Shown here: one piece after another, positions 1-51,403 of the stretch
Position numbering within the stretch: position 1 is the stretch's first letter
Layout: each line of letters starts with the position of its first letter
DNA from: Elusimicrobia bacterium GWC2_61_19
GTDB lineage: Bacteria; Elusimicrobiota; Elusimicrobia; Elusimicrobiales; UBA9959
Direction of reading: 5' to 3'
Length of the DNA: 51,403 nucleotides
NCBI GenBank assembly: GCA_001799795.1
Contig: MGUD01000029.1
Coordinates: 1-51,403 of the forward strand
Program-made: the position numbers and the translations under genes
Notes under the pieces: generated by a model
Databases searched by the model: none
What the model saw: only the letters and a program-made list of their open reading frames with translations
What the model was told of the DNA's origin: nothing

Positions 1-1
1 G

Positions 2-37
2 TTCGCGAAATACCTGAAAGGCGGGGATAGTAAATAA
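2..37 (+). CDS. C-terminal tail of an upstream gene (partial)
   Basis: The frame starting at base 2 reads FAKYLKGGDSK and then stops, 24 bases before the next start codon. It could be the last 11 codons of a gene cut by the window edge. Another frame is also open for a few codons, so this is only a possibility. No family can be named from so short a piece. Confidence 0.3.
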   Translation, partial: FAKYLKGGDSK

Positions 38-60
38 ATAAAAGGCGGCAGGAAACTATT

Positions 61-732
61 GTGCCGGAAATACCTAATGAAGCTTGGCGGGTAGATTATG
101 CAAAGTTTGCGCAGACTTTGTGTGGCATGGATTACAAAACCGCCGCCGCAGATGCCAGAAAATGGCTTCATTTTGATTGGGAAGAAACGTACATCGCCCG
201 CACACCATTTCCTAATGATATCGTACTCTTTGACCGGGGTGAAATCACATACTGTATCGACTGTCGGTTTGAGCCCGATATGCGGCTTATCGCTGGTAAA
301 GAATTTGTTCCCATTCTCCCGGAGCAAATTAAGAAGGAAGGACGTCTGGTGGTGGCTTTTGGATTTTCCCGGCCTGTAACCGCAAAGCACCCGAGCAGTT
401 CGGGAACAGGAATGCGTGGGTTTATAGGCAGAACCGAAAAATATTTGGGAGCCGACTACGATAAGGGACATTTTATCGGTCATAAACTTGGAGGAGATCT
501 TAATTGGAATCTCTTTCCCCAGCTAAGAGAGATCAATCGTGGTAGGTCTACCGCCGGTAAACAATTTGTGCAGATGGAAAGATTCTGTCGGGATAATCCG
601 GGAACATTCTTTTTCTCGCGCCCGCTTTATTCCGACTTTACTTCGCGTCCCAACGCGCTAGAATTTGGAATCCTAAAGAAGAACCTGAGCTTTTGGGTTG
701 CGATCTTCCCTAATGTTATAAATACAAAATGA
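61..732 (+). CDS. DNA/RNA non-specific endonuclease-like protein
   Basis: 223 residues from a GTG start, with a GGCAGGAAA ribosome-binding stretch just upstream. Around residues 131-152 it has DKGHFIGHKLGGDLNWNLFP, followed by INRG. This matches the (D/R)GH...GG...N(L)xPQ...N signature of beta-beta-alpha-metal nucleases of the NUC/EndA type; H137 is the expected general base and the later Asn the metal ligand. There is no signal peptide, so it probably acts in the cytoplasm or is delivered by another system. The N-terminal ~110 residues are not recognised. An FRG-domain gene begins 91 bases downstream on the same strand, so the two may be co-expressed. Such nucleases are often toxin tips or defence effectors; that role is inferred from context. 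Base composition is AT-richer than the right side of the window. Confidence 0.6.
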   Translation: MPEIPNEAWRVDYAKFAQTLCGMDYKTAAADARKWLHFDWEETYIARTPFPNDIVLFDRGEITYCIDCRFEPDMRLIAGKEFVPILPEQIKKEGRLVVAFGFSRPVTAKHPSSSGTGMRGFIGRTEKYLGADYDKGHFIGHKLGGDLNWNLFPQLREINRGRSTAGKQFVQMERFCRDNPGTFFFSRPLYSDFTSRPNALEFGILKKNLSFWVAIFPNVINTK

Positions 733-823
733 AGCGCAAGAATATAGCGGGAGTGTCTTTTTGCGGCATTTAAAATACGATTCAATTGTTGCGTGAGAAT
801 TGGGCCGGAAAGGGAGGGGAATC

Positions 824-2077
824 ATGGGTTCAAAATGGTTGAATTTATACAGAGACTATGAAATCATTTCCTCGCTCTGGCCTCCTGAATACCATCACAT
901 TCTTAGAGAATTGTTGTTCGCAAAAGAAACAGCACATTGTTGGATGGAAAAGTATCTTCTGCCGGAGGTTCGAGCCCTAATTGACAAAAGACTTGTTGCG
1001 CACGTGGCAACTATCCAGCCAGGCTTTAGAGAAGCAGCGACTTGCTTTCGTTTCTCCGAAAGGAATATCCTCGAGGACGTCTATCTCGCAGCGATTTACC
1101 TTATTCAACGGAATTGGAGTGATGCAGATGATGTCTACCGAGGACAGAGGCAGGATACCCGCTTGTGGCCAATTCTGCCATCGCTGTACCGTCGGCCATT
1201 AACTGACCGCAAGTTTCATAATGCGCTGAAAGAGATTTGTTCATTATCATCTTATATAGAAGACAATTATCCCTGTCCATTAACGGAGGTGCAGCGCGTA
1301 GCTATTGCTCAGCACTACGGGGTTAGGACTTGGTTGCTGGATGTGACTACATCGCCATGGGTCGCACTATATTTTGCTTCTAAAGGCGGTAAAAAGGGTG
1401 ACGTTGGGGAAGTCTTTAGGATTGGTCTCCCCGAATGGGATAGACTATCCGGAGCGGGTACCAATAACTTTGGGAAAATCACAAAAGTAGTGGTTCCGGG
1501 TGTTATACGTATCAAACAACAGAAGGGGCTATTTCTTAACGAGGCGCACCCTCAATTATTAGAGCAATACTGTGCAGAAACACTCAGATTTCATCAACAC
1601 CCACATCTCATTTTCAGGAGTGAGTTTCAGAAGATTGACGATAGTCTTCTCAATTATAGCGATCCTATTGCTTGGCTTGTCAAAGGCTGGCGAAAGAAAA
1701 AGTCTCGACAAATTAACCACCCACTCGAATACCGACCACCGCGTTCAATTCCACCAAAACTAATATGGAGCGATTATCTTGCGATAGTTCTCAGTTGGTG
1801 CCGAACCCGAACTAAAAATAATCCACTTAGTCAGTTTGAATTGCGTGCCTTAGAGATTGCGTGTCGGATTCACAGTGATTTACAAGGACATCAAGATATT
1901 GTCCCCTGTGAACGCTCTATTTTTAAGCTGGAAAACATCGTCAAGTATATGTTGATCCCTCATTGGGGTTGGAAAAAGAAGCTGCAATGTCTGATTAATG
2001 ATTACGAAAGATGTGGGCATTACACAGTGGACGTTTCACGATATATCAATAGTATCTCCAGGAAGAGGAAGGGATGA
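824..2077 (+). CDS. FRG domain-containing protein
   Basis: 417 residues from ATG 824, which has a strong purine-rich ribosome site (GGAAAGGGAGGGG) just upstream; an in-frame TTG at 800 is less likely. Residues about 105-185 hold an FRG domain: YRGQ near residue 107, then AQHYGVRTWLLDVTTSPW and ALYFAS. This is the typical (Q)HYG.PTRLLDWT.SP..ALYFA pattern. FRG domains occur in many bacterial and phage proteins of unknown biochemical function, often in accessory regions. The C-terminal ~230 residues are unrecognised and basic (GWRKKKSRQINH). The preceding nuclease gene and the island context suggest a toxin or defence role, but nothing in the sequence proves one. Gene composition is AT-rich compared with the core genes to the right. 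Confidence 0.75.
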   Translation: MGSKWLNLYRDYEIISSLWPPEYHHILRELLFAKETAHCWMEKYLLPEVRALIDKRLVAHVATIQPGFREAATCFRFSERNILEDVYLAAIYLIQRNWSDADDVYRGQRQDTRLWPILPSLYRRPLTDRKFHNALKEICSLSSYIEDNYPCPLTEVQRVAIAQHYGVRTWLLDVTTSPWVALYFASKGGKKGDVGEVFRIGLPEWDRLSGAGTNNFGKITKVVVPGVIRIKQQKGLFLNEAHPQLLEQYCAETLRFHQHPHLIFRSEFQKIDDSLLNYSDPIAWLVKGWRKKKSRQINHPLEYRPPRSIPPKLIWSDYLAIVLSWCRTRTKNNPLSQFELRALEIACRIHSDLQGHQDIVPCERSIFKLENIVKYMLIPHWGWKKKLQCLINDYERCGHYTVDVSRYINSISRKRKG

Positions 2078-2173
2078 GTCTGGCAGTTACGGTTGGGTAC
2101 GTAATGCGCTTGTGCTGGTTGTTGCGTATTCCGGTGATGCTGACACCGCTGTGAAAAAGAGAGGATAGCCAAT

Positions 2174-2410
2174 ATGAGTATGAGATTTTATGTGGTCATT
2201 TTTGACAGCGATGGGGATCCCCGTGCAGGTGTTAAAGTCACCGCAGACTTTGGGGTTATGAATGGTCAGGCGAGTGATTACTCCGATGACAACGGTCTCG
2301 CCACAATCGACACTGCGGGCGATTACGTAACCGCTGAGATATTCGTCGATGGGGCCAGCGAAGGCGACTACGGGGTCAGTGATGGTGAGACGATTAAGAT
2401 TAACACTTGA
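2174..2410 (+). CDS. Small Ig-like/carboxypeptidase-regulatory-like protein
   Basis: 78 residues with RBS AGAGGATAG before ATG. The sequence (FDSDGDPRAGVKVTADFG, then DNGLATIDTAGDYVTAEIFVDG) has the pattern of a single beta-sandwich domain of the carboxypeptidase-regulatory or bacterial Ig-like type: a G-x-P-x-x-G-V-x-V strand followed by G-x-A-x-I-D-T. It is very acidic, has no signal peptide and no cysteines. Isolated domains of this kind are common next to toxins and mobile genes, but no function can be given. The 96 bases before it carry a short open frame ending YSGDADTAVKKRG, possibly the remnant of another gene. Confidence 0.5.
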   Translation: MSMRFYVVIFDSDGDPRAGVKVTADFGVMNGQASDYSDDNGLATIDTAGDYVTAEIFVDGASEGDYGVSDGETIKINT

Positions 2411-2503
2411 CGCGCTGAGTTGTTGCCCCGTGGCTTCTAATAAGCCATTATCGCTGAAATGGTTTGTCACTGCAGTTTAGGTTGCGGAAGAAAGAGGATG
2501 GTG

Positions 2504-2522
2504 AAAGGCCGTATAGGCCTTT
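2504..2522 (+). terminator. Weak hairpin, possible terminator
   Basis: AAAGGCC and GGCCTTT flank a 5-base loop and are followed by TTATAC. It lies between the 78-residue protein and the truncated DUF2075 gene. The T-tract is poor, so termination is only likely. Confidence 0.35.
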
Positions 2523-2581
2523 TATACAATGTTTCTTGAATGCCATAGCCAAAATGGATGGGCAGAGTAATCTTCGCGCTT

Positions 2582-3199
2582 ATGAAACGAGAATACTATT
2601 CGGCCTCAATCCCTGCCTTCTGCGCTACCACAACAGAGAAAGTTGTTGGCTTTTTGACCACGGGCAGCGCTGCTGCCGGGTTTCCTGTCGAGCCAACGCA
2701 GACTGGCGCCTGGGTGCAACAGATAGAGATTCTGCAAAGCGCACTGCAAGGCAAAGAGGGTAAGGTCTATTTTGAGTACTCAATCCCGCGCATGGGGCAG
2801 CGCATTGATGTGCTTTTAATTATGGGGCCGGTTATTTTTGTGCTCGAGTTTAAGGTCGGGGCTAAAGAGTTTACTTCCTATGCCATAGATCAGGTTGTGG
2901 ATTATGCCCTGGACCTTAAAAACTTCCATGAAACCAGTCATAAACAAATTATTGCCCCTATTCTAATTGCCACCGAGGCTGCGGCTGGGCTTTTTGCGGT
3001 GTCGGCTACCGCAAGCGAGCCAACCTTGTTGGACCCCATTAAATGCTCTTCGTCGCAACTCCCTGCGGTGCTGCAGGCTATTCTTCAGTTTGCTACTGGC
3101 CCAAAGATTAATCCCACTGACTGGGAGAACGGTCGCTATTGCCCCACGCCAACCATTGTAGAGGCCGCCATGGCGCTTTACCGTGGCCATTCTGAGTAG
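2582..3199 (+). pseudogene. Stand-alone N-terminal nuclease domain of a DUF2075 (COG3410) helicase
   Basis: 205 residues from ATG 2582 (MKREYYSASI, the usual family start; an in-frame ATG at 2558 is possible). It matches the first ~200 residues of DUF2075 DNA/RNA helicases: YYSAS, FEYSIPRMGQRID, FVLEFKVG, DQVVDYALDLKNFHE, PTPTIVEAAMALYRGHS. The E...D...ExK arrangement (E in FEYSIPR, D in RIDVLL, EFK) is that of a PD-(D/E)XK nuclease. Family members continue past 'GHS' into an AAA helicase; here a stop follows GHSE at once and a strong terminator begins 20 bases later, so the helicase part is gone. It is either a decayed gene or a domain now working alone. The catalytic-looking residues are intact and no frameshift is seen, so expression of a free nuclease domain is plausible. 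Confidence 0.7.
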
Positions 3200-3219
3200 T
3201 GGGAAGGTTGGGGTAAGTA

Positions 3220-3249
3220 AAAAACCGGAGGTTTTGGCCTCCGGTTTTT
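3220..3249 (+). terminator. Rho-independent terminator (bidirectional)
   Basis: AAAAACCGGAGG and CCTCCGGTTTTT flank a 6-base loop (TTTTGG), giving a 12-bp stem with A and T tracts on both sides. It ends the truncated DUF2075 gene and can also serve the convergent PH-domain gene. Confidence 0.85.
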
Positions 3250-3273
3250 AATTGCTGGGTTTGGTGTGTGAGG

Positions 3274-3732
3274 TCAGGCTTTCTGTGCTGAACTAATCTG
3301 CTCTTGCACTTTCTTTCTGAACTCTAGTGGGGTGGCTATCCTTGCAAAAGGGGTATGTGTGCCGCCCGTGCCTGTAACTGTTATGGTTCCGTAGTTAAGC
3401 ATTCTTCCAAATAAGCTCTGGTCAACCTGGATTCCTTCTATTTTGGCCAGAAGCGTTTCAAGGGATTTTCGCCTAATAAAACCGACTTTAATGAGTACAC
3501 GCTTGTTGGTTATTCCAAATTCAGCGGTCTTGTAATTTATTAAGGCAGATATCCCAGTGATTAGTGCTATGAAAAAGAAAAAAGCGGCACCACTGCTATT
3601 GTTATTGCCTCCAATTGCAGACAATAGGCCAAGAAGTATCCAAACTGCCGTCCAAAAGAATACCATCCAATGTAATTTGGTGCGGTAGAGTACCTGCTCA
3701 CCCTCTAACAGATTTGTGTCGATATATCCCAT
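3274..3732 (-). CDS. Bacterial PH-domain membrane protein (bPH2/DUF304 type)
   Basis: 152 residues. The N-terminus (LLEGEQVLYRTKLHW) is the usual lead-in of the bPH2 family. Two membrane segments follow, at about residues 22-42 (WMVFFWTAVWILLGLLSAIGG) and 48-66 (GAAFFFFIALITGISALIN). A soluble C-terminal domain (FGITNKRVLIKVGFIRRKSLETLL, then IEGIQVDQSLFGRMLNYGTI) has the TNKRV...G...R....I..I..I.V.QS..GR.L.YG.I signature of bacterial PH domains (YdbS/YdbT-like). The biochemical role of such proteins is unknown; most are predicted inner-membrane proteins. It stands alone on the minus strand, converging on the DUF2075 fragment. Confidence 0.85.
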   Translation of the reverse strand: MGYIDTNLLEGEQVLYRTKLHWMVFFWTAVWILLGLLSAIGGNNNSSGAAFFFFIALITGISALINYKTAEFGITNKRVLIKVGFIRRKSLETLLAKIEGIQVDQSLFGRMLNYGTITVTGTGGTHTPFARIATPLEFRKKVQEQISSAQKA

Positions 3733-3827
3733 AGCCCCTCCTAATGTAACGGCATGCTGATATTAAACCTATTTTGCCCCTAGTCTTCCTAGTGATATCT
3801 GGGGTAACTACAGTTCGGGGACTTTCT

Positions 3828-3854
3828 GCCGGAGACTGACGCCTCCGGCTTTTT
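3828..3854 (+). terminator. Orphan terminator hairpin
   Basis: GCCGGAG and CTCCGGC form a 7-bp stem followed by TTTTTAT. No plus-strand gene lies directly upstream (the PH gene is on the other strand and starts at 3732), so this may be left over from a deleted gene. The GGGGACTTTCT just before it recurs at 19,810. Confidence 0.55.
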
Positions 3855-3944
3855 ATTCTGCTGGATGGATGTTACTCGGATTCTGTAGATACATAGTCAA
3901 CATAAGCGATAAATTTATTTAAGCAGCAAAACAGGAATATTAAG

Positions 3945-4145
3945 ATGAAAATACTTCAAGATTTCGGAAAGAAAGTGCAGCTTTACCGCAAAAAGAAAGG
4001 GCTTTCTCAAGAAGAGCTCTCATTTATGTCGGATATGCATAGAACTTATATAAGCCAAATAGAGGCTGGCAAACGTAATGTGGCGCTTAAAAACATAGTT
4101 CGCATTGCTAAAGCGCTTGGAATTAGCCCAAAAGAGCTCTTTTAA
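3945..4145 (+). CDS. XRE-family HTH regulator, C-protein-like
   Basis: 66 residues made up almost wholly of one helix-turn-helix domain: FGKKVQLYRKKKGLSQEELSF, then HRTYISQIEAGKRNVALKNI, ending ALGISPKELF. Size and sequence match the small XRE regulators that act as controller (C) proteins of restriction-modification systems. RBS CAGGAA lies 8 bases before ATG. The SRA-HNH endonuclease gene starts 20 bases downstream, so the two form an operon and this protein probably times or limits expression of the nuclease. The upstream region (3855-3944) is AT-rich and probably holds promoter and operator, but I cannot point to a clear C-box. Confidence 0.85.
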   Translation: MKILQDFGKKVQLYRKKKGLSQEELSFMSDMHRTYISQIEAGKRNVALKNIVRIAKALGISPKELF

Positions 4146-4165
4146 TAGCCCAATTCAAGGATCAA

Positions 4166-4981
4166 ATGCCATTTAACCCAGGATTTAAGAAGGGAGATAT
4201 TGTCTCTAACGAATTACTGCGCACCACTTTTGGGTGTAGTTCACAAGGGGGAATGCGGCGCAGTCTTGTGAATAAAACCCTGGTAATTGTGTCTGACCAT
4301 ACACGGGGCGTGTATGAGGATCGGTGGATTGGGGATGTTTTGCACTACACTGGCGAGGGACTTAAAGGGGATCAGAGTCTGGCGAATCGGCAAAACAAAA
4401 CGTTAATGGAGTCTAATTCGAACGGAGTTGAGGTTTTTCTTTTTGAGGTTTTTGAGTCAACCATGTATGTGTTCCAAGGAGCGGTTCAACAGGTAGAAGA
4501 GCCATATCAAGAAGTTCAACCTGATTCTGAAGGAAATGATAGGAAGGTCTGGGTTTTTCGGCTTAAGCTTAAGGATGGCTCTAGCCCCGCTGTGATAGAT
4601 GCAAAAGCTTGGACCTACAATCAGACCAAAAAACAAAAATCTATTTCCCGCCTTTCAGATGCTGAGGTTAAAAAACGTGCTGGAAACGCCAAGCGGCAGG
4701 TTGGCACGCGGGATGTCTCTACGACACAATTTGAGCGTGATGGTTTTGTAAGCGAATGGGCTAAGCGGAGAGCCAAAGGCATTTGCGATTTATGTGAAAA
4801 GCCTGCCCCATTTACTAAAACTAATGGCGAGCCATACTTAGAGGTTCATCATGTTGTCTGGCTTTCTAAAGGTGGGGCGGATACAATTCAAAACACTGTT
4901 GCGCTTTGTCCGAATTGTCACAGGAAGATGCATATCCTAAATGATGCGAAAGACCGAAAGACGTTAGTGGATGGCTACTAG
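4166..4981 (+). CDS. McrA-like restriction endonuclease: SRA-like domain plus HNH nuclease
   Basis: 271 residues. The N-terminal ~150 residues (FKKGDIVSNELLRTTFGC, then VYEDRWIGDVLHYTGEGLKG and NKTL) match the YDG/SRA-like base-flipping domain seen in ScoMcrA-type enzymes, which bind modified DNA. The C-terminus is an HNH nuclease: C207-x2-C210, H228-H229 (EVHHVVWLSKGG), an Asn in DTIQNTVALC, and C248-x2-C251-H252. The whole looks intact. Known relatives cut DNA carrying modified cytosine or phosphorothioate (type IV restriction). No methyltransferase is nearby, which fits an enzyme that attacks foreign modified DNA rather than one partnered with a methylase. The XRE gene 20 bases upstream is its likely regulator. 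Confidence 0.85.
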   Translation: MPFNPGFKKGDIVSNELLRTTFGCSSQGGMRRSLVNKTLVIVSDHTRGVYEDRWIGDVLHYTGEGLKGDQSLANRQNKTLMESNSNGVEVFLFEVFESTMYVFQGAVQQVEEPYQEVQPDSEGNDRKVWVFRLKLKDGSSPAVIDAKAWTYNQTKKQKSISRLSDAEVKKRAGNAKRQVGTRDVSTTQFERDGFVSEWAKRRAKGICDLCEKPAPFTKTNGEPYLEVHHVVWLSKGGADTIQNTVALCPNCHRKMHILNDAKDRKTLVDGY

Positions 4982-5070
4982 CGGAACTTTATGCCCGACC
5001 GGGACGTTAAGCCCGAGCGCCTACCCCGGAGCCCGTCTAAGACCATCTACACCTGCGCAGGCACAAACCG

Positions 5071-5136
5071 TGCACAGCCGACTTGGACGGCGACGGCCAG
5101 ATGACCGTGCTGGATCTGGACCACATCCTGAAATAA
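5071..5136 (+). pseudogene. Remnant C-terminal dockerin-like tail, copy 1
   Basis: The frame ends ADLDGDGQMTVLDLDHILK-stop. This has the D-x-D-x-D-G-x-x-T-x-x-D pattern of the last calcium-binding repeat of a type I dockerin or EF-hand tail. No start codon or upstream domain remains. A second copy of the last 14 codons lies at 5886-5930. Both copies sit directly upstream of a hairpin-promoter module and seem to have been duplicated with it. Confidence 0.5.
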
Positions 5137-5234
5137 TCCAAAATTGCCGTTTTGCAACACGACACTACGTTGTCGGGTTGGTCTGCTATGCTATTTGTAT
5201 CGCAAGGGGGGATTATGTCTAAAGAACTTATTCC
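5095..5234 (+). repeat. About 140-bp direct repeat, copy 1 (partner at 5889-6028)
   Basis: Contains the dockerin-like tail, the hairpin, the extended -10, the ribosome site and the first seven codons (MSKELIP) of the next gene. The second copy has the same order and closely similar sequence and leads into MSKEIVP of a different gene family. The repeat therefore crosses from non-coding into coding sequence. Confidence 0.75.
5156..5196 (+). promoter_or_regulatory. Hairpin plus extended -10 module, copy R1 (upstream of ORF6N gene)
   Basis: A CGACA/TGTCG hairpin is followed by GGTCTGCTATGCTATTT. TG-C-TATGCT (5184-5192) fits an extended -10 promoter. Transcription would begin near 5199, leaving a leader of about 16 bases that holds AAGGGGGG before ATG 5215. 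The same module recurs five more times in the window. Promoter function is inferred from the conserved bases. Confidence 0.6.
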
Positions 5235-5733
5235 GCATGAAATCCTGGAGTCTAAGATATTGTTGATCCGTGGGCACAAGGTTATGCTGGATCGCGACTT
5301 GGCACAGCTTTATGGTGTTGAAGCTAAGCGCCTGAATGAGCAGGTAAAACGAAATCGAAAAAGATTCCCTCCGGACTTCATGCTGCAATTGACTAAAGAG
5401 GAGGGGGCAAATGTTTTAAGGTCGCAAAATGCGACCTTAAAGAAGGGGCGTGGGGTGCATTTGAAATATCTCCCTTATGCTTTTACGGAGAACGGAGTGG
5501 CGATGCTTTCCAGTGTTCTTAACAGTGAACGCGCGATAGAGGTAAATATCCAGATAATGCGCACATTCACAAAACTCAGAGAACTGCTGGCCACCCATGC
5601 CGGCCTGCGACGGAAGCTGGCGGAGATGGAGAAGAAATACGACTACCAGTTTAAAGTGGTCTTCGACGCCATCAAAAGCCTGATCGCTGACCCGCCGCCG
5701 GTCAAAAAGATAGGGTTCACGGCCAGATCTTAA
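5215..5733 (+). CDS. ORF6N domain-containing protein
   Basis: 172 residues from ATG 5215, which follows AAGGGGGGATT. Residues 7-95 form an ORF6N domain: ILLIRGHKVMLDRDLAQLYG, NEQVKRNRKRFPPDFMLQLT, then LRSQNAT and LPYAFTENGVAMLSSVLNS. The C-terminal part (LRELLATHAGLRRKLAEMEK, FKVVFDAIKSL) is a typical coiled-coil tail. ORF6N domains are DNA-binding modules of phage antirepressor-like proteins found on many mobile elements; a regulatory role is inferred. Codons about 68-76 contain a perfect 27-base palindrome (5415-5441). The first seven codons are shared with the unrelated YhcG gene downstream because both sit on copies of one repeat. The protein appears complete and ends KKIGFTARS. Confidence 0.85.
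   Translation: MSKELIPHEILESKILLIRGHKVMLDRDLAQLYGVEAKRLNEQVKRNRKRFPPDFMLQLTKEEGANVLRSQNATLKKGRGVHLKYLPYAFTENGVAMLSSVLNSERAIEVNIQIMRTFTKLRELLATHAGLRRKLAEMEKKYDYQFKVVFDAIKSLIADPPPVKKIGFTARS
5415..5441 (+). repeat. Perfect 12-bp-arm palindrome inside the ORF6N gene
   Basis: TTTAAGGTCGCA, three bases, then TGCGACCTTAAA. Its 17-base core GGTCGCAAAATGCGACC belongs to a family with 5758-5774 and 7390-7406. In frame it encodes LRSQNATLK. Confidence 0.85.
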
Positions 5734-5757
5734 GCCCCGGCCCGGTAAGGCCGAACT

Positions 5758-5774
5758 GGTTGCAATTTGCAACC
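5758..5774 (+). repeat. 17-bp palindrome after the ORF6N gene
   Basis: GGTTGCAATTTGCAACC has 8-bp arms around one base and is non-coding, 25 bases after the ORF6N stop. It is the same family as the palindromes inside the ORF6N and Bro-N genes, but with T-A at the position where they have C-G and G-C. No T-tract follows, so it is a poor terminator. Confidence 0.7.
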
Positions 5775-5825
5775 GGTGTGCCATGGTGCGAAGGCCAGGG
5801 CATGGTGCTGGGGGTGCCGGCGGGG

Positions 5826-5846
5826 GTAGGGGACGCTGCTTCCTAT
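5826..5846 (+). repeat. GDAAS module, copy D1 (decayed)
   Basis: GTAGGGGACGCTGCTTCC followed by TAT. It matches the module that ends three other reading frames at 7041, 12,069 and 15,758. Here the stop has changed to TAT and no obvious reading frame enters it. Confidence 0.65.
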
Positions 5847-5885
5847 CTTCCTAATTCGATGGAACACATGTTTGTTGTTTAATTC

Positions 5886-5930
5886 CACGGGCAAATGACC
5901 GTGCTGGACCTGGACCACATCCTTAAATAA
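5886..5930 (+). pseudogene. Remnant dockerin-like tail, copy 2
   Basis: Reads HGQMTVLDLDHILK-stop, the same ending as the fragment at 5071-5136. It lies 19 bases before hairpin module R2 and has no upstream gene of its own. It is part of the ~140-bp direct repeat. Confidence 0.5.
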
Positions 5931-6028
5931 CTCAAAAATAGCGATTCCCAACCCGACACTACGCTGTCGGGGTCGTCTGCTATTCTATTTATGCGGCAAG
6001 GGGGGCTTATGTCTAAAGAAATTGTTCC
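5889..6028 (+). repeat. About 140-bp direct repeat, copy 2
   Basis: Partner of 5095-5234: dockerin-like tail, hairpin, extended -10, ribosome site and the first codons of the next gene (MSKEIVP). Most differences lie in the spacer between the tail and the hairpin. Confidence 0.75.
5950..5990 (+). promoter_or_regulatory. Hairpin plus extended -10 module, copy R2 (upstream of yhcG-like gene)
   Basis: AACCCGACA-N6-TGTCGGGGT hairpin, then TGC-TATTCT as extended -10, then CAAGGGGGG before ATG 6009. Same layout and spacing as R1. An in-frame ATG at 5991 overlaps the likely transcription start and is not used. Confidence 0.6.
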
Positions 6029-7061
6029 AGGTTACGGCACGTTGCTGGCGGATATTAAGCAGCGCGTGCGCGAAGCGCAGAACGCGGCGCTAAGGGCCGC
6101 CAATACGGAAGCGGTAAGCCTGTATTGGGATATAGGGCAGATGATAATTTCGCGGCAGGAGGGAGATACGTGGGGAAAAGCTGTGGTTATTAGGCTCTCT
6201 TTTGACCTGCAAAAAGAATTCCCGGGTGTTCGCGGGTTTTCTTCTCAGAATTTATGGAGGATGCGCCAGTTTTATCAGGAATACTCAAAAAACATAAAAC
6301 TCTCACCATTGGTGAGAGAAATAGCCTGGACACAGAATCTCATTATAATGATGGGGTGCAAAGATGATTCTGAAAGGGAGTTTTACCTGCGCGCCGCGCG
6401 CAAGTACGGATGGACAAAAGCCGTGCTGACGCTGAATATAGAGGCCGGGACTTACCAGAAGTATCTGGTCAACCAAACCAACTTCGACGCCACTGTCCCC
6501 GAAAAAGTTCGCAGCCAGGCCAAGTTGGCGATAAAGGACGAATACACCTTCGCTCTGATGGGGCTTGGCGAAGAGCACAGCGAAAAAGAATTGGAGAGAG
6601 CCCTGATCTCGAAGGTGAATAAGTTCCTGACCGAAATGGGCGGGGTTTTCGCTTTTGTCGGCAGTCAGTACCGGCTTGAGGTGGACGGCCAGGAATACTT
6701 CATAGACATCCTCCTCTACCATAGGCATCTGAAATGCCTTGTGGCGGTAGAGCTGAAGGTGGGCGAGTTCATGCCGGAATACATCGGCAAGATGCAGTTC
6801 TACCTGGCCGCGCTGGACTCGCTGGTTAAAACGCCAGAGGAAAACCCGTCCATCGGGATAGTTATCTGCAAGAGCAAGAAGCGGATGATAGTTGAATATT
6901 CGCTGCGGGAATCCAAAAAGCCTATAGGCGTTTCCACTTACAAAGTCTTTAAAACTGTGCCTGATAATTTAAAGGGAGAACTTCCTTCACCGGCCCAGGT
7001 CTCCCTGCTGCTTGAAGAGGGCTTTGGCGGCGGAGCGGGCGTAGGGGACGCTGCTTCCTAA
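6009..7061 (+). CDS. PDDEXK nuclease of the YhcG/DUF1016 family
   Basis: 350 residues from ATG 6009. The N-terminal DUF1016 domain shows LYWDIGQMI, GVRGFSSQNLWRMRQFY, and PLVREIAWTQNL. The C-terminal PD-(D/E)XK domain shows FIDILLYHRHLKCLVAVELK (D...E-x-K) and NPSIGIVICKSK. All usual motifs are present, so it is probably active. Family members occur on mobile elements and in restriction loci; the substrate is not settled. Codons 98-104 carry a 19-bp perfect palindrome (6300-6318). The last seven residues, GVGDAAS, are not native: they come from a repeat module beginning at 7041. The first codons are shared with the ORF6N gene through the duplicated promoter cassette. Confidence 0.9.
   Translation: MSKEIVPGYGTLLADIKQRVREAQNAALRAANTEAVSLYWDIGQMIISRQEGDTWGKAVVIRLSFDLQKEFPGVRGFSSQNLWRMRQFYQEYSKNIKLSPLVREIAWTQNLIIMMGCKDDSEREFYLRAARKYGWTKAVLTLNIEAGTYQKYLVNQTNFDATVPEKVRSQAKLAIKDEYTFALMGLGEEHSEKELERALISKVNKFLTEMGGVFAFVGSQYRLEVDGQEYFIDILLYHRHLKCLVAVELKVGEFMPEYIGKMQFYLAALDSLVKTPEENPSIGIVICKSKKRMIVEYSLRESKKPIGVSTYKVFKTVPDNLKGELPSPAQVSLLLEEGFGGGAGVGDAAS
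6300..6318 (+). repeat. 19-bp perfect palindrome inside the yhcG-like gene
   Basis: CTCTCACCATTGGTGAGAG, 9-bp arms around a single T. It encodes LSPLVRE, a stretch commonly conserved in this family. It differs in sequence from the GGTNGC palindromes of the neighbouring genes. Confidence 0.75.
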
Positions 7062-7174
7062 CTTCCTGATTCTGCAGGGCTCTTGTCTTTTAGTTCCATT
7101 CCCCGGCCAGAATCGCAAAAAAATCCCAAAAAGAACCCGACACTACGCTGTCGGGTTGGTGTGCTATACTATTT
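7041..7174 (+). repeat. 134-bp intergenic repeat, copy 1 (partner 12,069-12,202)
   Basis: Starts GTAGGGGACGCTGCTTCC, includes the stop of the yhcG-like gene and an A-rich stretch (CAAAAAAATCCCAAAAAG), and ends with hairpin module R3. The copy at 12,069 has the same length and about 10 mismatches by eye. Read on the minus strand, the hairpin is followed by CTTTTTGGGATTTTTTTG, a fair terminator against antisense transcription. Confidence 0.8.
7134..7174 (+). promoter_or_regulatory. Hairpin plus extended -10 module, copy R3 (upstream of Bro-N gene)
   Basis: AACCCGACA-N6-TGTCGGGTT, then TGC-TATACT, the copy closest to the consensus -10. The leader to ATG 7218 is longer here (43 bases), and the fixed AAGGGGGG ribosome site is replaced by AGCAGGGGTG. 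Confidence 0.6.
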
Positions 7175-7217
7175 TTATCTTGCGGAGATTTGTATTTCTA
7201 AGCAGGGGTGATAAATT

Positions 7218-8042
7218 ATGGAAACACCTAAAATTGCAGTATTCAAGGGCCAAAAGATCAGGAAAATAGTTCACAACAACGAGTGGTGGTTCGTCATTGT
7301 GGATGTGGTCGCGGCTTTGACCGGATCTGTGCGGCCAGAGGGGTACATTACGGATATGCGCCGGCGCGACCCGGAGCTTTCCAAAGGGTGGTGGCAAATT
7401 GCCACCCCCCTTTCGCTTCCTACTGCGGGGGGCGCACAAAAAATTAACTGCGCCAATATCGAAGGCGTTTTTCGCCTGATCCAATCAATCCCATCTCCTA
7501 AAGCCGAACCGTTCAAACGCTGGCTGGCTAAAGTCGGCTACGAGCGGGTACAGGAAATTGAAGATCCAGAATTGGCGACTAAACGGACCAGGATGCTTTA
7601 CAAACTCAAGGGCTATTCGGAAGATTGGATAGAGAAACGAATGCGCGGCATCGCTATCCGTGAGGAACTGACCGATGAATGGCAGAAGCGCGGCGCGAAG
7701 GAAGAAAAAGACTACGAAATCCTGACTGCGGAGATTTCCAAGGCTACGTTCGGCCTGATCCCCAGCCAGTACAAAAAGCTGAAAGGCCTAAAGCGGCAGA
7801 ATCTGCGTGACCACATGGACGACTTCGAGCTGATCTTTAATATGCTGGGCGAGCGCGCCACCACTGAAATTCACCGCACTGAGCACTCCAAAGGCGTGCC
7901 AAAATTAAAATCCGACGCCAAGGCGGGCGGCGACATTGCCGGTGGCGCCAGGAAGAAACTGGAAAAACGGCTCGGCCGGTCGATCGTGTCGAAGAAGAAT
8001 TTCCTGGCTAAGCCGGAAGATAAAAGATTGTCCGGGGAATAA
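7218..8042 (+). CDS. Bro-N (phage antirepressor-like) protein
   Basis: 274 residues. The N-terminal Bro-N domain (IVHNNEWWFVIVDVVAAL, INCANIEGVFRLIQSIPSP) runs to about residue 110. It is followed by the conserved linker of this subfamily (KAEPFKRWLAKVGYERVQEI, LYKLKGYSEDWIEKRMRGIA) and the C-terminal block ISKATFGLIPSQYKKLKGLK, NLRDHMDDFELIFNMLGERA. This arrangement is that of a widespread Bro-N/DinD-like family on prophages and accessory islands; DNA-binding regulation is the expected role. The gene looks complete. Codons about 59-63 hold the palindrome GGTGGCAAATTGCCACC, which encodes part of GWWQIATP, a point where relatives vary. Confidence 0.88.
   Translation: METPKIAVFKGQKIRKIVHNNEWWFVIVDVVAALTGSVRPEGYITDMRRRDPELSKGWWQIATPLSLPTAGGAQKINCANIEGVFRLIQSIPSPKAEPFKRWLAKVGYERVQEIEDPELATKRTRMLYKLKGYSEDWIEKRMRGIAIREELTDEWQKRGAKEEKDYEILTAEISKATFGLIPSQYKKLKGLKRQNLRDHMDDFELIFNMLGERATTEIHRTEHSKGVPKLKSDAKAGGDIAGGARKKLEKRLGRSIVSKKNFLAKPEDKRLSGE
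7390..7406 (+). repeat. 17-bp palindrome inside the Bro-N gene
   Basis: GGTGGCAAATTGCCACC has 8-bp arms and one central base. It shares the GGTNGCA...TGCNACC frame with palindromes at 5420-5436 and 5758-5774 and encodes WWQIAT; the ORF6N copy encodes RSQNAT in the same phase. Confidence 0.8.
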
Positions 8043-8046
8043 CGTT

Positions 8047-8071
8047 AGCCGGTTGCGAACTGTAACCGGCT
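8047..8071 (+). repeat. Hairpin after the Bro-N gene
   Basis: AGCCGGTT, 9 bases, AACCGGCT. The inner 17 bases (GGTTGCGAACTGTAACC) look like a decayed member of the GGTNGC palindrome family. It begins 4 bases after the Bro-N stop. There is no T-tract, so a terminator is uncertain. Confidence 0.5.
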
Positions 8072-8103
8072 GAAAGGACCGGGGGCAAAATGGTGAAAAA
8101 ATT

Positions 8104-8763
8104 ATGTGGCTTCTGATCGTTGCCATCATTATTCTGCTGGCGGTTAAATTCCTTGCCGGGAATATCCCGCAAGCCGCCGGCACCACTATGTACCGGCGTG
8201 AACGGTTTATGTCGGACGCGGAAACGCGGTTCTACCAGGCTCTGCACTCGGCTGTGGGGGCACAAGCCCGCATATTCGTTAAGCCGCGTTTGCGGGACCT
8301 TGTGTCGGCTATAGATCCTAACCGCTCCAGGTGGCAGACGCGCAGCAATCAGTTAAACATGAAGCATGTGGATTTTTTGCTTTGCGACCCGCTGACTCTT
8401 GCCCCGGCCTGCGTAATTGAGCTGGACGACAGTTCGCACGAGCGCAGCGACAGGCAGGCCCGCGATAATTTCGTGAACGAAGTCCTTAAGTCCGCCGGCC
8501 TCCCCATAGCGCATTTTGCGGTAAGGGCCAGCTATTCGGCGGAAGAAATTACCCGGGAGCTGGCGCAATATTTACCAGGTTTGGTAAGCTCTCGCGGGGC
8601 GAATCGCCCGTCAGTTCAGCCTTCCCAGCCTCAAGCGCCCGCCAAGCCCAAAAGCCGCGCCGTTCTGATCCCCACCGAGCCGCCTCCCGTTGCCGTGCCT
8701 AAAGATATGAAATACATGCCGCCCTCACTAAGGGCGGATTTCGAAAAGCAAAATGGTGCATAG
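8104..8763 (+). CDS. DUF2726 protein with N-terminal membrane anchor
   Basis: 219 residues. Residues 2-20 (WLLIVAIIILLAVKFLAG) form one membrane segment. Residues about 33-155 match DUF2726: RFMSDAETRFYQAL, IFVKPRLRDLV, HVDFLLCD, CVIELDDSSHER, RDNFVNEVLKSAGLPIAHF. The D...ExD pattern recalls the PD-(D/E)XK fold (D in HVDFLLCD, ELDD), which is how this family is usually classed; activity is not shown. A proline-rich linker and a short tail ending YMPPSLRADFEKQNG follow. The ATG at 8090 leads to an early stop, so 8104 is the start. It sits 61 bases after Bro-N and is probably co-transcribed with it. Confidence 0.8.
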   Translation: MWLLIVAIIILLAVKFLAGNIPQAAGTTMYRRERFMSDAETRFYQALHSAVGAQARIFVKPRLRDLVSAIDPNRSRWQTRSNQLNMKHVDFLLCDPLTLAPACVIELDDSSHERSDRQARDNFVNEVLKSAGLPIAHFAVRASYSAEEITRELAQYLPGLVSSRGANRPSVQPSQPQAPAKPKSRAVLIPTEPPPVAVPKDMKYMPPSLRADFEKQNGA

Positions 8764-8821
8764 GGAAATAAACCCGCATTAGGGTAAGTTATCAACGGAT
8801 AGTCTCTGGAGGACTCATATA

Positions 8822-9574
8822 ATGAAAGTGCTTGGGATAATAGTGTCCATCTGTATTGTCAGTTTTGTCAGCAACCTCGGGGCAGTCGAAAAGGGAACAA
8901 TGTTTAATGTTGCCGGTGTTATGGCTGCCACGGTGTATGATGAGGGTGGAAATGGGGTAATAGGGAATGTGTATCCCAAGGGCGCTGTTCCTGTTGTTGA
9001 TGAGCAAGGAAGTTATTACAAAGTTGTAGTGGATGGCTGGGTCGGAAAAGATAAGATTAAAAAATCCAAAAAAAAGAATCTATTTGGAAAATATGCTACC
9101 ACAATAGATGAAACGGAATTGCTTGATAACCCTGCAAAAGATGCCGGGAAGTATTGTGCCGTTAGAAAGGGCGTCTCGCTGTATATTCAGGGGGAGAAAG
9201 GTGATTGGGTTAAAGTAAGATTTTCTGGGTGGACCGAGAAAGGTCTTTTAGAGGAGTCAGCAAAGAAAAAGGCTGAGACGCCTGCTCGCCCGATAGAAAT
9301 TACAAACTGGGACTGGAAAAATCTTGGGACATCGATAAAGATAGACGGGATAGTGAAAAATAACACTGACAAGGTTTATCATTTTGTTAAATTGAAAATA
9401 AAAATTGCGAATAAAAATAATGAGGACTTGGGTTTAGGGGAAGCTTTTGTTGAAAGAAAAGAGTTTAAGCCCGGAGAGAAGGCTGGCTTTACCGCCTACA
9501 TAGATGGTGCGGCTACCGAGGAGAACGCGGTTAGAATGAGTTATGACTGGGATAGCGTGGAAACTGGTAAGTGA
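8822..9574 (+). CDS. Secreted SH3-domain protein with C-terminal FxLYD-like domain
   Basis: 250 residues with a strong GGAGG site before ATG. Residues 1-21 (VLGIIVSICIVSFVSNLGAV) are a signal peptide. Two SH3b-like units follow: GNGVIGNVYPKGAVPVV...YYKVVVDGWVGKD, and CAVRKGVSLYIQGEKGDWVK...SGWTEKGLL. The last ~80 residues (NWDWKNLGTSIKIDGIVKNN...FVKLKIKIANKNNEDLG...FKPGEKAGF) resemble the FxLYD domain of secreted proteins. SH3b domains usually bind cell wall, so a periplasmic or envelope role is inferred. The gene is strikingly AT-rich and lysine-rich compared with the core genes, consistent with recent transfer. Confidence 0.6.
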   Translation: MKVLGIIVSICIVSFVSNLGAVEKGTMFNVAGVMAATVYDEGGNGVIGNVYPKGAVPVVDEQGSYYKVVVDGWVGKDKIKKSKKKNLFGKYATTIDETELLDNPAKDAGKYCAVRKGVSLYIQGEKGDWVKVRFSGWTEKGLLEESAKKKAETPARPIEITNWDWKNLGTSIKIDGIVKNNTDKVYHFVKLKIKIANKNNEDLGLGEAFVERKEFKPGEKAGFTAYIDGAATEENAVRMSYDWDSVETGK

Positions 9575-9663
9575 CGGCCGATAGCGGGGGCGTTGCGGTT
9601 CCTACCGCTGCAATGGCCTCCGCTAAGCCCAAAAAGGGCCCCTTAATTCTAAAAAACACTAAA

Positions 9664-9706
9664 ACCCACCCCGACAGACCGTTGTCGGGGTGGTCTGCTA
9701 TGTTAT
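9664..9706 (+). promoter_or_regulatory. Hairpin module, divergent copy R4
   Basis: CCACCCCGACA-N6-TGTCGGGGTGG, then TCTGCTATGTTATT. The stem is longer than in other copies and the two arms have changed together, which supports selection on the hairpin rather than on the bases. It lies 100 bases before higB, which has its own consensus promoter further down. Confidence 0.55.
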
Positions 9707-9723
9707 TGATAAAAAATTGGGCC

Positions 9724-9752
9724 TTGACAGTGCGGGAAACGGCTGCTATAAT
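9724..9752 (+). promoter_or_regulatory. Consensus sigma-70 promoter of the higBA operon
   Basis: TTGACA (9724-9729), a 17-base spacer, TATAAT (9747-9752): a perfect match in both boxes with ideal spacing. The predicted start is near 9759, inside the operator palindrome. Confidence 0.9.
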
Positions 9753-9756
9753 ATGC

Positions 9757-9777
9757 TTATCACCTAAGGGGTGATAA
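9757..9777 (+). promoter_or_regulatory. Probable HigA operator
   Basis: TTATCACC-N5-GGTGATAA, a perfect inverted repeat with 8-bp arms placed just after the -10 box and over the expected transcription start. This is where an autorepressor would block initiation. HigA of the downstream operon is the obvious ligand. Confidence 0.75.
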
Positions 9778-9806
9778 GGTGAATATGATATAGGAAGGAA
9801 AATTTC

Positions 9807-10112
9807 GTGGAATTCCGTTTTAAAAGCGAGAAGCTCAAGCTACTATATACCAATGAGACAGGGGCTCATCGGTTTCCACCTGCGGTCGTTAGCGGTTTTT
9901 TTCGTGTGATGTCTGTTATAAAGTCCATCCCGGATGAGAGGGACTTATATTCTTTAAAAAGTTTGCATTATGAAAAGCTAAAAGGAACGCGAGGAAAGCT
10001 TGGAGAGCGTTCCTTACGGTTAAACGATCAGTGGCGACTGATCATCATGCTGGAAACCGACTCTAGAGGAAAGACCATTCTGGTCGTAGAGATCGGCGAC
10101 CATTATAAGTAA
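9807..10112 (+). CDS. higB: HigB/RelE-family toxin
   Basis: 101 residues from GTG 9807, with AGGAAGGA upstream. The sequence has the HigB pattern: a short N-terminus, LHYEKLKGTRGKLGERSLRL, NDQWRLIIML and a final VVEIGDHYK (usual form ..D.HY). This family consists of ribosome-dependent mRNA interferases of the RelE fold. The antitoxin gene follows after 15 bases. NDQWR is coded by a small palindrome (GATCAGT-N4-ACTGATC). The order toxin first, antitoxin second is typical of higBA and unlike most other toxin-antitoxin pairs. Confidence 0.9.
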   Translation: MEFRFKSEKLKLLYTNETGAHRFPPAVVSGFFRVMSVIKSIPDERDLYSLKSLHYEKLKGTRGKLGERSLRLNDQWRLIIMLETDSRGKTILVVEIGDHYK

Positions 10113-10127
10113 AACACGGAGGGAGAG

Positions 10128-11225
10128 ATGACTTTAGTACCTGCAAGGGTGGCAAGGCCTGGAGAGGTCATTGCTTTGGAGCTTGAAGCCAGGGGTTGGA
10201 CCCAGAAGGACTTGGCGGAGATAATGGGCCGGCCGCTTCAGGTTGTAAACGAGATCGTGAACGGCAATAAGCAGATCACCCCGGCGACTGCGCACGAACT
10301 GGCCCAGGTCTTTGGCACAACGCCCGAGGTCTGGATGAATCTTGAAACCAATTATCGACTGTTCGCCGCGCGCAAAGAGGCGGGCAGCGACGATATCAAG
10401 CGCAGAAGCAGGATCTACAGCCTTGCGCCAGTTAAAGAGCTGATAAAAAAGGGATGGATCCCTAATATACTGGCCCTGGATGAACTGGAGAAGAATGTCT
10501 GCGAGTTCCTTGGGCTCCGGGATATCAGCATGATGCCAAACTTTGGTGTGCCCGTAAGCAGAAGGCATTCGGAGGCGCGTGAGCCCGAGGGTATGGCGCA
10601 GATAGCTGTTCTGATGCGCGCCAGGCATCTGGCAAAAAGACACAAGGTGGCCAAGTTTAACGCTAGTAAGTTCAAGGCGGCTATCCCTGAGCTGCTTGAG
10701 TTCACAAAGGATGTTAAAAGCATAGAGAAACTACCCGCATTTTTTGCAAATTTAGGGGTGCACCTAATCATTGTCCCCGCATTGTCGCATTCTTATATGG
10801 ACGGGGCAGTGTTTTATGCGGAAGCTAATCCGGTGATCTTATTGACGCTCCGGTATGACAGGGTGGATAACTTCTGGTTTACCTTAACGCACGAGGTCGC
10901 TCACCTGTTTGCGAACCACCACGGGGTGCACATTGATAGTAATTTGGAGAAGCCTTCGGATGTTGCCGCGGAACAGACCGCGGATAAACTGGCCAGCGAA
11001 TGGCTTCTTGATTCAACGATGTATGATAAATATGTGACCAGCAGCCGACACTTCTATTCCAGAGAAAACATAGCCGCCTACGCAAACAGCGTAAACCGGC
11101 ACCCGGGCATTGTGCTTGGCAGACTGCATCATCAAAAAGAAGTCCCGTACTCGCATTTGCGCGGTATGTTAGAGAAAGTTAGCCCATACTTGCAAAAGTG
11201 TATTGATACCAGTTATGCGGTTTAA
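10128..11225 (+). CDS. higA: HigA antitoxin fused to an ImmA/IrrE metallopeptidase domain
   Basis: 365 residues. Residues 10-80 are the HigA-type XRE domain: PGEVIALELEARGWTQKDLA, VNEIVNGNKQITPATAHELA, FGTTPEVWMNLE. The C-terminal half is an ImmA/IrrE (M78-like) peptidase: FWFTLTHEVAHLFANHHGVH has the zinc motif H255-E-V-A-H259, with EQTADKLASEWLL downstream supplying the third ligand region. Plain HigA is about 100 residues, so this is the long HTH-peptidase form. It should repress the promoter at 9724 through the operator at 9757. The peptidase could control turnover of itself or of a partner; that is inference. Confidence 0.88.
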   Translation: MTLVPARVARPGEVIALELEARGWTQKDLAEIMGRPLQVVNEIVNGNKQITPATAHELAQVFGTTPEVWMNLETNYRLFAARKEAGSDDIKRRSRIYSLAPVKELIKKGWIPNILALDELEKNVCEFLGLRDISMMPNFGVPVSRRHSEAREPEGMAQIAVLMRARHLAKRHKVAKFNASKFKAAIPELLEFTKDVKSIEKLPAFFANLGVHLIIVPALSHSYMDGAVFYAEANPVILLTLRYDRVDNFWFTLTHEVAHLFANHHGVHIDSNLEKPSDVAAEQTADKLASEWLLDSTMYDKYVTSSRHFYSRENIAAYANSVNRHPGIVLGRLHHQKEVPYSHLRGMLEKVSPYLQKCIDTSYAV

Positions 11226-11286
11226 TGATCGCACTGTTTAATCGAGCCTTTTGATTAGTCTTGAAGTGTTGGTCTTGAAAACTATT

Positions 11287-11739
11287 ATGAAAAACATTAA
11301 TGCTAAGGGTTTAATATTTCTGAGTATTATCGCAATCCCGGCTATCGCAAGCGCTGGTTTTGCAGATTTTTTTGGGATTGGGGCGGTTGCCAAATCAATA
11401 AGTGATGCTACGTGGAAAATATATGCCGTAAAGACGGCTGCAACAGTAATGCCGATTATCTTTCTGATTACTGCAATAGCCGGAACAATGGTTGCCGCGT
11501 GTGCCATAGTTAAAGTCGGAGATGCTTTTGTGGATACAGCAAGGAATGTGCTTAAGGATGACAAAGTCGGCAATACCGAAAAAGCAATATTGATTGTACA
11601 GACTTTATATACGCTGTTGGCTGTTGTAATGTTTGCAGCAATGGGCGTGATGTTGGCGCTCGTGGTGTACAATGGGTGTAAGGACATCTTCACATACACG
11701 CCACCGGCCATAGAAGAAAAAGTTGCCTTGAAAAAGTAA
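11287..11739 (+). CDS. Small membrane protein, unknown
   Basis: 150 residues from ATG 11287 (MKNINAKGLIFLSIIAIPAI...). An upstream in-frame start at 11,251 would place charged and beta-type residues before the signal and is less likely. There is a signal peptide or first membrane helix at about residues 8-25, a second helix at about 52-75 (TVMPIIFLITAIAGTMVAAC) and a third at about 110-130 (LYTLLAVVMFAAMGVMLALV). Short soluble loops (VKVGDAFVDTARNVLKDDKV) and a charged tail follow. The gene is AT-rich like its neighbours. I do not recognise the family. It follows higA by 61 bases. Confidence 0.5.
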   Translation: MKNINAKGLIFLSIIAIPAIASAGFADFFGIGAVAKSISDATWKIYAVKTAATVMPIIFLITAIAGTMVAACAIVKVGDAFVDTARNVLKDDKVGNTEKAILIVQTLYTLLAVVMFAAMGVMLALVVYNGCKDIFTYTPPAIEEKVALKK

Positions 11740-11780
11740 CCATGACTCCCTATGTGTATGGCTAAAAGTATTTTAGACCA

Positions 11781-12089
11781 CATTCACAGTTAGAGCGCGA
11801 ATACCACAAGTCCTTCAAAAAAATCACTATTGCCCCCAGGGTGCTGCTTGGCTTAACCGCCACGCCCGAGCGCATGGGCGGCGAAAGCATCCTCCCGTAT
11901 TTCGAGCACCGCATAGCGGCCGAGCTCAGGCTGCCCGAAGCCCTGGACGAAAAGCTGCTTTGCCCGTTCCAGTACTTCGGCGTGGCGGACCCGGTAAGCG
12001 TTGAAGACGACCGTTTCTGGCAGGCCGGCCGCTACAACACCGGCGCGCTGGAGGCGGCTTACGGGGGCGTAGGGGACGCTGCTTCCTAA
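11781..12089 (+). pseudogene. Fragment of a DEAD/DEAH-type helicase (DUF3427-linked, COG1061-like)
   Basis: The frame reads HSQLEREYHKSF, then VLLGLTATPERMGGE (helicase motif III region), FEHRIAAELRLPEALDEKLL and PFQYFGVAD. These match the middle of large superfamily 2 helicases that carry a DUF3427 C-terminus. Walker A is absent on the left and the second RecA domain on the right. The frame enters the 134-bp repeat at 12,069 and ends GVGDAAS-stop. About 100 residues out of perhaps 900 remain, so this is a dead fragment captured between repeats. Its codon use is GC-rich, unlike the genes just upstream. Confidence 0.75.
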
Positions 12090-12202
12090 CTTCCTGATTC
12101 GGCAGGGCTCTTGTCTTTTAGTCCCATTCTCGGGCCAAAACCTCAAAAAAATCCCAAAAAGAACCCGACACTACGCTGTCGGGTTCGTCTGCTATGCTAT
12201 TT
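12069..12202 (+). repeat. 134-bp intergenic repeat, copy 2
   Basis: Partner of 7041-7174: same length, with about 10 substitutions by eye. It supplies the stop codon of the helicase fragment at one end and the promoter module R5 of the next gene at the other. Confidence 0.8.
12162..12202 (+). promoter_or_regulatory. Hairpin plus extended -10 module, copy R5 (upstream of AlbA_2 gene)
   Basis: AACCCGACA-N6-TGTCGGGTT hairpin, TGC-TATGCT extended -10, then GGCAGGGGGGCTT before ATG 12,220. Spacing from -10 to ATG is nearly the same as for R1 and R2. Confidence 0.6.
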
Positions 12203-12219
12203 AGGCGGCAGGGGGGCTT

Positions 12220-13587
12220 ATGACTCTTAGGGAAAGCGAAACGCTGGAATTAAAAAGATCCACTTCCGAACTTAAGGAAGCCGTAATTTCTATCGGGGCT
12301 ATACTTAACAAGCACGGTAGGGGCCGTGTATACTTTGGCATCGCGGACGACGGCGGCGTAGTGGGGCAACATATTGGCCGGGCTACGCTAAAGGATATTT
12401 CACAGGCGATCGCCGCCCATATCGACCCCAGGATATATCCCGATATCGAGGCCAGGGATATAGACGGCAAAAGCTGTGTTTTTGTTGATTTCAGCGGGCA
12501 CGACGGGTTGTATTCCGCTTACGGGCGGTTTTATCTGCGTTCAGGCGACGAAGACCGGAAACTGTCGGCCAGGGAAATAGCGAGGCTGATAGAAAAGAAG
12601 AAAAACTACGCGTATTCCTGGGGGACGGAACTGTCCGGAAGCGCGCCTTCGGGCGCGGACGGCCAGACGCTGCGGTCTTTTGTTAAACGGGGCAGGGATG
12701 CCGGCCGGATAAGTTTCTCTTTCGACTCCGCCCGGAATGTTTTGGCAAAACTGCATCTGGTAAGAGACGGTCAATTGCTAAATGCCGGCTGCGCGCTCTT
12801 CGGCAAAGACAATGCGCTGGAGGTGCAGGCCGCTATCTTCGCCGGCAAAGATAAAATCACATTTCTGGATATTCAAAGTTTTCACGGCAACATTTTTCAG
12901 TTGGCCGCCAGGAGCGAGGCCTACATAAAAGAGCACATAAACTGGCGGGCGGATCTTACGGGCAGCCAGAGGGTAGAAATCCCTGAAGTCCCGGTCCGGG
13001 CGGTCAGGGAGGCCATAATTAATTCCCTGTGTCACAGGGACTTTGATAACCCAAAAAGCAACGAGGTCGCGATCTACAAGGACAGGATAGAAATTTTCAA
13101 TCCGGGCCTTTTCCCCGGCGACTATTCGCCCAAGGATTTTATTAAAGGGTCCGAACCCAGCATCCCGCGTAACCCTCTTATAGCGGAAACGCTGTTCCGC
13201 TCCGAGGATATAGAGAAATGGGGTTCAGGCCTGAAGCGCATAAGCGAGGAATGCAGTGCTGCGGGCGTTAGGGTTAGTTTCAAGAGAATTAAAAGCGGCT
13301 TTACTGTAGTCTTTTTCAGGCCCGGGTTTAAAAAATCCAAAGGAGATATTGAAGCAGTTGGGGGTGTAAATGGTGGAGTAAATGGTGGAGTAAGTGGGGG
13401 AGTAAATATCCTTGAGGCGGAAATAAAAAAGAATCCGGGACAAAGGCTTCCCGGGCTTCGGGTTGCGCTGAAGGTTCCCGGGAGAACGATAGAGAACTGG
13501 ATACGTAAACTTAAAACAGCAGGCCGAATAATATACCGTGGTAGCTATAAAACAGGCGGCTATTTCCCAACAGGAAAAAATAGTTGA
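12220..13587 (+). CDS. AlbA_2 / Schlafen-like DNA-binding regulator (COG2865 type)
   Basis: 455 residues. Residues 1-120 are the AlbA_2 domain (ESETLELKRSTSELKEAVIS, ILNKHGRGRVYFGIADDG). The middle carries the HATPase_c_4-type region typical of COG2865: VPVRAVREAIINSLCHRDF, EIFNPGLFPGDYSP, NPLIAETLFRSEDIEKWGSG. A GGVN tandem repeat links this to a C-terminal winged-helix unit (VPGRTIENWIRKLKTAGRI). Members are sometimes annotated as RecG-like, but there is no helicase here. They are presumed transcriptional regulators on mobile elements. The gene looks intact. It contains a 17-bp palindrome at the conserved CHRD motif. The stop is followed by a short YhcG remnant. Confidence 0.85.
   Translation: MTLRESETLELKRSTSELKEAVISIGAILNKHGRGRVYFGIADDGGVVGQHIGRATLKDISQAIAAHIDPRIYPDIEARDIDGKSCVFVDFSGHDGLYSAYGRFYLRSGDEDRKLSAREIARLIEKKKNYAYSWGTELSGSAPSGADGQTLRSFVKRGRDAGRISFSFDSARNVLAKLHLVRDGQLLNAGCALFGKDNALEVQAAIFAGKDKITFLDIQSFHGNIFQLAARSEAYIKEHINWRADLTGSQRVEIPEVPVRAVREAIINSLCHRDFDNPKSNEVAIYKDRIEIFNPGLFPGDYSPKDFIKGSEPSIPRNPLIAETLFRSEDIEKWGSGLKRISEECSAAGVRVSFKRIKSGFTVVFFRPGFKKSKGDIEAVGGVNGGVNGGVSGGVNILEAEIKKNPGQRLPGLRVALKVPGRTIENWIRKLKTAGRIIYRGSYKTGGYFPTGKNS
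13024..13040 (+). repeat. 17-bp palindrome inside the AlbA_2 gene
   Basis: TCCCTGTGTCACAGGGA, 8-bp arms around one T, encoding SLCHRD. That motif is conserved in the family, so protein constraint may explain it. It is noted because sister genes also carry one palindrome each. Confidence 0.65.
13360..13407 (+). repeat. Four 12-bp tandem units encoding GGVN
   Basis: Four in-frame repeats of roughly GGTGGAGTAAAT give GGVN-GGVN-GGVS-GGVN. They form a flexible linker before the C-terminal winged helix of the AlbA_2 protein and could vary in copy number by slippage. Confidence 0.85.
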
Positions 13588-13600
13588 GATGGTGTGTGGA

Positions 13601-13687
13601 ATGAAGCGCTTTTACCTTGCCTATTCAGACGAGGCAATTTGGCGACAGGCCGTCGCCAAAATGGACTGGGACTGGCGCGGGTACTAA
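13601..13687 (+). pseudogene. Remnant of a second YhcG/DUF1016 gene
   Basis: A 28-codon frame reads MKRFYLAYSDEAIWRQAVAK, then MDWDWRGY and a stop. It resembles the DUF1016 segment (M)R.FY.AYPDEAI.QQ.VA.L.W. Nothing else of the gene remains. The tail WDWRGY looks like junk after a deletion. It lies between the AlbA_2 gene and the adenylate cyclase. Confidence 0.5.
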
Positions 13688-13734
13688 AGGCGGGAAGCGG
13701 GGGCGGGAATAAGTGTAAAATAAGCTACAGGCCT

Positions 13735-15438
13735 ATGAAAAAACTATCGCTGATACGGGAAAATTTCCACAAGCTGCACCTGGGGCTGTATGCCCTGTTC
13801 ATGCTGATGGTGTACTTTGGCAGCACCACGGCCTTCTTCTTCGAAAAATACTCGCTTATCGATACTGGTCTTGTTAAAGCCCAATGGCAGCAGCTTACCG
13901 ACGCCCAGGCCAAAGGGAGCAACTACAAGACCCCGGAAGCCACCCAGGAGAAGATCTATAAGTCGCTCAACCTTACGAAACGCGTCGGCGAGAAAGGGGC
14001 GATGACTTATGAATCCAGGTCCGCCAACCTGGATTTCTCTTTTGTCTTCCTGCTGCTCTGGCTTTTGCCGCTCTACAAGCATTACTTTTTGAAGAAGCCG
14101 CAGGATATAGGGCGCATAGAGCGCCGCATAATCGATCTCCCGCTGGTCATTTTTGCGCTTGGCTGGGTCGTAGCCGGGCAACGCTACTTCGGGAACGTAA
14201 CGACCTATGCGGATTATTTCGGGGCCGTGCCGCTCAGGGTCAAGGCGATCTTCGGCGTGTCGGCCCTGCTGCTGGGCGCTTTTGTCAGCTACCTGAACCT
14301 GGAGCTGACCGGCCTCTATGTCCGCCAGCGCCTGGCCAAGCCCTTCTTCCTTGAGAACAACCCCTACGGCGTAAAATCCGGCTTAGCCATAAGTCTTACG
14401 CTGCGGTACGCGCTCATGATGTTCTCGCTGGCCATGGTGCCGCTGCTGCTGTGCCTTTATGTTCCCGTCTACGGCAATTTCGACATCATAGCCGTTCTGC
14501 TGCACGGCAGCGACCAGGCCAGGCAACTGGTTTTAACGGAACATATAGGGGCGCTGGTGCCCATTGCCATAATAGCTCTCCTGACGGGGATCATCCTGGT
14601 CTTCCAGGCGGTTTCGATCCTGCTTTACCGCGCTAACGTGCAGAAACCGGTGAGCGCGCTGGTAGGGCGTATGAAGGCCGTGGCGGCGGGGGACTTCAGC
14701 TGCAAGACCTCAGTGCTGTACGCCGACGAACTGGGCCAGCTGAAGGGGCATTTTAATATGATGCTGGACGGCCTGGTGGAGCGGGACCATATCAAGGACA
14801 CTTTCGGCCGCTATGTTTCGCTGGAGATCGCCGAGAAGATAATGAAGAGCGGTAAGGTAAACCTGGCCGGCGAGGAGATACAGGCCACGGTGCTGTTCTC
14901 CGACATCAGGGGGTTCACGCCCATGAGCGAGAATCTCCCGCCGGTGGAGCTTATCCGCTTTCTTAACGAGTATTTCACCAGCGTCACCAAACCCATTACC
15001 GAAAACCGCGGGGTCATAAATAAATTCATGGGCGACGCCGTCATGGCCATCTTCTCGCCGGTGTTCGGGGTGGAGGACCACCAGGCGGCGGCGCTTAAGG
15101 CGGCCCTGGGCATGCGGGAGGCCCTGCGGGAGTTCAACGCGCGGGGGCATCACCCGGAGGTTTTCTTTGGCGTGGGCCTGCACAGCGGCGGGCTGGTGGC
15201 CGGCAACGTGGGCACGGCCGAGCGCCTTGAGTACACCGTGCTGGGCGACACGGTAAACGTGGCCTCGCGCATAGAGAGCCAGACCAAGACGGCGGCCACG
15301 CAGATACTGGTGAGCGAGGCCGTGGTGCGGGGCGTGGACAAAGGCAGTTTCCCCGGTTACGTCTTTGTGGAGTGCGCCCCCGTGCTTATGAAGGGCAAGT
15401 CTCGCCCGATGGTGCTTTACAAAGTAGAGCCGGCATGA
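13735..15438 (+). CDS. Membrane-bound class III adenylate/guanylate cyclase with HAMP domain
   Basis: 567 residues from ATG 13,735 (MKKLSLIRENFHKLHLGLYA); the frame is open further upstream but lacks a good start. Membrane segments lie near residues 15-35, 102-118, 138-155, 175-195, 225-250 and 275-300, with a periplasmic loop after the first. HAMP follows (VQKPVSALVGRMKAVAAGDF). The catalytic domain has TVLFSDIRGFTPMSE (first metal Asp), NKFMGDAVMAIF (second metal Asp), GLHSGGLVAGNVG and YTVLGDTVNVASRIES. This is a complete class III cyclase; ATP versus GTP preference cannot be fixed by eye. The next gene overlaps by 4 bases (ATGA), so the two are co-translated. Confidence 0.92.
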   Translation: MKKLSLIRENFHKLHLGLYALFMLMVYFGSTTAFFFEKYSLIDTGLVKAQWQQLTDAQAKGSNYKTPEATQEKIYKSLNLTKRVGEKGAMTYESRSANLDFSFVFLLLWLLPLYKHYFLKKPQDIGRIERRIIDLPLVIFALGWVVAGQRYFGNVTTYADYFGAVPLRVKAIFGVSALLLGAFVSYLNLELTGLYVRQRLAKPFFLENNPYGVKSGLAISLTLRYALMMFSLAMVPLLLCLYVPVYGNFDIIAVLLHGSDQARQLVLTEHIGALVPIAIIALLTGIILVFQAVSILLYRANVQKPVSALVGRMKAVAAGDFSCKTSVLYADELGQLKGHFNMMLDGLVERDHIKDTFGRYVSLEIAEKIMKSGKVNLAGEEIQATVLFSDIRGFTPMSENLPPVELIRFLNEYFTSVTKPITENRGVINKFMGDAVMAIFSPVFGVEDHQAAALKAALGMREALREFNARGHHPEVFFGVGLHSGGLVAGNVGTAERLEYTVLGDTVNVASRIESQTKTAATQILVSEAVVRGVDKGSFPGYVFVECAPVLMKGKSRPMVLYKVEPA

Positions 15439-15779
15439 GGATCTGGGATATAGAGCCGCGCAGGCTGTGCCGCAACCACCTGCTGGGGGAGCACCGGGAG
15501 CTGCATTGCATCTGGGTGGTGCTGACGCAGGGGAAGAAGGGTTATTCCCGGCACCCGGAAACGCTGCGCTGGCGCGGCCGCCTGAAGGCGCTGTACCGGC
15601 GGCACACGGCGCTGGTGGCCGAAATGGCGCAAAGGGGCTACAACCATAAAAGCCCGCTGGATAAACGCCTGGCCACCGGCAGCGCCGTCCAGAATATTTT
15701 TATAGATCCCCCGCGGCGCCAGCTGCAACTGCTGGCCGGCAAAAAATGCGCCTGCCGTACAGGGGACGCTGCTTCCTAA
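15435..15779 (+). CDS. Pyrimidine dimer DNA glycosylase/endonuclease V-like (Pyr_excise family)
   Basis: 114 residues from ATG 15,435, overlapping the cyclase stop as ATGA. It shows MRIWDIEPRRLCRNHLLGEH, RELHCIWVVLTQGKKGYSRH and the later MAQRGYNHKSPLD. These match the family of T4 DenV, which starts base-excision repair of UV dimers; the Glu of GEHRELH is in the place of the catalytic acid. The tail is unusual: after KKCACR the frame runs into a repeat module and ends TGDAAS. The native C-terminus may thus have been replaced, although the conserved core is present. Coupling to an adenylate cyclase is unexpected and may be chance. Confidence 0.8.
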   Translation: MRIWDIEPRRLCRNHLLGEHRELHCIWVVLTQGKKGYSRHPETLRWRGRLKALYRRHTALVAEMAQRGYNHKSPLDKRLATGSAVQNIFIDPPRRQLQLLAGKKCACRTGDAAS

Positions 15780-15780
15780 A
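15758..15780 (+). repeat. GDAAS module, copy D4
   Basis: GTACAGGGGACGCTGCTTCC followed by TAA. It ends the endonuclease V-like reading frame with TGDAAS-stop. Here the module is alone: no hairpin-promoter part follows, and the next gene has its own promoter. Confidence 0.7.
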
Positions 15781-15803
15781 ATAAATCCAGAAAAGTACCG
15801 GCT

Positions 15804-15812
15804 TGGTATAAT
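15804..15812 (+). promoter_or_regulatory. Extended -10 promoter of the PBP4 gene
   Basis: TTGGTATAAT gives TG-N-TATAAT, a full extended -10. The ATG of the next gene is only 6 bases after the -10 box, so the expected transcript starts at or next to the ATG and would be leaderless. No Shine-Dalgarno is present (AGAAGA at most). Confidence 0.65.
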
Positions 15813-15818
15813 AGAAGA

Positions 15819-17222
15819 ATGAAACTCCTGCTTTTGCTTTGCCTTGCGGCCGGGCCGGTTGCGGCGCAGGACTTTGCCGCGCGGGCGGAGGCGCTGCTTA
15901 GCACCGGGGCCTTTGCCGGCGCGCAGGTAGCGGCTGTCTTTGTAGCGGCGGAAGACGGGGCCGTGGCTTATGCCCGCAATGCCGACCTGCCTTTGGTGCC
16001 GGCCTCTACGGCCAAGCTGGCCACCTCGGCCGCGGCGCTGGAACGCCTTACCGCGGAATACCGCTTTACCACCACTTTACTGGCGGCCAAGGAAGAACTT
16101 GGCCGGAAGAAACTCTCGGTGCTGGTCTGGCGCGGCAACGGGGACCCGTCGGTGTCCGGGCGCGACCGCGCGAGCATGACCGAGATCTACGAAGTGTGGG
16201 CGGATTCGCTGGCCGCGCTGGGGGTGGCTAAGGTCGGCCGCCTGGTGCTTGATAACCGCTATTTCGAAGGTCCCGAGGTGCCCCCGTCCTGGCCGCCCGG
16301 TGAGCTTGCCTACTGGTACCAGGCCGAGACCTCGCCCATTTCTTTTAACGATAATTGCGTGGACCTGGAGTTCGTGCCGGCGGCCAGGCCCGGGCGGCGC
16401 CCCAAAATAGCGCTTACGCCGGATATCGGTTACCTCAGGGTCAGGAACAAGGCCGTTACTGGGGCGCCGGACAGCCCCTTTACGCTGGATTTCCACCGCG
16501 CCCGCGGCACCAACACGGTCACCTTCACCGGCTCCATCCCGGCCGGGCGCAGCCGCAAAGACTGGGTAGCCGTGCACGCCCCTGCCCGTTTTGCGGCTGA
16601 GGCTTTAAAGAGCGTGCTGAAAAAGAAAGGTATAAAGGTGGGCGGCATTGTCGCCTGGGAGAAAGCCGGCTTAAAAGAGGAAGACCTGGCCCCGGCACTG
16701 GCCTGGCGGTCGCAGCCGCTGGCGCAGCTTATAAAAGCCGTAAACACCAATAGTCAGAATTTCTACGCCGAGCAGATCCTTAAGGCGCTGGGCAAAGAGG
16801 CGGCCGGGCGCGCTACCTTTACGGACGGCGCCGCCGAGGTTTCCGCTTACCTGGGCCGGATAGGGCTTAAGGACGGGCAATATTATCTTGTGGACGGCAG
16901 CGGCCTTTCCAAAGAGAACCGCTTTACCGCGGCCGGGCTGGTGAAGGTGCTGGCGCATATGCAGGGCACGCCGCTGTTCCCGGTGTATTACGAATCCCTG
17001 GCCACGGCCAAGAACCGCATGAAGGGCGACCCCCTGGCCGCGGGGATGCGCTTAAAGCGCGGCACCGTGGGCAATGCGCGTAACCTGGCGGGGTACCTGC
17101 ACTCCGCAAGCGGCAAACTTTACGCCTTCGCCGTGCTGGTGAACGCCCCGGCGCTGGACCGCGCCGCCGTCGACGACGGCATCGACGCCCTCTGTCTGGC
17201 CGCGGCCCGCCAATTACCGTAG
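15819..17222 (+). CDS. dacB: D-alanyl-D-alanine carboxypeptidase/endopeptidase (PBP4, S13 family)
   Basis: 467 residues with a signal peptide at residues 1-16 (KLLLLLCLAAGPVAAQ). The three penicillin-binding motifs are present in order: S63-T-A-K66 (PASTAKLATSAAAL), S312-Q-N314 (VNTNSQNFYAEQIL), and K413-R-G-T (LKRGTVGNARNLAGYL). VDGSGLSKENR is the usual lead to the last block. Length and layout fit periplasmic S13 enzymes that trim or cleave peptidoglycan cross-links; KRG in place of KTG is a tolerated variant in the family. It seems to start a core-like region after the island and is followed 46 bases later by mutT. Confidence 0.93.
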   Translation: MKLLLLLCLAAGPVAAQDFAARAEALLSTGAFAGAQVAAVFVAAEDGAVAYARNADLPLVPASTAKLATSAAALERLTAEYRFTTTLLAAKEELGRKKLSVLVWRGNGDPSVSGRDRASMTEIYEVWADSLAALGVAKVGRLVLDNRYFEGPEVPPSWPPGELAYWYQAETSPISFNDNCVDLEFVPAARPGRRPKIALTPDIGYLRVRNKAVTGAPDSPFTLDFHRARGTNTVTFTGSIPAGRSRKDWVAVHAPARFAAEALKSVLKKKGIKVGGIVAWEKAGLKEEDLAPALAWRSQPLAQLIKAVNTNSQNFYAEQILKALGKEAAGRATFTDGAAEVSAYLGRIGLKDGQYYLVDGSGLSKENRFTAAGLVKVLAHMQGTPLFPVYYESLATAKNRMKGDPLAAGMRLKRGTVGNARNLAGYLHSASGKLYAFAVLVNAPALDRAAVDDGIDALCLAAARQLP

Positions 17223-17251
17223 GAAGGCCGCTAATGACCGGATGGCTATTT

Positions 17252-17259
17252 GTTAGAAT
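17252..17259 (+). promoter_or_regulatory. Possible extended -10 of the mutT-like gene
   Basis: TGTTAGAAT reads as TG-N-(T)AGAAT, 9 bases before ATG 17,269. If used, the leader would be only 2-4 bases. An AGGAA lies between, so translation from a longer transcript starting further up is equally possible. Confidence 0.35.
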
Positions 17260-17268
17260 AGGAATTCT

Positions 17269-17862
17269 ATGAAGCAGGTAACCGCCGCGGTTATTGAAAA
17301 AGACGGGAAGATACTGATAGCCCAGCGCAAGGCGGGCGATACCCTTGCGGGCAAGTGGGAGTTCCCGGGCGGCAAGATAGAACCGGGCGAGACGCCCGAG
17401 GCCTGCCTGCGTAGAGAGCTGATGGAAGAGTTCGGCGTGGACACGAAGATAGGCGAATTTATCTGCGCGAGCAAGTTCGAATACAAGCATATGCCGATAG
17501 AGCTGCTGGCGTACAGGGCGGAACATCTCTCCGGCGAGTTCAAGCTTAACGACCACGACCGCATTGAGTGGGTAGCCCCGGCGGACCTGGTTAAATACGA
17601 TTTTTGCAGCGCCGATATCCCCGTTGTGGAGCTTCTGCTGGCTGCGCCGTTCAGCACGGGGGAGAAACTTATTATGCCGCCCGGCATGAAGGAAGCGTTG
17701 GCGGCCCGTGAGAAGCAGCGGGCGCTGGCCGATAATGATCCCCTTTGCCCCGCTTGCAAAACCCCGATGGTGCTGCGCATAGCCCAAAGCGGCCCTGACG
17801 CCGGCGCCAAGTTCTGGGGTTGCCGCAACTATCCCCAGTGCCGCGCCACCATTAAAGCTTAG
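17269..17862 (+). CDS. MutT-type Nudix hydrolase fused to a topoisomerase-type zinc ribbon
   Basis: 197 residues. Residues 1-125 are a MutT/8-oxo-dGTPase-like Nudix domain: ITAAVIEKDG-type start (VTAAVIEKDGKILIAQRK), then the Nudix box GGKIEPGETPEACLRRELMEEFG with all acidic ligands. Residues about 160-197 are a separate four-cysteine ribbon, CPACKTPMVLRIAQSG and FWGCRNYPQCRATI, the zf-C4 module normally at the C-terminus of topoisomerase I. MutT alone is about 130 residues. The fusion could target the sanitising enzyme to DNA; that is inference. All four cysteines and the glutamates are intact. Confidence 0.88.
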   Translation: MKQVTAAVIEKDGKILIAQRKAGDTLAGKWEFPGGKIEPGETPEACLRRELMEEFGVDTKIGEFICASKFEYKHMPIELLAYRAEHLSGEFKLNDHDRIEWVAPADLVKYDFCSADIPVVELLLAAPFSTGEKLIMPPGMKEALAAREKQRALADNDPLCPACKTPMVLRIAQSGPDAGAKFWGCRNYPQCRATIKA

Positions 17863-17872
17863 GTAAAAATCC

Positions 17873-18787
17873 TTAATTCACCCAGTCTTTCTGCACGCGG
17901 GCGGTAACGGCGGCCGCGGCCTCTCCGGTTTCCACGCTGGCCAGGCGGATGTTGAGTTCCAGCACGCGGTCTGGCAGTTCCACCATGCCGCCTATCACCA
18001 GCAGGTCGGCGCCCAGCATGCGGCCCACTTTTTTTGCAGACTCGGGGTCGATAGCCCCGGCGTTCTGCAGCTTCAGCTCGCCCAGGACTTTTTCTATCTG
18101 CTTGCGCTCCACTACTTTAAGCGTCTTGTGGTTTATCAGTTCGGTGGTAAAACGCTCGGCCACAATATTGCCGTCCGTGGAGGCGCGGCCGTCGGCATAG
18201 GAGAAGCCGGCCACGGCGATGGTTTTGCCTTCGCCCTGGTAGGACTTCAGTATGGAGGCCACTATGGGGCCGTACTCGCCGGCGTTCCTGTCGCTGCCGG
18301 AAGCGATGCCGAGGCGGTTGTTGATGGCGGTCTGGATCATGGCGACCACGGCGGGGTTGCCGCGGCGCTGGGCCATCTCAAGCGGGGTAAGCTCTTCGGG
18401 ACGGCTGAAGGGGCTGAAATTCACCGTTTGCGGCAAGCCGCAGTAATAAGCCGTGCCGGGCTCCGGGTTGGCGCCCTTTTGCAGCAGCAGCTGCACTATG
18501 GCGGAGTTGCCGTAGGACGCGGCAAAATGCAGCGGGGTGCATCTGAAGTAGGCCTGCTCGTTAATGTCCGCGCCATTTTCTATGAGTATTCTTGCCGCCT
18601 CCGCCTGCCCGTTGGTTACGGCGTCATGCAGCGGCGTTTTATGGTCGCTTCTTGTTTTCAGGCTGGCCCCCTTGGCCAGCAGCGTGCGTATGGCCGGGAT
18701 ATCGCCCGTGCGCGACGCCTTATGCAGCGGGCTCGCGCAGCCGCAAACAAAAACCATTAAAGTCAGAAGTCCCAGAAAATTGCGCAT
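17873..18787 (-). CDS. Lipoprotein with ankyrin repeats and a FlgO/CsgG-like domain
   Basis: 304 residues. The N-terminus (MRNFLGLLTLMVFVCGCASP) is a lipoprotein signal with lipobox CGC. Residues 18-155 hold three to four ankyrin repeats (SPLHKASRTGDIPAIRTLLA, TPLHDAVTNGQAEAARILIE, TPLHFAASYGNSAIVQLLLQ). Residues 185-300 (KTIAVAGFSYADGRASTDGN, AERFTTELINHKTLKVVERK, IGGMVELPDRVLELNIRLAS) match the FlgO/CsgG-type domain of outer-membrane assembly lipoproteins. The combination suggests an envelope scaffold. The native start is followed by a short divergent region shared with the SSB gene. Confidence 0.8.
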   Translation of the reverse strand: MRNFLGLLTLMVFVCGCASPLHKASRTGDIPAIRTLLAKGASLKTRSDHKTPLHDAVTNGQAEAARILIENGADINEQAYFRCTPLHFAASYGNSAIVQLLLQKGANPEPGTAYYCGLPQTVNFSPFSRPEELTPLEMAQRRGNPAVVAMIQTAINNRLGIASGSDRNAGEYGPIVASILKSYQGEGKTIAVAGFSYADGRASTDGNIVAERFTTELINHKTLKVVERKQIEKVLGELKLQNAGAIDPESAKKVGRMLGADLLVIGGMVELPDRVLELNIRLASVETGEAAAAVTARVQKDWVN

Positions 18788-18826
18788 TTAACCCTCCGTA
18801 AGCGTTGCCTACGATATTTTACATGA

Positions 18827-18864
18827 TTCGGAGGTTAAACCAAGTTGGAGGTTCAACCTCCGAA
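18827..18864 (+). repeat. REP-like hairpin with GGAGGTTCAACCTCC core
   Basis: TTCGGAGGTT and AACCTCCGAA arms enclose a further palindrome (GGAGGTTCAACCTCC, 18,847-18,861); CCTTTTTT follows. It lies between divergent genes, so a terminator has no upstream plus-strand gene to serve. The same core recurs at 27,387-27,423. Confidence 0.6.
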
Positions 18865-18872
18865 CCTTTTTT

Positions 18873-18913
18873 AACCCGACACTACGCTGTCGGGTTGGTC
18901 TGCTATGCTATTT
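18873..18913 (+). promoter_or_regulatory. Hairpin plus extended -10 module, copy R6 (upstream of ssb)
   Basis: AACCCGACA-N6-TGTCGGGTT, then TGC-TATGCTATTT, 40 bases before ATG 18,953. The leader contains GTAAGGGGGAAGT in place of the fixed ribosome site. This is the only copy outside the island. Confidence 0.55.
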
Positions 18914-18952
18914 GGGTTAGAGGAGTTAAAATTAAAATGGTAAGGGGGAAGT

Positions 18953-19423
18953 ATGGGGAACCTGAATAAAGTAATGCTGATGGGGCGGCTGACGCGGGAC
19001 CCGGAGGTGACGGAGTTCAAGAACGGCGGCAAGGTGGCCAATCTGGGCTTTGCCGTGCATAACCGGCGCAAGAACGCCAATACCGGCGAGTGGGAGGAAA
19101 CGCCGGTGTGGCTGAACATGAAGGCCTACAACCACGAGCACGGGCGGAAGCTGGCGGACCTGGCCGGCCTGCTGAAGAAAGGGCGGCAGGTGTTCGTTGA
19201 GGGGCACCTGGTGCTGGAGCAGTGGGACGGCAAAGAGGACGGCAAGCACCATTCCAAACTGTTCGTGTACGTGGACGGCATAGAGTTCACGGGCGAGAAG
19301 CCGCGCGAAGAAGGCGAGCCCGCGCCCGGCCCCGCGGACCATGCCCCCGGCGAGCACGTGGCCGACGCCGGCTGGCCGGAAGAGGCGGCCCCCAAGCCGG
19401 CCAAGGCGGGACGCCGGAAATAA
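18953..19423 (+). CDS. Single-stranded DNA-binding protein, paralogue 1 (no acidic tip)
   Basis: 156 residues. Residues 3-110 are a bacterial SSB OB-fold: LNKVMLMGRLTRDPEVTEFK, KVANLGFAVHNR, LADLAGLLKKGRQVFVEGHL, FVYVDGIEF. The tail is Pro/Ala/Glu-rich and ends AKAGRRK. It lacks the acidic -DDxPF-type tip that recruits replication and repair partners. A second SSB at 24,937 has such a tip. This one sits behind hairpin module R6, like the island genes. It may be a specialised or acquired SSB, for example for competence or a mobile element; that is inference. Confidence 0.9.
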   Translation: MGNLNKVMLMGRLTRDPEVTEFKNGGKVANLGFAVHNRRKNANTGEWEETPVWLNMKAYNHEHGRKLADLAGLLKKGRQVFVEGHLVLEQWDGKEDGKHHSKLFVYVDGIEFTGEKPREEGEPAPGPADHAPGEHVADAGWPEEAAPKPAKAGRRK

Positions 19424-19437
19424 CCGGGGGAAAATAA

Positions 19438-19464
19438 AAGACCGGGGCATCGGGCCCCGGTCTT
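19438..19464 (+). terminator. Bidirectional terminator between ssb and zinc-ribbon gene
   Basis: AAGACCGGGG and CCCCGGTCTT form a 10-bp stem with a 7-base loop. Upstream is AAAATA; the T-tract is short. It lies between convergent genes. Confidence 0.65.
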
Positions 19465-19486
19465 GCGGCGGCGGCGGCGCCGTCGG

Positions 19487-19771
19487 TTAAGGTTTGTCGG
19501 GCGGGGCGTCCTGGGGTGCAGCTTCCTCCGGCGCGGCGTCCTGTTCCGCGGCTTCCTGCGGCGGGGTTGCCTGGGTCGGGGGCTTTGGTACTCCGTCGGC
19601 GTAGATGAATTTAATTTTAGAGAAGCTCTTGGCGTTGGTGGCGCCTATGCGGCACCTGGGGCAGCGGCGCAGGCACTCGTCGTAGGTGTTGGCGGGCGGC
19701 ACCTCTTTGGCTTTTATGGGGCCCATGCCTTTGCCGCAATTGGGGCACCGCAGTTTTGGTAATATGACCAT
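19487..19771 (-). CDS. Small zinc-ribbon-like protein with Pro/Ala/Glu tail
   Basis: 94 residues. Two CxxC pairs (LRCPNCGKGMG and RRCPRCRIG, plus a further Cys in ECLRRC) suggest one zinc ribbon over residues 8-45. The C-terminal third is a low-complexity tail (PPTQATPPQEAAEQ and so on). There is no catalytic motif and no membrane segment. It converges on ssb. No family is recognised; small ribbons of this kind bind nucleic acid or protein. Confidence 0.65.
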   Translation of the reverse strand: MVILPKLRCPNCGKGMGPIKAKEVPPANTYDECLRRCPRCRIGATNAKSFSKIKFIYADGVPKPPTQATPPQEAAEQDAAPEEAAPQDAPPDKP

Positions 19772-19851
19772 AATTAAATTCCGGCTGAACGCTTAAGGAT
19801 CACTTATTAGGGGACTTTCTACCCTCACCTATTATAGAATTTATGGTAGCC

Positions 19852-19928
19852 GGGGACGCTCTTAGTTAATTAGTTTTCTATGTGAGCGGACCAGGGGCTA
19901 TTAAAACTAACTAACTAAGAGCGTCCCC
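19852..19928 (+). repeat. 77-bp near-perfect palindrome P1 (MITE/REP-like)
   Basis: Arms of 26 bases starting GGGGACGCTCTTAGTTAATT pair with the right end (…AACTAAGAGCGTCCCC) with one mismatch, around a 25-base centre. A 91-bp relative lies at 28,732. The left edge GTAGCCGGGGACGCT recalls the GTAG foot of REP elements moved by Y1 (RAYT) transposases. The start codon of the next gene follows after one base. Confidence 0.85.
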
Positions 19929-19929
19929 T

Positions 19930-20697
19930 ATGAAAACATCCATATATTATTATACAGGCACGGGCAATTCGCTTTGGGCGGCCAGACGGCTGGGCGGGGA
20001 ACTTAAAGACGCGCGGCTGGCCGGCATGCGCAGGGCCGCTCCGGAGAATGACGACGCCGAGGCCATAGGGCTGGTGTTCCCGGTGCATATGTGGGGGCTG
20101 CCGCGCCGGGTTATAGATTTTGTGGGGCACCTGCCCGCCGGCCGCCGCTATTTCGCCCTGGCCGTTAACGCCGGGCAGGTGGCCGGCACGCTTACGCAGC
20201 TTAAAAAAATAATGAAAGCCCGGGGCCTCGTTCTTTCGGCCGGGTTCGGCATAGTGATGCCCAGCAACTATATCCCCTGGGGCGGCGCCGCCTCGCAGGA
20301 AAAGCAGGCGCTGCGCTTCGCCAACTCCGCAAAAAAAATAAAGGACATGGCCGGCGCGCTGGGCCGCGGCGAAACCGGGCCGGTGGAAAAAGGCCCGCTG
20401 TGGCAGAACCTGCTGCTGTCCGGCCTGTGCTACCCTCTGCTGTACCGGAAGATCCCAAAGATGGATAGGGAATTCTGGGTGGACGCTAAATGCAATGGCT
20501 GCGCTATCTGCACCGCGGTCTGCCCCAGCGGGAACATAATTATAGAGGGGAAGAAGCCGGTGTGGCAGGGGCATTGCGAGCAGTGTCTGGCCTGCATACA
20601 ATGGTGCCCGGCGCAAGCCATACAGTACGGCAAAAAAACCCCAGGCTACGCGCGTTACCATCAGCCGGAAATAACCCTGGCGGACATGCGCGCCTGA
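19930..20697 (+). CDS. EFR1-family flavodoxin/4Fe-4S ferredoxin protein
   Basis: 255 residues. The N-terminal flavodoxin-like domain begins TSIYYYTGTGNSLWAARRL (the FMN phosphate loop YTGTGNS) and has VFPVHMWGLPRRVIDFV. The C-terminal part carries two 4Fe-4S clusters: CNGCAICTAVCPSGNI and CEQCLACIQWCPAQAI. This is the EFR1 layout of anaerobic bacteria, presumed to pass electrons between low-potential donors. The ATG directly abuts palindrome P1 and no Shine-Dalgarno is visible, yet the family N-terminus fits this start. The 5' region may have been replaced by insertion of P1. Confidence 0.92.
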   Translation: MKTSIYYYTGTGNSLWAARRLGGELKDARLAGMRRAAPENDDAEAIGLVFPVHMWGLPRRVIDFVGHLPAGRRYFALAVNAGQVAGTLTQLKKIMKARGLVLSAGFGIVMPSNYIPWGGAASQEKQALRFANSAKKIKDMAGALGRGETGPVEKGPLWQNLLLSGLCYPLLYRKIPKMDREFWVDAKCNGCAICTAVCPSGNIIIEGKKPVWQGHCEQCLACIQWCPAQAIQYGKKTPGYARYHQPEITLADMRA

Positions 20698-20746
20698 CGG
20701 GAGCGGCGGGGATTTGCGGGGACACATAATAATCAGGGAGGCTAAG

Positions 20747-21106
20747 ATGAACAAGAAATGGACCGGTGTATTGGCGTTGGCGGCGTTCTTTTTGCTGAGC
20801 GGCGGCTTTTACTATCTGCGGGCCCAGGGCGGCGGTATGCCCGAAGGCATGGGCGGCGGCCCGCGCGGCGGCGGGAATAAACAGCCCATGGAGATGCTGG
20901 GCGGTATGGGTATGATGGGCGGCATGGGCGGCGGCGCGGCCATGGTGGTCTATGACAAATACATCTATGTGCTGTCCGGCGGGACTCTTTTTAAGGTAGA
21001 GCCGACGGCGATGAAGGTTGAAAAACAGGTGTCGCTTAAGCCTAAAATGCCCGCCCGCCCGGCCCAGCAGTGGCCCGGCGGCGGTGAAGATCAGGAGCCG
21101 GAATAA
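20747..21106 (+). CDS. Gly/Met-rich exported protein with beta-propeller-blade remnant
   Basis: 119 residues from ATG 20,747 with RBS CAGGGAGG. Residues 4-26 (KWTGVLALAAFFLLSGGFYY) are a signal peptide or anchor. A Gly/Met-rich stretch follows (MPEGMGGGPRGGG..., MLGGMGMMGGMGGG). Then comes one blade-like segment, MVVYDKYIYVLSGGTLFKVE, as in PQQ or NHL propellers. Met-rich runs can bind copper, but nothing here proves it. It ends in a charged tail. Confidence 0.6.
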   Translation: MNKKWTGVLALAAFFLLSGGFYYLRAQGGGMPEGMGGGPRGGGNKQPMEMLGGMGMMGGMGGGAAMVVYDKYIYVLSGGTLFKVEPTAMKVEKQVSLKPKMPARPAQQWPGGGEDQEPE

Positions 21107-21113
21107 ATAAATT

Positions 21114-21154
21114 AAACCCCAGGGCGGCGGCATTAACACCGCCGCCTTGGGTTT
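21114..21154 (+). terminator. Terminator after the Gly/Met-rich gene
   Basis: AAACCCCAGGGCGGCGG pairs with CCGCCGCCTTGGGTTTT around CATTAACA, followed by a T-rich end. The stem is strong and lies just after the stop codon. Confidence 0.75.
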
Positions 21155-21172
21155 TGATCTAAAGGGGGACTC

Positions 21173-21781
21173 TTGAAAACGCTGATATTGGGTCTTATAC
21201 TGCTGGCGGCCGCCGGCGCGGCGCGCGCGGCCGAAGCCAAGCCGGTTTGGAAATGGGTTACGGCCAACGAGTATTATCTCATTCTGCCTTCGGCGCAGAG
21301 CCTGCATATCTCAGGCGCCGGCAACGAGAGCGTCAGGCCCTGGGGTTTTGGTTTTATGGCGGTGGGTAACGAGACGTTTTCAAAGGCCGGCGGCCTGCAG
21401 CTGCGCGGCGTAAAGGTGGACAGCCCGGCCATCGGCCCAAAAACTTTCTATATGCTGGATATGCTGCTGGGCATGCATTACATGACGCCCAAGGCGCCGG
21501 GCAAACCGCTGCGGTTCAAAGCCGGCGCTTTCGCCGACTTCGGCCTGTCGGACACTACGCTGTATATGGCGCCGGTAATAGCGGCCGGGCTGCTCTATAC
21601 CACCAGCGAGACCGCCGAAACGCCCAACGGGTTTACCTTCGACATTACCTACCGCCCCACCGACATAGACCTGGACAATGTGGGTGGCGGGCGGTCCGGC
21701 GCGCTTAAGCCGGCGCTGGGCTTTAAGGTGGGCTATATCTTCGAAGGTTTCTGGTCGGTTAAAAATAAGATAGGAACATAA
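21173..21781 (+). CDS. Exported protein of unknown family, probably outer-membrane or periplasmic
   Basis: 202 residues from TTG 21,173 with AAAGGGGGA six bases upstream. Residues 1-20 (KTLILGLILLAAAGAARAAE) are a signal peptide. The mature part has alternating polar and hydrophobic stretches rich in Gly and aromatic residues (WGFGFMAVGNETF, FKAGAFADFGL, YMAPVIAAGLLYTT) and ends PALGFKVGYIFEGFW, compatible with a small beta-barrel or lipocalin-like sheet. I do not recognise the family. It precedes pgm by 10 bases, so the two are likely co-transcribed. Confidence 0.6.
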   Translation: MKTLILGLILLAAAGAARAAEAKPVWKWVTANEYYLILPSAQSLHISGAGNESVRPWGFGFMAVGNETFSKAGGLQLRGVKVDSPAIGPKTFYMLDMLLGMHYMTPKAPGKPLRFKAGAFADFGLSDTTLYMAPVIAAGLLYTTSETAETPNGFTFDITYRPTDIDLDNVGGGRSGALKPALGFKVGYIFEGFWSVKNKIGT

Positions 21782-21791
21782 GGAAACAAAA

Positions 21792-23429
21792 ATGCCTATA
21801 AGCGAACTTGCCGGTAAGACGCTGCCTAAAGAACTGCTCACGGATATCCCCAAGCTGCTGGCGGCTTATTATAAGGAAGTGCCCGACGCCGCCCAGGCGG
21901 GGCAGCGGATCTCTTTCGGGACCTCCGGGCACCGGGGCAGTTCGCTCGCGCGCACGTTCAACGAGCGGCACATCCTGGCCGTAACCCAGGCCATCTGCCA
22001 GTACCGCAAGGCCGCCGGCATAGACGGCCCGCTGTTCATGGGCATGGACACGCATGCGCTGAGCGTGCCCGCCTTCGAGACCGCGCTGGAAGTGCTAGCC
22101 GCCAACGGCGTGCACGTCATGATAGACGACGAGCTCGGCTACACGCCCACGCCGGCGCTGTCGCGCGCCATACTGGCCTATAACGCCGGCCGCACCGCGG
22201 GCCTGGCCGACGGCATACTTATCACCCCTTCGCACAACCCGCCCGCCGACGGCGGCTTTAAATACAACCCGCCCAGCGGCGGCCCGGCCGGGCCCGAAAT
22301 AACCGGCCAGGTACAGGCGCTGGCCAACGAGATCCTGGCCGCCGGCCAGGCAGGCGTAAAACGCATGCCGCTGGCCGCCGCGCTGCAGGCCCACACCACG
22401 CGCCGCTACGACTATACCGGAGAATATGTGCGTGGCCTGGGCGGCGTTATAGACATGCCCGCTATCCGCGCCGCCGGCGTAAAAATGGGCGCGGACCCGC
22501 TGGGCGGCGCCGGCGTTAAATACTGGGGGCGCATAGCCGAGCTGTATAAGCTCAACCTTACCGTGGTCAGCGACGTGGTAGATAAATCTTTCTCTTTCAT
22601 GACGGCGGACTGGGACGGCAAGATCCGCATGGACCCGTCTTCGGCCTACGCCATGCAGCGGCTGATAGGCATGAAGGACCGTTTCGACATCGCCTTCGGC
22701 TGCGACACGGACTACGACCGCCACGGCATTGTGACGCGCGCCGGCCTGCTGCCGCCCAACCATTACCTGTCGGCGGCCATCTATTATTTATTCCAGAACC
22801 GGCCCGGCTGGCGCGCCGACGCCGCCGTGGGCAAGACAGCGGTGTCGAGCAGCATGATAGACCGCGTGACGGCCGGGCTGGGCCGGCGCCTCAGCGAGGT
22901 GCCCGTGGGCTTTAAGTGGTTCGTGGACGGGCTGCTGGACGGCAGTTTCGGTTTCGGCGGCGAGGAGAGCGCGGGGGCTTCGTTCCTGCGTTTCGACGGC
23001 GGGCCCTGGAGCACGGACAAGGACGGCATCATAATGGCGCTGCTGTCGGGCGAGATAACCGCCAAGCTGGGGCGTGACCCGGCGCAGGTGTACGAGCAGC
23101 TCGCCTGCAAATACGGCCGGTTCTTCTACCGCCGCCAGGACGCGCCGGCCACCCCGGCCATGCAGAAGATGCTCAAGACCCTCATCCCCGACCAGGTGCG
23201 GGCGAAGGAGCTGGCGGGGGAGAAGATAACGGCGGTGATCACGCGCGCGCCGGCCAACAACGAGCCCATCGGCGGCATAAAGGTAAGCACCCCGGGCGGC
23301 TGGTTCGCGGCGCGGCCTTCCGGCACGGAGCCGGTCTACAAGATCTACGCGGAAAGCTTCCGTTCGGAGGCCCACCTGGGCGGCATATTCACGGAAGCCG
23401 AGGCCATGATAAAGGACCTGTCGGCCTAG
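21792..23429 (+). CDS. pgm: Phosphoglucomutase, alpha-D-glucose phosphate-specific
   Basis: 545 residues, the usual length for the Pgm (TIGR01132-type) family. The phosphorylated serine lies in ITPSHNPPADGG (S147), the metal loop in FGCDTDYDRHG, the sugar-binding GGEESAG follows, and the phosphate-binding ARPSGTEPVYKIY is near the C-terminus. It interconverts glucose 1-phosphate and glucose 6-phosphate in the cytoplasm, linking glycolysis to glycogen and nucleotide-sugar synthesis. That fits the nucleotide-sugar dehydrogenase later in the window. All key residues are intact. Confidence 0.96.
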   Translation: MPISELAGKTLPKELLTDIPKLLAAYYKEVPDAAQAGQRISFGTSGHRGSSLARTFNERHILAVTQAICQYRKAAGIDGPLFMGMDTHALSVPAFETALEVLAANGVHVMIDDELGYTPTPALSRAILAYNAGRTAGLADGILITPSHNPPADGGFKYNPPSGGPAGPEITGQVQALANEILAAGQAGVKRMPLAAALQAHTTRRYDYTGEYVRGLGGVIDMPAIRAAGVKMGADPLGGAGVKYWGRIAELYKLNLTVVSDVVDKSFSFMTADWDGKIRMDPSSAYAMQRLIGMKDRFDIAFGCDTDYDRHGIVTRAGLLPPNHYLSAAIYYLFQNRPGWRADAAVGKTAVSSSMIDRVTAGLGRRLSEVPVGFKWFVDGLLDGSFGFGGEESAGASFLRFDGGPWSTDKDGIIMALLSGEITAKLGRDPAQVYEQLACKYGRFFYRRQDAPATPAMQKMLKTLIPDQVRAKELAGEKITAVITRAPANNEPIGGIKVSTPGGWFAARPSGTEPVYKIYAESFRSEAHLGGIFTEAEAMIKDLSA

Positions 23430-23485
23430 GCGCGGTTTAAGTGAAAAGATCTGGGCACAAAGACTGGGGCGGGCTGGGCCCATTG

Positions 23486-23550
23486 TCTCTTACGCGGGCG
23501 GGCGGGGGCCGCTATAATATCTATATAGACAGACGCGCTTATAAGAGACC
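23486..23550 (+). promoter_or_regulatory. Promoter region with flanking inverted repeat, upstream of the DUF1460 gene
   Basis: TATAAT at 23,514-23,519 is preceded by a weak TTACGC at 17-base spacing. The pair GTCTCTTA (23,486) and TAAGAGAC (23,543) brackets the promoter as a perfect inverted repeat 49 bases apart. It may be a regulator pair or chance. Confidence 0.45.
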
Positions 23551-23553
23551 GGC

Positions 23554-24381
23554 TTGAAATTAATTACCGCCATAATCATCGCTTTATTCTCCGCTGCGAA
23601 CGCCGCGGCCTCCGGGCCCGGTTACACGCGCGCGGCCGGCCTGCTGGCCGCCAGCGAAAAGTTCCTCGGCGTTAAATACGTGCTGGGCCCGCTGGGCGAA
23701 GGGCCGGACGCGGAGTTCGACCGGGGGCCGCTGATGAGCTACACCGGCCTGGACTGCACCACTTTCGTGGAAGAGACGATGGCTTTCGCCCTGGGCGGCG
23801 AGGCCGGGGCGCCGGACCTGCTGCGCCGCATCCGTTACCAGGACGGCCTTATCAGCTACCGGACGCGCAACCACTTTACCGAACTGGACTGGCTGCCCAA
23901 TAATATAGCCGCCGGTTTCCTTGAAGACATCACCGCCGGCGTGGCCGGCGCCAATACCCGCACAGTCCGCAAGATAATTTCCAAACGCGCCTGGTACGCC
24001 GCCAAGACGGCGGCCGAGTTGCACGGTTTTGAAACCGAGCCGCCCGCCCAGCACGCGGCGCGGCTTAACCGCCTGCGGGCCTTGGGCGCGGCCATGCCGG
24101 ACCAGGCCGCCGCTATTAACTATGTGCCGCTTGAGGCCGTCTTCGCGCTGCTGGACCGTATCCCGTCCGGCACGGTGGTGGCGCTGGTGCGGGAGGACCG
24201 CCCCGACGAACCCTCGCTGGTGTCGCACCAGTTCTTTATTTTCGACGGGCCTTCGGGCAAGATCATCCGCCACGCGGCTTTCGGCAAAATGGTGCTGGAC
24301 GTGCCCGCGGCCGATTATCTGGCCGGTCTGGCCAACGCCGGCTGGCGCGTGCTGGGGCTTAATCTCTCAAGCGTGAAGTGA
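23554..24381 (+). CDS. DUF1460 (NlpC/P60-like amidase) secreted protein
   Basis: 275 residues from a TTG start. Residues 1-20 (KLITAIIIALFSAANAAASG) are a signal peptide. The core matches DUF1460: SEKFLGVKYVLGPLGEG, YTGLDCTTFVEETMAF with the catalytic Cys, DGLISYRTRNHFTELDWLPN with the His, then SHQFFIFDG. Known structures of the family are papain-like amidases acting on peptidoglycan fragments. It is expected in the periplasm. It is alone in its transcript with its own promoter. Confidence 0.85.
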   Translation: MKLITAIIIALFSAANAAASGPGYTRAAGLLAASEKFLGVKYVLGPLGEGPDAEFDRGPLMSYTGLDCTTFVEETMAFALGGEAGAPDLLRRIRYQDGLISYRTRNHFTELDWLPNNIAAGFLEDITAGVAGANTRTVRKIISKRAWYAAKTAAELHGFETEPPAQHAARLNRLRALGAAMPDQAAAINYVPLEAVFALLDRIPSGTVVALVREDRPDEPSLVSHQFFIFDGPSGKIIRHAAFGKMVLDVPAADYLAGLANAGWRVLGLNLSSVK

Positions 24382-24399
24382 GCGGCGCGGCCGGCGGAA

Positions 24400-24427
24400 T
24401 TGACAGCCGCCTGCGGTAAACTATATT
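24400..24427 (+). promoter_or_regulatory. Sigma-70 promoter of the response-regulator gene
   Basis: TTGACA (24,400-24,405), a 16-base spacer, TATATT (24,422-24,427). The leader to ATG 24,470 is about 35 bases and starts just after the DUF1460 stop. Confidence 0.7.
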
Positions 24428-24469
24428 ATTTACGACGAGATTCTACTTCTAATGTAAGGCGTTTCTGAA

Positions 24470-24835
24470 ATGACAAATCCTAAAAAAACACTACTTATTG
24501 TCGACAATGACCAGGACTGGCTTGCCCTGCTGGGGAAAATGCTGAGTTCCGAAGGCTATGCCGTGCTGACGGCGCATAACTGCGCCGCCGCCCTGCTTCA
24601 GGCGGAGCAGGGGCGGCCTGATTGCGTCATAGCCGACCTGCACCTGGGCCACGAGGACGGCCTCACCCTCTGCCGCAGCATAAAAAGATCGCCGCAGCTT
24701 AAGCATATCCCGTTCATCTTGCTTAGCGGCGCGGAGCCCGAGGAAACCGGCTGCGACAGCAAAGACTACGCCTTCGTCTGCAAGTCCGACGGCACGGCGC
24801 GGCTGCTGCGGGCCGTCAGGAAAGCGCTGGACTAG
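24470..24835 (+). CDS. Single-domain response regulator (CheY-like)
   Basis: 121 residues, one receiver domain only. It shows acidic pair D-N-D in LLIVDNDQDW, phosphoacceptor D56 in CVIADLHLGHEDG, a Ser in FILLSGAEP and Lys in FVCKSDG. The KPF-type end is replaced by CKSDGTARLLRAV. There is no output domain, so it must act by binding a partner or in a phosphorelay. No kinase is adjacent; the nearest is the PAS histidine kinase at 45,069. It has its own promoter. Confidence 0.92.
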   Translation: MTNPKKTLLIVDNDQDWLALLGKMLSSEGYAVLTAHNCAAALLQAEQGRPDCVIADLHLGHEDGLTLCRSIKRSPQLKHIPFILLSGAEPEETGCDSKDYAFVCKSDGTARLLRAVRKALD

Positions 24836-24936
24836 GCCGCGCGGCCCTAGGATTGGAAAGGGTCGGGGAAAAGTGGTAGATTAGTCAGGGGCGGGCAGCG
24901 GTTGGAAAAAAATAAACGAGTTAACAGGAGACTTAT

Positions 24937-25386
24937 ATGGCGAATTTGAACAAAGTAATGCTTATCGGCCGGCTCACGCGCGAGCCCGAAATAAAGGAAT
25001 TCAGCAACGGCGGCAAGGTTGCCAATATCGGCTTTGCCGTGAACAACCGCCGCAAGAACCAGAAGACCGGCCAGTGGGAGGAAGTCCCTGTGTGGGTGGA
25101 CCTGAAAGCTTTCAACCGCGAAACCGGCCGCAAGCTGGCCGACCTGATAGAGAAATACCTGCACAAGGGTTCCCAGGCCTACGTGGAAGGCCACCTGGTG
25201 CTCGAGGAATGGGCCGGCAAGGAAGACGGCAAGAAGCAGAGCAAGATGGTGGTCTATGTGGACGAAATAGAATTCCTGGGCAGCCGCGGCGATAATGCCG
25301 GCGCGCCCTCCGAAGCGGCCGAACCCGCGGCCAAAGCGTCGGCGTCCGCCTCCGGCGGCGACGGCATAGAAGAAGTCCCGTTCTAA
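24937..25386 (+). CDS. ssb: Single-stranded DNA-binding protein, paralogue 2 (main SSB)
   Basis: 149 residues with an AACAGGAG ribosome site. The OB-fold spans residues 3-110 (LNKVMLIGRLTREPEIKEFS, KVANIGFAVNNR, KGSQAYVEGHLVLEEW, VVYVDEIEFLG). A flexible Ala/Ser/Gly linker leads to the tip GIEEVPF, the acidic-hydrophobic motif by which SSB contacts repair and replication proteins. This is therefore the likely housekeeping SSB, in contrast to the tipless copy at 18,953, with which it shares most of its first 110 residues. It ends before a strong double hairpin. Confidence 0.94.
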   Translation: MANLNKVMLIGRLTREPEIKEFSNGGKVANIGFAVNNRRKNQKTGQWEEVPVWVDLKAFNRETGRKLADLIEKYLHKGSQAYVEGHLVLEEWAGKEDGKKQSKMVVYVDEIEFLGSRGDNAGAPSEAAEPAAKASASASGGDGIEEVPF

Positions 25387-25390
25387 CGTT

Positions 25391-25413
25391 CTATCGAGGC
25401 TGAGCCTCGATAG
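25391..25413 (+). repeat. 23-bp palindrome after ssb
   Basis: CTATCGAGGC, TGA, GCCTCGATAG: perfect 10-bp arms, directly before a terminator. It may be a first hairpin of a tandem terminator or a REP unit. Confidence 0.7.
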
Positions 25414-25420
25414 GGCCTTT

Positions 25421-25453
25421 GGGCCGGAGGTTCGCGCCTCCGGTCCTTTTTTT
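25421..25453 (+). terminator. Rho-independent terminator of ssb
   Basis: GGGCCGGAGG, loop TTCGC, GCCTCCGGTCC, then seven T. Strong stem and good U-tract. Confidence 0.85.
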
Positions 25454-25471
25454 ATATATTGTAAACAGGTA

Positions 25472-26935
25472 ATGAAGATAAAAAATATCGCCAAGGGCTT
25501 CGCTTATTTCCTGGTGCTGGCGGCGGCCGCGGCCGTGCTGGGGTATTTCACGCTGCCTGTGAACCGCGTCAACATGCGCTCGCGGCTGGTGATGCTGGGG
25601 GATTTTAATTCCGACAATATGTGGGACAGCCGGGACGCCGCGCTGCTGGCCGCTTTTGTAGCCGACCCTTTCGCCGGTCCGGCCGACACCGCCTATAAGG
25701 CCGACGTGAACCATAACGGGCTGCTGGACGCGGAGGACATCGCCTTTCTGGAGGCGCTCTACGCCGCCGGCGACCCCTATAAAGCAAGGGCTAAAAGCGA
25801 GGCGGGCGGCCGGGCTTTCCCGTACCCGCGCGAGTTCTTCCGCTATGTGCCGGATACCGAATATATACAGCGGCCTGTCATAGCCATAAAGCACCCGGCC
25901 GAGGACGCCTCCCCGCTGACTTTCCTTAAACAGGTGCGTCTTGCCGGCAAAGGCGGCTACCAGGGCGCGCTGCTGCACGAGATCTACAGCGAGGGGATAC
26001 GCTTTACGCTGGCCTACGCCAAACGGGCGCCGTGGCTGGACCCCAGGGAAAAGGTTTACGGGGACGCCAAGCTGCGGCGCTGCGCCGCGCTGTGGGCGGC
26101 CGGCCGGCATTATGAGCTGTTGCTCGATATCACGGGCCTGACCGAGGACGCCGAAACCCTTACGGTCAAAGGCCAGCCGCCTTTTGTGGCGCAGAGTCTT
26201 TATTTCCGCGACCATCTGCGCGCGCTGCTGGAGTCGCCCCTTTATAAAAATTATACGGCCGGCAAGGCCCCGGCGGAAGAAGTGCTGAAGGCCATAGAGA
26301 AATACGCGCTCGAGGATATGAAGCTGACGGTGGACCTGGTGAACATGGAGGCGCCGCGCAATTTTCTGGAACTGAAGAATTACGCGGACAGGGTCCGCTG
26401 GCAGTATTATAAGACCACTTCCACCCGCAGGGATTTCCGCCGGTTGCTGCTGTTCGCCCAGTACGACAGGCGCTACCTGCGCGCCGCCGCGCGCACCACC
26501 AAAAAACTGGCCGACGCGCCGCTGGAGAACCATAATCTGCCCATGGTGCTGCTGTTCAGGGAGGCGCTGGCCATAAAGGACGGCAACAAGCTGGCCGCCG
26601 TGGGGCTTGTGGACGAGGCCGTGCGCATCCCCTTCGCCTGGATAAAGTCCATCCCCAGGAACAAGCTGCCGGCTTCGGTGGCGCTGGAGAACTTCCTGCT
26701 GCCGGGCAACAAGGAAGACGGCTCGGACAAGAGCCGGCACTGGAACGTTTTCGGCGGCATAAGTCTTTATAAATCGCCGGAGGCGTCGCTGCAGTTGGCG
26801 CTGGCGCGCGAGGTGAACGATTTCCGCGAGGAGGGCCGCACGCCCAAGGCCATGACCGAGTTTATCCGCGACACCATGGCCAACCTCAACGGCATTTACT
26901 ACGTGGTAAGCATTAACCCGGCCCTGCTGAAGTAG
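25472..26935 (+). CDS. Membrane-anchored protein with N-terminal dockerin-like calcium repeats
   Basis: 487 residues. Residues 8-27 (KGFAYFLVLAAAAAVLGYFT) are an uncleaved anchor or signal. Two calcium-loop repeats follow: LGDFNSDNMWDSRDAALLAA and KADVNHNGLLDAEDIAFLEA. These have the DxNxDxxxDxxD pattern of type I dockerins, although dockerins usually sit at the C-terminus. The remaining ~370 residues are helical and charged with no recognised motif (e.g. YAKRAPWLDPREKVYGD, AIEKYALEDMKLTVDLVN). Its location is probably the periplasm, tethered to the inner membrane. It may bind calcium or a cohesin-like partner; that is inference. Decayed dockerin tails in the island show related repeats. Confidence 0.6.
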   Translation: MKIKNIAKGFAYFLVLAAAAAVLGYFTLPVNRVNMRSRLVMLGDFNSDNMWDSRDAALLAAFVADPFAGPADTAYKADVNHNGLLDAEDIAFLEALYAAGDPYKARAKSEAGGRAFPYPREFFRYVPDTEYIQRPVIAIKHPAEDASPLTFLKQVRLAGKGGYQGALLHEIYSEGIRFTLAYAKRAPWLDPREKVYGDAKLRRCAALWAAGRHYELLLDITGLTEDAETLTVKGQPPFVAQSLYFRDHLRALLESPLYKNYTAGKAPAEEVLKAIEKYALEDMKLTVDLVNMEAPRNFLELKNYADRVRWQYYKTTSTRRDFRRLLLFAQYDRRYLRAAARTTKKLADAPLENHNLPMVLLFREALAIKDGNKLAAVGLVDEAVRIPFAWIKSIPRNKLPASVALENFLLPGNKEDGSDKSRHWNVFGGISLYKSPEASLQLALAREVNDFREEGRTPKAMTEFIRDTMANLNGIYYVVSINPALLK

Positions 26936-26974
26936 GCGGCCGGAGCGGTTTTGCGGGTTGGTCTAGGGGGGCAT

Positions 26975-27382
26975 ATGAAGGGGAAAAATGATTACAATCC
27001 GGACGCCGAACTGGCCAAGGGCGCCGATCTGACGGCTTCGTCCTACGATAAAACGCAGGGCGTGGCCGTGGCCGCGGGCAAGGTTACGGTGGGCGGCAAG
27101 CCGGGCGTGGCTGAGATCACCGGCCTGGCCACGGGCCGCGCGGGCGGCGGCATAGACGGCACGCTGAATCTGTGGCTGTCCATATTCCGCTACATGCGGC
27201 CGGACGGCACCATCAATCATGTGGGCGGCTGGAACATAATGCTGGCGCTGAAGGCCGGGCAGACCGCGCTGGAGACGGCGGCGGCCTTCGCGGCCTACAT
27301 CAACGCCGGCACCAGGCCGTACAAGGCCCAGGCCTCCGGCACCAAGATCAAGGCCAGCGTTACCATCACATATAAGGAATAG
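26975..27382 (+). CDS. Hypothetical protein, Gly/Ala-rich
   Basis: 135 residues from ATG 26,975 (MKGKNDYNPDAELAKGADLT), preceded by GGGGGGCAT. The start at 26,951 would add only eight odd residues. The sequence is rich in Gly, Ala and Lys (AVAAGKVTVGGKPGVAEITG, GRAGGGIDGTLNLWLSIFRY) and ends as beta strands (IKASVTITYKE). There is no signal peptide or known motif. It begins 39 bases after the dockerin-like gene, so the two may form an operon. Confidence 0.5.
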   Translation: MKGKNDYNPDAELAKGADLTASSYDKTQGVAVAAGKVTVGGKPGVAEITGLATGRAGGGIDGTLNLWLSIFRYMRPDGTINHVGGWNIMLALKAGQTALETAAAFAAYINAGTRPYKAQASGTKIKASVTITYKE

Positions 27383-27386
27383 CCGC

Positions 27387-27423
27387 CCGGAGGTTCAACC
27401 TCCGTTGGAGGTTGAACCTCCGG
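27387..27423 (+). repeat. REP-like perfect hairpin with GGAGGTTCAACCTCC cores
   Basis: CCGGAGGTTCAACCTCC, GTT, then the exact reverse complement: 17-bp stem and 3-base loop. Each arm is itself a palindrome. There is no T-tract. The core is shared with 18,847-18,861, so it is a dispersed element rather than a plain terminator. Confidence 0.85.
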
Positions 27424-27470
27424 ACGGGTTCTGTTTGACCTTTGGGCCGGGGTATGAGAAAATATAGTTA

Positions 27471-28373
27471 ATGGACTATGTTTACTCTTTTGCCCGGGAA
27501 TTCCTGAAGCTCACCTGGCTGGTGCTGCCCTATTTCCTGGGCGGGGCCGCGGTGGGCGCGGCGCTGGATGTTTTTGTTAAGCCCGAGTTCGCGCTTAAAC
27601 ATCTGCGCGGCGGCTGGCTGTCCATGGCCAAGGCCTCGGTGCTGGGCATGGTGCTGCCGGGCTGTTCCTGCGCCACCATGCCCATGGCCGACGGCCTGCG
27701 GCGCAAAGGCGCCGACCTGGGCACGGTCACCAGCTTTCTATTGGCTTCTCCTCTGGCGAGTCCCCAGACGCTGGTGCTGACCTTCGCCGTGCTGGGCTGG
27801 AAATTCGCCGCCGCGCGCGCTTTGGCCGCTTTCGCCGGGGCCATGATGATAGGCGGCATCTTCCTCCGGCTGGAGCGCGCCTGCCCGGATTTTCTGGCTG
27901 TTCCCGCGCCCGAGCCGGTAAAAAAGTGCCGCTCGGGTTGCGGCTGTTCCGGGGCGGAGGATGAAGAAAGCCCGAAAAGATTCTGGCCGATCTTCGTGGA
28001 TATACTCAAGGACCTGGGGAAATATTTCGCGCTTGGCATGGCCATAGCCAGCCTGCTCACGGTGCTGCTGCCTCCGGATTTCATCGCCCGCCATATCGGC
28101 TCCTCCGGCCCGCTGGCTTATGTAAGCGCGGTGCTGCTGGGCGTGCCGCTGTATGTCTGCGAGGGCGAGGAGATCCCGCTGACGCTGTCGCTTATGAAAC
28201 TGGGGCTCGGGCCCGGGCCGGCTTTCGCCTTTCTGCTGGGCTCGGTCGGTACGTGTATCCCCACCCTGGTAATGTCGCAGAAACTGATAGGCCGCCGCGG
28301 CGTGCTGGTTTACGCGGTGTGGTGGCTGGCTTTCGCTTTCGGCGCCGGCCTGCTGTTCGGCCTGTCCGCCTGA
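27471..28373 (+). CDS. DUF318-type permease (predicted metal/metalloid efflux)
   Basis: 300 residues with about eight membrane helices. Residues 59-74 (GMVLPGCSCATMPMAD) carry the C-x-C motif typical of SO_0444/ArsP-like permeases, and CEGEEIPLTLSL is the matching motif in the second half. A cytoplasmic loop holds a Cys cluster (KKCRSGCGCSG, C153/C157/C159) that may bind metal. Family members export organoarsenicals, copper or zinc, or are uncharacterised; the substrate is unknown here. It ends 7 bases before the MazG-like gene. Confidence 0.82.
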   Translation: MDYVYSFAREFLKLTWLVLPYFLGGAAVGAALDVFVKPEFALKHLRGGWLSMAKASVLGMVLPGCSCATMPMADGLRRKGADLGTVTSFLLASPLASPQTLVLTFAVLGWKFAAARALAAFAGAMMIGGIFLRLERACPDFLAVPAPEPVKKCRSGCGCSGAEDEESPKRFWPIFVDILKDLGKYFALGMAIASLLTVLLPPDFIARHIGSSGPLAYVSAVLLGVPLYVCEGEEIPLTLSLMKLGLGPGPAFAFLLGSVGTCIPTLVMSQKLIGRRGVLVYAVWWLAFAFGAGLLFGLSA

Positions 28374-28380
28374 CCTTTTT

Positions 28381-28728
28381 ATGAAAACTATCAAAGACCT
28401 GACAAACAAAGTTATATCTTTCCGCGACGCGCGGGACTGGCGGCAGTTCCATAATCCCAAAGACGTGGCCATCTCGCTGACGCTGGAAGCCGCGGAGCTG
28501 CTGGAGCATTTCCAGTGGAAGAACCCGGAAGAGATAGCGCGGCACGTTAAGGCCCGCAAGCTGGAGATCTCCGAGGAGCTGGCGGACGTGATGTACTGGG
28601 TGCTGCTGCTTAGCCACGACCTGGACATAGACCTGGGCGCGGCCATGGCCCATAAGCTTAAGAAGAACGCCAAAAAATACCCGGTAAAGAAGGCCCGCGG
28701 CCGCCACACCAAATACGATAAACTTTAA
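28381..28728 (+). CDS. MazG-like nucleotide pyrophosphohydrolase
   Basis: 115 residues. It has the all-alpha NTP-pyrophosphatase pattern: RDARDWRQFHNPKDVAISLT, EAAELLEHFQW with the E-x-x-E pair, and EISEELADVMYWVLLLSHDL with the E-x-x-D pair. It closely resembles the dCTPase-like (DCTPP1/MazG-like) branch, ending NAKKYPVKKARGR. It probably removes non-canonical or excess dNTPs. It is translated close behind the permease; a functional link is not evident. Palindrome P2 follows the stop by 3 bases. Confidence 0.92.
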   Translation: MKTIKDLTNKVISFRDARDWRQFHNPKDVAISLTLEAAELLEHFQWKNPEEIARHVKARKLEISEELADVMYWVLLLSHDLDIDLGAAMAHKLKKNAKKYPVKKARGRHTKYDKL

Positions 28729-28731
28729 ATA

Positions 28732-28822
28732 GGGGACGCTCTTAGTTAATTAGTTTTTGTGTCTGACTGGTTTCGCGGTTCGCGAAGCCGAGTCCAAAAA
28801 CTAATTAACTAAGAGCGTCCCC
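28732..28822 (+). repeat. 91-bp palindrome P2 (MITE/REP-like)
   Basis: Perfect 27-base arms starting GGGGACGCTCTTAGTTAATT, with an inner hairpin (GGTTTCGCG-GTT-CGCGAAGCC) in the 37-base centre. Same arms as P1 at 19,852 but a different centre. It fills the gap between the convergent MazG-like and pruA genes and may terminate both. Confidence 0.88.
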
Positions 28823-28825
28823 GCT

Positions 28826-30454
28826 TTATTTCTCCTGCATGAACGGGTAGCGGTAGTCGTGCGGGGGGGTGAAGTTCTCCTTAACGGCGCGCGGCGAGGT
28901 CCAGCGCATCATGTTCACCAGGGAGCCCGCCTTGTCGTTGGTGCCGCTGGCGCGGGCCCCGCCGAAAGGCTGCTGGCCCACCACCGCGCCGGTGGGTTTG
29001 TCGTTGATGTAGAAGTTGCCGGCGGCGTTGCGCAGTATGTCCTCCGCCTTGAGCACGGCCGCCCTGTCCTGCGCGAAGATGGCGCCCGTGAGCGCGTATG
29101 GCGAGGTTCCGTCGCAGAGCCGCAGCGTTTCCTCGAATTCCCCGTCCTCGTAGACGTATACCGTCATCACCGGCCCGAAGATCTCCTCTTCCATGGTCTT
29201 GAAGCGCGGGTTGGTGGTCTCTATGAGCGTGGACTGTATGAAGTAGCCCTCGGTGTCGTCGCAGCCCCCACCGGCCAGTATTTTGGCGTCGGGCGCCGTT
29301 TTTACGAAGTCGATATATTCCTTTATGTTCCTGAACGCCGCCTTGTCTATGACGGCGTTGAAGAAGTTGGTGAAGTCCTCGGCCGGGCCCATCTTTATGC
29401 CCTTTATCTGCGCCACCAGGTCGTCCTTTATCCTGTTCCACACCGAGCGCGGGATATAAGAACGGCTGGCCGCGGAGCATTTTTGGCCCTGGTATTCGTA
29501 GGCGCCGCGCACCATGGCGCATTTGAGCGCCTCCAGGTCGCAGCTTTCGTGCGCGAAGATGAAATCCTTGCCCCCCGTTTCGCCCACCACGCGCGGGTAG
29601 CCGCGGTACTTGCCGAAGTTGCCGGTGATGGAGGACCACATGCCGTTGAAGACCGCGGTGGAGCCGGTGAAGTGCAGGCCCATCAGGTCCCGGCTGTTGA
29701 TGACGGGGCTGCCCACCTCGCCGCCCGAGCCGGGCAGCATGTTGATGGCGCCGTCCGGCAGACCGGCCGCCTGCCACAGCTTCATAAGGTAATAGGCGGA
29801 ATAGACCGCCGTGGAGGCCGGCTTCCAGATGACGGTGTTGCCCATGATAGCCGGGGCGGTGGGCAGGTTGCCGGCTATGGAGGTGAAATTGAACGGCGTC
29901 ACCGCGAACACGAAGCCCTCCAGCGGCCTGTAGTCCACGTAGTTCCAGCTGCCGGACGGCGAGAGCGGCTGCTGCGCGTAGATCTGCTCGGCATACCAGG
30001 TGTTGAAGCGGTAGAAATCCACCAGTTCGCAGGCGGAGTCTATCTCCGCCTGGTAGGGGTTCTTGGACTGGCCTATCATGGTGGCGGCGTTCAGGGTTTG
30101 GCGCCAGGTGGTGGCCAGCAGTTCGCCGGCTTTAAGGAAGACGGCGGCGCGGGCGTGCCAGGGCATGCGGCCCCAGGTTTCGCGCGCGGCGGCGGCGGCC
30201 TGTACGGCCTGTTCCACTTCTTTGGGGCCGGCCTTGTGGAAGCGGCCGATGATCTTTTTGTTCTCATGCGGGATAACTATGTCGGCGGTGCGGCCGGTGC
30301 GCACTTCCTTGCCGCCTATTATGAGCGGGATGTCTATTACCTGGCCGCGCAGTTCGGTCAGCCTGGCCTTCAGTTCCGCGCGTTCCGGCGTGCCGGGGGC
30401 GTAGCCGAGGATGGGTTCGTTGACGGGTTCGGGGATCTGGAAAATAGTGTTCAT
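28826..30454 (-). CDS. pruA: L-glutamate gamma-semialdehyde dehydrogenase (PruA-type)
   Basis: 542 residues from the ATG at 30,454, which has ACGGAGG upstream. It matches the long group of 1-pyrroline-5-carboxylate dehydrogenases: VTPFNFTSIAGNLPTAP, LHFTGSTAVFNGMW, VVGETGGKDFIFAH with the catalytic Glu, YEYQGQKCSAASRSYIP with the catalytic Cys, and TMEEEIFGPVMTVYVYED. The enzyme oxidises glutamate semialdehyde to glutamate with NAD in the last step of proline and ornithine breakdown. No PutA proline dehydrogenase domain is present or adjacent. The gene is divergent from a LysR gene. Confidence 0.95.
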   Translation of the reverse strand: MNTIFQIPEPVNEPILGYAPGTPERAELKARLTELRGQVIDIPLIIGGKEVRTGRTADIVIPHENKKIIGRFHKAGPKEVEQAVQAAAAARETWGRMPWHARAAVFLKAGELLATTWRQTLNAATMIGQSKNPYQAEIDSACELVDFYRFNTWYAEQIYAQQPLSPSGSWNYVDYRPLEGFVFAVTPFNFTSIAGNLPTAPAIMGNTVIWKPASTAVYSAYYLMKLWQAAGLPDGAINMLPGSGGEVGSPVINSRDLMGLHFTGSTAVFNGMWSSITGNFGKYRGYPRVVGETGGKDFIFAHESCDLEALKCAMVRGAYEYQGQKCSAASRSYIPRSVWNRIKDDLVAQIKGIKMGPAEDFTNFFNAVIDKAAFRNIKEYIDFVKTAPDAKILAGGGCDDTEGYFIQSTLIETTNPRFKTMEEEIFGPVMTVYVYEDGEFEETLRLCDGTSPYALTGAIFAQDRAAVLKAEDILRNAAGNFYINDKPTGAVVGQQPFGGARASGTNDKAGSLVNMMRWTSPRAVKENFTPPHDYRYPFMQEK

Positions 30455-30505
30455 GGGGCCTCCGTAAAGCTGTTTTAAATATGGTAACAATCGGCGGCAT
30501 ATTAG

Positions 30506-30537
30506 TATAATTCATAATGTTCACATGAGCTATGAAT
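30506..30537 (+). promoter_or_regulatory. Shared operator/promoter between pruA and lysR
   Basis: TATAAT at 30,506-30,511 and the inverted repeat ATTCATA-N14-TATGAAT (30,510-30,537) lie in the 93-base divergent gap. An AT-rich dyad here is the normal binding site of a LysR regulator controlling itself and the divergent gene. Confidence 0.55.
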
Positions 30538-30547
30538 ATAATTCACT

Positions 30548-31450
30548 ATGGCGCTGAACCTCTACCAGCTTAAGGCCTTCTTTACCGTGGCGCAGACGCT
30601 TAACTACACCGAGGCCGCCCGGCGGCTGTACGTTACGCAGTCCGCCGTCAGCCACGCCGTGGCCAAACTGGGCCGCAGCGTAAAGGACGACCTTTTCAAG
30701 CGTTCCGGCAGCCGGCTGGCCCTTACCGAGGCGGGCCGGGTGCTCTACAAGGCCAGCAAAACGGTCTTTTACGAACTGGAGAAGGCCGAAGAACAGATAG
30801 CCGCCGCCAAAGGCAAGAATATCGGCACCATCCGGCTGGGCGCCACGGTGGAGTTCGGCACCACGCTGCTGGTGAAGTACCTGAAGGGCTTCATAAACAA
30901 GAACCCGCGCGTACATATAGACTTCCAGTTCTGCCACGAACTGCTCCAGCCGCTGCTCAGCGACGAACTGGACATCGTTATAGACTGCCGCAGCCATAAA
31001 GCCGAGGGCGTTGAGAAGACCGCCCTCTTCCGCGAGGATTACGCGGTGATCGCCGCGCCGGATTTTGTGCGTCGGCACGGGCTCAGGACGCCGCAGGACC
31101 TGGCCGGCTGCAATATCCTTTCCCTGGACAAGGGCGCGCAGTGGTGGGGGAACTTCCTCAACGCCCTGCCGGCCGCCGGGCGCCCCGAGTTCGGGAACGT
31201 TACGGAACTTAACCATATAAGGGCCATCATAAACGCGGCCCTGGAAGGCCTGGGCGTGGGGTTCGTGCCAAGGTACTGCGTGCTGAAGGAATTCAAGGCC
31301 CGGACGCTCGTCAGCGTGTTCCCGCATATGAAAATGCTGGAGGACAACTTTTACGTGTACCAGAAAACGGGGCGCGCCGGCCTGGAGCGCCACCGCAACC
31401 TGCTGGCCTATCTGAAGAATATCAAGACCGCCCAGTTGGAAAGAGCTTAA
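30548..31450 (+). CDS. LysR-family transcriptional regulator
   Basis: 300 residues. The HTH is at residues 3-60 (LYQLKAFFTVAQTLNYTEAA, RRLYVTQSAVSHAVAKLGRS). The effector domain begins GTIRLGATVEFG and includes DELDIVIDCR and the usual GLGVGFVPRY. It has the full LysR length. It is divergent from pruA with a dyad between them, and is followed 19 bases later by tupA. It could therefore govern pruA, tungstate uptake or both; effector identity cannot be read from sequence. Confidence 0.92.
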   Translation: MALNLYQLKAFFTVAQTLNYTEAARRLYVTQSAVSHAVAKLGRSVKDDLFKRSGSRLALTEAGRVLYKASKTVFYELEKAEEQIAAAKGKNIGTIRLGATVEFGTTLLVKYLKGFINKNPRVHIDFQFCHELLQPLLSDELDIVIDCRSHKAEGVEKTALFREDYAVIAAPDFVRRHGLRTPQDLAGCNILSLDKGAQWWGNFLNALPAAGRPEFGNVTELNHIRAIINAALEGLGVGFVPRYCVLKEFKARTLVSVFPHMKMLEDNFYVYQKTGRAGLERHRNLLAYLKNIKTAQLERA

Positions 31451-31469
31451 TGTCCCCGGAGGAAATTAA

Positions 31470-32303
31470 ATGACGAGAATTTTATGCGCGGCGGTAATAG
31501 CGCTGTTCTTTGGCTGCCAGGGCAAGCCCGCGCCTGAGAGCGTGGTGCGCCTGGCTACCACTACCAGCGTGCAGGATAGCGGCCTGCTGGACATACTGAC
31601 CGACGCTTTTCAGGCCGACGGGAAATATACGCTGCAGGCCATAGCGGTGGGTTCGGGCCAGGCCATGCAGCTGGGGAAGACCGGCGAGGCCGATATCCTG
31701 CTGGTCCACAGCCCCGACGACGAGAAACAGTTCGTGGCCGAAGGTTACGGCACCGACCGCACCACCTTCCTGCACAACGACTTCGTAATACTGGGCCCGG
31801 CCGCGGACCCCGCCAAAGTAAAAGGCGCTAAAAACGCCGCCGAGGCCTTTAAAAGAATAGCCGCCGCTGAAGCGCTGTTCGTTTCGCGCGCAGACAAGTC
31901 CGGTACGCACAAGAAGGAACTGAAGCTCTGGGCCGCCGCCGGGATAAAGCCCGTCAAGGCTTTCTATCTGGAAGCCGGGCAGGGCATGGCGGGCACGCTC
32001 TCCATCGCCAATGAGAAGAAAGCGTATGTGCTGGCGGACCGCTCCACTTACCTGGCGATGAAGAAGAATATCGGGCTTGAGATCGTGAACGAAGGCGACG
32101 AAGCGCTTATAAACCGCTACAGTCTCATCCTGGTAAACACCGCAAAATTCCCCAAGGTCAACGCCGGGGGTGCCAGGGCTTTCTTCGGCTTTGTGCTTTC
32201 CGAACCGGCCAGGGACATGATAGAGAAGTTCGGCCTGGATAAGTACGGCCGGCAGCTGTTCTTCTACGATTACCGGATAAAGAGCGACTATCAGTTGAAG
32301 TGA
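31470..32303 (+). CDS. tupA: Tungstate ABC transporter, substrate-binding lipoprotein
   Basis: 277 residues. A lipoprotein signal ends FFGCQ (C16). The mature start VRLATTTSVQDSGLLDILTD contains the TTTSxxDSGL hallmark of TupA proteins, which bind tungstate with very high affinity; ModA and WtpA differ here. HNDFVILGPAADPA and SRADKSGTHKKELKLW are also typical. It acts outside the inner membrane, handing the oxyanion to TupB. RBS GGAGG. It heads the tupABC-mo(e/a) run and supplies metal for the tungsten enzyme at 38,609. Confidence 0.95.
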   Translation: MTRILCAAVIALFFGCQGKPAPESVVRLATTTSVQDSGLLDILTDAFQADGKYTLQAIAVGSGQAMQLGKTGEADILLVHSPDDEKQFVAEGYGTDRTTFLHNDFVILGPAADPAKVKGAKNAAEAFKRIAAAEALFVSRADKSGTHKKELKLWAAAGIKPVKAFYLEAGQGMAGTLSIANEKKAYVLADRSTYLAMKKNIGLEIVNEGDEALINRYSLILVNTAKFPKVNAGGARAFFGFVLSEPARDMIEKFGLDKYGRQLFFYDYRIKSDYQLK

Positions 32304-32318
32304 TCTGGGAATAAAACT

Positions 32319-33020
32319 ATGGGCTTTATAGCGGAGGGCTTTCAAAAAGCCCTGCATTTGATCCTCTCGGGAGATTCGGAGATGTTCGCCATAGCGCGGC
32401 TGTCGCTGGCCGTGTCGGTGCTGGCCACGGCGGCCGCCGTGCTGGCGGGGGTGCCGCTGGGCAGCTGGCTGGCGGTAAAAAAATTCCCGCTTAAAAAACT
32501 TTTGATAGCCCTGGTCAATACCGGCATGGGCCTGCCCCCGGTGGTGGCGGGCCTTGTGGTGATGCTTTTTCTCTCCAGAAGCGGGCCGTTGGGGTTCCTC
32601 AATTGGCTCTATACGCCCACGGGCATGATAATAGCGCAGTTCATCATTGCCCTGCCCATCATCACCGCCCTGTCCATTTCCGCCATGCAGAGCGTCGACC
32701 CCAAATTCTACCAGCAGGTGCTTACGCTGGGCGCCAGCGACTGGCAGGCCATAAAAATCTGCCTTAAAGAAATACGCCTCACTGTGCTGGCCGCCGTGAT
32801 AGCCGGTTTCGGCCGCCTGGTGGCCGAGGTGGGCGCCGTCATGATAGTGGGCGGCAATATCCGCCACCAGACCCGCATGCTCACCACCGCCACCGTGATG
32901 GAAACCCAGATGGGCAATTTCGACATGGCCATAGCCCTGGGCCTGATCCTCCTGGCCTTAAGTTTCGCGGTGAACCTGGCGCTGACCCTGATACAGCAGG
33001 ACAAGGTGCGGGCGCGATGA
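32319..33020 (+). CDS. tupB: Tungstate ABC transporter permease
   Basis: 233 residues with five to six membrane helices. The cytoplasmic EAA-type loop is TLGASDWQAIKICLKEIRLT, and AGFGRLVAEVGAVMIVGGNI is strongly conserved in TupB. GMGLPPVVAGLVVMLFLSRS is the second hallmark. The gene follows tupA by 15 bases and overlaps tupC by 4, so the three are co-translated. Confidence 0.94.
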   Translation: MGFIAEGFQKALHLILSGDSEMFAIARLSLAVSVLATAAAVLAGVPLGSWLAVKKFPLKKLLIALVNTGMGLPPVVAGLVVMLFLSRSGPLGFLNWLYTPTGMIIAQFIIALPIITALSISAMQSVDPKFYQQVLTLGASDWQAIKICLKEIRLTVLAAVIAGFGRLVAEVGAVMIVGGNIRHQTRMLTTATVMETQMGNFDMAIALGLILLALSFAVNLALTLIQQDKVRAR

Positions 33021-34078
33021 TAAAACTCTCAAACCTCCGCGTGACCCTGGGCGCTTTTAACCTGGCTGTGGATTCGCTCAAGATCCGCGGGGGGGAAGTG
33101 TTCGCCATTATAGGGCCCAACGGCGCCGGCAAGACCACGCTGCTCAACGCCATGGCCATGCTTGTGGCTCCCTCCGCAGGCACTCTGGAAATAATGGGGC
33201 GCGACGCCCTGGCCCCGGCCAACAGGATGTTCCTGCGCCGGGCCATGTCCGTAGTTTTTTCCCAGCCCTACCTCACCAACGATACGGTCTATGACAACGT
33301 GGCCCTGCCTCTGAAATTGCGCGGGCAGAAAGACGCCGCGGCCGTGGCGGAGGCGCTGGAGCTTTTCAAGATAACGCACCTTAAGGACCGCAACGCCAAA
33401 ACGCTTTCGCAGGGCGAGAGCCACCGCGCGGTGCTGGCGCGGGCTTTCGTCACCAGGCCCAAGCTGGTGCTGCTGGACGAACCCTTCGGGAGCCTGGACG
33501 AGCGCGTGAAGGCTTCTATCGCCCGCGACCTGCGTGAGGTGCTGAAGGCCTCGGGCGCGGCCGTAGTCTTTGTTACCCAGGACCAGGCCGGGGCGCTGAC
33601 GCTTTGCGACACCCTGGGCGTGCTGGTGGGCGGCAGTATGCTGCAGCAGGGCGAGCCGCAGGATATATTTAGCCGGCCCGTTTCAGCCGAAGTGGCGGAT
33701 TTTGTGGGGGTGGAGACCATCCTGCCGGGCAAAGTGACCGCCAAACGCGATAATCTCTGTTCGGTCGAGGCCGGCGGCCATACGCTAATGGTGGTGTCGG
33801 ACTGCGGCGCGGGCGACAGCGTGTTCGTCTGCATCCGGCCGGAGGATGTTTCCGTGTCCGTGAGCGCGGACGCCGGGGGCCGGCGCAACAATTTCAAGGC
33901 CGGGGTCGCGGCGGTAGCGCCCTGGGGCCTGGAGTACAAGGTAGAGCTGAATTGCGGCTTTACGCTGCAGGCCGCGGTAACCAAGCAGCTGGTGGACGGG
34001 CTGGGGCTGAAGGCCGGCGGCGAGGTTTACGCTTCGTTCAAGGCCACGGCGGTCCATTTGATAAAGAGGATAATATGA
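33017..34078 (+). CDS. tupC: Tungstate ABC transporter ATP-binding protein
   Basis: 353 residues. Walker A is GPNGAGKTTL, the signature is LSQGES (Gln-Gly-Glu-Ser in place of the usual GGQ), Walker B is LVLLDEPFGSLDE, and the H-loop region reads VVFVTQDQAGAL with Gln where His is usual. Residues ~235-353 are a TOBE-type domain (PGKVTAKRDNLCSVEAGGHT, IRPEDVSVS) that can sense the oxyanion. The Gln in the H-loop (VTQDQ) is seen in some tungstate and molybdate ATPases. It overlaps moeA by 4 bases. Confidence 0.92.
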   Translation: MIKLSNLRVTLGAFNLAVDSLKIRGGEVFAIIGPNGAGKTTLLNAMAMLVAPSAGTLEIMGRDALAPANRMFLRRAMSVVFSQPYLTNDTVYDNVALPLKLRGQKDAAAVAEALELFKITHLKDRNAKTLSQGESHRAVLARAFVTRPKLVLLDEPFGSLDERVKASIARDLREVLKASGAAVVFVTQDQAGALTLCDTLGVLVGGSMLQQGEPQDIFSRPVSAEVADFVGVETILPGKVTAKRDNLCSVEAGGHTLMVVSDCGAGDSVFVCIRPEDVSVSVSADAGGRRNNFKAGVAAVAPWGLEYKVELNCGFTLQAAVTKQLVDGLGLKAGGEVYASFKATAVHLIKRII

Positions 34079-35256
34079 CAGGTTTCGAAGAAGCCATTAA
34101 AATAGTTCTAAAGACCGCGCGGCCGCTGCCGCCCGTGCGGACCCGCATCGAGCACGCCGTGGGGCGTGTGCTGCTGGAGGATATCCGCTCGGGCCTGGAC
34201 ATGCCGCCTTTCGACAAGTCCGCCGTGGACGGTTACGCCGTGCGCGCCGCGGACCTGGCTAAGAACCGCCGACTGCGCTGCCTGGGCCTTATACAGGCCG
34301 GCCGCGCTTTTAAAGGGGAACTGCGCCCGGGCGAATGCGTAAAGATAATGACCGGCGCGCCCGTGCCCGCCGGCGCCGACGCCGTGGTGATGGTGGAAGT
34401 TACGGCGGAGAGCGACGGCCTGGTAGAGTTCAAGGAAGGCATAAAGAAAGGCGCCAATATCGCCCGGCGCGGCGAGGATATAAAGAAAGGGCAGTTGATA
34501 TTGAAGCGAGGTACGGTCGTTTCTATTTCCCATACAGCCGCGCTGGCCGCCGCGGGGCGCGGCCGGGTAAGGACCGGCGCGCTGCCCTCGGTAGCGCTGA
34601 TAAATACCGGCGGGGAAATAGTTCCCCCGGGCGCCCGCCTGGGCAGGAATCAGATCCACAACAGCAACGGGCCCATGCTGGCCGCTATGCTCGCGGCCGA
34701 CGGCATAAACGCCGCGCCCGTCATAGCGCGCGACGACGCCAGCGCGCTGAAAGCCGCCATAGCCAAAGCCCTTAAGGCCGACATCGTGCTGATCTCCGGC
34801 GGGGTCTCTATGGGCGATTACGACCTGGTGCCCGGCGCGCTTAAAAGCCTGGGCGTAAAAGCGGTTTTCCACAAAGTGCGGGTGCGGCCCGGCAAACCGA
34901 TGTTCTTCGGGGTGAAAGGCCGCCGGCTGGTGTTCGGCATCCCCGGCAATCCCGTCGCCAATTTCCTCGCCTACCTGGCTTATATCCGCCCGGCCATACG
35001 TAAAATGGCCGCCCGCCCGGACTGCGCGCCCGAATTCAAAACCGGCAGCTGCGCCGCGGCTTTCAACCCGCGAACTATGCGCCGCGCGCTTGTGCTTTCC
35101 ACCGTGCGCGCCGGAACACAATATTCCCTGGCCGGAGTGTCGAATAACGGCTCGGCCGACATACTGGCCCTGGCCCGGGCCAACGGCTTTACCATGGTAA
35201 AAGAGGGCGGCTCCGTAAAAAAAGGCGAAAAAGCCGTATTCCTGACATGGCTGTAG
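34075..35256 (+). CDS. moeA: Molybdopterin molybdotransferase MoeA
   Basis: 393 residues from ATG 34,075, overlapping tupC (ATGA). It has MPPFDKSAVDGYAVRAADLA (usual PPFDNSAMDGYA; Lys and Val substitutions), KIMTGAPVPAGADAVVMVE, ALINTGGEIV, ISGGVSMGDYDLV and FGIPGNPVANFLAYL. MoeA inserts Mo or W into the pyranopterin dithiolene. Given the tungstate transporter just upstream and the tungsten enzyme downstream, this copy probably handles tungsten. Its end overlaps moaA by 10 bases. Confidence 0.94.
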   Translation: MTGFEEAIKIVLKTARPLPPVRTRIEHAVGRVLLEDIRSGLDMPPFDKSAVDGYAVRAADLAKNRRLRCLGLIQAGRAFKGELRPGECVKIMTGAPVPAGADAVVMVEVTAESDGLVEFKEGIKKGANIARRGEDIKKGQLILKRGTVVSISHTAALAAAGRGRVRTGALPSVALINTGGEIVPPGARLGRNQIHNSNGPMLAAMLAADGINAAPVIARDDASALKAAIAKALKADIVLISGGVSMGDYDLVPGALKSLGVKAVFHKVRVRPGKPMFFGVKGRRLVFGIPGNPVANFLAYLAYIRPAIRKMAARPDCAPEFKTGSCAAAFNPRTMRRALVLSTVRAGTQYSLAGVSNNGSADILALARANGFTMVKEGGSVKKGEKAVFLTWL

Positions 35257-36203
35257 AATACTTAAGGATCTCGCTTACCGACAGGTGCAACCTCAATTGC
35301 GTCTACTGCACCCCGCTGGAAAAAAACGGGTACCTTAAGCACGACGACCTCCTGCGCCACGAAGAAATAACCCGCGCCGCCGCCGCCTTTGTGCGCGCCG
35401 GCGTGAAAAAGATACGTCTCACCGGCGGCGAACCGCTTTTAAGGAAGAACGTGACGGAACTGGTCCGCCTGGTAAAGGCCGTGCCCGGCCTGGAAGAACT
35501 GGCCCTGACCACCAACGGCCTGCTGCTCGGCGGGCTGGCGGAAGAACTGCGCGCGGCGGGACTGGACCGCGTCAACGTCAGCGTGGACACGCTCAACGAC
35601 GAAACTTTTAAAAAGATCACCGGCGCCTCCGGTTACGCCAAGGTCTGGCAGGGCATAGAAAAAGCGCTGGCGGCGGGCTTTAAGAAAGTGAAGCTGAACA
35701 CGGTCATAATGCGCGGGATCAATGACGGCGAGATCGCCGATTTCGCAAGATTAACCCTGGCCTTCCCGCTGGACGTGCGCTTTATAGAACTTTACTCCAC
35801 CAATACCAGGTCCTACAAACTTTCCAACACCCTGTTTACCACCGCCGAAACCAAAAAGCGCATAACCGAAACCCTCGGCCCCCTGGCCGAAGTACCGGCC
35901 GACCGGGGCGACGGCCCCGCCCGCCTTTACTTATTGCGCGGCGCCAAGGGGAAAATAGGCTTTATCAGCGGCCGCAGCGACTACTTCTGCGGCTCCTGCG
36001 ACCGCGTGCGCCTGGACTGCACCGGCAAGGTCTACCCGTGCCTCTTCTCGCCGGCCACCCACGACCTGCGCGGCCTCCTGCGCGCCGGCGCCCCCGACGA
36101 AGCTTTGGACGACTATATAAAAAAAATATTTTTAGTAAAATCTAATTACAAGAAAGATTCCCCCACGGCCGGCCACATAGAAATGAGCAGCATCGGGGGC
36201 TAA
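35247..36203 (+). CDS. moaA: GTP 3',8-cyclase MoaA (radical SAM)
   Basis: 318 residues. The radical-SAM cluster motif is CNLNCVYC (residues 13-20), followed by IRLTGGEPLLRKNV. The C-terminal second cluster is CGSCDRVRLDCTGKVYPCLF, and the chain ends HIEMSSIGG, with the double-glycine tail needed for catalysis. The enzyme starts pterin synthesis from GTP. The tail confirms a full-length gene. It sits between moeA and moaC in one transcript. Confidence 0.95.
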   Translation: MAVEYLRISLTDRCNLNCVYCTPLEKNGYLKHDDLLRHEEITRAAAAFVRAGVKKIRLTGGEPLLRKNVTELVRLVKAVPGLEELALTTNGLLLGGLAEELRAAGLDRVNVSVDTLNDETFKKITGASGYAKVWQGIEKALAAGFKKVKLNTVIMRGINDGEIADFARLTLAFPLDVRFIELYSTNTRSYKLSNTLFTTAETKKRITETLGPLAEVPADRGDGPARLYLLRGAKGKIGFISGRSDYFCGSCDRVRLDCTGKVYPCLFSPATHDLRGLLRAGAPDEALDDYIKKIFLVKSNYKKDSPTAGHIEMSSIGG

Positions 36204-36212
36204 GGCTACAAA

Positions 36213-36644
36213 ATGATAGACGTAGGCGAAAAAAAAGACACCAAGCGCATAGCCAGGGCCCAGGCTTACATACAGCTGAACACCAAAATAATCAACATCA
36301 TAAAGGCCGGCAAACTCCCCAAAGGCAACGTCCTCGAAGCCGCCCGCTTCGCCGGCATCCTCGCCGCCAAGAACACCGCCGGCCTCATCCCTCTTTGCCA
36401 TAACCTGCCCCTGAATTTCGTAGGCGTAGAATTTAAACTGGATAAAACCGGCATCCTCATAAACACCGAAGCCCGCTGCACCGGCAAAACCGGCGTGGAA
36501 ATGGAAGCCCTCGTCGCCGCCGGCACCGCCGCCCTCACCATCTACGACATGTGCAAAATGTTCGCCCAGGACCTTGAAATAAAAGACGTCTTCCTGCTGG
36601 AGAAAAGCGGCGGCAAAAGCGGCCATTACCAGCGCGGTTCTTGA
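36213..36644 (+). CDS. moaC: Cyclic pyranopterin monophosphate synthase MoaC
   Basis: 143 residues. Family motifs: MIDVGEKKDTKRIARAQAYI, KNTAGLIPLCHNLPLNFVGV and TGVEMEALVAAGTAALTIYDMCK. It lacks the ~10 residues before MIDV seen in E. coli MoaC but is otherwise complete. It acts with MoaA to make cyclic pyranopterin monophosphate. It is 9 bases after moaA. Confidence 0.94.
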   Translation: MIDVGEKKDTKRIARAQAYIQLNTKIINIIKAGKLPKGNVLEAARFAGILAAKNTAGLIPLCHNLPLNFVGVEFKLDKTGILINTEARCTGKTGVEMEALVAAGTAALTIYDMCKMFAQDLEIKDVFLLEKSGGKSGHYQRGS

Positions 36645-36654
36645 ATTTATAACT

Positions 36655-37104
36655 ATGGGAAAAATACACTCGATAAACATCAGCGCAGCCAAGGGCGTGC
36701 CTAAAGAGCAGACCCAAAAAGCCGCGCTCGTAAAAGGCCACGGCATAAAAGACGACGCCCACGCCGGCACCGAACTCCGCCAGGTCAGCCTGCTTCCCAT
36801 AGAAAGCGTCCGCCTCCAGATCGCCGACGCTTTCGCCAAACACGCCACCGTCCAGATACGCCCCGGCATCTACGCCGAGAACATCACCACCGAAGGCATA
36901 GACCTGGCCGCCCTCAAGCTCGGCGATAAACTCCGCGTAGGCAAAACCGCCGTCCTCCAAATTTCAAAGATCGGCAAAGAGTGCCACCACCACTGCGCCA
37001 TCTACCACCAGGTAGGCGACTGCATAATGCCCCGCCAGGGCATATTCGGCGAAGTGATCGAAAGCGGCGACATCGCCGTAGGAGACCCCATTGTCCTTTA
37101 TTGA
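36655..37104 (+). CDS. MOSC-domain protein of molybdenum-cofactor operons
   Basis: 149 residues, single MOSC domain: KGHGIKDDAHAGTELRQVSL, IRPGIYAENITTEGIDLAAL, GKECHHHCAIYHQVGDCIMP and FGEVIESGDIAVGDPI. The Cys in GKECHHHC is the conserved sulfur carrier residue. Such short MOSC proteins lie next to mogA in many anaerobes; they are thought to carry sulfur or metal for the cofactor. It overlaps mogA by 14 bases. Confidence 0.9.
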   Translation: MGKIHSINISAAKGVPKEQTQKAALVKGHGIKDDAHAGTELRQVSLLPIESVRLQIADAFAKHATVQIRPGIYAENITTEGIDLAALKLGDKLRVGKTAVLQISKIGKECHHHCAIYHQVGDCIMPRQGIFGEVIESGDIAVGDPIVLY

Positions 37105-37573
37105 AATAGCCGTCCTCACCTCCAGCGACCGCTGCTCGCGCGGCGAAGCCGAAGACGTAAGCGGCAAACTGATCGCCGAAATGGTAAAGACCATCGGCGG
37201 CCGCACGGCTGCCTATGACATAGTCCCCGACGAGACCGCCGCCATAAAAGAAAAGCTCCTCCATTACTGCGACACTCTTAAGGTAAACCTCGTCCTCACC
37301 ACCGGCGGCACCGGCTTCAGCGGCCGCGACGTCACCCCCGAAGCCACCGCCCAGGTAATAGAAAAGCCGATCCCCGGCCTGCCCGAGCTCATGCGCGCCG
37401 AGGGCTTGAAGAAAACCAAAAAAGCCGCCCTGTCCCGCGGCATAGCCGGCATACGCGGCAAGACCATCATCATAAATCTGCCCGGCAGCCCCAAAGCCGT
37501 AAAAGAATCCCTGGAAGCCGTACTGGACCTGATCCCGCACTCCCTTGAAATGCTCAAAGGCGGCGGCCATTAA
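37091..37573 (+). CDS. mogA: Molybdopterin adenylyltransferase (MogA/MoaB type)
   Basis: 160 residues from TTG 37,091, inside the end of the MOSC gene. It has EIAVLTSSDRCSRGEAEDVS, LVLTTGGTGFSGRDVTPEAT and IINLPGSPKAVKESLEAVLD, all typical of the MogA/MoaB fold. It adenylates molybdopterin before metal insertion by MoeA. With moeA, moaA, moaC and MOSC it covers most of the late and early steps; MoaE is missing from this cluster. Confidence 0.93.
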   Translation: MSFIEIAVLTSSDRCSRGEAEDVSGKLIAEMVKTIGGRTAAYDIVPDETAAIKEKLLHYCDTLKVNLVLTTGGTGFSGRDVTPEATAQVIEKPIPGLPELMRAEGLKKTKKAALSRGIAGIRGKTIIINLPGSPKAVKESLEAVLDLIPHSLEMLKGGGH

Positions 37574-37589
37574 CGGCGGCGAAAGAATA

Positions 37590-38528
37590 ATGCGTTACAC
37601 CGTCCCGCGCGAGAACGCCGGCGTGCGGCTCGTTCCCTTTCTTGCCGCCAGGTTCCCCTATAACAGCCCCGAAGAGTGGGCCCGCCTGGCAGGCGGAGGC
37701 GCCGTACGCATTAATGACGCCCTTCCGGAGCCCGGCCGCGTCCTAATGGAGGGCGATGTTATCCAGTATTTCCCGGCCGCCGCGCCGGAGCCCGACGTGG
37801 ATACGGCGGTAACCGTGCTTTACGAGGACCGGGATATTATCCTCGTAAATAAATCAGGCGACCTGCCCGCCCATCCCGCCGGCAGATATTTCAAGAACAC
37901 GCTGTGGTGGGTGCTGCGGGAACGTCTGAACGTGGCCGAACCGTCCATCGTCAACCGGCTGGACCGCGAAACCTCCGGCGTAACCCTGGTGGCCAGGAAC
38001 GCCCGCGCCGCCCTGAACTGCCGGCGGCAATTCGCCGCGCGCAGCGTTATAAAGAAATACACGGTGGTTATAGAGGGAGCTTTTGAGCGGGCTGTGCGGG
38101 CCCGGGGGTATATAGTGCAGGCCAAGGCCTCGGCCATACGCAAGAAGAGGCAGTTCGAACCTTCGGCCGAAGCGCGGCCGGCGCCCGGGCGCGAGGCCGA
38201 GTGGGCCGAGACGCTCTTTACACCGCTAAAAAGCGCAGGCGGCCTCAGCGTGCTTGAAGCGGTGCCGCATACCGGCCGCCTGCACCAGATAAGGGCCACA
38301 CTGTCGGCCCTGGGCTGCCCGGTGGTGGGGGACAAGATGTACGGCCTGGACGAGCTGGTCTTCCTGCGCATGATAGAAGGCCGACTGACGCCGGAAGATT
38401 CCATTAAAATGCGCCTGGCGCGGCAGGCCCTGCACGCCGGTGAACTTACCTTCCTTCATCCGGCCGACGGCCGTCCCATGACAATTACCGCTCCTCTCCC
38501 GGCCGATATGGTTCGACTGCTCAGCTGA
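37590..38528 (+). CDS. RluA-family pseudouridine synthase
   Basis: 312 residues from ATG 37,590. The S4-like N-terminus is RYTVPRENAGVRLVPFLAAR...GGGAVRIND. The catalytic core has IILVNKSGDLPAHPAGRY, PSIVNRLDRETSGVTLVARN with the catalytic Asp, and PHTGRLHQIRATLSALGCPV. It modifies uridines in rRNA or tRNA. Its place inside the cofactor operon is curious and probably reflects co-transcription only. Confidence 0.92.
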   Translation: MRYTVPRENAGVRLVPFLAARFPYNSPEEWARLAGGGAVRINDALPEPGRVLMEGDVIQYFPAAAPEPDVDTAVTVLYEDRDIILVNKSGDLPAHPAGRYFKNTLWWVLRERLNVAEPSIVNRLDRETSGVTLVARNARAALNCRRQFAARSVIKKYTVVIEGAFERAVRARGYIVQAKASAIRKKRQFEPSAEARPAPGREAEWAETLFTPLKSAGGLSVLEAVPHTGRLHQIRATLSALGCPVVGDKMYGLDELVFLRMIEGRLTPEDSIKMRLARQALHAGELTFLHPADGRPMTITAPLPADMVRLLS

Positions 38529-38608
38529 GGTCCCGGCGTGTTCCATGCCGGTATTAAAAAGAGTAAAATTAGGTTATCTTTTAAAGCGCCGCCGCTAACG
38601 GAGGGAAC

Positions 38609-40447
38609 ATGAAAGGCTGGACCGGATATATCCTCAGGGTAAACCTGACCGACAAGACCTGGAAGAAAGAATCCTTTACCGAAGAGTTCGCGCAGAAATG
38701 GGTGGGCGGGCGCGGCTTCGCGGCAAAAATACTTTTTGACGAACTTAAGCCCGGCATAGACCCGCTCGGCCCCGAGAACAAGCTGGTGGTGGCCCTCGGG
38801 CCCATCTCCGGTATCCCCGCCCCCAACACCGGCAAGGCCGTAGTGGCGGCCAAGTCCCCGCTCACCGGCTTCTACGGCGACGGCAACCTGGGTACCCACG
38901 TGGCCAGCCAGCTGCGGAAAGCCGGCTACGACGCGCTGATAGTGGAAGGCGCCGCCGCCAAACCCACTCTCCTTTACATCGAAGACGAGAAGGTGGAATT
39001 CCAGAGCGCCGAGGAAGTCTGGGGCAAGGGCACCTTCGTCACCAACGAATGGATCTACGCCAGGCATCCCAAGAGCACCGGCGTGCTTAACATCGGCCAG
39101 GCCGGCGAGAACAAGGTGCTCTACTCCGTGATACGCAGTATGGAAGGCCGCGCCGCGGGCCGGCCCGGCATAGGAGCCGTGATGGGCTCCAAGCTGCTCA
39201 AGGCCATAGTGGTGAAGGGCACCAAGACCATCCCCCAGGAACGCGCAGAAGAGATGAAAACTATCGGCATCGAAGGCCTGAAGAAGGCCCGCGAGCTGGA
39301 CCAGAAAAGCGGCTGGTCCAAACAAAGCACCGACGCCGTGCTGGCCTGGTGCAACGAGGTCAACGGCCTGCCCGTGCAGAACATGCGCAAGACCACCCAC
39401 CCCGAAGCTTTTAAAGTGGACGGCGAACGCCTTAACGACGCCCGCATAGCCACCTACGGCTGCCCCAACTGCACCATGCACTGCGGCATCACCATCGAGG
39501 ACAAGGAAGGCCACGAGTCCGAGCTGGACTACGAGAACATCGGCATGCTGGGGCCGAACGTGAACGTGTTCGACCTCAAGCAGGTGGGCTCGCTCAATTA
39601 CCTGTGCGACGATTACGGCCTGGACACCATTTCGGCCGGCTCGGTGCTGGGCTTCTACGCCGACGCCATCGAGCGCGGCGCCACCACCGGAGATTTCAAG
39701 TTCGGCGACGCCGAAAAAGGCAAGGCGCTGCTGGGGCAGATAGCCAGGCGCGAAGGCAAGGTGGGCAACCTTCTCGCCGACGGCACGCTGCGCATGGGCA
39801 AAGCCTGGGGCAAAGATTCCGTGAATTACGCCATGCAGGTGAAAGGCCTTGAAATGGCGGCCTACAACTGCAAGTCCATCCCGGGCCAGGCCCTGGCTTT
39901 CGGCGTGGCGCCCATCGGCGGCCACCACCGCGAAGCCTGGATCATCACCTTCGAGCTCAAGCACAGCACCCGCGAATCTTACGGTCCCGAGAAGGCGGCC
40001 AAGGTCATAGAGCTGCAGCGCATTCGCGGCGGCCTGTTCGAGCTGCTGGTGGCCTGCCGTTTCCCGTGGGTGGAAGTAGGTTATGAACTTGAGAATTATC
40101 CCAGGTTCTTCAACGCGGTCACCGGCCTTAACTGGACGCTGGAAGATTTCTGGAAGACGGCCGACCGCGCCTACGCCATGATCAAGCTGCATTATCTGCG
40201 CGAATTCCCCAACGCCACCCGCAAAGACGATTATCCGCCGGCGGTGTGGTTCGACAAAGCGAACGCAGATACCGAAGGCGCGCAGAAGGGCGTGGTGCTG
40301 GACTACGGCAAGTACGATTCCATGCTGCAGCATTATTACGACCAGCGCGGTTACGACCAGCGCGGTATTCCTACCAAGGAACTGCTGGCAAAGCTCGGCA
40401 TACAGAAAGAAGCCGCGGAAGTCGAGAAATACGCCAAACTGAGCTGA
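38609..40447 (+). CDS. aor: Tungsten-dependent aldehyde:ferredoxin oxidoreductase
   Basis: 612 residues. It begins MKGWTGYILRVNLTDKTWKK, the usual AOR N-terminus, and has VGGRGFAAKILFDEL, GNLGTHVASQLRKAGYDALI and MEGRAAGRPGIGAVMGSK. The 4Fe-4S cysteines are C285, C288, C292 (CPNCTMHC) and C483 (VACRFPW), close to the spacing of Pyrococcus AOR. The enzyme oxidises aldehydes to acids with ferredoxin as acceptor using a W-bispyranopterin. TupABC, the cofactor genes upstream and a MoaD-like gene overlapping its end all support a tungsten enzyme. RBS CGGAGGGAAC. Substrate range cannot be told; PruA nearby also handles an aldehyde. Confidence 0.95.
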   Translation: MKGWTGYILRVNLTDKTWKKESFTEEFAQKWVGGRGFAAKILFDELKPGIDPLGPENKLVVALGPISGIPAPNTGKAVVAAKSPLTGFYGDGNLGTHVASQLRKAGYDALIVEGAAAKPTLLYIEDEKVEFQSAEEVWGKGTFVTNEWIYARHPKSTGVLNIGQAGENKVLYSVIRSMEGRAAGRPGIGAVMGSKLLKAIVVKGTKTIPQERAEEMKTIGIEGLKKARELDQKSGWSKQSTDAVLAWCNEVNGLPVQNMRKTTHPEAFKVDGERLNDARIATYGCPNCTMHCGITIEDKEGHESELDYENIGMLGPNVNVFDLKQVGSLNYLCDDYGLDTISAGSVLGFYADAIERGATTGDFKFGDAEKGKALLGQIARREGKVGNLLADGTLRMGKAWGKDSVNYAMQVKGLEMAAYNCKSIPGQALAFGVAPIGGHHREAWIITFELKHSTRESYGPEKAAKVIELQRIRGGLFELLVACRFPWVEVGYELENYPRFFNAVTGLNWTLEDFWKTADRAYAMIKLHYLREFPNATRKDDYPPAVWFDKANADTEGAQKGVVLDYGKYDSMLQHYYDQRGYDQRGIPTKELLAKLGIQKEAAEVEKYAKLS

Positions 40448-40674
40448 TGAAGGTAACGGTAAAGCTTATAGGCCCGCTCATTTACGAGGGCGGCTTCAGC
40501 GAAAAAGCGCTGACGCTCCCCGGGCCGATGACGGCGGGGGAGCTGTCGGCTTACGTGAAAATAGACAAGAAACGGCCCACCATCATCACCCGCAACGGCA
40601 GGGCGGTGGCCAACGGGGATAAGATAAAGGACGGCGACCGCGTGGTCATCTCCCACATCTACTCCGGCGGCTGA
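40447..40674 (+). CDS. MoaD/ThiS-family sulfur carrier, AOR-associated
   Basis: 75 residues starting at the AOR stop (TGATG overlap). A ubiquitin-like beta-grasp pattern: KVTVKLIGPLIYEGGFSEKA, PTIITRNGRAVANGDKIKDG, DRVVISHIYSGG. The required C-terminal Gly-Gly is present. MoaD-like proteins of this type commonly follow AOR genes; it probably delivers sulfur for the dithiolene, or was recruited as a MoaD. The activating enzyme is likely the ThiF-like protein at 42,451. Confidence 0.88.
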   Translation: MKVTVKLIGPLIYEGGFSEKALTLPGPMTAGELSAYVKIDKKRPTIITRNGRAVANGDKIKDGDRVVISHIYSGG

Positions 40675-40705
40675 CGGCAGGTGCCGCACGAGTTTAAGAG
40701 GTATT

Positions 40706-42157
40706 ATGCCCCAGTTAGATAAACTTATAGAGAAGCTCCAGGCAGACCAGGAGATAGTGCTGGAATCCGGCAAGACGCCGGCGCTTAAGAGCGAGGCCGG
40801 GCTGGTGGCGATGCTTAATCAGCAGCTGTCCCTGGCGCAGATAGTCGGCCTGGTACAGGAGATCTCCCCCGTAGGCAGCCGGGAGGCGGTCGGTCAGCGA
40901 AAACCCGTAAAATTCGACTACGCCGCCGGCGCGAAAGCGGTGCATGTGGCCTGCGTTCCGGAAGGGGAACAACTGATCGTCAGGATAACTTTGATAGGGA
41001 CCCGCGAGAAGAACGGCGCCGCGTGCCAGGCGGCGGCCCAGAATGCGCCGGCCGGCGCCCCTGAGCCGGAAGTGAACGCCCTGCTGCGCAAGATGTTCAA
41101 ATTGGGCGCTTCCGACCTGCACCTGACCTCCTGCCACCGGCCGCTGGTGCGCGTGAACGGCGATATGAAGGAACTGGGCGACGAGCCCGTGCTGAAGAAC
41201 GAGCGCATGGAGGCGCTGCTGTCGGCCATCATGCCGCCGCATAACGCGGCCCAGTTCGCGGAGCTGCACGATACCGACTTCGCCCATGAAATAACCGGCC
41301 TGGCCAGGTTCCGCGTGAATATTTTTATGGACAGGTTCGGCATGGGGGCCGTGTTCAGGCAGATCCCCATGGAAATAGTTACCGCCGAGAAGCTGGGGCT
41401 GTCCAAAGAGATCATAGACCTCTGTTTCCTTTCTAAGGGACTGGTGCTGGTGACCGGGCCGACGGGCTCCGGCAAATCCACCACGCTGTGCGCCCTGGTG
41501 GATTATATCAACCGCCACCGCAGGGACCATATCATCACCATCGAGGACCCTATCGAGTTCGTCCACAGCAGGAAGAACTGCCTTATCAACCAGCGCGAGG
41601 TGCACGTGCACACCAAGTCTTTCTCGCAGGCGCTGCGCGCCGCGCTGCGCGAGGACCCGGATATAGTGCTGGTGGGCGAAATGCGCGACCTGGAGACCAT
41701 CTCCATCGCCATAGAGACGGCCGAAACGGGGCACCTCGTTTTCGGCACGCTGCACACCACCACGGCCGCTTCCACGGTGGACCGCATCATCGACCAGTTC
41801 CCGGCCGACCGGCAGAGCCAGATAAGGACCATGCTGTCGACCTCGCTGAAGGGGGTTATCTCCCAGACGCTGTGCAAAAAGATCGGCGGCGGGCGCGTGG
41901 CGGCCATGGAGGCGCTGTTCGTCAACAGCGCCGTGGCCAACCTCATCCGCGAGGGGAAGATCTACCAGATCCCCTCCATCCAGCAGACCGGCAAGAAGCA
42001 GGGCATGACCCTGCTTAACGACGTGCTGTTCAAACTGGTTGTGGACAAGGTGGTGGAGCCGGAAGAGGCCTACATCAAGGCGGTGGACAAGCCGGCTTTC
42101 GTAGCCCTGCTTAAAACCAAGTCTATAGTGCTGAACCTGGCCGAAATAGAGGAGTGA
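40706..42157 (+). CDS. pilT: PilT-type pilus retraction ATPase with an extra N-terminal domain
   Basis: 483 residues, against ~345-370 for ordinary PilT. Residues ~125-483 are PilT: ASDLHLTSCHRPLVRVNG, Walker A GPTGSGKSTT, HIITIEDPIEFVH (Asp box), ALREDPDIVLVGEMRDLETI (Walker B), HLVFGTLHTTTAASTVDRII (His box). Residues 1-120 look like a worn copy of the same N-terminal PAS-like domain (EIVLESGKTPALKSEAGLVA...), then a Gly/Ala/Pro linker. It powers pilus retraction or twitching; other pilus genes are not in the window. Confidence 0.92.
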   Translation: MPQLDKLIEKLQADQEIVLESGKTPALKSEAGLVAMLNQQLSLAQIVGLVQEISPVGSREAVGQRKPVKFDYAAGAKAVHVACVPEGEQLIVRITLIGTREKNGAACQAAAQNAPAGAPEPEVNALLRKMFKLGASDLHLTSCHRPLVRVNGDMKELGDEPVLKNERMEALLSAIMPPHNAAQFAELHDTDFAHEITGLARFRVNIFMDRFGMGAVFRQIPMEIVTAEKLGLSKEIIDLCFLSKGLVLVTGPTGSGKSTTLCALVDYINRHRRDHIITIEDPIEFVHSRKNCLINQREVHVHTKSFSQALRAALREDPDIVLVGEMRDLETISIAIETAETGHLVFGTLHTTTAASTVDRIIDQFPADRQSQIRTMLSTSLKGVISQTLCKKIGGGRVAAMEALFVNSAVANLIREGKIYQIPSIQQTGKKQGMTLLNDVLFKLVVDKVVEPEEAYIKAVDKPAFVALLKTKSIVLNLAEIEE

Positions 42158-42173
42158 GCGCGGCGCCGCCGGT

Positions 42174-42458
42174 TTAGTCTACGTAGAGGCAGAGGTAGGC
42201 GGTGTCTTCGGCTACTTTCAGCTGGAACTTGGAGTTGGGGGCCACGGTGAAGGTGGCGCCTTTGGGGAAGTCGTGCCAGGCGGTTTCTCCGGGCAGCTTC
42301 ACGGTGAGCTTGCCGCTGACCACGCTCATGATCTCTTTTTTTGCGGTGCCGAACTCGTAGTCACCGGGGGCCATGACGCCCACGGTGGCGGGGCCGGCGC
42401 CGGCGGTGAAAGCTATGGACTTTACTTTGCCGTCGAAATACTCGTTGGTTTTAAACAT
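42174..42458 (-). CDS. ppnP: Pyrimidine/purine nucleoside phosphorylase PpnP (YaiE/DUF1255)
   Basis: 94 residues, the full length for this single-cupin family. It begins [17 protein letters not shown] and has [28 protein letters not shown] and [18 protein letters not shown]. The E. coli homologue splits nucleosides with phosphate. The gene overlaps the thiF-like gene upstream by 8 bases, so the two are translated together on the minus strand. Confidence 0.92.
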
Positions 42459-43080
42459 TCTTCCTCCCCTTTATTTTCATTAGAAGTTCTACCGCTAAAT
42501 TGGCCTGCATGTTGGCTACTATGGCCACGCGCGGCGCCATAGGGCTTATGCCCGCGGGCGCCTGACTATCGCCGTCGCCGCAGATATGGAGGTTGCCCAT
42601 TTTCCGGGTGCGCAGTTTTGCGTTGCCGCCGTAGCCGGCGAGTCCCGAGGCGGCTATTATGGGCCTGTCCGGGTGCAGCTGCAGCCAGTTGTTTATGAGC
42701 ATGCCTTTCTGGTCGGCTTTGTCGAAGGCCTCTATTATGAGGTCGGCGCCGTAGAAGATGTCTTCGATATTCGAAGGTTTTATTTTTAGGTCGTGAACCT
42801 TGCACTTGGTGAAGGGGGCGATGAGCTTTAGGTTGGCCTGGAGGGCTTTTACTTTGCGCTGGCCGATCTGTTTTATGGTGTACTGCTGGCGGTTGAGGTT
42901 GGAGGGTTCTATTTTGTCGAAGTCGGCGATGATGAGGGCGCCCACGCCGGCGCGGGCCAGGGCGATGGCGGCGTTGGAGCCGAGGCCCCCGGCGCCGGCA
43001 ATACCGACGGTGCCGGCGCGCAGAGCGGCGAGTACTTTAGGGTCATGCCGCGAGAATATGGCTTTTTCCAGTTTTATCAT
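42451..43080 (-). CDS. thiF: ThiF/MoeB-family adenylyltransferase
   Basis: 209 residues. Nucleotide loop [20 protein letters not shown], then [16 protein letters not shown] with the conserved Asp and N-R-Q triad, and [14 protein letters not shown]. The CxxC zinc motifs of long MoeB are absent, which fits the short ThiF-like branch of anaerobes, and there is no rhodanese domain. It activates the C-terminal Gly-Gly of a sulfur carrier, so the MoaD-like protein at 40,447 is an obvious partner; ThiS elsewhere is the alternative. It is transcribed behind the M32 peptidase gene with a 3-base gap. Confidence 0.9.
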
Positions 43081-43083
43081 TGT

Positions 43084-44589
43084 TTAGAAGCCGTAGATCT
43101 TCGAGTATTTATCTTTGATGTAATGCAGGAACGGTTCCACTTTCAGGCCTTCGCCGAGCTCGCGTTTAAGGAGCTGTTCGGGGAGGTACTTGCGGCCCTG
43201 GGAGTGGATGTGTTTCCTGAGCCAGGCGAGGATGGGGGCGAAATCGCCTTTTTCCGGCATGTTTTTCCAGCCGGGGATGTCCTTGTTCATTTTTTCCGCC
43301 AGCTGGGCGGAGATCAGGTTGCCGAGAGTGTAGGTGGGGAAGTAGCCCATGGCGCCCAGGGACCAGTGGATGTCCTGCAGTATGCCTTCGGCGTCTTTGG
43401 CCGGGGTGATGCCGAAGTAGTCCCGCATTCTGGCGTTCCAGAAGGCGGGGGCGTCGGCGACCTTGAGTTTTCCCTCCAGCAGGGCGGTCTCTATTTCGAA
43501 ACGCAGCATGATGTGCAGGTTGTAGTTGACCTCGTCGGATTCCACGCGGATCATGGAGGGCGCGGAGCGGTTGACGGCCACGTAAAGTTCTTCGGCGTTG
43601 ATCTTGTCGAACTTGCCCGGAAAATGTTTGCGCAGCAGCGGCAGCAGCCAGCGGCAGAAAGGCAGCGAGCGGCCGACGATGTTCTCCCAGAAGCGGGACT
43701 GGGATTCATGCACGCCCAGCGACGCCCCGCCGGCGAGCGGGGTGAAGTCGAAGTTCTTGGGCGTGCCCTGGCCGTAAAGGGCGTGGCCGGCCTCGTGGAT
43801 GGAGCCGTAGATGGCGGCGGGCAGATAATCCCGATGGGTGCGCGTGGTGATGCGCACGTCGTTGACCGAGAAGTCGGTGGTGAAAGGGTGGGCGGAGCGG
43901 TCCTGGCGGCCGCGGGTGAAGTCGTAACCGATGGCGCCTGCTATCTCGTTGACCAGGGCCAGCTGCGCCTGCTCGTCGAAGTCGCCTTTTACTATGTCGT
44001 TGGAGACGGAGCCGGCGCGGGCGTTGATCTCCTTTATTATCGGTTTCAGCCCCTCGGTCAGCTTCTTGAATATGGGTTCCAGCATGGCCTTGGTGGCGCC
44101 GGGTTCGTAAAGGTCCAGCAGGGCGTCGTAGGGGGAGGCCTTGTAGCCGTAGATCTGCGCTTTGCGCAGGTTGAGGTCCAGGATCTTCTGCAGGTGGGGG
44201 GCGAAGGCCTTAAAGTCGGAGTTGGCGCGGGCCTTGGCCCAGGCGTCTATGGCCGCGGAGGTGGCGCGGGAGAATTCCCCTACGAATTCGGCCGGGAGTT
44301 TTACGGCTTTGTCGTAGTCGCGGCGGGCGGCGCGCAGGTAGGAGGCCTCGAAGGAGTCCTCGCCCAGGCCCTGGGCCCAGGCGTAGGTTTCGTCTATGAG
44401 TTTGCCGGTTTCCGGAGCCGTGAACTTTACGTGCCCCAGTTCTTCCAGCGTAGAGATGGCGGCGCCCCTGGCTTCGGCGCCGCCGGGGGGCATATAGACC
44501 TGCTGGTCCCAACTGAGCACGGCCGCGGCGGAGTTGATGGCCGAGACCTCCGAGAGTTTTTTCTTGAGTTCCTGGAATTTAGGTTCCAT
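43084..44589 (-). CDS. Carboxypeptidase Taq/M32 family metallopeptidase
   Basis: 501 residues, normal for M32. The zinc motif is SIHEAGHALYGQGTP (HExxH), with GVHESQSRFWENIVGRS downstream giving the third ligand, and DVRITTRTHRDYLPAAIYGS before it. The N-terminal helical region begins LKKKLSEVSAINSAAAVLSW and has DQQVYMPPGGAEARG. It is a cytoplasmic enzyme that removes C-terminal residues with broad preference. It is followed by thiF and ppnP. Confidence 0.95.
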   Translation of the reverse strand: MEPKFQELKKKLSEVSAINSAAAVLSWDQQVYMPPGGAEARGAAISTLEELGHVKFTAPETGKLIDETYAWAQGLGEDSFEASYLRAARRDYDKAVKLPAEFVGEFSRATSAAIDAWAKARANSDFKAFAPHLQKILDLNLRKAQIYGYKASPYDALLDLYEPGATKAMLEPIFKKLTEGLKPIIKEINARAGSVSNDIVKGDFDEQAQLALVNEIAGAIGYDFTRGRQDRSAHPFTTDFSVNDVRITTRTHRDYLPAAIYGSIHEAGHALYGQGTPKNFDFTPLAGGASLGVHESQSRFWENIVGRSLPFCRWLLPLLRKHFPGKFDKINAEELYVAVNRSAPSMIRVESDEVNYNLHIMLRFEIETALLEGKLKVADAPAFWNARMRDYFGITPAKDAEGILQDIHWSLGAMGYFPTYTLGNLISAQLAEKMNKDIPGWKNMPEKGDFAPILAWLRKHIHSQGRKYLPEQLLKRELGEGLKVEPFLHYIKDKYSKIYGF

Positions 44590-44680
44590 TGTTCCCCCTG
44601 AAATAGCTGAAGAGTTTGAAAGTCCCGGGGTTTTGTCCCTAAACTCGCAAACTCTCCGTTTTATCCGAATAGATCGATTA

Positions 44681-44872
44681 TCAGCCGCCGCAGCCGCAAC
44701 CGCCGCCGCAGGTATGGCCGCCCGGGTTCATGGGGCAGCCGCCGCCCTGGGGCGAAGCGCCCTTCTTCAGGCCGGGGACGTCGTCGGAAACTTTGACCAC
44801 CTTGCCGAGCTTCTTGTCGTAGACATAGCGGCCGGTGGTTTTTTCTTCTTTTTTCTCTTTAGGTTCTGACAT
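44681..44872 (-). CDS. Small Cys/Gly-rich protein
   Basis: 63 residues from the ATG at 44,872 (MSEPKEKKEEKTTGRYVYDK). A charged N-terminus and the segment KLGKVVKVSDDVPGLKKGAS lead into a Cys-rich tail, GGGCPMNPGGHTCGGGCGCG. The cysteines could hold a metal. It begins just downstream of the tRNA gene on the same strand. I do not recognise a family; a distant FmdB-like resemblance is not strong enough to name. Confidence 0.55.
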   Translation of the reverse strand: MSEPKEKKEEKTTGRYVYDKKLGKVVKVSDDVPGLKKGASPQGGGCPMNPGGHTCGGGCGCGG

Positions 44873-44886
44873 ATGAGGTGGAAATT

Positions 44887-44961
44887 TGGTGCGCCCGACA
44901 GGAGTCGAACCTGTACAACCGCCTTCGCAGGGCGGGACTCTATCCATTGAGATACGGGCGC
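44887..44961 (-). tRNA. tRNA-Arg, anticodon GCG
   Basis: 75 bases with CCA encoded. Acceptor GCGCCCG pairs with CGGGCGC, the D-arm has AATGGATA in its loop, the anticodon arm is CCGCC-CTGCGAA-GGCGG, and the T-arm is ACAGG-TTCGACT-CCTGT. The anticodon GCG reads CGC (Arg). G34 is unusual in bacteria, where this box is mostly read by ICG (ACG) made by TadA. The variable loop has four bases and 10:25 is a T-T mismatch. Confidence 0.92.
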
Positions 44962-44977
44962 AAGACTGAAACACTAT

Positions 44978-45005
44978 TTTATAATTTATCTGGACGGGAT
45001 AACAA
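44978..45005 (-). promoter_or_regulatory. Probable promoter of the tRNA-Arg gene
   Basis: Read on the minus strand: TTGTTA, a 16-base spacer, TATAAA, with the tRNA 5' end 17 bases after the -10. No other gene lies between it and the histidine-kinase stop. Confidence 0.55.
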
Positions 45006-45068
45006 TACTTGTGTACGTGGACTACGCTTTCAATGTCGCCACGGACACTTTCTTGTGCCGCTCCGTTC

Positions 45069-46931
45069 TTACATGCCCAGCAGTTTTTTCCACCAGGGTT
45101 TTGCCGCTTCCGTCATCTCGGGAGTCTGTTCGAAAACGGGCTGCTCGCCCTGGCCCTTGTAGACGGGCATGCCCACGCGGAAAGTGGAGCCGCGGCCCGG
45201 TTCGCTGTCCACCGTTATCCGCCCGCCCTGCATGACCACCATGGCTTTGGTGATGGCCAGGCCCAGGCCGGTGCCGCCGACCTTCTCGCCGGAGGCCACC
45301 TGCACGAATTTCTCGAAGATCCTGCCCTGGTCCTCTTTCTTCATGCCGCAGCCGTTGTCCTTTACGGAGAAGAAGGTGAACCCTTCCAGCGCCTCGGTGC
45401 CGGCGTCGGCGGAAACCTCTATTTTGCCGCCCTGGGGCGTGAACTTTATGGCGTTGGAGATAAGATTTATGAGCACCTGCACGGTGCGGCGCTTGTCGGC
45501 GTAAATGGGCCGCGCCTGCGGCCCCGCGGTGACGGACAGGTTGACGCCTTTGGACGTGGCCCAGGCCTTCATGGATTCCACCGCTTCTTTGGCCACTTCC
45601 GCGGCGTCGGAGTTTTCCTGGTGGAAGATCAGCTTGCCCGACTGCAGTTTTGAGAAATCGAGGATGTCCGTTATTATGGAGTTGAGGCGCTCGGTGTTGC
45701 GGATGGCCGTGTTGAGGATACCGCGCGAGGAGTCTTCCTTCACGGCGTCGCGGCTCATTATCTCGAGGGCGGCCTTTATGGAGGTGAGCGGCGAGCGCAG
45801 CTCGTGGGTCATGGTGGCGATGAAGTCCTGCTGTAGTTTCTCCACCTGCTTCATCTTGGCGGCGTCGGTGGGAATGGACACGGCGCCGACTATCTTGCCG
45901 TCCTCGTTCTGAATGATGGTGGTGGCTTTCTTTACGGTCTCGGCCAGGTCGGCCGGGCCGGTTTTGATAACTTCCTTGGAAATGTCCGCCTTGTTCTCGG
46001 ACTTGATCTCTTTGGCCAGCGAGACCACCTGGTTCTCTATCTGCGACAGGTCCACTATCTTCTTGCCGGACAGTTCCGCCAGCGGTTTGCCGGACATGGC
46101 CTCCGCCTGCGGGTTCATCATTATGATCTTGCCGTCTTTATCCACGACCACCACGCCGTCGGCCATGCTGGTCATGACGGATTCGGCGCGCACCATGTCG
46201 TTCTCCACCTTTTTCTTTTCGCGGTGCACCACTTCGAGGGCTTTTTTAACTTCCGCCACTATCTCTTCCTTGAACTTGGCGGTGAGGATCTCCATTATGC
46301 GCCGCTGTTCGGCCGCGTCATGCGTGGCGCGGTTCACTACGGTGGAAAGGGCGGTTTCCAGACCCTGCCCGGAAATGGCGTCGCCTATCTTTTCGCCGGG
46401 CGCCTGCCCGGCCCCGGTTCCCGCGCCGGCGCCTTCGCCGGCCCCGGCGTTCCCGCCGGCCGCCGTCGGGGCCGCCGCGCTGGCCCCGGGGGTCTGGCCG
46501 GCGTCCACTTTGGCGTAAACCGACTCGTTGAGGGTTATTTTCTCCACGCCCCGCTCTTTAAGGAAAGCTTTTGCCTCGCCTTTGAAGGCCTGTACCTGGC
46601 ATAGCGCCAGCAGGTCGTCGCCGGTAACGCCGGGCGCGAAGGTGATGGTCTGTATGCGGAATTTGGAATAAAGGTTCTTCAGGGAGTTGGGCAGTTTGTC
46701 CGCCGCCACCAGCGGGACGCCGTTGACCAGCAGCTTGTCGTTGTCGATGGTGACCGAGAATTCGCCGCCGTTAAGCGTTTCCGCTATCTGCGCCAGCTGC
46801 GCCTGGCCCTCGTCCAGCGCCTGTTTCACCTGGGGGTGGTCCGGCTTGTAAAGGTTTATCTGCACCAGCGCCCGGGTGAAGATCTTGAGGAAATTGAACC
46901 ACTGCAGTTTGGGGTCGGTCGATTCGGTCAT
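45069..46931 (-). CDS. Cytoplasmic PAS-domain sensor histidine kinase
   Basis: 620 residues with no membrane segment. Residues 1-120 (WFNFLKIFTRALVQINLYKP, NDKLLVNGVPLVAADK, TFAPGVTGDDLLAL) resemble a domain seen ahead of several signalling modules. A Gly/Ala/Pro linker follows, then a coiled coil at 205-250, PAS at 250-350 (MADGVVVVDKDGKIIMMNPQ), the H-box MTHELRSPLTSIKAAL with H376, N-box LINLISNAIKF, G1 DNGCGM and G2 GGTGLGLAI. The kinase is complete. Its start overlaps the stop of the sugar dehydrogenase by 4 bases. The response regulator is not adjacent. Confidence 0.93.
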   Translation of the reverse strand: MTESTDPKLQWFNFLKIFTRALVQINLYKPDHPQVKQALDEGQAQLAQIAETLNGGEFSVTIDNDKLLVNGVPLVAADKLPNSLKNLYSKFRIQTITFAPGVTGDDLLALCQVQAFKGEAKAFLKERGVEKITLNESVYAKVDAGQTPGASAAAPTAAGGNAGAGEGAGAGTGAGQAPGEKIGDAISGQGLETALSTVVNRATHDAAEQRRIMEILTAKFKEEIVAEVKKALEVVHREKKKVENDMVRAESVMTSMADGVVVVDKDGKIIMMNPQAEAMSGKPLAELSGKKIVDLSQIENQVVSLAKEIKSENKADISKEVIKTGPADLAETVKKATTIIQNEDGKIVGAVSIPTDAAKMKQVEKLQQDFIATMTHELRSPLTSIKAALEIMSRDAVKEDSSRGILNTAIRNTERLNSIITDILDFSKLQSGKLIFHQENSDAAEVAKEAVESMKAWATSKGVNLSVTAGPQARPIYADKRRTVQVLINLISNAIKFTPQGGKIEVSADAGTEALEGFTFFSVKDNGCGMKKEDQGRIFEKFVQVASGEKVGGTGLGLAITKAMVVMQGGRITVDSEPGRGSTFRVGMPVYKGQGEQPVFEQTPEMTEAAKPWWKKLLGM

Positions 46932-48226
46932 AGGCGGAAAATATTCTTCCCTTTAATGCCTTTGGTGGCATTCCTGGTGTCGAAGACAAGGCGGGCCTTC
47001 TTCGCGATCTCACGGTAATCGATGCAGGAATGCGGCGTCACTATCATCACGCAGTCGTAGGTTTTCAGTTTTTTCAGCGCGTCTTTTTTGGAGCGGCGCG
47101 ACTCGCCGTCCAGCTCTATGGCGGGCACGTAGGGGTCGTAGTAGTCGGCCTTGGCGCCGGTCTTATCCAGCAGCGTCAGCACGTCGTGCGCGGGCGATTC
47201 CCTGTGGTCGGAGATGTCCGGCTTGTAGGCCATGCCTATCATCAGTATTTTTGAGCGGCTGAGGGCCTTGCCGCGGGTGTTGAGGATCTCGCCCAGGCGG
47301 GCCACCACGTGGTCGGGCATGGAAGAATTGATGGCGCCGGCCAGTTCTATGAAGCGCGGCTCGAAGTTGAGCGTCTTCATCTTCCAGCCCAGGTAATGCG
47401 GGTCCAGCGGGATGCAGTGGCCGCCTATGCCGGGGCCGGGATAAAATGGCATGAAGCCGAACGGCTTGGAGGCGGCGGCGTTTATGACTTCCCAGACGTC
47501 CAAGCCCAGCTTGTCGCACATCAGGGCCATTTCGTTTATCATGGCGATGTTGACCGCGCGGAAAGTGTTCTCGAGCAGCTTTACCAGTTCGGCCGCTTCG
47601 GTGCTGGAGACCTTGAGCACGCGGTCTATGACCGCGGCGTAGAGGCCGCCCGCCAGTTCCGTGCAGGCGGGCGTCAAGCCGCCCACCACTTTGGGCGTGT
47701 TCTTTACGCCGTATTTGGAGTTACCCGGGTCCACGCGTTCGGGCGAGAAGGCCAGGTAGAAATCTTTGCCGGCTTTGAGGCCGCCGGCTTCCAGCATGGG
47801 TTTCACCAGTTCCTTGGTGGTGCCGGGGTAGGTGGTGCTTTCCAGTATTATTATCTGCCCGCGCTTGAGGAATTTGCGGGTTTCCTGCACGGCGGCCACT
47901 ATATAGGAAACGTCGGGGTCCTTGCTCTTGCGCAGGGGGGTGGGGACGCAGATTATTACGGCGTCCTGCTTTTTGAGGCCGGAGAAATCCAGCGTGGCGG
48001 AGAGGAGGCCTTTTTTCGCCAGCGCGCCCACTTCCGCGGAGGGGACATCGGGGATATAGGACTGGCCGGCTTTCAGGTCGCGCACCTTCTGGACGTCCAC
48101 CTCGAAGCCGGTCACGGCGAAGCCGCCCTTGGCGAATTCAACGGCCAGCGGCAGGCCCACGTAGCCCATGCCCACTATGCCTACTTTGGCTTTCCGTTCC
48201 CTGATGAGTTTTTTGATCTTTTCCAT
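46928..48226 (-). CDS. Nucleotide-sugar 6-dehydrogenase (UDP-GlcNAc/ManNAc type)
   Basis: 432 residues from the ATG at 48,226 (MEKIKKLIRERKAKVGIVGM), preceded by AGGGGAAAG; the upstream GTG start at 48,253 adds nine unlikely residues. It has the Rossmann motif GIVGMGYVGLPLAVEFAKGG, DAVIICVPTPL, ILESTTYPGTTKELV, FSPERVDPGN, and the catalytic Cys in PGPGIGGHCIPLDPHYLGWK. The sequence is closest to WbpA/WecC-type UDP-N-acetyl-hexosamine dehydrogenases, although UDP-glucose cannot be excluded. It makes uronic-acid sugars for surface polysaccharide. It is the first gene of a two-gene operon with the histidine kinase. Confidence 0.92.
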   Translation of the reverse strand: MEKIKKLIRERKAKVGIVGMGYVGLPLAVEFAKGGFAVTGFEVDVQKVRDLKAGQSYIPDVPSAEVGALAKKGLLSATLDFSGLKKQDAVIICVPTPLRKSKDPDVSYIVAAVQETRKFLKRGQIIILESTTYPGTTKELVKPMLEAGGLKAGKDFYLAFSPERVDPGNSKYGVKNTPKVVGGLTPACTELAGGLYAAVIDRVLKVSSTEAAELVKLLENTFRAVNIAMINEMALMCDKLGLDVWEVINAAASKPFGFMPFYPGPGIGGHCIPLDPHYLGWKMKTLNFEPRFIELAGAINSSMPDHVVARLGEILNTRGKALSRSKILMIGMAYKPDISDHRESPAHDVLTLLDKTGAKADYYDPYVPAIELDGESRRSKKDALKKLKTYDCVMIVTPHSCIDYREIAKKARLVFDTRNATKGIKGKNIFRL

Positions 48227-48316
48227 GATATAGTCTTTCCCCTGTAAATTCACCTGAAATTATACTAAAAAACCTGATTTTGGGAACCCCGCTTTCCAAT
48301 CTAGTGGATATATTAA

Positions 48317-48322
48317 TATAAT
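48317..48322 (+). promoter_or_regulatory. -10 box of the M50 protease gene
   Basis: TATAAT, 9 bases before ATG 48,332, with a weak TTCCAA 17 bases upstream. If this is the promoter, the leader is only 2-4 bases. A Shine-Dalgarno is not visible. Confidence 0.5.
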
Positions 48323-48331
48323 TGTCTATAT

Positions 48332-48967
48332 ATGGAGTGGATTTTACAGATTCCCGTATTGTTTTTTTCGGTCATTTTCCACGAATTCGCCCACGGCCTG
48401 GCCGCCTACAGGCGCGGGGACGATACCGCTTATCTTTCCGGCCGCCTTTCTTTCAACCCGCTGCCCCATATAGATCCCGTCGGTACGGTGCTGATCCCGA
48501 TCGCCTGCGCCATAATGCACCTGCCCACCATCGGCTGGGCCAAACCCGTGCCGGTGAATCCCTACCGCCTCAACCACCCGCGCGCCGACATGGCCGTGGT
48601 GGCCGTCAGCGGCCCGCTTTCCAACATCTTCCTGGCCATCCTGGCGGCGCTGGCGTTCAAGCTGGTGACCCTGGGTTTTATCGGCGGGGACCTGGCGATA
48701 ACGCTGCTTAAAACTTTCGGCTTCGCGGTGGTGATCAACCTGGCGCTGGCCATGTTCAACCTGGTGCCGGTTTACCCGCTGGACGGCAGCCAGATAGCGC
48801 TGGGGCTGCTCAAGGGCCGCTGGCTGGAACTGTATGAACGCCACCTGCCTTACGGAGTTTATATAATACTTGGCCTGGTGATGACCGGCCTGATCAGGTA
48901 TATAGTGATGCCTCCGCTGATGCTGGCGCTGGGGCTCCTGTCTTATTTCGGCGTCTATATCGGCTGA
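48332..48967 (+). CDS. Site-2 protease family (M50) membrane peptidase
   Basis: 211 residues with about six membrane helices. The zinc motif HEFAHGLAAYRRG (HExxH) is in the first helix pair. The third ligand region is NLVPVYPLDGSQIALGLLKG. GRLSFNPLPHIDPVGTVLIP and AVSGPLSNIFLAIL are also typical of the short, PDZ-less branch. It cleaves substrates within the membrane. The gene is 3 bases ahead of trpS in the trpS-scpAB run, an arrangement seen in many bacteria. Confidence 0.93.
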   Translation: MEWILQIPVLFFSVIFHEFAHGLAAYRRGDDTAYLSGRLSFNPLPHIDPVGTVLIPIACAIMHLPTIGWAKPVPVNPYRLNHPRADMAVVAVSGPLSNIFLAILAALAFKLVTLGFIGGDLAITLLKTFGFAVVINLALAMFNLVPVYPLDGSQIALGLLKGRWLELYERHLPYGVYIILGLVMTGLIRYIVMPPLMLALGLLSYFGVYIG

Positions 48968-48970
48968 ACT

Positions 48971-50062
48971 ATGGAAAACAACAAGAACCCCGTGGTAGTT
49001 TCCGGCGCCCGGCCCACCGGCCGCCTGCACCTGGGCAATTACTGGGGCACCCTTAAGAACTGGGTGGAGCTGCAGGATAAATACGAGTGCTACTTTTTTG
49101 TGGCGGACTGGCATGCGCTGACGACCGGCGCCGACAAGAGCGAGAACATCTCGGAAAATACGCGCGAAATGGTGCTGGACTGGCTGGCCCTGGGTCTGGA
49201 CCCGGCCAAGTGCGTCTTCTTCAGGCAGTCCGACGTAAAGGAACACGCCGAGCTCGCGCTGCTGCTGGGTATGGTGACGCCCATCAGCTGGCTGCTGCGC
49301 AACCCCACTTTCAAGGACCAGCTGCAGGAACTTTACAAGCAGAAGTACAAAGGCCAGGAAGACAAGATGAAGAAGGCCGAGGGCGTGACCAAACAGCTGG
49401 CTGAGGCCCACGGCGAGGACGCCGAGACCACCGCGCTGCACAGCGACATGGCCGTGATCGGCTTCCTGGGGTACCCGGTGCTGATGGCGGCCGACATCCT
49501 GCTCTACGGCGCGAAGCTCGTGCCGATAGGCCGCGACCAGCTGCCGCACCTGGAGCTGACGCGCGACATGGTGCGCCGCTTCAACCACGTGTTCGGCGGG
49601 CAGGTGCTGAACGAGCCGGAGCCGCTGTTCACCAGTTCCCCCGTGGTGCCCGGTATCGACGGGCGGAAGATGAGCAAGTCCTACGGCAACACCATCGCTC
49701 TGGGCGAGGACGCCAAGAGCCTCGAGGCCAAGATCAAGAAGATGTATACGGACCCGCTTAAAATAAAGGTAGACGACAAGGGGCACCCGGAAGGCTGCGT
49801 GGTCTGCGCCTTTCACAAGCTTTACAACCCGGCGTGGAAACTGCAGCAGGACGCCTGCCGGGAGGGGGACATGGGTTGCGGCGCCTGCAAGAAACTTCTG
49901 ATAGAATATATGGAGAAAGAGGTGGGCGCCTTCCGCGCGCGCCGGGCGGAGTTCGCGGCCTCGGTGGACGTGGGCAAGGTGCTGGCCGACGGCGCCGCCC
50001 GCGCCCGCGCCGTGGCCTCCAAAAAAATGGCCGCCGCGTCCAAGGCGGCCGGATTAATATGA
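48971..50062 (+). CDS. trpS: Tryptophanyl-tRNA synthetase
   Basis: 363 residues. The HIGH-like motif is HLGNYWG (residues 17-23) after SGARPTG, and KMSKSYGNTIAL lies near residue 233. AADILLYGAKLVPIGRDQLP is the tryptophan-binding part. The C-terminal ~60 residues extend past the usual end with basic and Ala-rich sequence (ADGAARARAVASKKMAAASK). It charges tRNA-Trp. The 3' end overlaps scpA by 4 bases (ATGA). Confidence 0.96.
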   Translation: MENNKNPVVVSGARPTGRLHLGNYWGTLKNWVELQDKYECYFFVADWHALTTGADKSENISENTREMVLDWLALGLDPAKCVFFRQSDVKEHAELALLLGMVTPISWLLRNPTFKDQLQELYKQKYKGQEDKMKKAEGVTKQLAEAHGEDAETTALHSDMAVIGFLGYPVLMAADILLYGAKLVPIGRDQLPHLELTRDMVRRFNHVFGGQVLNEPEPLFTSSPVVPGIDGRKMSKSYGNTIALGEDAKSLEAKIKKMYTDPLKIKVDDKGHPEGCVVCAFHKLYNPAWKLQQDACREGDMGCGACKKLLIEYMEKEVGAFRARRAEFAASVDVGKVLADGAARARAVASKKMAAASKAAGLI

Positions 50063-50820
50063 CCGCAATAGACATACACCTGGAAAATTTCGAGGGGCCC
50101 CTCGACCTGCTGATGCATTTGATCAAGAAGAATAATCTTGATATCTATGACATCCCCATATCGCAGATAACCTCCGAGTACCTGCAGTACCTCGAGGTCA
50201 TGAAGAGCCTCAACCTGGAGGTGGCCGGCGAGTTCCTGGTGATGGCCGCCACGCTGATGCAGGTGAAGGCCAAGATGCTGCTGCCCGCGCCCGAAGTGGT
50301 CGACGGCGAGAACGGCCCCGACCCCCGCGGCGCCCTGGTGTCCATGCTGGAGGAATACCAGCGCTATAAAGAAGCGTCCAGGGACATGAATACGCGCTTC
50401 TCCAAATTCAAGGACGCGTTCTACCGCGGCTCGCCGGTGTTCACCAGCGAGGACAAGTATCTCGACCTGGATTTCCACGCCCTGATGGACGCGGTGAAGC
50501 GCGCCTTCGAGCGCGCCGAACCCAGCAGCGAGGTGGAAGCCGACCAGTTCCCCATCTCGGACCGCGTGGAGAAGATACAGAAGATGCTGGAAGGGCGCGA
50601 ATGGCTGCTGCTCGACGAAGTGTTCGCCCTGGAACCCAAGCGCCTGGGCGTCATCACCTGCTTTATGGCCCTGCTGGAGCTGGTCAAGCAGCGCAAGATC
50701 ATGGTGCGCCAGGACGACGCCTACTCCGAGGTGCGCATTTATCCCGCGCCCGCCGACGCCTCCGTTGCGCAGGCCGCGCCGGCGGCCGAAGCCGAACCGG
50801 CCGCGGAAGCCGGCAACTGA
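50059..50820 (+). CDS. scpA: Segregation and condensation protein A
   Basis: 253 residues from ATG 50,059. It begins TAIDIHLENFEGPLDLLMHL, the canonical kleisin N-terminus, and has NNLDIYDIPISQITSEYLQY, LMQVKAKMLLP and the C-terminal winged helix (LDEVFALEPKRLGVITCFMA, LLELVKQRKIMVRQDDAYSE). It bridges the SMC heads with ScpB in chromosome condensation. A short Ala/Glu-rich tail follows. Translation is coupled to trpS. Confidence 0.95.
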   Translation: MTAIDIHLENFEGPLDLLMHLIKKNNLDIYDIPISQITSEYLQYLEVMKSLNLEVAGEFLVMAATLMQVKAKMLLPAPEVVDGENGPDPRGALVSMLEEYQRYKEASRDMNTRFSKFKDAFYRGSPVFTSEDKYLDLDFHALMDAVKRAFERAEPSSEVEADQFPISDRVEKIQKMLEGREWLLLDEVFALEPKRLGVITCFMALLELVKQRKIMVRQDDAYSEVRIYPAPADASVAQAAPAAEAEPAAEAGN

Positions 50821-50864
50821 CGGCGGTTCCACGATTTTATCATCCTTGGTTTTAACGAGGTAAT

Positions 50865-51403
50865 ATGGAAGACGTAGAGCTTAAAAAAGTAATAGAGACG
50901 CTGCTTTTTATAACGGACGCCCCGCTGCCGGTGAGCCGTATAAGCCAGTTGTGCGAGATAAAGAACAAGGAACGCCTGGAAGGCCTCCTCGCCGACCTGC
51001 GCAAGACTTACGACGACGAAGGCCGCACGCTGCAGGTGATGCAGGTGGCCGGCGGCTGGCAGCTGGCCACCCGGCCCGAGTACGGCCTGTGGGTGCGCAA
51101 GCTGTACCAGAACAAGATGACCGTGCGCCTGACGCAGGCCGCGCTGGAAACGCTCTGCATCATCGCCTACAAACAGCCGCTGACCCGCGCCGAGGTGGAG
51201 GCCATCCGCGGCGTTGAGGTTATCGGCCCGCTGGAAACCCTCACGCAGCGCAAGCTGATCACCGTGGTGGGCCGCCGGGAGAGTATCGGCCGTCCCATAC
51301 TTTACGGCACCACCAGCGAATTCCTGCGCCAGTTCGGGCTTAATTCCTTGGACGACATGCCGAAACTGGAGAGTTTTAACATCGAGAACGTCGCCGCCGG
51401 CGC
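50865..51403 (+). CDS. scpB: Segregation and condensation protein B (runs off the window)
   Basis: The first 179 codons are present, with no stop before the edge. MEDVELKKVIETLLFITDAP is the usual start, and TQAALETLCIIAYKQPLTRA, IRGVEVIGPLETLTQRKLIT, GRPILYGTTSEFLRQFGLNS follow in family order. It is a winged-helix partner of ScpA in the SMC complex. The start has TTAACGAGG upstream and lies 44 bases after scpA. Confidence 0.95.
   Translation, partial: MEDVELKKVIETLLFITDAPLPVSRISQLCEIKNKERLEGLLADLRKTYDDEGRTLQVMQVAGGWQLATRPEYGLWVRKLYQNKMTVRLTQAALETLCIIAYKQPLTRAEVEAIRGVEVIGPLETLTQRKLITVVGRRESIGRPILYGTTSEFLRQFGLNSLDDMPKLESFNIENVAAG

What the first reader, a model, noticed from the sequence alone, without database searches (positions are those of the whole stretch)
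5156..18913. A repeated hairpin-promoter cassette precedes six unrelated genes
Six copies (5156, 5950, 7134, 9664, 12,162, 18,873), all on the plus strand, share AACCCGACA-N6-TGTCGGGTT followed by TCTGCTATGCTATTT. Seen directly: the -10-like hexamer varies as TATGCT, TATTCT, TATACT, TATGTT, keeping T1, A2 and T6, as a real -10 would, and TG is always kept one base upstream. In R4 both hairpin arms change together (CCACCCCGACA/TGTCGGGGTGG). In R1, R2 and R5 the distance to the ATG and the AGGGGGG ribosome site are also fixed. The downstream genes are ORF6N, YhcG, Bro-N, HigB, AlbA_2 and SSB. I infer a mobile expression cassette (insulating hairpin, extended -10 and SD) that captures accessory genes.
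Basis: partly seen in the sequence, partly recalled or inferred. Interest (0 to 1): 0.78.

Follow-up and report, generated by a model that had tools for sequence, protein, structure and literature searches.

The report
DNA-damage promoter shared by unrelated genes
The repeated 'hairpin' is most likely the binding site and core promoter of a DNA-damage regulator: in uncultured Elusimicrobia it sits in front of recA, ssb and other repair genes, and selfish or defence genes carry the same switch.

Summary
In detail: six plus-strand copies of CGACA-N6-TGTCG, each followed after 11 nt by a -10 hexamer. It is not a mobile cassette but a regulon promoter. The pattern occurs 857 times in 59 family genomes (reversed control 3). 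It is intact before recA in 27 of 28 readable genus loci, and precedes ssb, recQ, radC, comM and other repair genes, besides REP transposases, toxins, ORF6N, YhcG and AlbA_2. LexA was the first candidate binder (20 of 20 lexA-recA gaps hold one copy), but 11 of 32 genus genomes lack that LexA and keep 5-54 sites, and lexA has another conserved upstream element. The geometry matches WYL-domain damage activators: DriD's probe holds CGACA-N5-TGTCG, and DriD and PafBC promoters place the half-site 11 nt from the -10. A conserved HTH-WYL-WCX protein, closest in structure searches to DriD and PafBC, was read in 18 of 24 site-bearing genomes searched; one near-complete genome without sites lacks it. 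Predicted +1 is a purine at 182 of 195 sites, and start codons pile up there. No binding or induction has been measured, and the regulator was not found in the window's own 66%-complete genome.

The parts
5156..5199 (+). Element R1: palindrome 5156-5179 (one mismatch), -10 TATGCT 5187-5192, predicted +1 A at 5199
   Evidence: +1 placed (inference)
5215..5733 (+). ORF6N-domain protein under R1
   Evidence: Pfam PF10543, 2.2e-32
5950..5993 (+). Element R2: palindrome 5950-5973, -10 TATTCT 5981-5986, predicted +1 G at 5993
6009..7061 (+). YhcG/DUF1016 PDDEXK nuclease under R2
   Evidence: PF06250 7.7e-61, PF17761 3.3e-42
7134..7177 (+). Element R3: palindrome 7134-7157, -10 TATACT 7165-7170, predicted +1 A at 7177
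7218..8042 (+). Bro-N domain protein under R3
   Evidence: PF02498 2.9e-12
9666..9711 (+). Element R4: palindrome with 11-bp arms 9666-9693, -10 TATGTT 9699-9704, predicted +1 A at 9711
9807..10112 (+). HigB-like toxin, followed by HTH + M78-peptidase protein 10128-11225
   Evidence: PF05015 7.8e-6 (just under cut-off); PF01381, PF06114
12162..12205 (+). Element R5: palindrome 12162-12185, -10 TATGCT 12193-12198, predicted +1 G at 12205
12220..13587 (+). SLFN AlbA_2 / RecG-C-terminal-like protein under R5
   Evidence: PF04326 2.1e-15, PF13749 3.2e-17
18873..18916 (+). Element R6: palindrome 18873-18896, -10 TATGCT 18904-18909, predicted +1 G at 18916
18953..19423 (+). Single-strand DNA-binding protein under R6
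   Evidence: PF00436 2.6e-20

Best explanation
Each copy is one promoter of a DNA-damage regulon. The palindrome CGACA-N6-TGTCG (positions about -39 to -24, arms often extended to -43/-20) is the binding site of a dimeric activator and takes the place of the -35 element. The housekeeping sigma factor reads the -10 (mostly with the extended TG), which lies exactly 11 nt after the second half-site. The activator is most likely the conserved HTH-WYL-WCX protein ('A', about 315 aa). By analogy with DriD and PafBC it would be switched on by single-stranded DNA made during damage. Shown: the element, its fixed geometry, the damage-gene targets, and co-occurrence with A in most genomes examined. Inferred: that A binds it, that A activates, and that ssDNA is the signal. 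ORF6N, YhcG, Bro-N, HigB, AlbA_2 and REP-transposase genes have joined the regulon by carrying this promoter.
For: Regulon content: downstream of 110 of 115 listed sites in 7 genus genomes (5 dropped for low -10 score or no ORF) are 7 SSB, 5 RecA, 4 ComM/YifB, 3 RecQ, 3 rSAM_link_UDG, 2 RadC and 2 UvrD-type helicases, plus 15 REP transposases, 9 ORF6N, 4 BrnT and 4 Fic (only the top-25 families of each half are listed, so these are lower bounds). In other genera, 19 genes include 2 RecA, 2 rSAM_link_UDG, RadC, RecB-like, RmuC and 3 REP transposases (loci assigned). Geometry: of 31 palindromes collected without asking for a -10 in two genomes (G019, G022; 2 of the 6 searched), 30 have TANNNT exactly 11 nt after TGTCG on one side only; the exception lies inside long open frames. 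In those 30, TG stands at d=9-10 in 24 and d=24 (= +1) is a purine in 28. Over 195 clustered sites d=24 is a purine in 182 (neighbours 35% and 55%), and start codons of open frames of 40 or more codons peak there (27 of 203 clusters, at most 13 at any other offset from 18 to 44), among them comM, recQ and the repair rSAM gene. Match to known WYL targets: a DriD binding probe is ATACGACAGTAACTGTCGTAT (PMC12340889, passage), i.e. CGACA-N5-TGTCG; in the three DriD cryo-EM promoters printed there I count TG(T/G)CG, 11 nt, then the hexamer, with G at d=10; the PafBC-type motif is tTGTCRgtg-8 nt-TannnT (PMC5656591, passage), again 11 nt. Regulator: A has HTH_11+WYL+WCX; a profile search of solved structures finds DriD 1.6e-13 and PafBC 4.4e-13; Foldseek ranks DriD and PafBC first. 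A clear A ortholog was read in 18 of 24 site-bearing genomes among the 29 searched for WYL: 13 of 17 genus genomes and 5 other genera. G034 (98% complete) has 0 sites and only a Pif1-WYL helicase.
Against: No WYL protein was found in the window's own genome G000 (66% complete), in G004 (450 contigs) or in G032 (81% complete, 9 sites); in G021 and G031 a WYL match of the right size was not fetched. In genus g13 the nearest A relatives found are only about 24-36% identical although sites are abundant. G042 of another family has an A-like protein (30% identity) but 0 matches. In the 9 A loci no site precedes A. The profile match to DriD covers the WYL and WCX part; the DriD HTH does not score. 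The A model is poor (pLDDT 61, pTM 0.32), so the Foldseek ranking rests on weak geometry. The spacer is 6 nt, not DriD's 5; for bapE only the downstream half-site fits, and the DriD hexamers are weak and placed by me. A LexA does lie beside recA in 20 genomes. No background rate of repair genes was measured. No binding, induction or 5'-end data exist.
Confidence: 0.75

Rival explanations
1. The palindrome is an SOS box: LexA represses these promoters by sitting over the -35 region, and RecA-driven LexA cleavage releases them.
For: Regulon content is SOS-like; lexA and recA are divergent with exactly one palindrome between them in 20 of 20 loci; the LexA has PF01726 and PF00717. LexA-less genomes are draft MAGs; one of them, G027, has a TIGR00498 match of 30.8 bits over the DNA-binding part, and 8 of 9 searched have weak S24 matches, two over Pfam's cut-off (G027 25.2 bits in an 807-aa frame, G031 23.3 bits in a 125-aa frame), not examined further.
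Against: A1-type LexA is missing in 11 of 32 genus genomes, which keep 5-54 sites each. In 8 LexA-less genomes with readable recA upstream, 7 keep the palindrome and 1 has a single changed base. The palindrome is near recA and points to it. lexA has its own element TGTCAAGTATTAAGGA 55-56 nt before the ATG in 20 of 20 promoters, shared (at 65 nt) with a LexA relative in another family whose genome has one palindrome match. G080, G091, G115, G120 and G145 have 21-35 sites and no A1 match, though A1 was built from the genus only; G034 has LexA-like matches and no sites. A repressor does not need a fixed 11-nt spacing.
Confidence: 0.12
2. Another, unidentified regulator (for example a second HTH protein present throughout the family) binds the palindrome; the WYL protein is a bystander.
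For: Binding is inferred from motif geometry and co-occurrence only; no WYL protein was found in three site-bearing assemblies.
Against: Half-sites and 11-nt spacing coincide with DriD and PafBC targets.
Confidence: 0.1
3. Mobile expression cassette: hairpin insulator plus promoter plus Shine-Dalgarno spreading as a unit and capturing genes.
For: Two pairs of window copies share 138 nt (93%) and 142 nt (83%) including upstream flank.
Against: Core genes carry the element in several genera; the distance to the start codon varies; flanks differ (195 flank clusters among 301 sites). Empty sites were not searched.
Confidence: 0.04
4. The stem itself matters as single-stranded DNA or RNA structure (terminator, insulator or ssDNA promoter), not only as a protein site.
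For: Arms vary together beyond the core: over 195 clusters positions 1-4 each exceed all 2000 shuffles; within the genus position 3 still does (0.58 v 0.37, 0 of 2000). Three of six window copies (R3, R4, R5) are flagged as minus-strand terminator-like.
Against: Within the genus position 2 shows no excess (303 of 2000 shuffles reach it) and positions 1 and 4 smaller ones (3 and 7 of 2000), so part of the signal is lineage change of both half-sites. One control slid by one column also exceeds its shuffles. On the plus strand only an alternative pairing in R4 is flagged. The outer and inner loop positions do not pair beyond shuffles.
Confidence: 0.05

Closest known systems
DriD regulon, Caulobacter crescentus (WYL-domain activator; PMC12340889, preprint, passages read)
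   Same: Half-sites CGACA/TGTCG as in the DriD probe; site over the -35; fixed distance to the -10 with G at -14; damage-response targets; HTH + WYL + WCX-type regulator.
   Different: Spacer 6 instead of 5; strong uniform consensus; 5-54 sites per genus genome against the few DriD promoters named in the passages; recA, ssb, recQ and many mobile or defence genes included; binding not shown here.
PafBC / RecA-NDp (P1) promoters of mycobacteria (PMC5656591, PMC6789036, PMC11804915, passages read)
   Same: tTGTCRgtg-8 nt-TannnT has the same pentamer TGTCR and the same 11 nt to the -10; controls recA independently of LexA.
   Different: PafBC is a heterodimer with a non-palindromic site; here the site is a palindrome, which suggests a homodimer.
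LexA/SOS regulon
   Same: Same kind of targets (recA, ssb, repair genes, toxins); a LexA gene lies beside recA in 20 genomes.
   Different: The site persists in genomes where that LexA was not found; lexA has another conserved upstream element; spacing to the -10 is fixed.

Membership tests
WYL-type DNA-damage activator regulon (DriD/PafBC kind) | Regulator with HTH, WYL and WCX domains | tested here: met
   HTH_11, WYL, WCX all above cut-off in 3 of 3 genus A proteins scanned; not found in G000 itself
WYL-type DNA-damage activator regulon (DriD/PafBC kind) | Target half-sites TGTCG / CGACA over the -35 at fixed distance from the -10 | tested here: met
   30 of 31 unbiased palindromes with 11 nt; DriD promoters (my count) and PafBC-type motif also 11 nt
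WYL-type DNA-damage activator regulon (DriD/PafBC kind) | Targets are DNA-damage genes including recA | tested here: met
   no background rate measured
WYL-type DNA-damage activator regulon (DriD/PafBC kind) | Regulator co-occurs with the sites | tested here: inconclusive
   Clear A ortholog in 18 of 24 site-bearing genomes searched, absent in G034 with 0 sites; none in G000, G004, G032; weak in G120; not fetched in G021, G031
WYL-type DNA-damage activator regulon (DriD/PafBC kind) | ssDNA-dependent binding and transcription activation | not testable with these tools
   needs purified protein
LexA/SOS regulon | LexA present wherever the operator is kept | tested here: not met
   11 of 32 genus genomes without an A1 LexA match keep 5-54 sites; draft genomes, one weak TIGR00498 match in G027
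LexA/SOS regulon | Operator in the lexA promoter itself | tested here: inconclusive
   One palindrome in the lexA-recA gap in 20 of 20, but nearer recA and pointing to it; lexA carries another conserved element
Mobile promoter cassette | Unit with constant ends inserted at different sites | tested here: inconclusive
   195 flank clusters among 301 sites and copies before core genes speak against it; two duplicated flanks in the window; element ends and empty sites were not searched

The most novel reading that the evidence does not exclude
In a whole family of Elusimicrobiota an ssDNA-sensing WYL activator, not LexA, is the master switch of the DNA-damage response. Its palindromic promoter is so uniform that REP transposases, toxin-antitoxin genes, YhcG/ORF6N/Bro-N genes and even a cas3 gene have plugged into it, so that mobile and defence genes fire when single-stranded DNA (damage, transformation or phage entry) appears.
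Probability: 0.55. Interest if true: 0.75.

Novelty: new variant of a known kind. Interest (0 to 1): 0.62.

Why it matters
No DNA-damage regulon of Elusimicrobiota turned up in the four literature searches made for it (one search listed 10 of 23 papers). If true, WYL activators would be genome-wide damage masters in a further phylum, with a simple palindromic code that can be scanned in uncultured genomes. It would also link REP transposases, toxins and phage-type ORF6N/Bro-N proteins directly to the ssDNA alarm.

Tried and rejected
Rejected: mobile cassette (core genes carry the element); intrinsic terminator as the main role (on the plus strand only an alternative pairing in R4 is flagged; on the minus strand R3, R4 and R5 are, so a side role is not excluded); integron attC-like site (judged by eye, not tested). 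First favoured and then dropped: LexA operator, because genomes without that LexA keep the sites. Structure prediction of A gave a weak model (pLDDT 61); its Foldseek list is used as support only. The reversed-pattern control (3 v 857) does not keep the palindrome itself, so it tests the whole pattern and not the spacing; spacing was tested. The table was typed. The 301-site set is partly biased: many loci were fetched with patterns that require TGCTA, so conservation of the extended -10 there is inflated; the unbiased 30 are given beside it, and the purine and start codons at d=24 were not selected for. Some of the 27 open frames starting at d=24 are probably not genes (L302, L304, L310, L373). 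Shuffle tests of arm covariation ignore relatedness apart from flank clustering. Of the site-bearing genomes listed, sites were fetched for G013, G014, G015, G022 and G024, and for G019; G009, G008 and G031 were listed but not fetched. Two of the 21 proteins annotated (L340, L341) proved to be from the genus and are left out of the 19. Not done: a background rate of repair genes among random genes; co-occurrence statistics on a tree; a search for empty sites.
Full report
Observation. The window holds six plus-strand copies of a palindrome CGACA-N6-TGTCG followed by an extended -10. Five are exact CCCGACA...TGTCGGG matches against a mean of 0.00 in 100 shuffles; the sixth differs by one base.

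Distribution. In the window's own genome (1.36 Mb, 66% complete) the pattern with TGCTA gives 14 forward and 0 reverse matches, the fixed-spacing pattern 15 and 1; other genomes have both orientations. With CGACA-N6-TGTCG-N11-TANNNT the family (59 genomes) holds 857 matches, control 3; 54 of 59 genomes have at least one; genus genomes have 5-54, the 27 others 0-35. With the TGCTA pattern, 24 genomes of the sister family have 0-3 matches, 6 of them any.

What it precedes. The first contexts outside the window were telling: recA, comM and REP transposases. Of 115 sites in seven genus genomes, 110 with a usable -10 and ORF were annotated: 15 REP-associated tyrosine transposases, 9 ORF6N, 7 SSB, 5 RecA, 4 ComM/YifB, 4 BrnT, 4 Fic, at least 4 DUF1016/YhcG, 3 RecQ, 3 rSAM_link_UDG, 2 RadC, 2 UvrD-type, 2 DUF2779, 2 C5-methyltransferases. 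Only the 25 commonest families per half are listed by the tool, so the counts are lower bounds. Nineteen genes in other genera include 2 recA, 2 rSAM_link_UDG, radC, a RecB-like helicase, RmuC, cas3, ORF6N, RhuM, DUF2779 and 3 REP transposases (L329, with a 52-aa frame, was left out). No background frequency was measured.

recA. Of 30 genus recA loci (20 beside lexA, 10 from genomes without a full-length LexA match), 29 show a recA start; 27 have the intact palindrome within 130 nt upstream, L148 has one changed base, L152 is masked there, and L154 starts inside recA. The element is a stable part of the recA promoter.

LexA as the binder. A LexA (PF01726 and PF00717; alignment A1) lies divergent to recA with one palindrome between in 20 of 20 loci. 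I favoured LexA until: 11 of 32 genus genomes have no A1 match (a further one, G008, only a fragment at a contig end), although several are 94-99% complete; their site counts are 5 to 54. An S24-domain search in 9 of the 11 gave matches in 8, two over Pfam's cut-off (G027, G031), in frames of 807 and 125 aa; a TIGR00498 match of 30.8 bits over the DNA-binding part also occurs in G027. I did not examine these. Each of the 20 lexA promoters carries TGTCAAGTATTAAGGA 55-56 nt before the ATG, and so does (at 65 nt) the close relative of this LexA in a genome of another family (L087), where the palindrome pattern occurs once. Five near-complete genomes of other genera (G080, G091, G115, G120, G145) have 21-35 sites and no A1 match, while G034 has LexA-like matches and no sites. 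In these genomes LexA and palindrome do not travel together; A1 comes from the genus only, so a diverged LexA could be missed.

Geometry. In G019 and G022 the CCGACA-N6-TGTCGG palindromes were taken without asking for a -10: 30 of 31 have TANNNT exactly 11 nt after TGTCG on exactly one side, and the exception lies inside long open frames. In the 30, TG is at d=9-10 in 24, and d=24, which is +1 if the hexamer is at -12 to -7, is a purine in 28. Over 195 flank-clustered sites d=24 is a purine in 182; start codons of open frames of 40 or more codons peak at d=24 (27 of 203 clusters), among them comM, recQ, rSAM repair and a conserved 62-aa protein, predicted leaderless mRNAs. The half-sites then lie at -39 to -35 and -28 to -24, on both sides of the -35 position.

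The match. The mycobacterial motif is tTGTCRgtg-8 nt-TannnT (PMC5656591, passage): TGTCR plus 11 nt plus TAnnnT. PafB's HTH contacts a -26 motif (PMC11804915, passage). DriD binds ATACGAC-N7-GTCGTAT, one of its probes reads CGACA-GTAAC-TGTCG, its sites overlap the -35 at one distance from the -10 with G at -14, and its DNA-binding domains flank the -35 (PMC12340889, preprint, passages). From the promoter letters printed there I find TG(T/G)CG, 11 nt, then a hexamer with G at d=10 in all three; for bapE only this half-site fits, and the paper's own alignment figure was not seen. The Elusimicrobia element has the same half-sites, the same 11 nt, and G at d=10 in 25 of the 30 unbiased sites.

The regulator. 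WYL search of 29 genomes: 15 of 17 genus genomes have at least two WYL proteins. An HTH-WYL-WCX protein A (about 315 aa) was read in 13; G021 and G031 have an unfetched match of that size; G000 and G004 have none. The other is a Pif1-helicase-WYL protein B (about 526 aa). A orthologs at 37-49% identity occur in G091, G080, G035, G033 and G036, weaker ones in G120 and G145. G034, without sites, has only B. G032 has 9 sites and no WYL match (81% complete). G042, another family, has a 30% relative and no matches. A profile search of solved structures gives DriD and PafBC (the DriD HTH itself does not score), and Foldseek ranks them ahead of BrxR and CapW, from a poor model. In G120 a site directly precedes the Pif1-WYL gene (L468).

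Arms. Outside the core the two arms vary together at positions 1-4 over all clusters, but within the genus clearly only at position 3, more weakly at 1 and 4. Part of this is thus change of half-site preference between lineages; the rest is unexplained (template-switch repair of quasi-palindromes, recalled from general knowledge, or a use of the stem).

Literature. Searches for Elusimicrobi with LexA, SOS response or WYL returned no paper on a damage regulon of this phylum, judged from listings and from passages of PMC7739468, which cites the Elusimicrobium genome.

Verdict. An ordinary-looking repeated hairpin is, with good but indirect evidence, the promoter of a large WYL-type DNA-damage regulon. 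The step from motif to protein is inference.

Noticed in passing
window 5822-5895, 7037-7110, 12065-12138: A REP-like repeat with GGGGACGCTGCTTCCTA lies upstream of three copies; REP-associated transposases are the commonest genes in the regulon.
   Followed up: partly
L303, L305, L306, L311, L341, L362: A conserved protein of about 62 aa (MTNKN...SIISARAG...LRVYTLG), predicted leaderless under the element, followed by a 90-aa protein and lying beside the HTH-WYL operon: a candidate damage-induced effector such as a division inhibitor.
   Followed up: partly
L302, L308, L310, L312, L316, L318, L321: Near the Pif1-WYL gene, in 7 of 8 loci with a site there (not L304), the site points into a convergent open frame, so it may drive an antisense transcript.
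   Followed up: no
L071:1504-2157 and L087: LexA with a Cys-Gly at the likely cleavage place (SCGPA; UmuD-like by recall) and a close relative in another family beside a frame that looks, by eye, like a DNA methylase: possible horizontal transfer.
   Followed up: partly
window 9724-9752: A perfect TTGACA-N17-TATAAT promoter stands between element R4 and the HigB-like gene, so that gene may have a second promoter.
   Followed up: no
L331:3-1388: In another genus (G035) a cas3 gene follows the same element.
   Followed up: no
recA upstream regions, e.g. L146, L147, L061: GTTAACATAA stands within 300 nt upstream of recA in 22 of 29 genus loci, also without LexA; function unknown.
   Followed up: partly
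own genome G000: 15 of 16 fixed-spacing sites are on the forward strand although contig orientation should be arbitrary; unexplained.
   Followed up: no

Follow-up and report, generated by a model that had tools for sequence, protein, structure and literature searches.

A GDAAS-encoding repeat module in an Elusimicrobia genome as the putative outer arm of a TIRYT-type transposon end with a LexA-type promoter

In a 51,403-nucleotide stretch of DNA from Elusimicrobia bacterium GWC2_61_19 (MGUD01000029.1:1-51403, referred to here in its full length as the window), a short repeat supplies the last residues, GDAAS, and the stop codon of more than one gene. This raises the question of what kind of element the repeat represents and how it came to lie at gene ends. 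A sequence-only reading had proposed an array of gene cassettes, each bracketed by this stop module and by a start module consisting of a hairpin promoter.

Copies of the module and the genes they close

A search of the window for the 21-bp module (GTAGGGGACGCTGCTTCCTAA) returned exact copies at 7041 and 12069, a copy with two mismatches at 15759 and one with a single mismatch at 5826; zero matches were expected in shuffles. The four copies listed in the sequence-only reading (the variant at about 15,758) were thereby recovered. Its description of the 5826 copy as decayed held only in part, as the copy is present but barely decayed, the sole difference being at the third position of the stop codon (TAT). 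As a working stop module this copy was ruled out, its stop being mutated and no gene reading into 5826. Through the module, GDAAS and a stop close three open reading frames (ORFs), as had been claimed, namely YhcG, a helicase fragment and Pyr_excise (described in the sequence-only reading as endonuclease V-like). A listing of GDAAS C termini among the complete genes predicted in this genome (1255 genes; 1.36 Mb, 66% complete) contained no further protein. In the same gene set, no predicted protein ended in RGRS or GTLLVN beyond the arm-derived cases described below. Genes were predicted with a simple, hexamer-based caller, and the gene counts are therefore approximate. The features concerned are listed below (TIR, terminal inverted repeat).

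5822 to 5895, plus strand: left arm standing alone between genes, with some of the spacer attached; stop changed to TAT (module and repeat search)
5991 (or 6009) to 7061, plus strand: YhcG/DUF1016 PDDEXK nuclease gene, C terminus replaced by the module (domain search, orthologue tails)
7041 to 7061, plus strand: 21-bp module, outer part of the putative TIR arm, providing VGDAAS and stop for YhcG; the native YhcG tails of relatives differ and are longer
11841 to 12089, plus strand: superfamily II helicase gene fragment, with 93% identical DNA within the intact L156 helicase ORF
12069 to 12089, plus strand: 21-bp module closing the truncated helicase ORF with GDAAS and stop; the intact L156 helicase ORF runs past this point
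15435 to 15779, plus strand: Pyr_excise pyrimidine-dimer glycosylase gene, ending in the arm (domain search)
15759 to 15779, plus strand: TIR arm stub, 18 bp (GGGGACGCTGCTTCCTAA) followed by unrelated DNA, providing GDAAS and stop for Pyr_excise (module match)

The two exact copies lie at the left of a longer repeat (7037 to 7174 and 12065 to 12202), which is 93% identical over 138 bp.

Inverted repeats, Y1 transposases and a LexA-type box

Searching for the module genome-wide, as had been proposed, revealed inverted pairs: outside the window, the 17-mer GGGGACGCTGCTTCCTA occurred mostly in this arrangement, with starts 63 to 76 bp apart. A wider scan of the genome identified 67 GGGGACGCT sites, a small number of which fall in coding sequence by chance. 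The curated set comprised 32 elements, 26 inverted pairs and six solo arms, and the arms fell into several subtypes with the GGGGACGCT tip in common. When complete, a copy is an inverted pair about 50 to 110 bp long that, as a single DNA strand, folds into a long perfect hairpin. Complete copies include the following elements of the window, both found by repeat search and curation.

19852 to 19928, strand not assigned: complete element, palindromic, related subtype CTTAGTTAATTAG
28732 to 28822, strand not assigned: complete palindromic element of the CTTAGTTAATTAG subtype, 4 bp from the stops of both convergent neighbors

The 18-bp sequence GGGGACGCTGCTTCCTAA was carried by 9 of 61 genomes searched, this one included, all from the same genus, and the longer arm was present in named Elusimicrobia metagenome-assembled genomes (MAGs) and two further MAGs.

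A Y1 transposase, which the sequence-only reading had suggested looking for, is encoded by three genes of the genome (Y1_Tnp, PF01797, above cut-off), and the NHIH and YIHLNP motifs were legible in the L044 sequence of the enzyme. All three genes lie between inverted TIRs (GGGGACGCTCTTAGTTAATTAGTTTT on C20, a sequence beginning GGGGACGCTGAT on C19 and GGGGTCAGGTCTTGCAATTTAGCAATTT on C10), two of them with GGGGACGCT tips. The main tip, GGGGACGC, matches the TIR motif GGGGWSAS at seven of eight positions, and the C10 element (GGGGTCAG) matches it in full. The C-terminal tail of the transposase resembled Bac_DnaA_C weakly (E values, 5.6e-6 and 9e-4, neither of which reaches the curated cut-off). 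With relatives included, TIRs were found at 25 of the 29 Y1 loci scored, a set made up of the best matches returned together with the three loci of this genome. A recombinase resembling XerC/D occurs throughout the genus. Given the inverted pairs and the Y1 genes between inverted repeats, the 21-bp module is, as judged from sequence, the outer arm of a TIR that is palindromic and tipped with GGGGACGCT.

In a search of 32 genomes of the genus, the 134-bp repeat aligned over its full length to a locus in G017 with 76% identity (75% for the copy at 12065 to 12202 against the G017 left end), and the Y1_Tnp match in G017 started 57 bp after the aligned stretch. The order at this locus is left TIR, LexA-type box, Y1 gene and inverted right TIR, a layout that identifies the 134-bp repeat as the predicted left end and transposase promoter of a TIRYT-type transposon. 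The repeat does run from module to hairpin promoter, as previously described, but the separate stop and start brackets assigned to it were not upheld. No autonomous transposon with the exact GCTTCCTAACTTCC arm was found in the 66%-complete genome, and the nearest, in G017, has GCTTACTATCTTCC. Neither transposition nor a pair of empty and filled sites was seen within one strain, and the mobility of the elements is inferred.

The hairpin itself is a box, CCCGACA-N6-TGTCGGG, followed by an extended −10 similar to TGCTATRCTATTT. It occurs 16 times in the genome, each time with a score of at least 25 bits, any other site scoring no more than 13.7. One box lies between the divergent lexA and recA genes, and others precede ssb, comM, the three Y1 genes, YhcG, ORF6N, Bro-N, AlbA_2, HigB-like and DUF3800-like genes; among some 1270 genes of the genome, boxes stand before only about 16. 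The LexA protein is encoded at C15:13134-13790 (PF00717 [S24], E value, 6e-19; PF01726 above cut-off), and its start codon is more than 130 bp from its box. Boxes were present in every genome of the genus examined. In relatives they precede recA, ssb and comM and, identified by eye, recQ-, radC- and uvrD-like genes, and a box lay upstream of the gene at 21 of 29 Y1 loci scored in the genus. Solely from this position and regulon content, we infer that the box is a LexA operator forming part of an SOS promoter. To our knowledge, CCCGACA-N6-TGTCGGG is not among the known LexA motifs; the open-access literature yielded no paper on it as a LexA motif and, for RAYT or IS200 combined with LexA, no report of a LexA-type box inside a Y1 element. 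The boxes of the window are as follows.

5158 to 5177, plus strand: LexA-type box before the ORF6N gene (25.9 bits)
5952 to 5971, plus strand: LexA-type box before YhcG, shared with orthologues (box scan, relatives)
7136 to 7155, plus strand: LexA-type box CCCGACA-N6-TGTCGGG, the "hairpin" and a hybrid junction point (box scan, alignment)
7162 to 7170, plus strand: extended −10, TGCTATACT (sequence)
9670 to 9689, plus strand: LexA-type box before a HigB-like toxin/HTH-M78 gene pair (box scan, domains)
12164 to 12183, plus strand: LexA-type box before AlbA_2 and a hybrid junction point (box scan, alignment)
18875 to 18894, plus strand: LexA-type box before ssb, 18953 to 19423 (box scan)

It is therefore highly probable that the module forms the outer arm of a left TIR, belonging both to a TIRYT-type Y1 (HUH) transposon and to short, palindromic, nonautonomous derivatives of it, and that the 134-bp repeat is the left end of this transposon with its LexA-type SOS promoter. 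The Y1 enzyme would mobilize the elements in trans as folded single-stranded DNA.

Hybrid promoters and captured gene ends

In the window, the two left ends precede genes other than a transposase gene, and the transposase is absent from both units.

7037 to 7174, plus strand: putative TIRYT left end (TIR arm and spacer) fused at the LexA box to the Bro-N promoter; 76% over 134 bp to G017, and right of the box the native Bro-N promoter of G027
7218 to 8042, plus strand: Bro-N domain gene 3′ of the hybrid promoter (domain search)
12065 to 12202, plus strand: second left-end copy fused at the LexA box to the AlbA_2 promoter; 93% to 7037 to 7174, and right of the box the native AlbA_2 promoter of G021
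12220 to 13587, plus strand: SLFN_AlbA_2 gene 3′ of the hybrid promoter (domain search)

Bro-N in G027 and AlbA_2 in G021 have LexA-box promoters of their own, without a left TIR. In both window units, the sequence to the left of and within the box core is that of the transposon and the sequence to the right of the box is that of the native promoter; for Bro-N and AlbA_2 alike, the junction falls within the right-hand half of the box. A sensitive scan of the window found no right TIR after the window genes. Judging from the two junctions, the likeliest path is that a transposon inserted upstream of another SOS-box gene and that recombination between the two similar SOS promoters then deleted the transposase and the right end; one window copy would subsequently have been duplicated from the other. 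Seven base pairs, GGGCGTA, lie to the left of both window copies and are absent at same-subtype copies outside the window. A fixed target-site consensus was considered and rejected, there being no fixed flank around the ends of the family. The shared GGGCGTA was therefore read not as a mark of target choice but as suggesting that one unit was duplicated from the other. Insertion alone gives no account of this shared flank.

Bro-N and AlbA_2 occupy, after the left end, precisely the place where a transposase gene would be expected, and in G021 a solo left arm lies directly before a DUF2726-like gene. Such positions could also arise if TIRYT ends took other SOS-box genes as passengers and moved them in trans, but a right TIR was found behind none of these genes and relatives have their natural promoters without the left end, making a transposon with SOS-promoter cargo improbable.

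For the transposon arms proposed here, gene 3′ ends are a favored location. Seventeen of 58 element sides were 0 to 15 bp from a gene 3′ end (6.8% expected) and 11 overlapped one, so that 28/58 overlapped a 3′ end or lay no more than 15 bp from it; four sides were at or over 5′ ends. The random placement that would have refuted the earlier reading was thus not observed. In nine genes, the terminal residues are encoded by an arm: GDAAS in three, RGRS in four, and GTLLVN and GDADSLIPN in one each. YhcG orthologues end like ASTAKEPRGKYLVLAG and the window YhcG has VGDAAS, XerC orthologues end in HPRSKK and the XerC of this genome in HPRSRGRS, and the helicase, whole in L156, is cut here at TGALEAAY. 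The earlier claim that a mobile-type repeat supplies the C terminus and the stop is supported. The L156 DNA at the helicase cut site reads GACGACGCTGCC and the arm GACGCTGC, and microhomology between them may therefore have aided the join. Stops in all three frames are carried by arm C and by a D-type arm on C19, and arm A has stops in two. Insertions within coding sequences or promoters would mostly be lost, and those at the last codons would survive because the arm stops close the frame soon; depending on subtype and frame, genes would then end in GDAAS, RGRS or GTLLVN.

A location at 3′ ends is described as typical of REPs (PMC3733652) and, with palindromes and Y1 transposases also present, could point to GTAG REPs of the canonical type, mobilized by a RAYT, which the sequence-only reading had hinted at from a GTAG foot. 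However, GTAG is not conserved: the bases 5′ of GGGG vary over the 67 GGGGACGCT sites, which argues for TIRYT-type ends. These ends are long perfect TIRs flanking the transposase gene, and the weak DnaA_C-like tail is as described for the TIR-associated subclass 2.1 (PMC6006769). A GTAG REP origin is accordingly very unlikely.

Slightly less credible again is the gene-cassette array, in which stop and start modules would flank single genes as integron-like recombination sites and move them. It would fit the same-orientation copies at 5826, 7041, 12069 and 15759 around defense-like and toxin-antitoxin-like genes and the near-identical 138-bp units at two junctions. Against it, recA, ssb and comM have the "start module" too, relatives have it before Bro-N and AlbA_2 with no stop module, and it is a LexA-type promoter of a whole regulon instead of a recombination site. 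The "stop module" and spacer form the left end of one transposon with no right-hand copy, no closing copy lies downstream in the window, and one of the three GDAAS ORFs is merely a helicase fragment. That GDAAS is a selected, convergent C-terminal signal is barely conceivable, although it is common to three unrelated proteins, as RGRS, GTLLVN and GDADSLIPN result from other arms and frames, DNA identity runs past the stop codon at 7041 and 12069, and YhcG orthologues do not have it.

Relation to known systems

The layout of the arms, their pairing, their flanking of Y1 genes, their position at 3′ ends and their replacement of native tails are directly legible in the compared sequences. In one genus, the LexA-type box found at recA also lies inside the transposon at 21/29 Y1 loci examined; by sequence, this ties a widespread, poorly understood group of Y1 transposases to the SOS response and makes damage-induced, single-strand transposition directly testable outside Deinococcus. 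The arms also indicate a simple route to new C termini, in which palindromic ends with built-in stops land at gene 3′ ends. A broader proposal is tentative: TIRYT transposons of Elusimicrobiota might be SOS controlled and might spread or swap LexA-regulated promoters, their left ends recombining into promoters of defense-like genes and rebuilding the SOS regulon, and their arms rewriting the C termini of neighbors.

The transposon is of the known TIRYT/TIRtron kind; the putative SOS box inside it and the capture of stops are new here. The name TIRYT for TIR-associated Y1 transposases comes from Di Nocera et al. (2013; PMC3733652), who gave the TIR motif GGGGWSAS and described TIR repeats as moderately abundant, and Quentin et al. 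(2018; PMC6006769) placed most TIRYT in subclass 2.1, with an HTH tail. Shared with these systems are a Y1 gene between TIRs starting with GGGG and TIR copies repeated genome-wide, often as dimers (PMC3733652; PMC6006769). The transposase C terminus resembles, weakly, the DnaA_C-like HTH tail of subclass 2.1 (PMC6006769). In contrast, the main tip here, GGGGACGC, is a one-base variant of GGGGWSAS (PMC3733652), a LexA-type box lies between the left TIR and the gene, LexA being unmentioned in PMC3733652, and stop-codon capture by arms was seen here and not in the available text of PMC3733652 or PMC6006769.

GTAG REPs/REPINs with their RAYTs likewise consist of short palindromes located at the 3′ ends of genes, which a Y1 enzyme probably mobilizes in trans; insertions into genes are known. 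The present elements differ from them in having no conserved GTAG foot, longer perfect arms and a transposase flanked by the same TIRs. For ISDra2 (IS200/IS605) of Deinococcus, irradiation triggers transposition (PMC2806898); the link of Y1 transposition to DNA damage and single-stranded DNA makes it a functional parallel, but here the link would be transcriptional, via the LexA-type box in the element. Finally, a LexA-S24 protein, recA, ssb and a palindromic operator are shared with the LexA/SOS regulons of other phyla, whereas the regulon proposed here also includes Y1 transposases and defense-like genes.

Recombinase gene ending in an element arm

The following gene lies in locus L273 of the source genome (G000, contig C16).
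G000:C16:80560-81480, XerC/D-like recombinase gene, C-terminal RGRS supplied by the element arm

The element fills the exact interval from this gene to the next, and its right tip is followed by the ATG of the downstream gene. At the same junction in relatives, the genes overlap or are separated by a short gap.

SOS boxes, ssb genes and LexA

Window 18953-19423, first ssb gene
Window 24937-25386, second ssb gene
G000:C15:13134-13790 (source genome), LexA gene, product read from sequence
Window 5093-5140, dockerin-like C-terminal fragment
Window 5887-5935, second copy of this fragment (142-nt repeat, 83%)
L156 (genome G021) 1-7649, island with helicase, YhcG, DUF2726-like gene, AlbA_2 and SOS boxes

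A LexA-type box was identified at only the first ssb gene, the second being without one. Judged from its sequence, LexA carries a divergent DNA-binding domain and a putative Cys-Gly cleavage site (TASCGPA). The dockerin-like fragment reads MTVLDLDHILK-stop, and each copy lies directly 5′ of one of two SOS-box promoters. The G021 island, which carries a solo left arm at 3590 and is followed by a second helicase fragment, resembles the window in gene set but differs in gene order.

A further palindrome type

Window 18820-18860, GGAGGTTCAACCTCC-type palindrome
Window 27383-27427, GGAGGTTCAACCTCC-type palindrome

Palindromes of this type occurred several times (window and loci L274 and L279), including at the 3′ ends of xerC in relatives, and the TIR of a Y1 transposase locus in L209 is a similar palindrome. 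Perhaps they represent another Y1-linked family.
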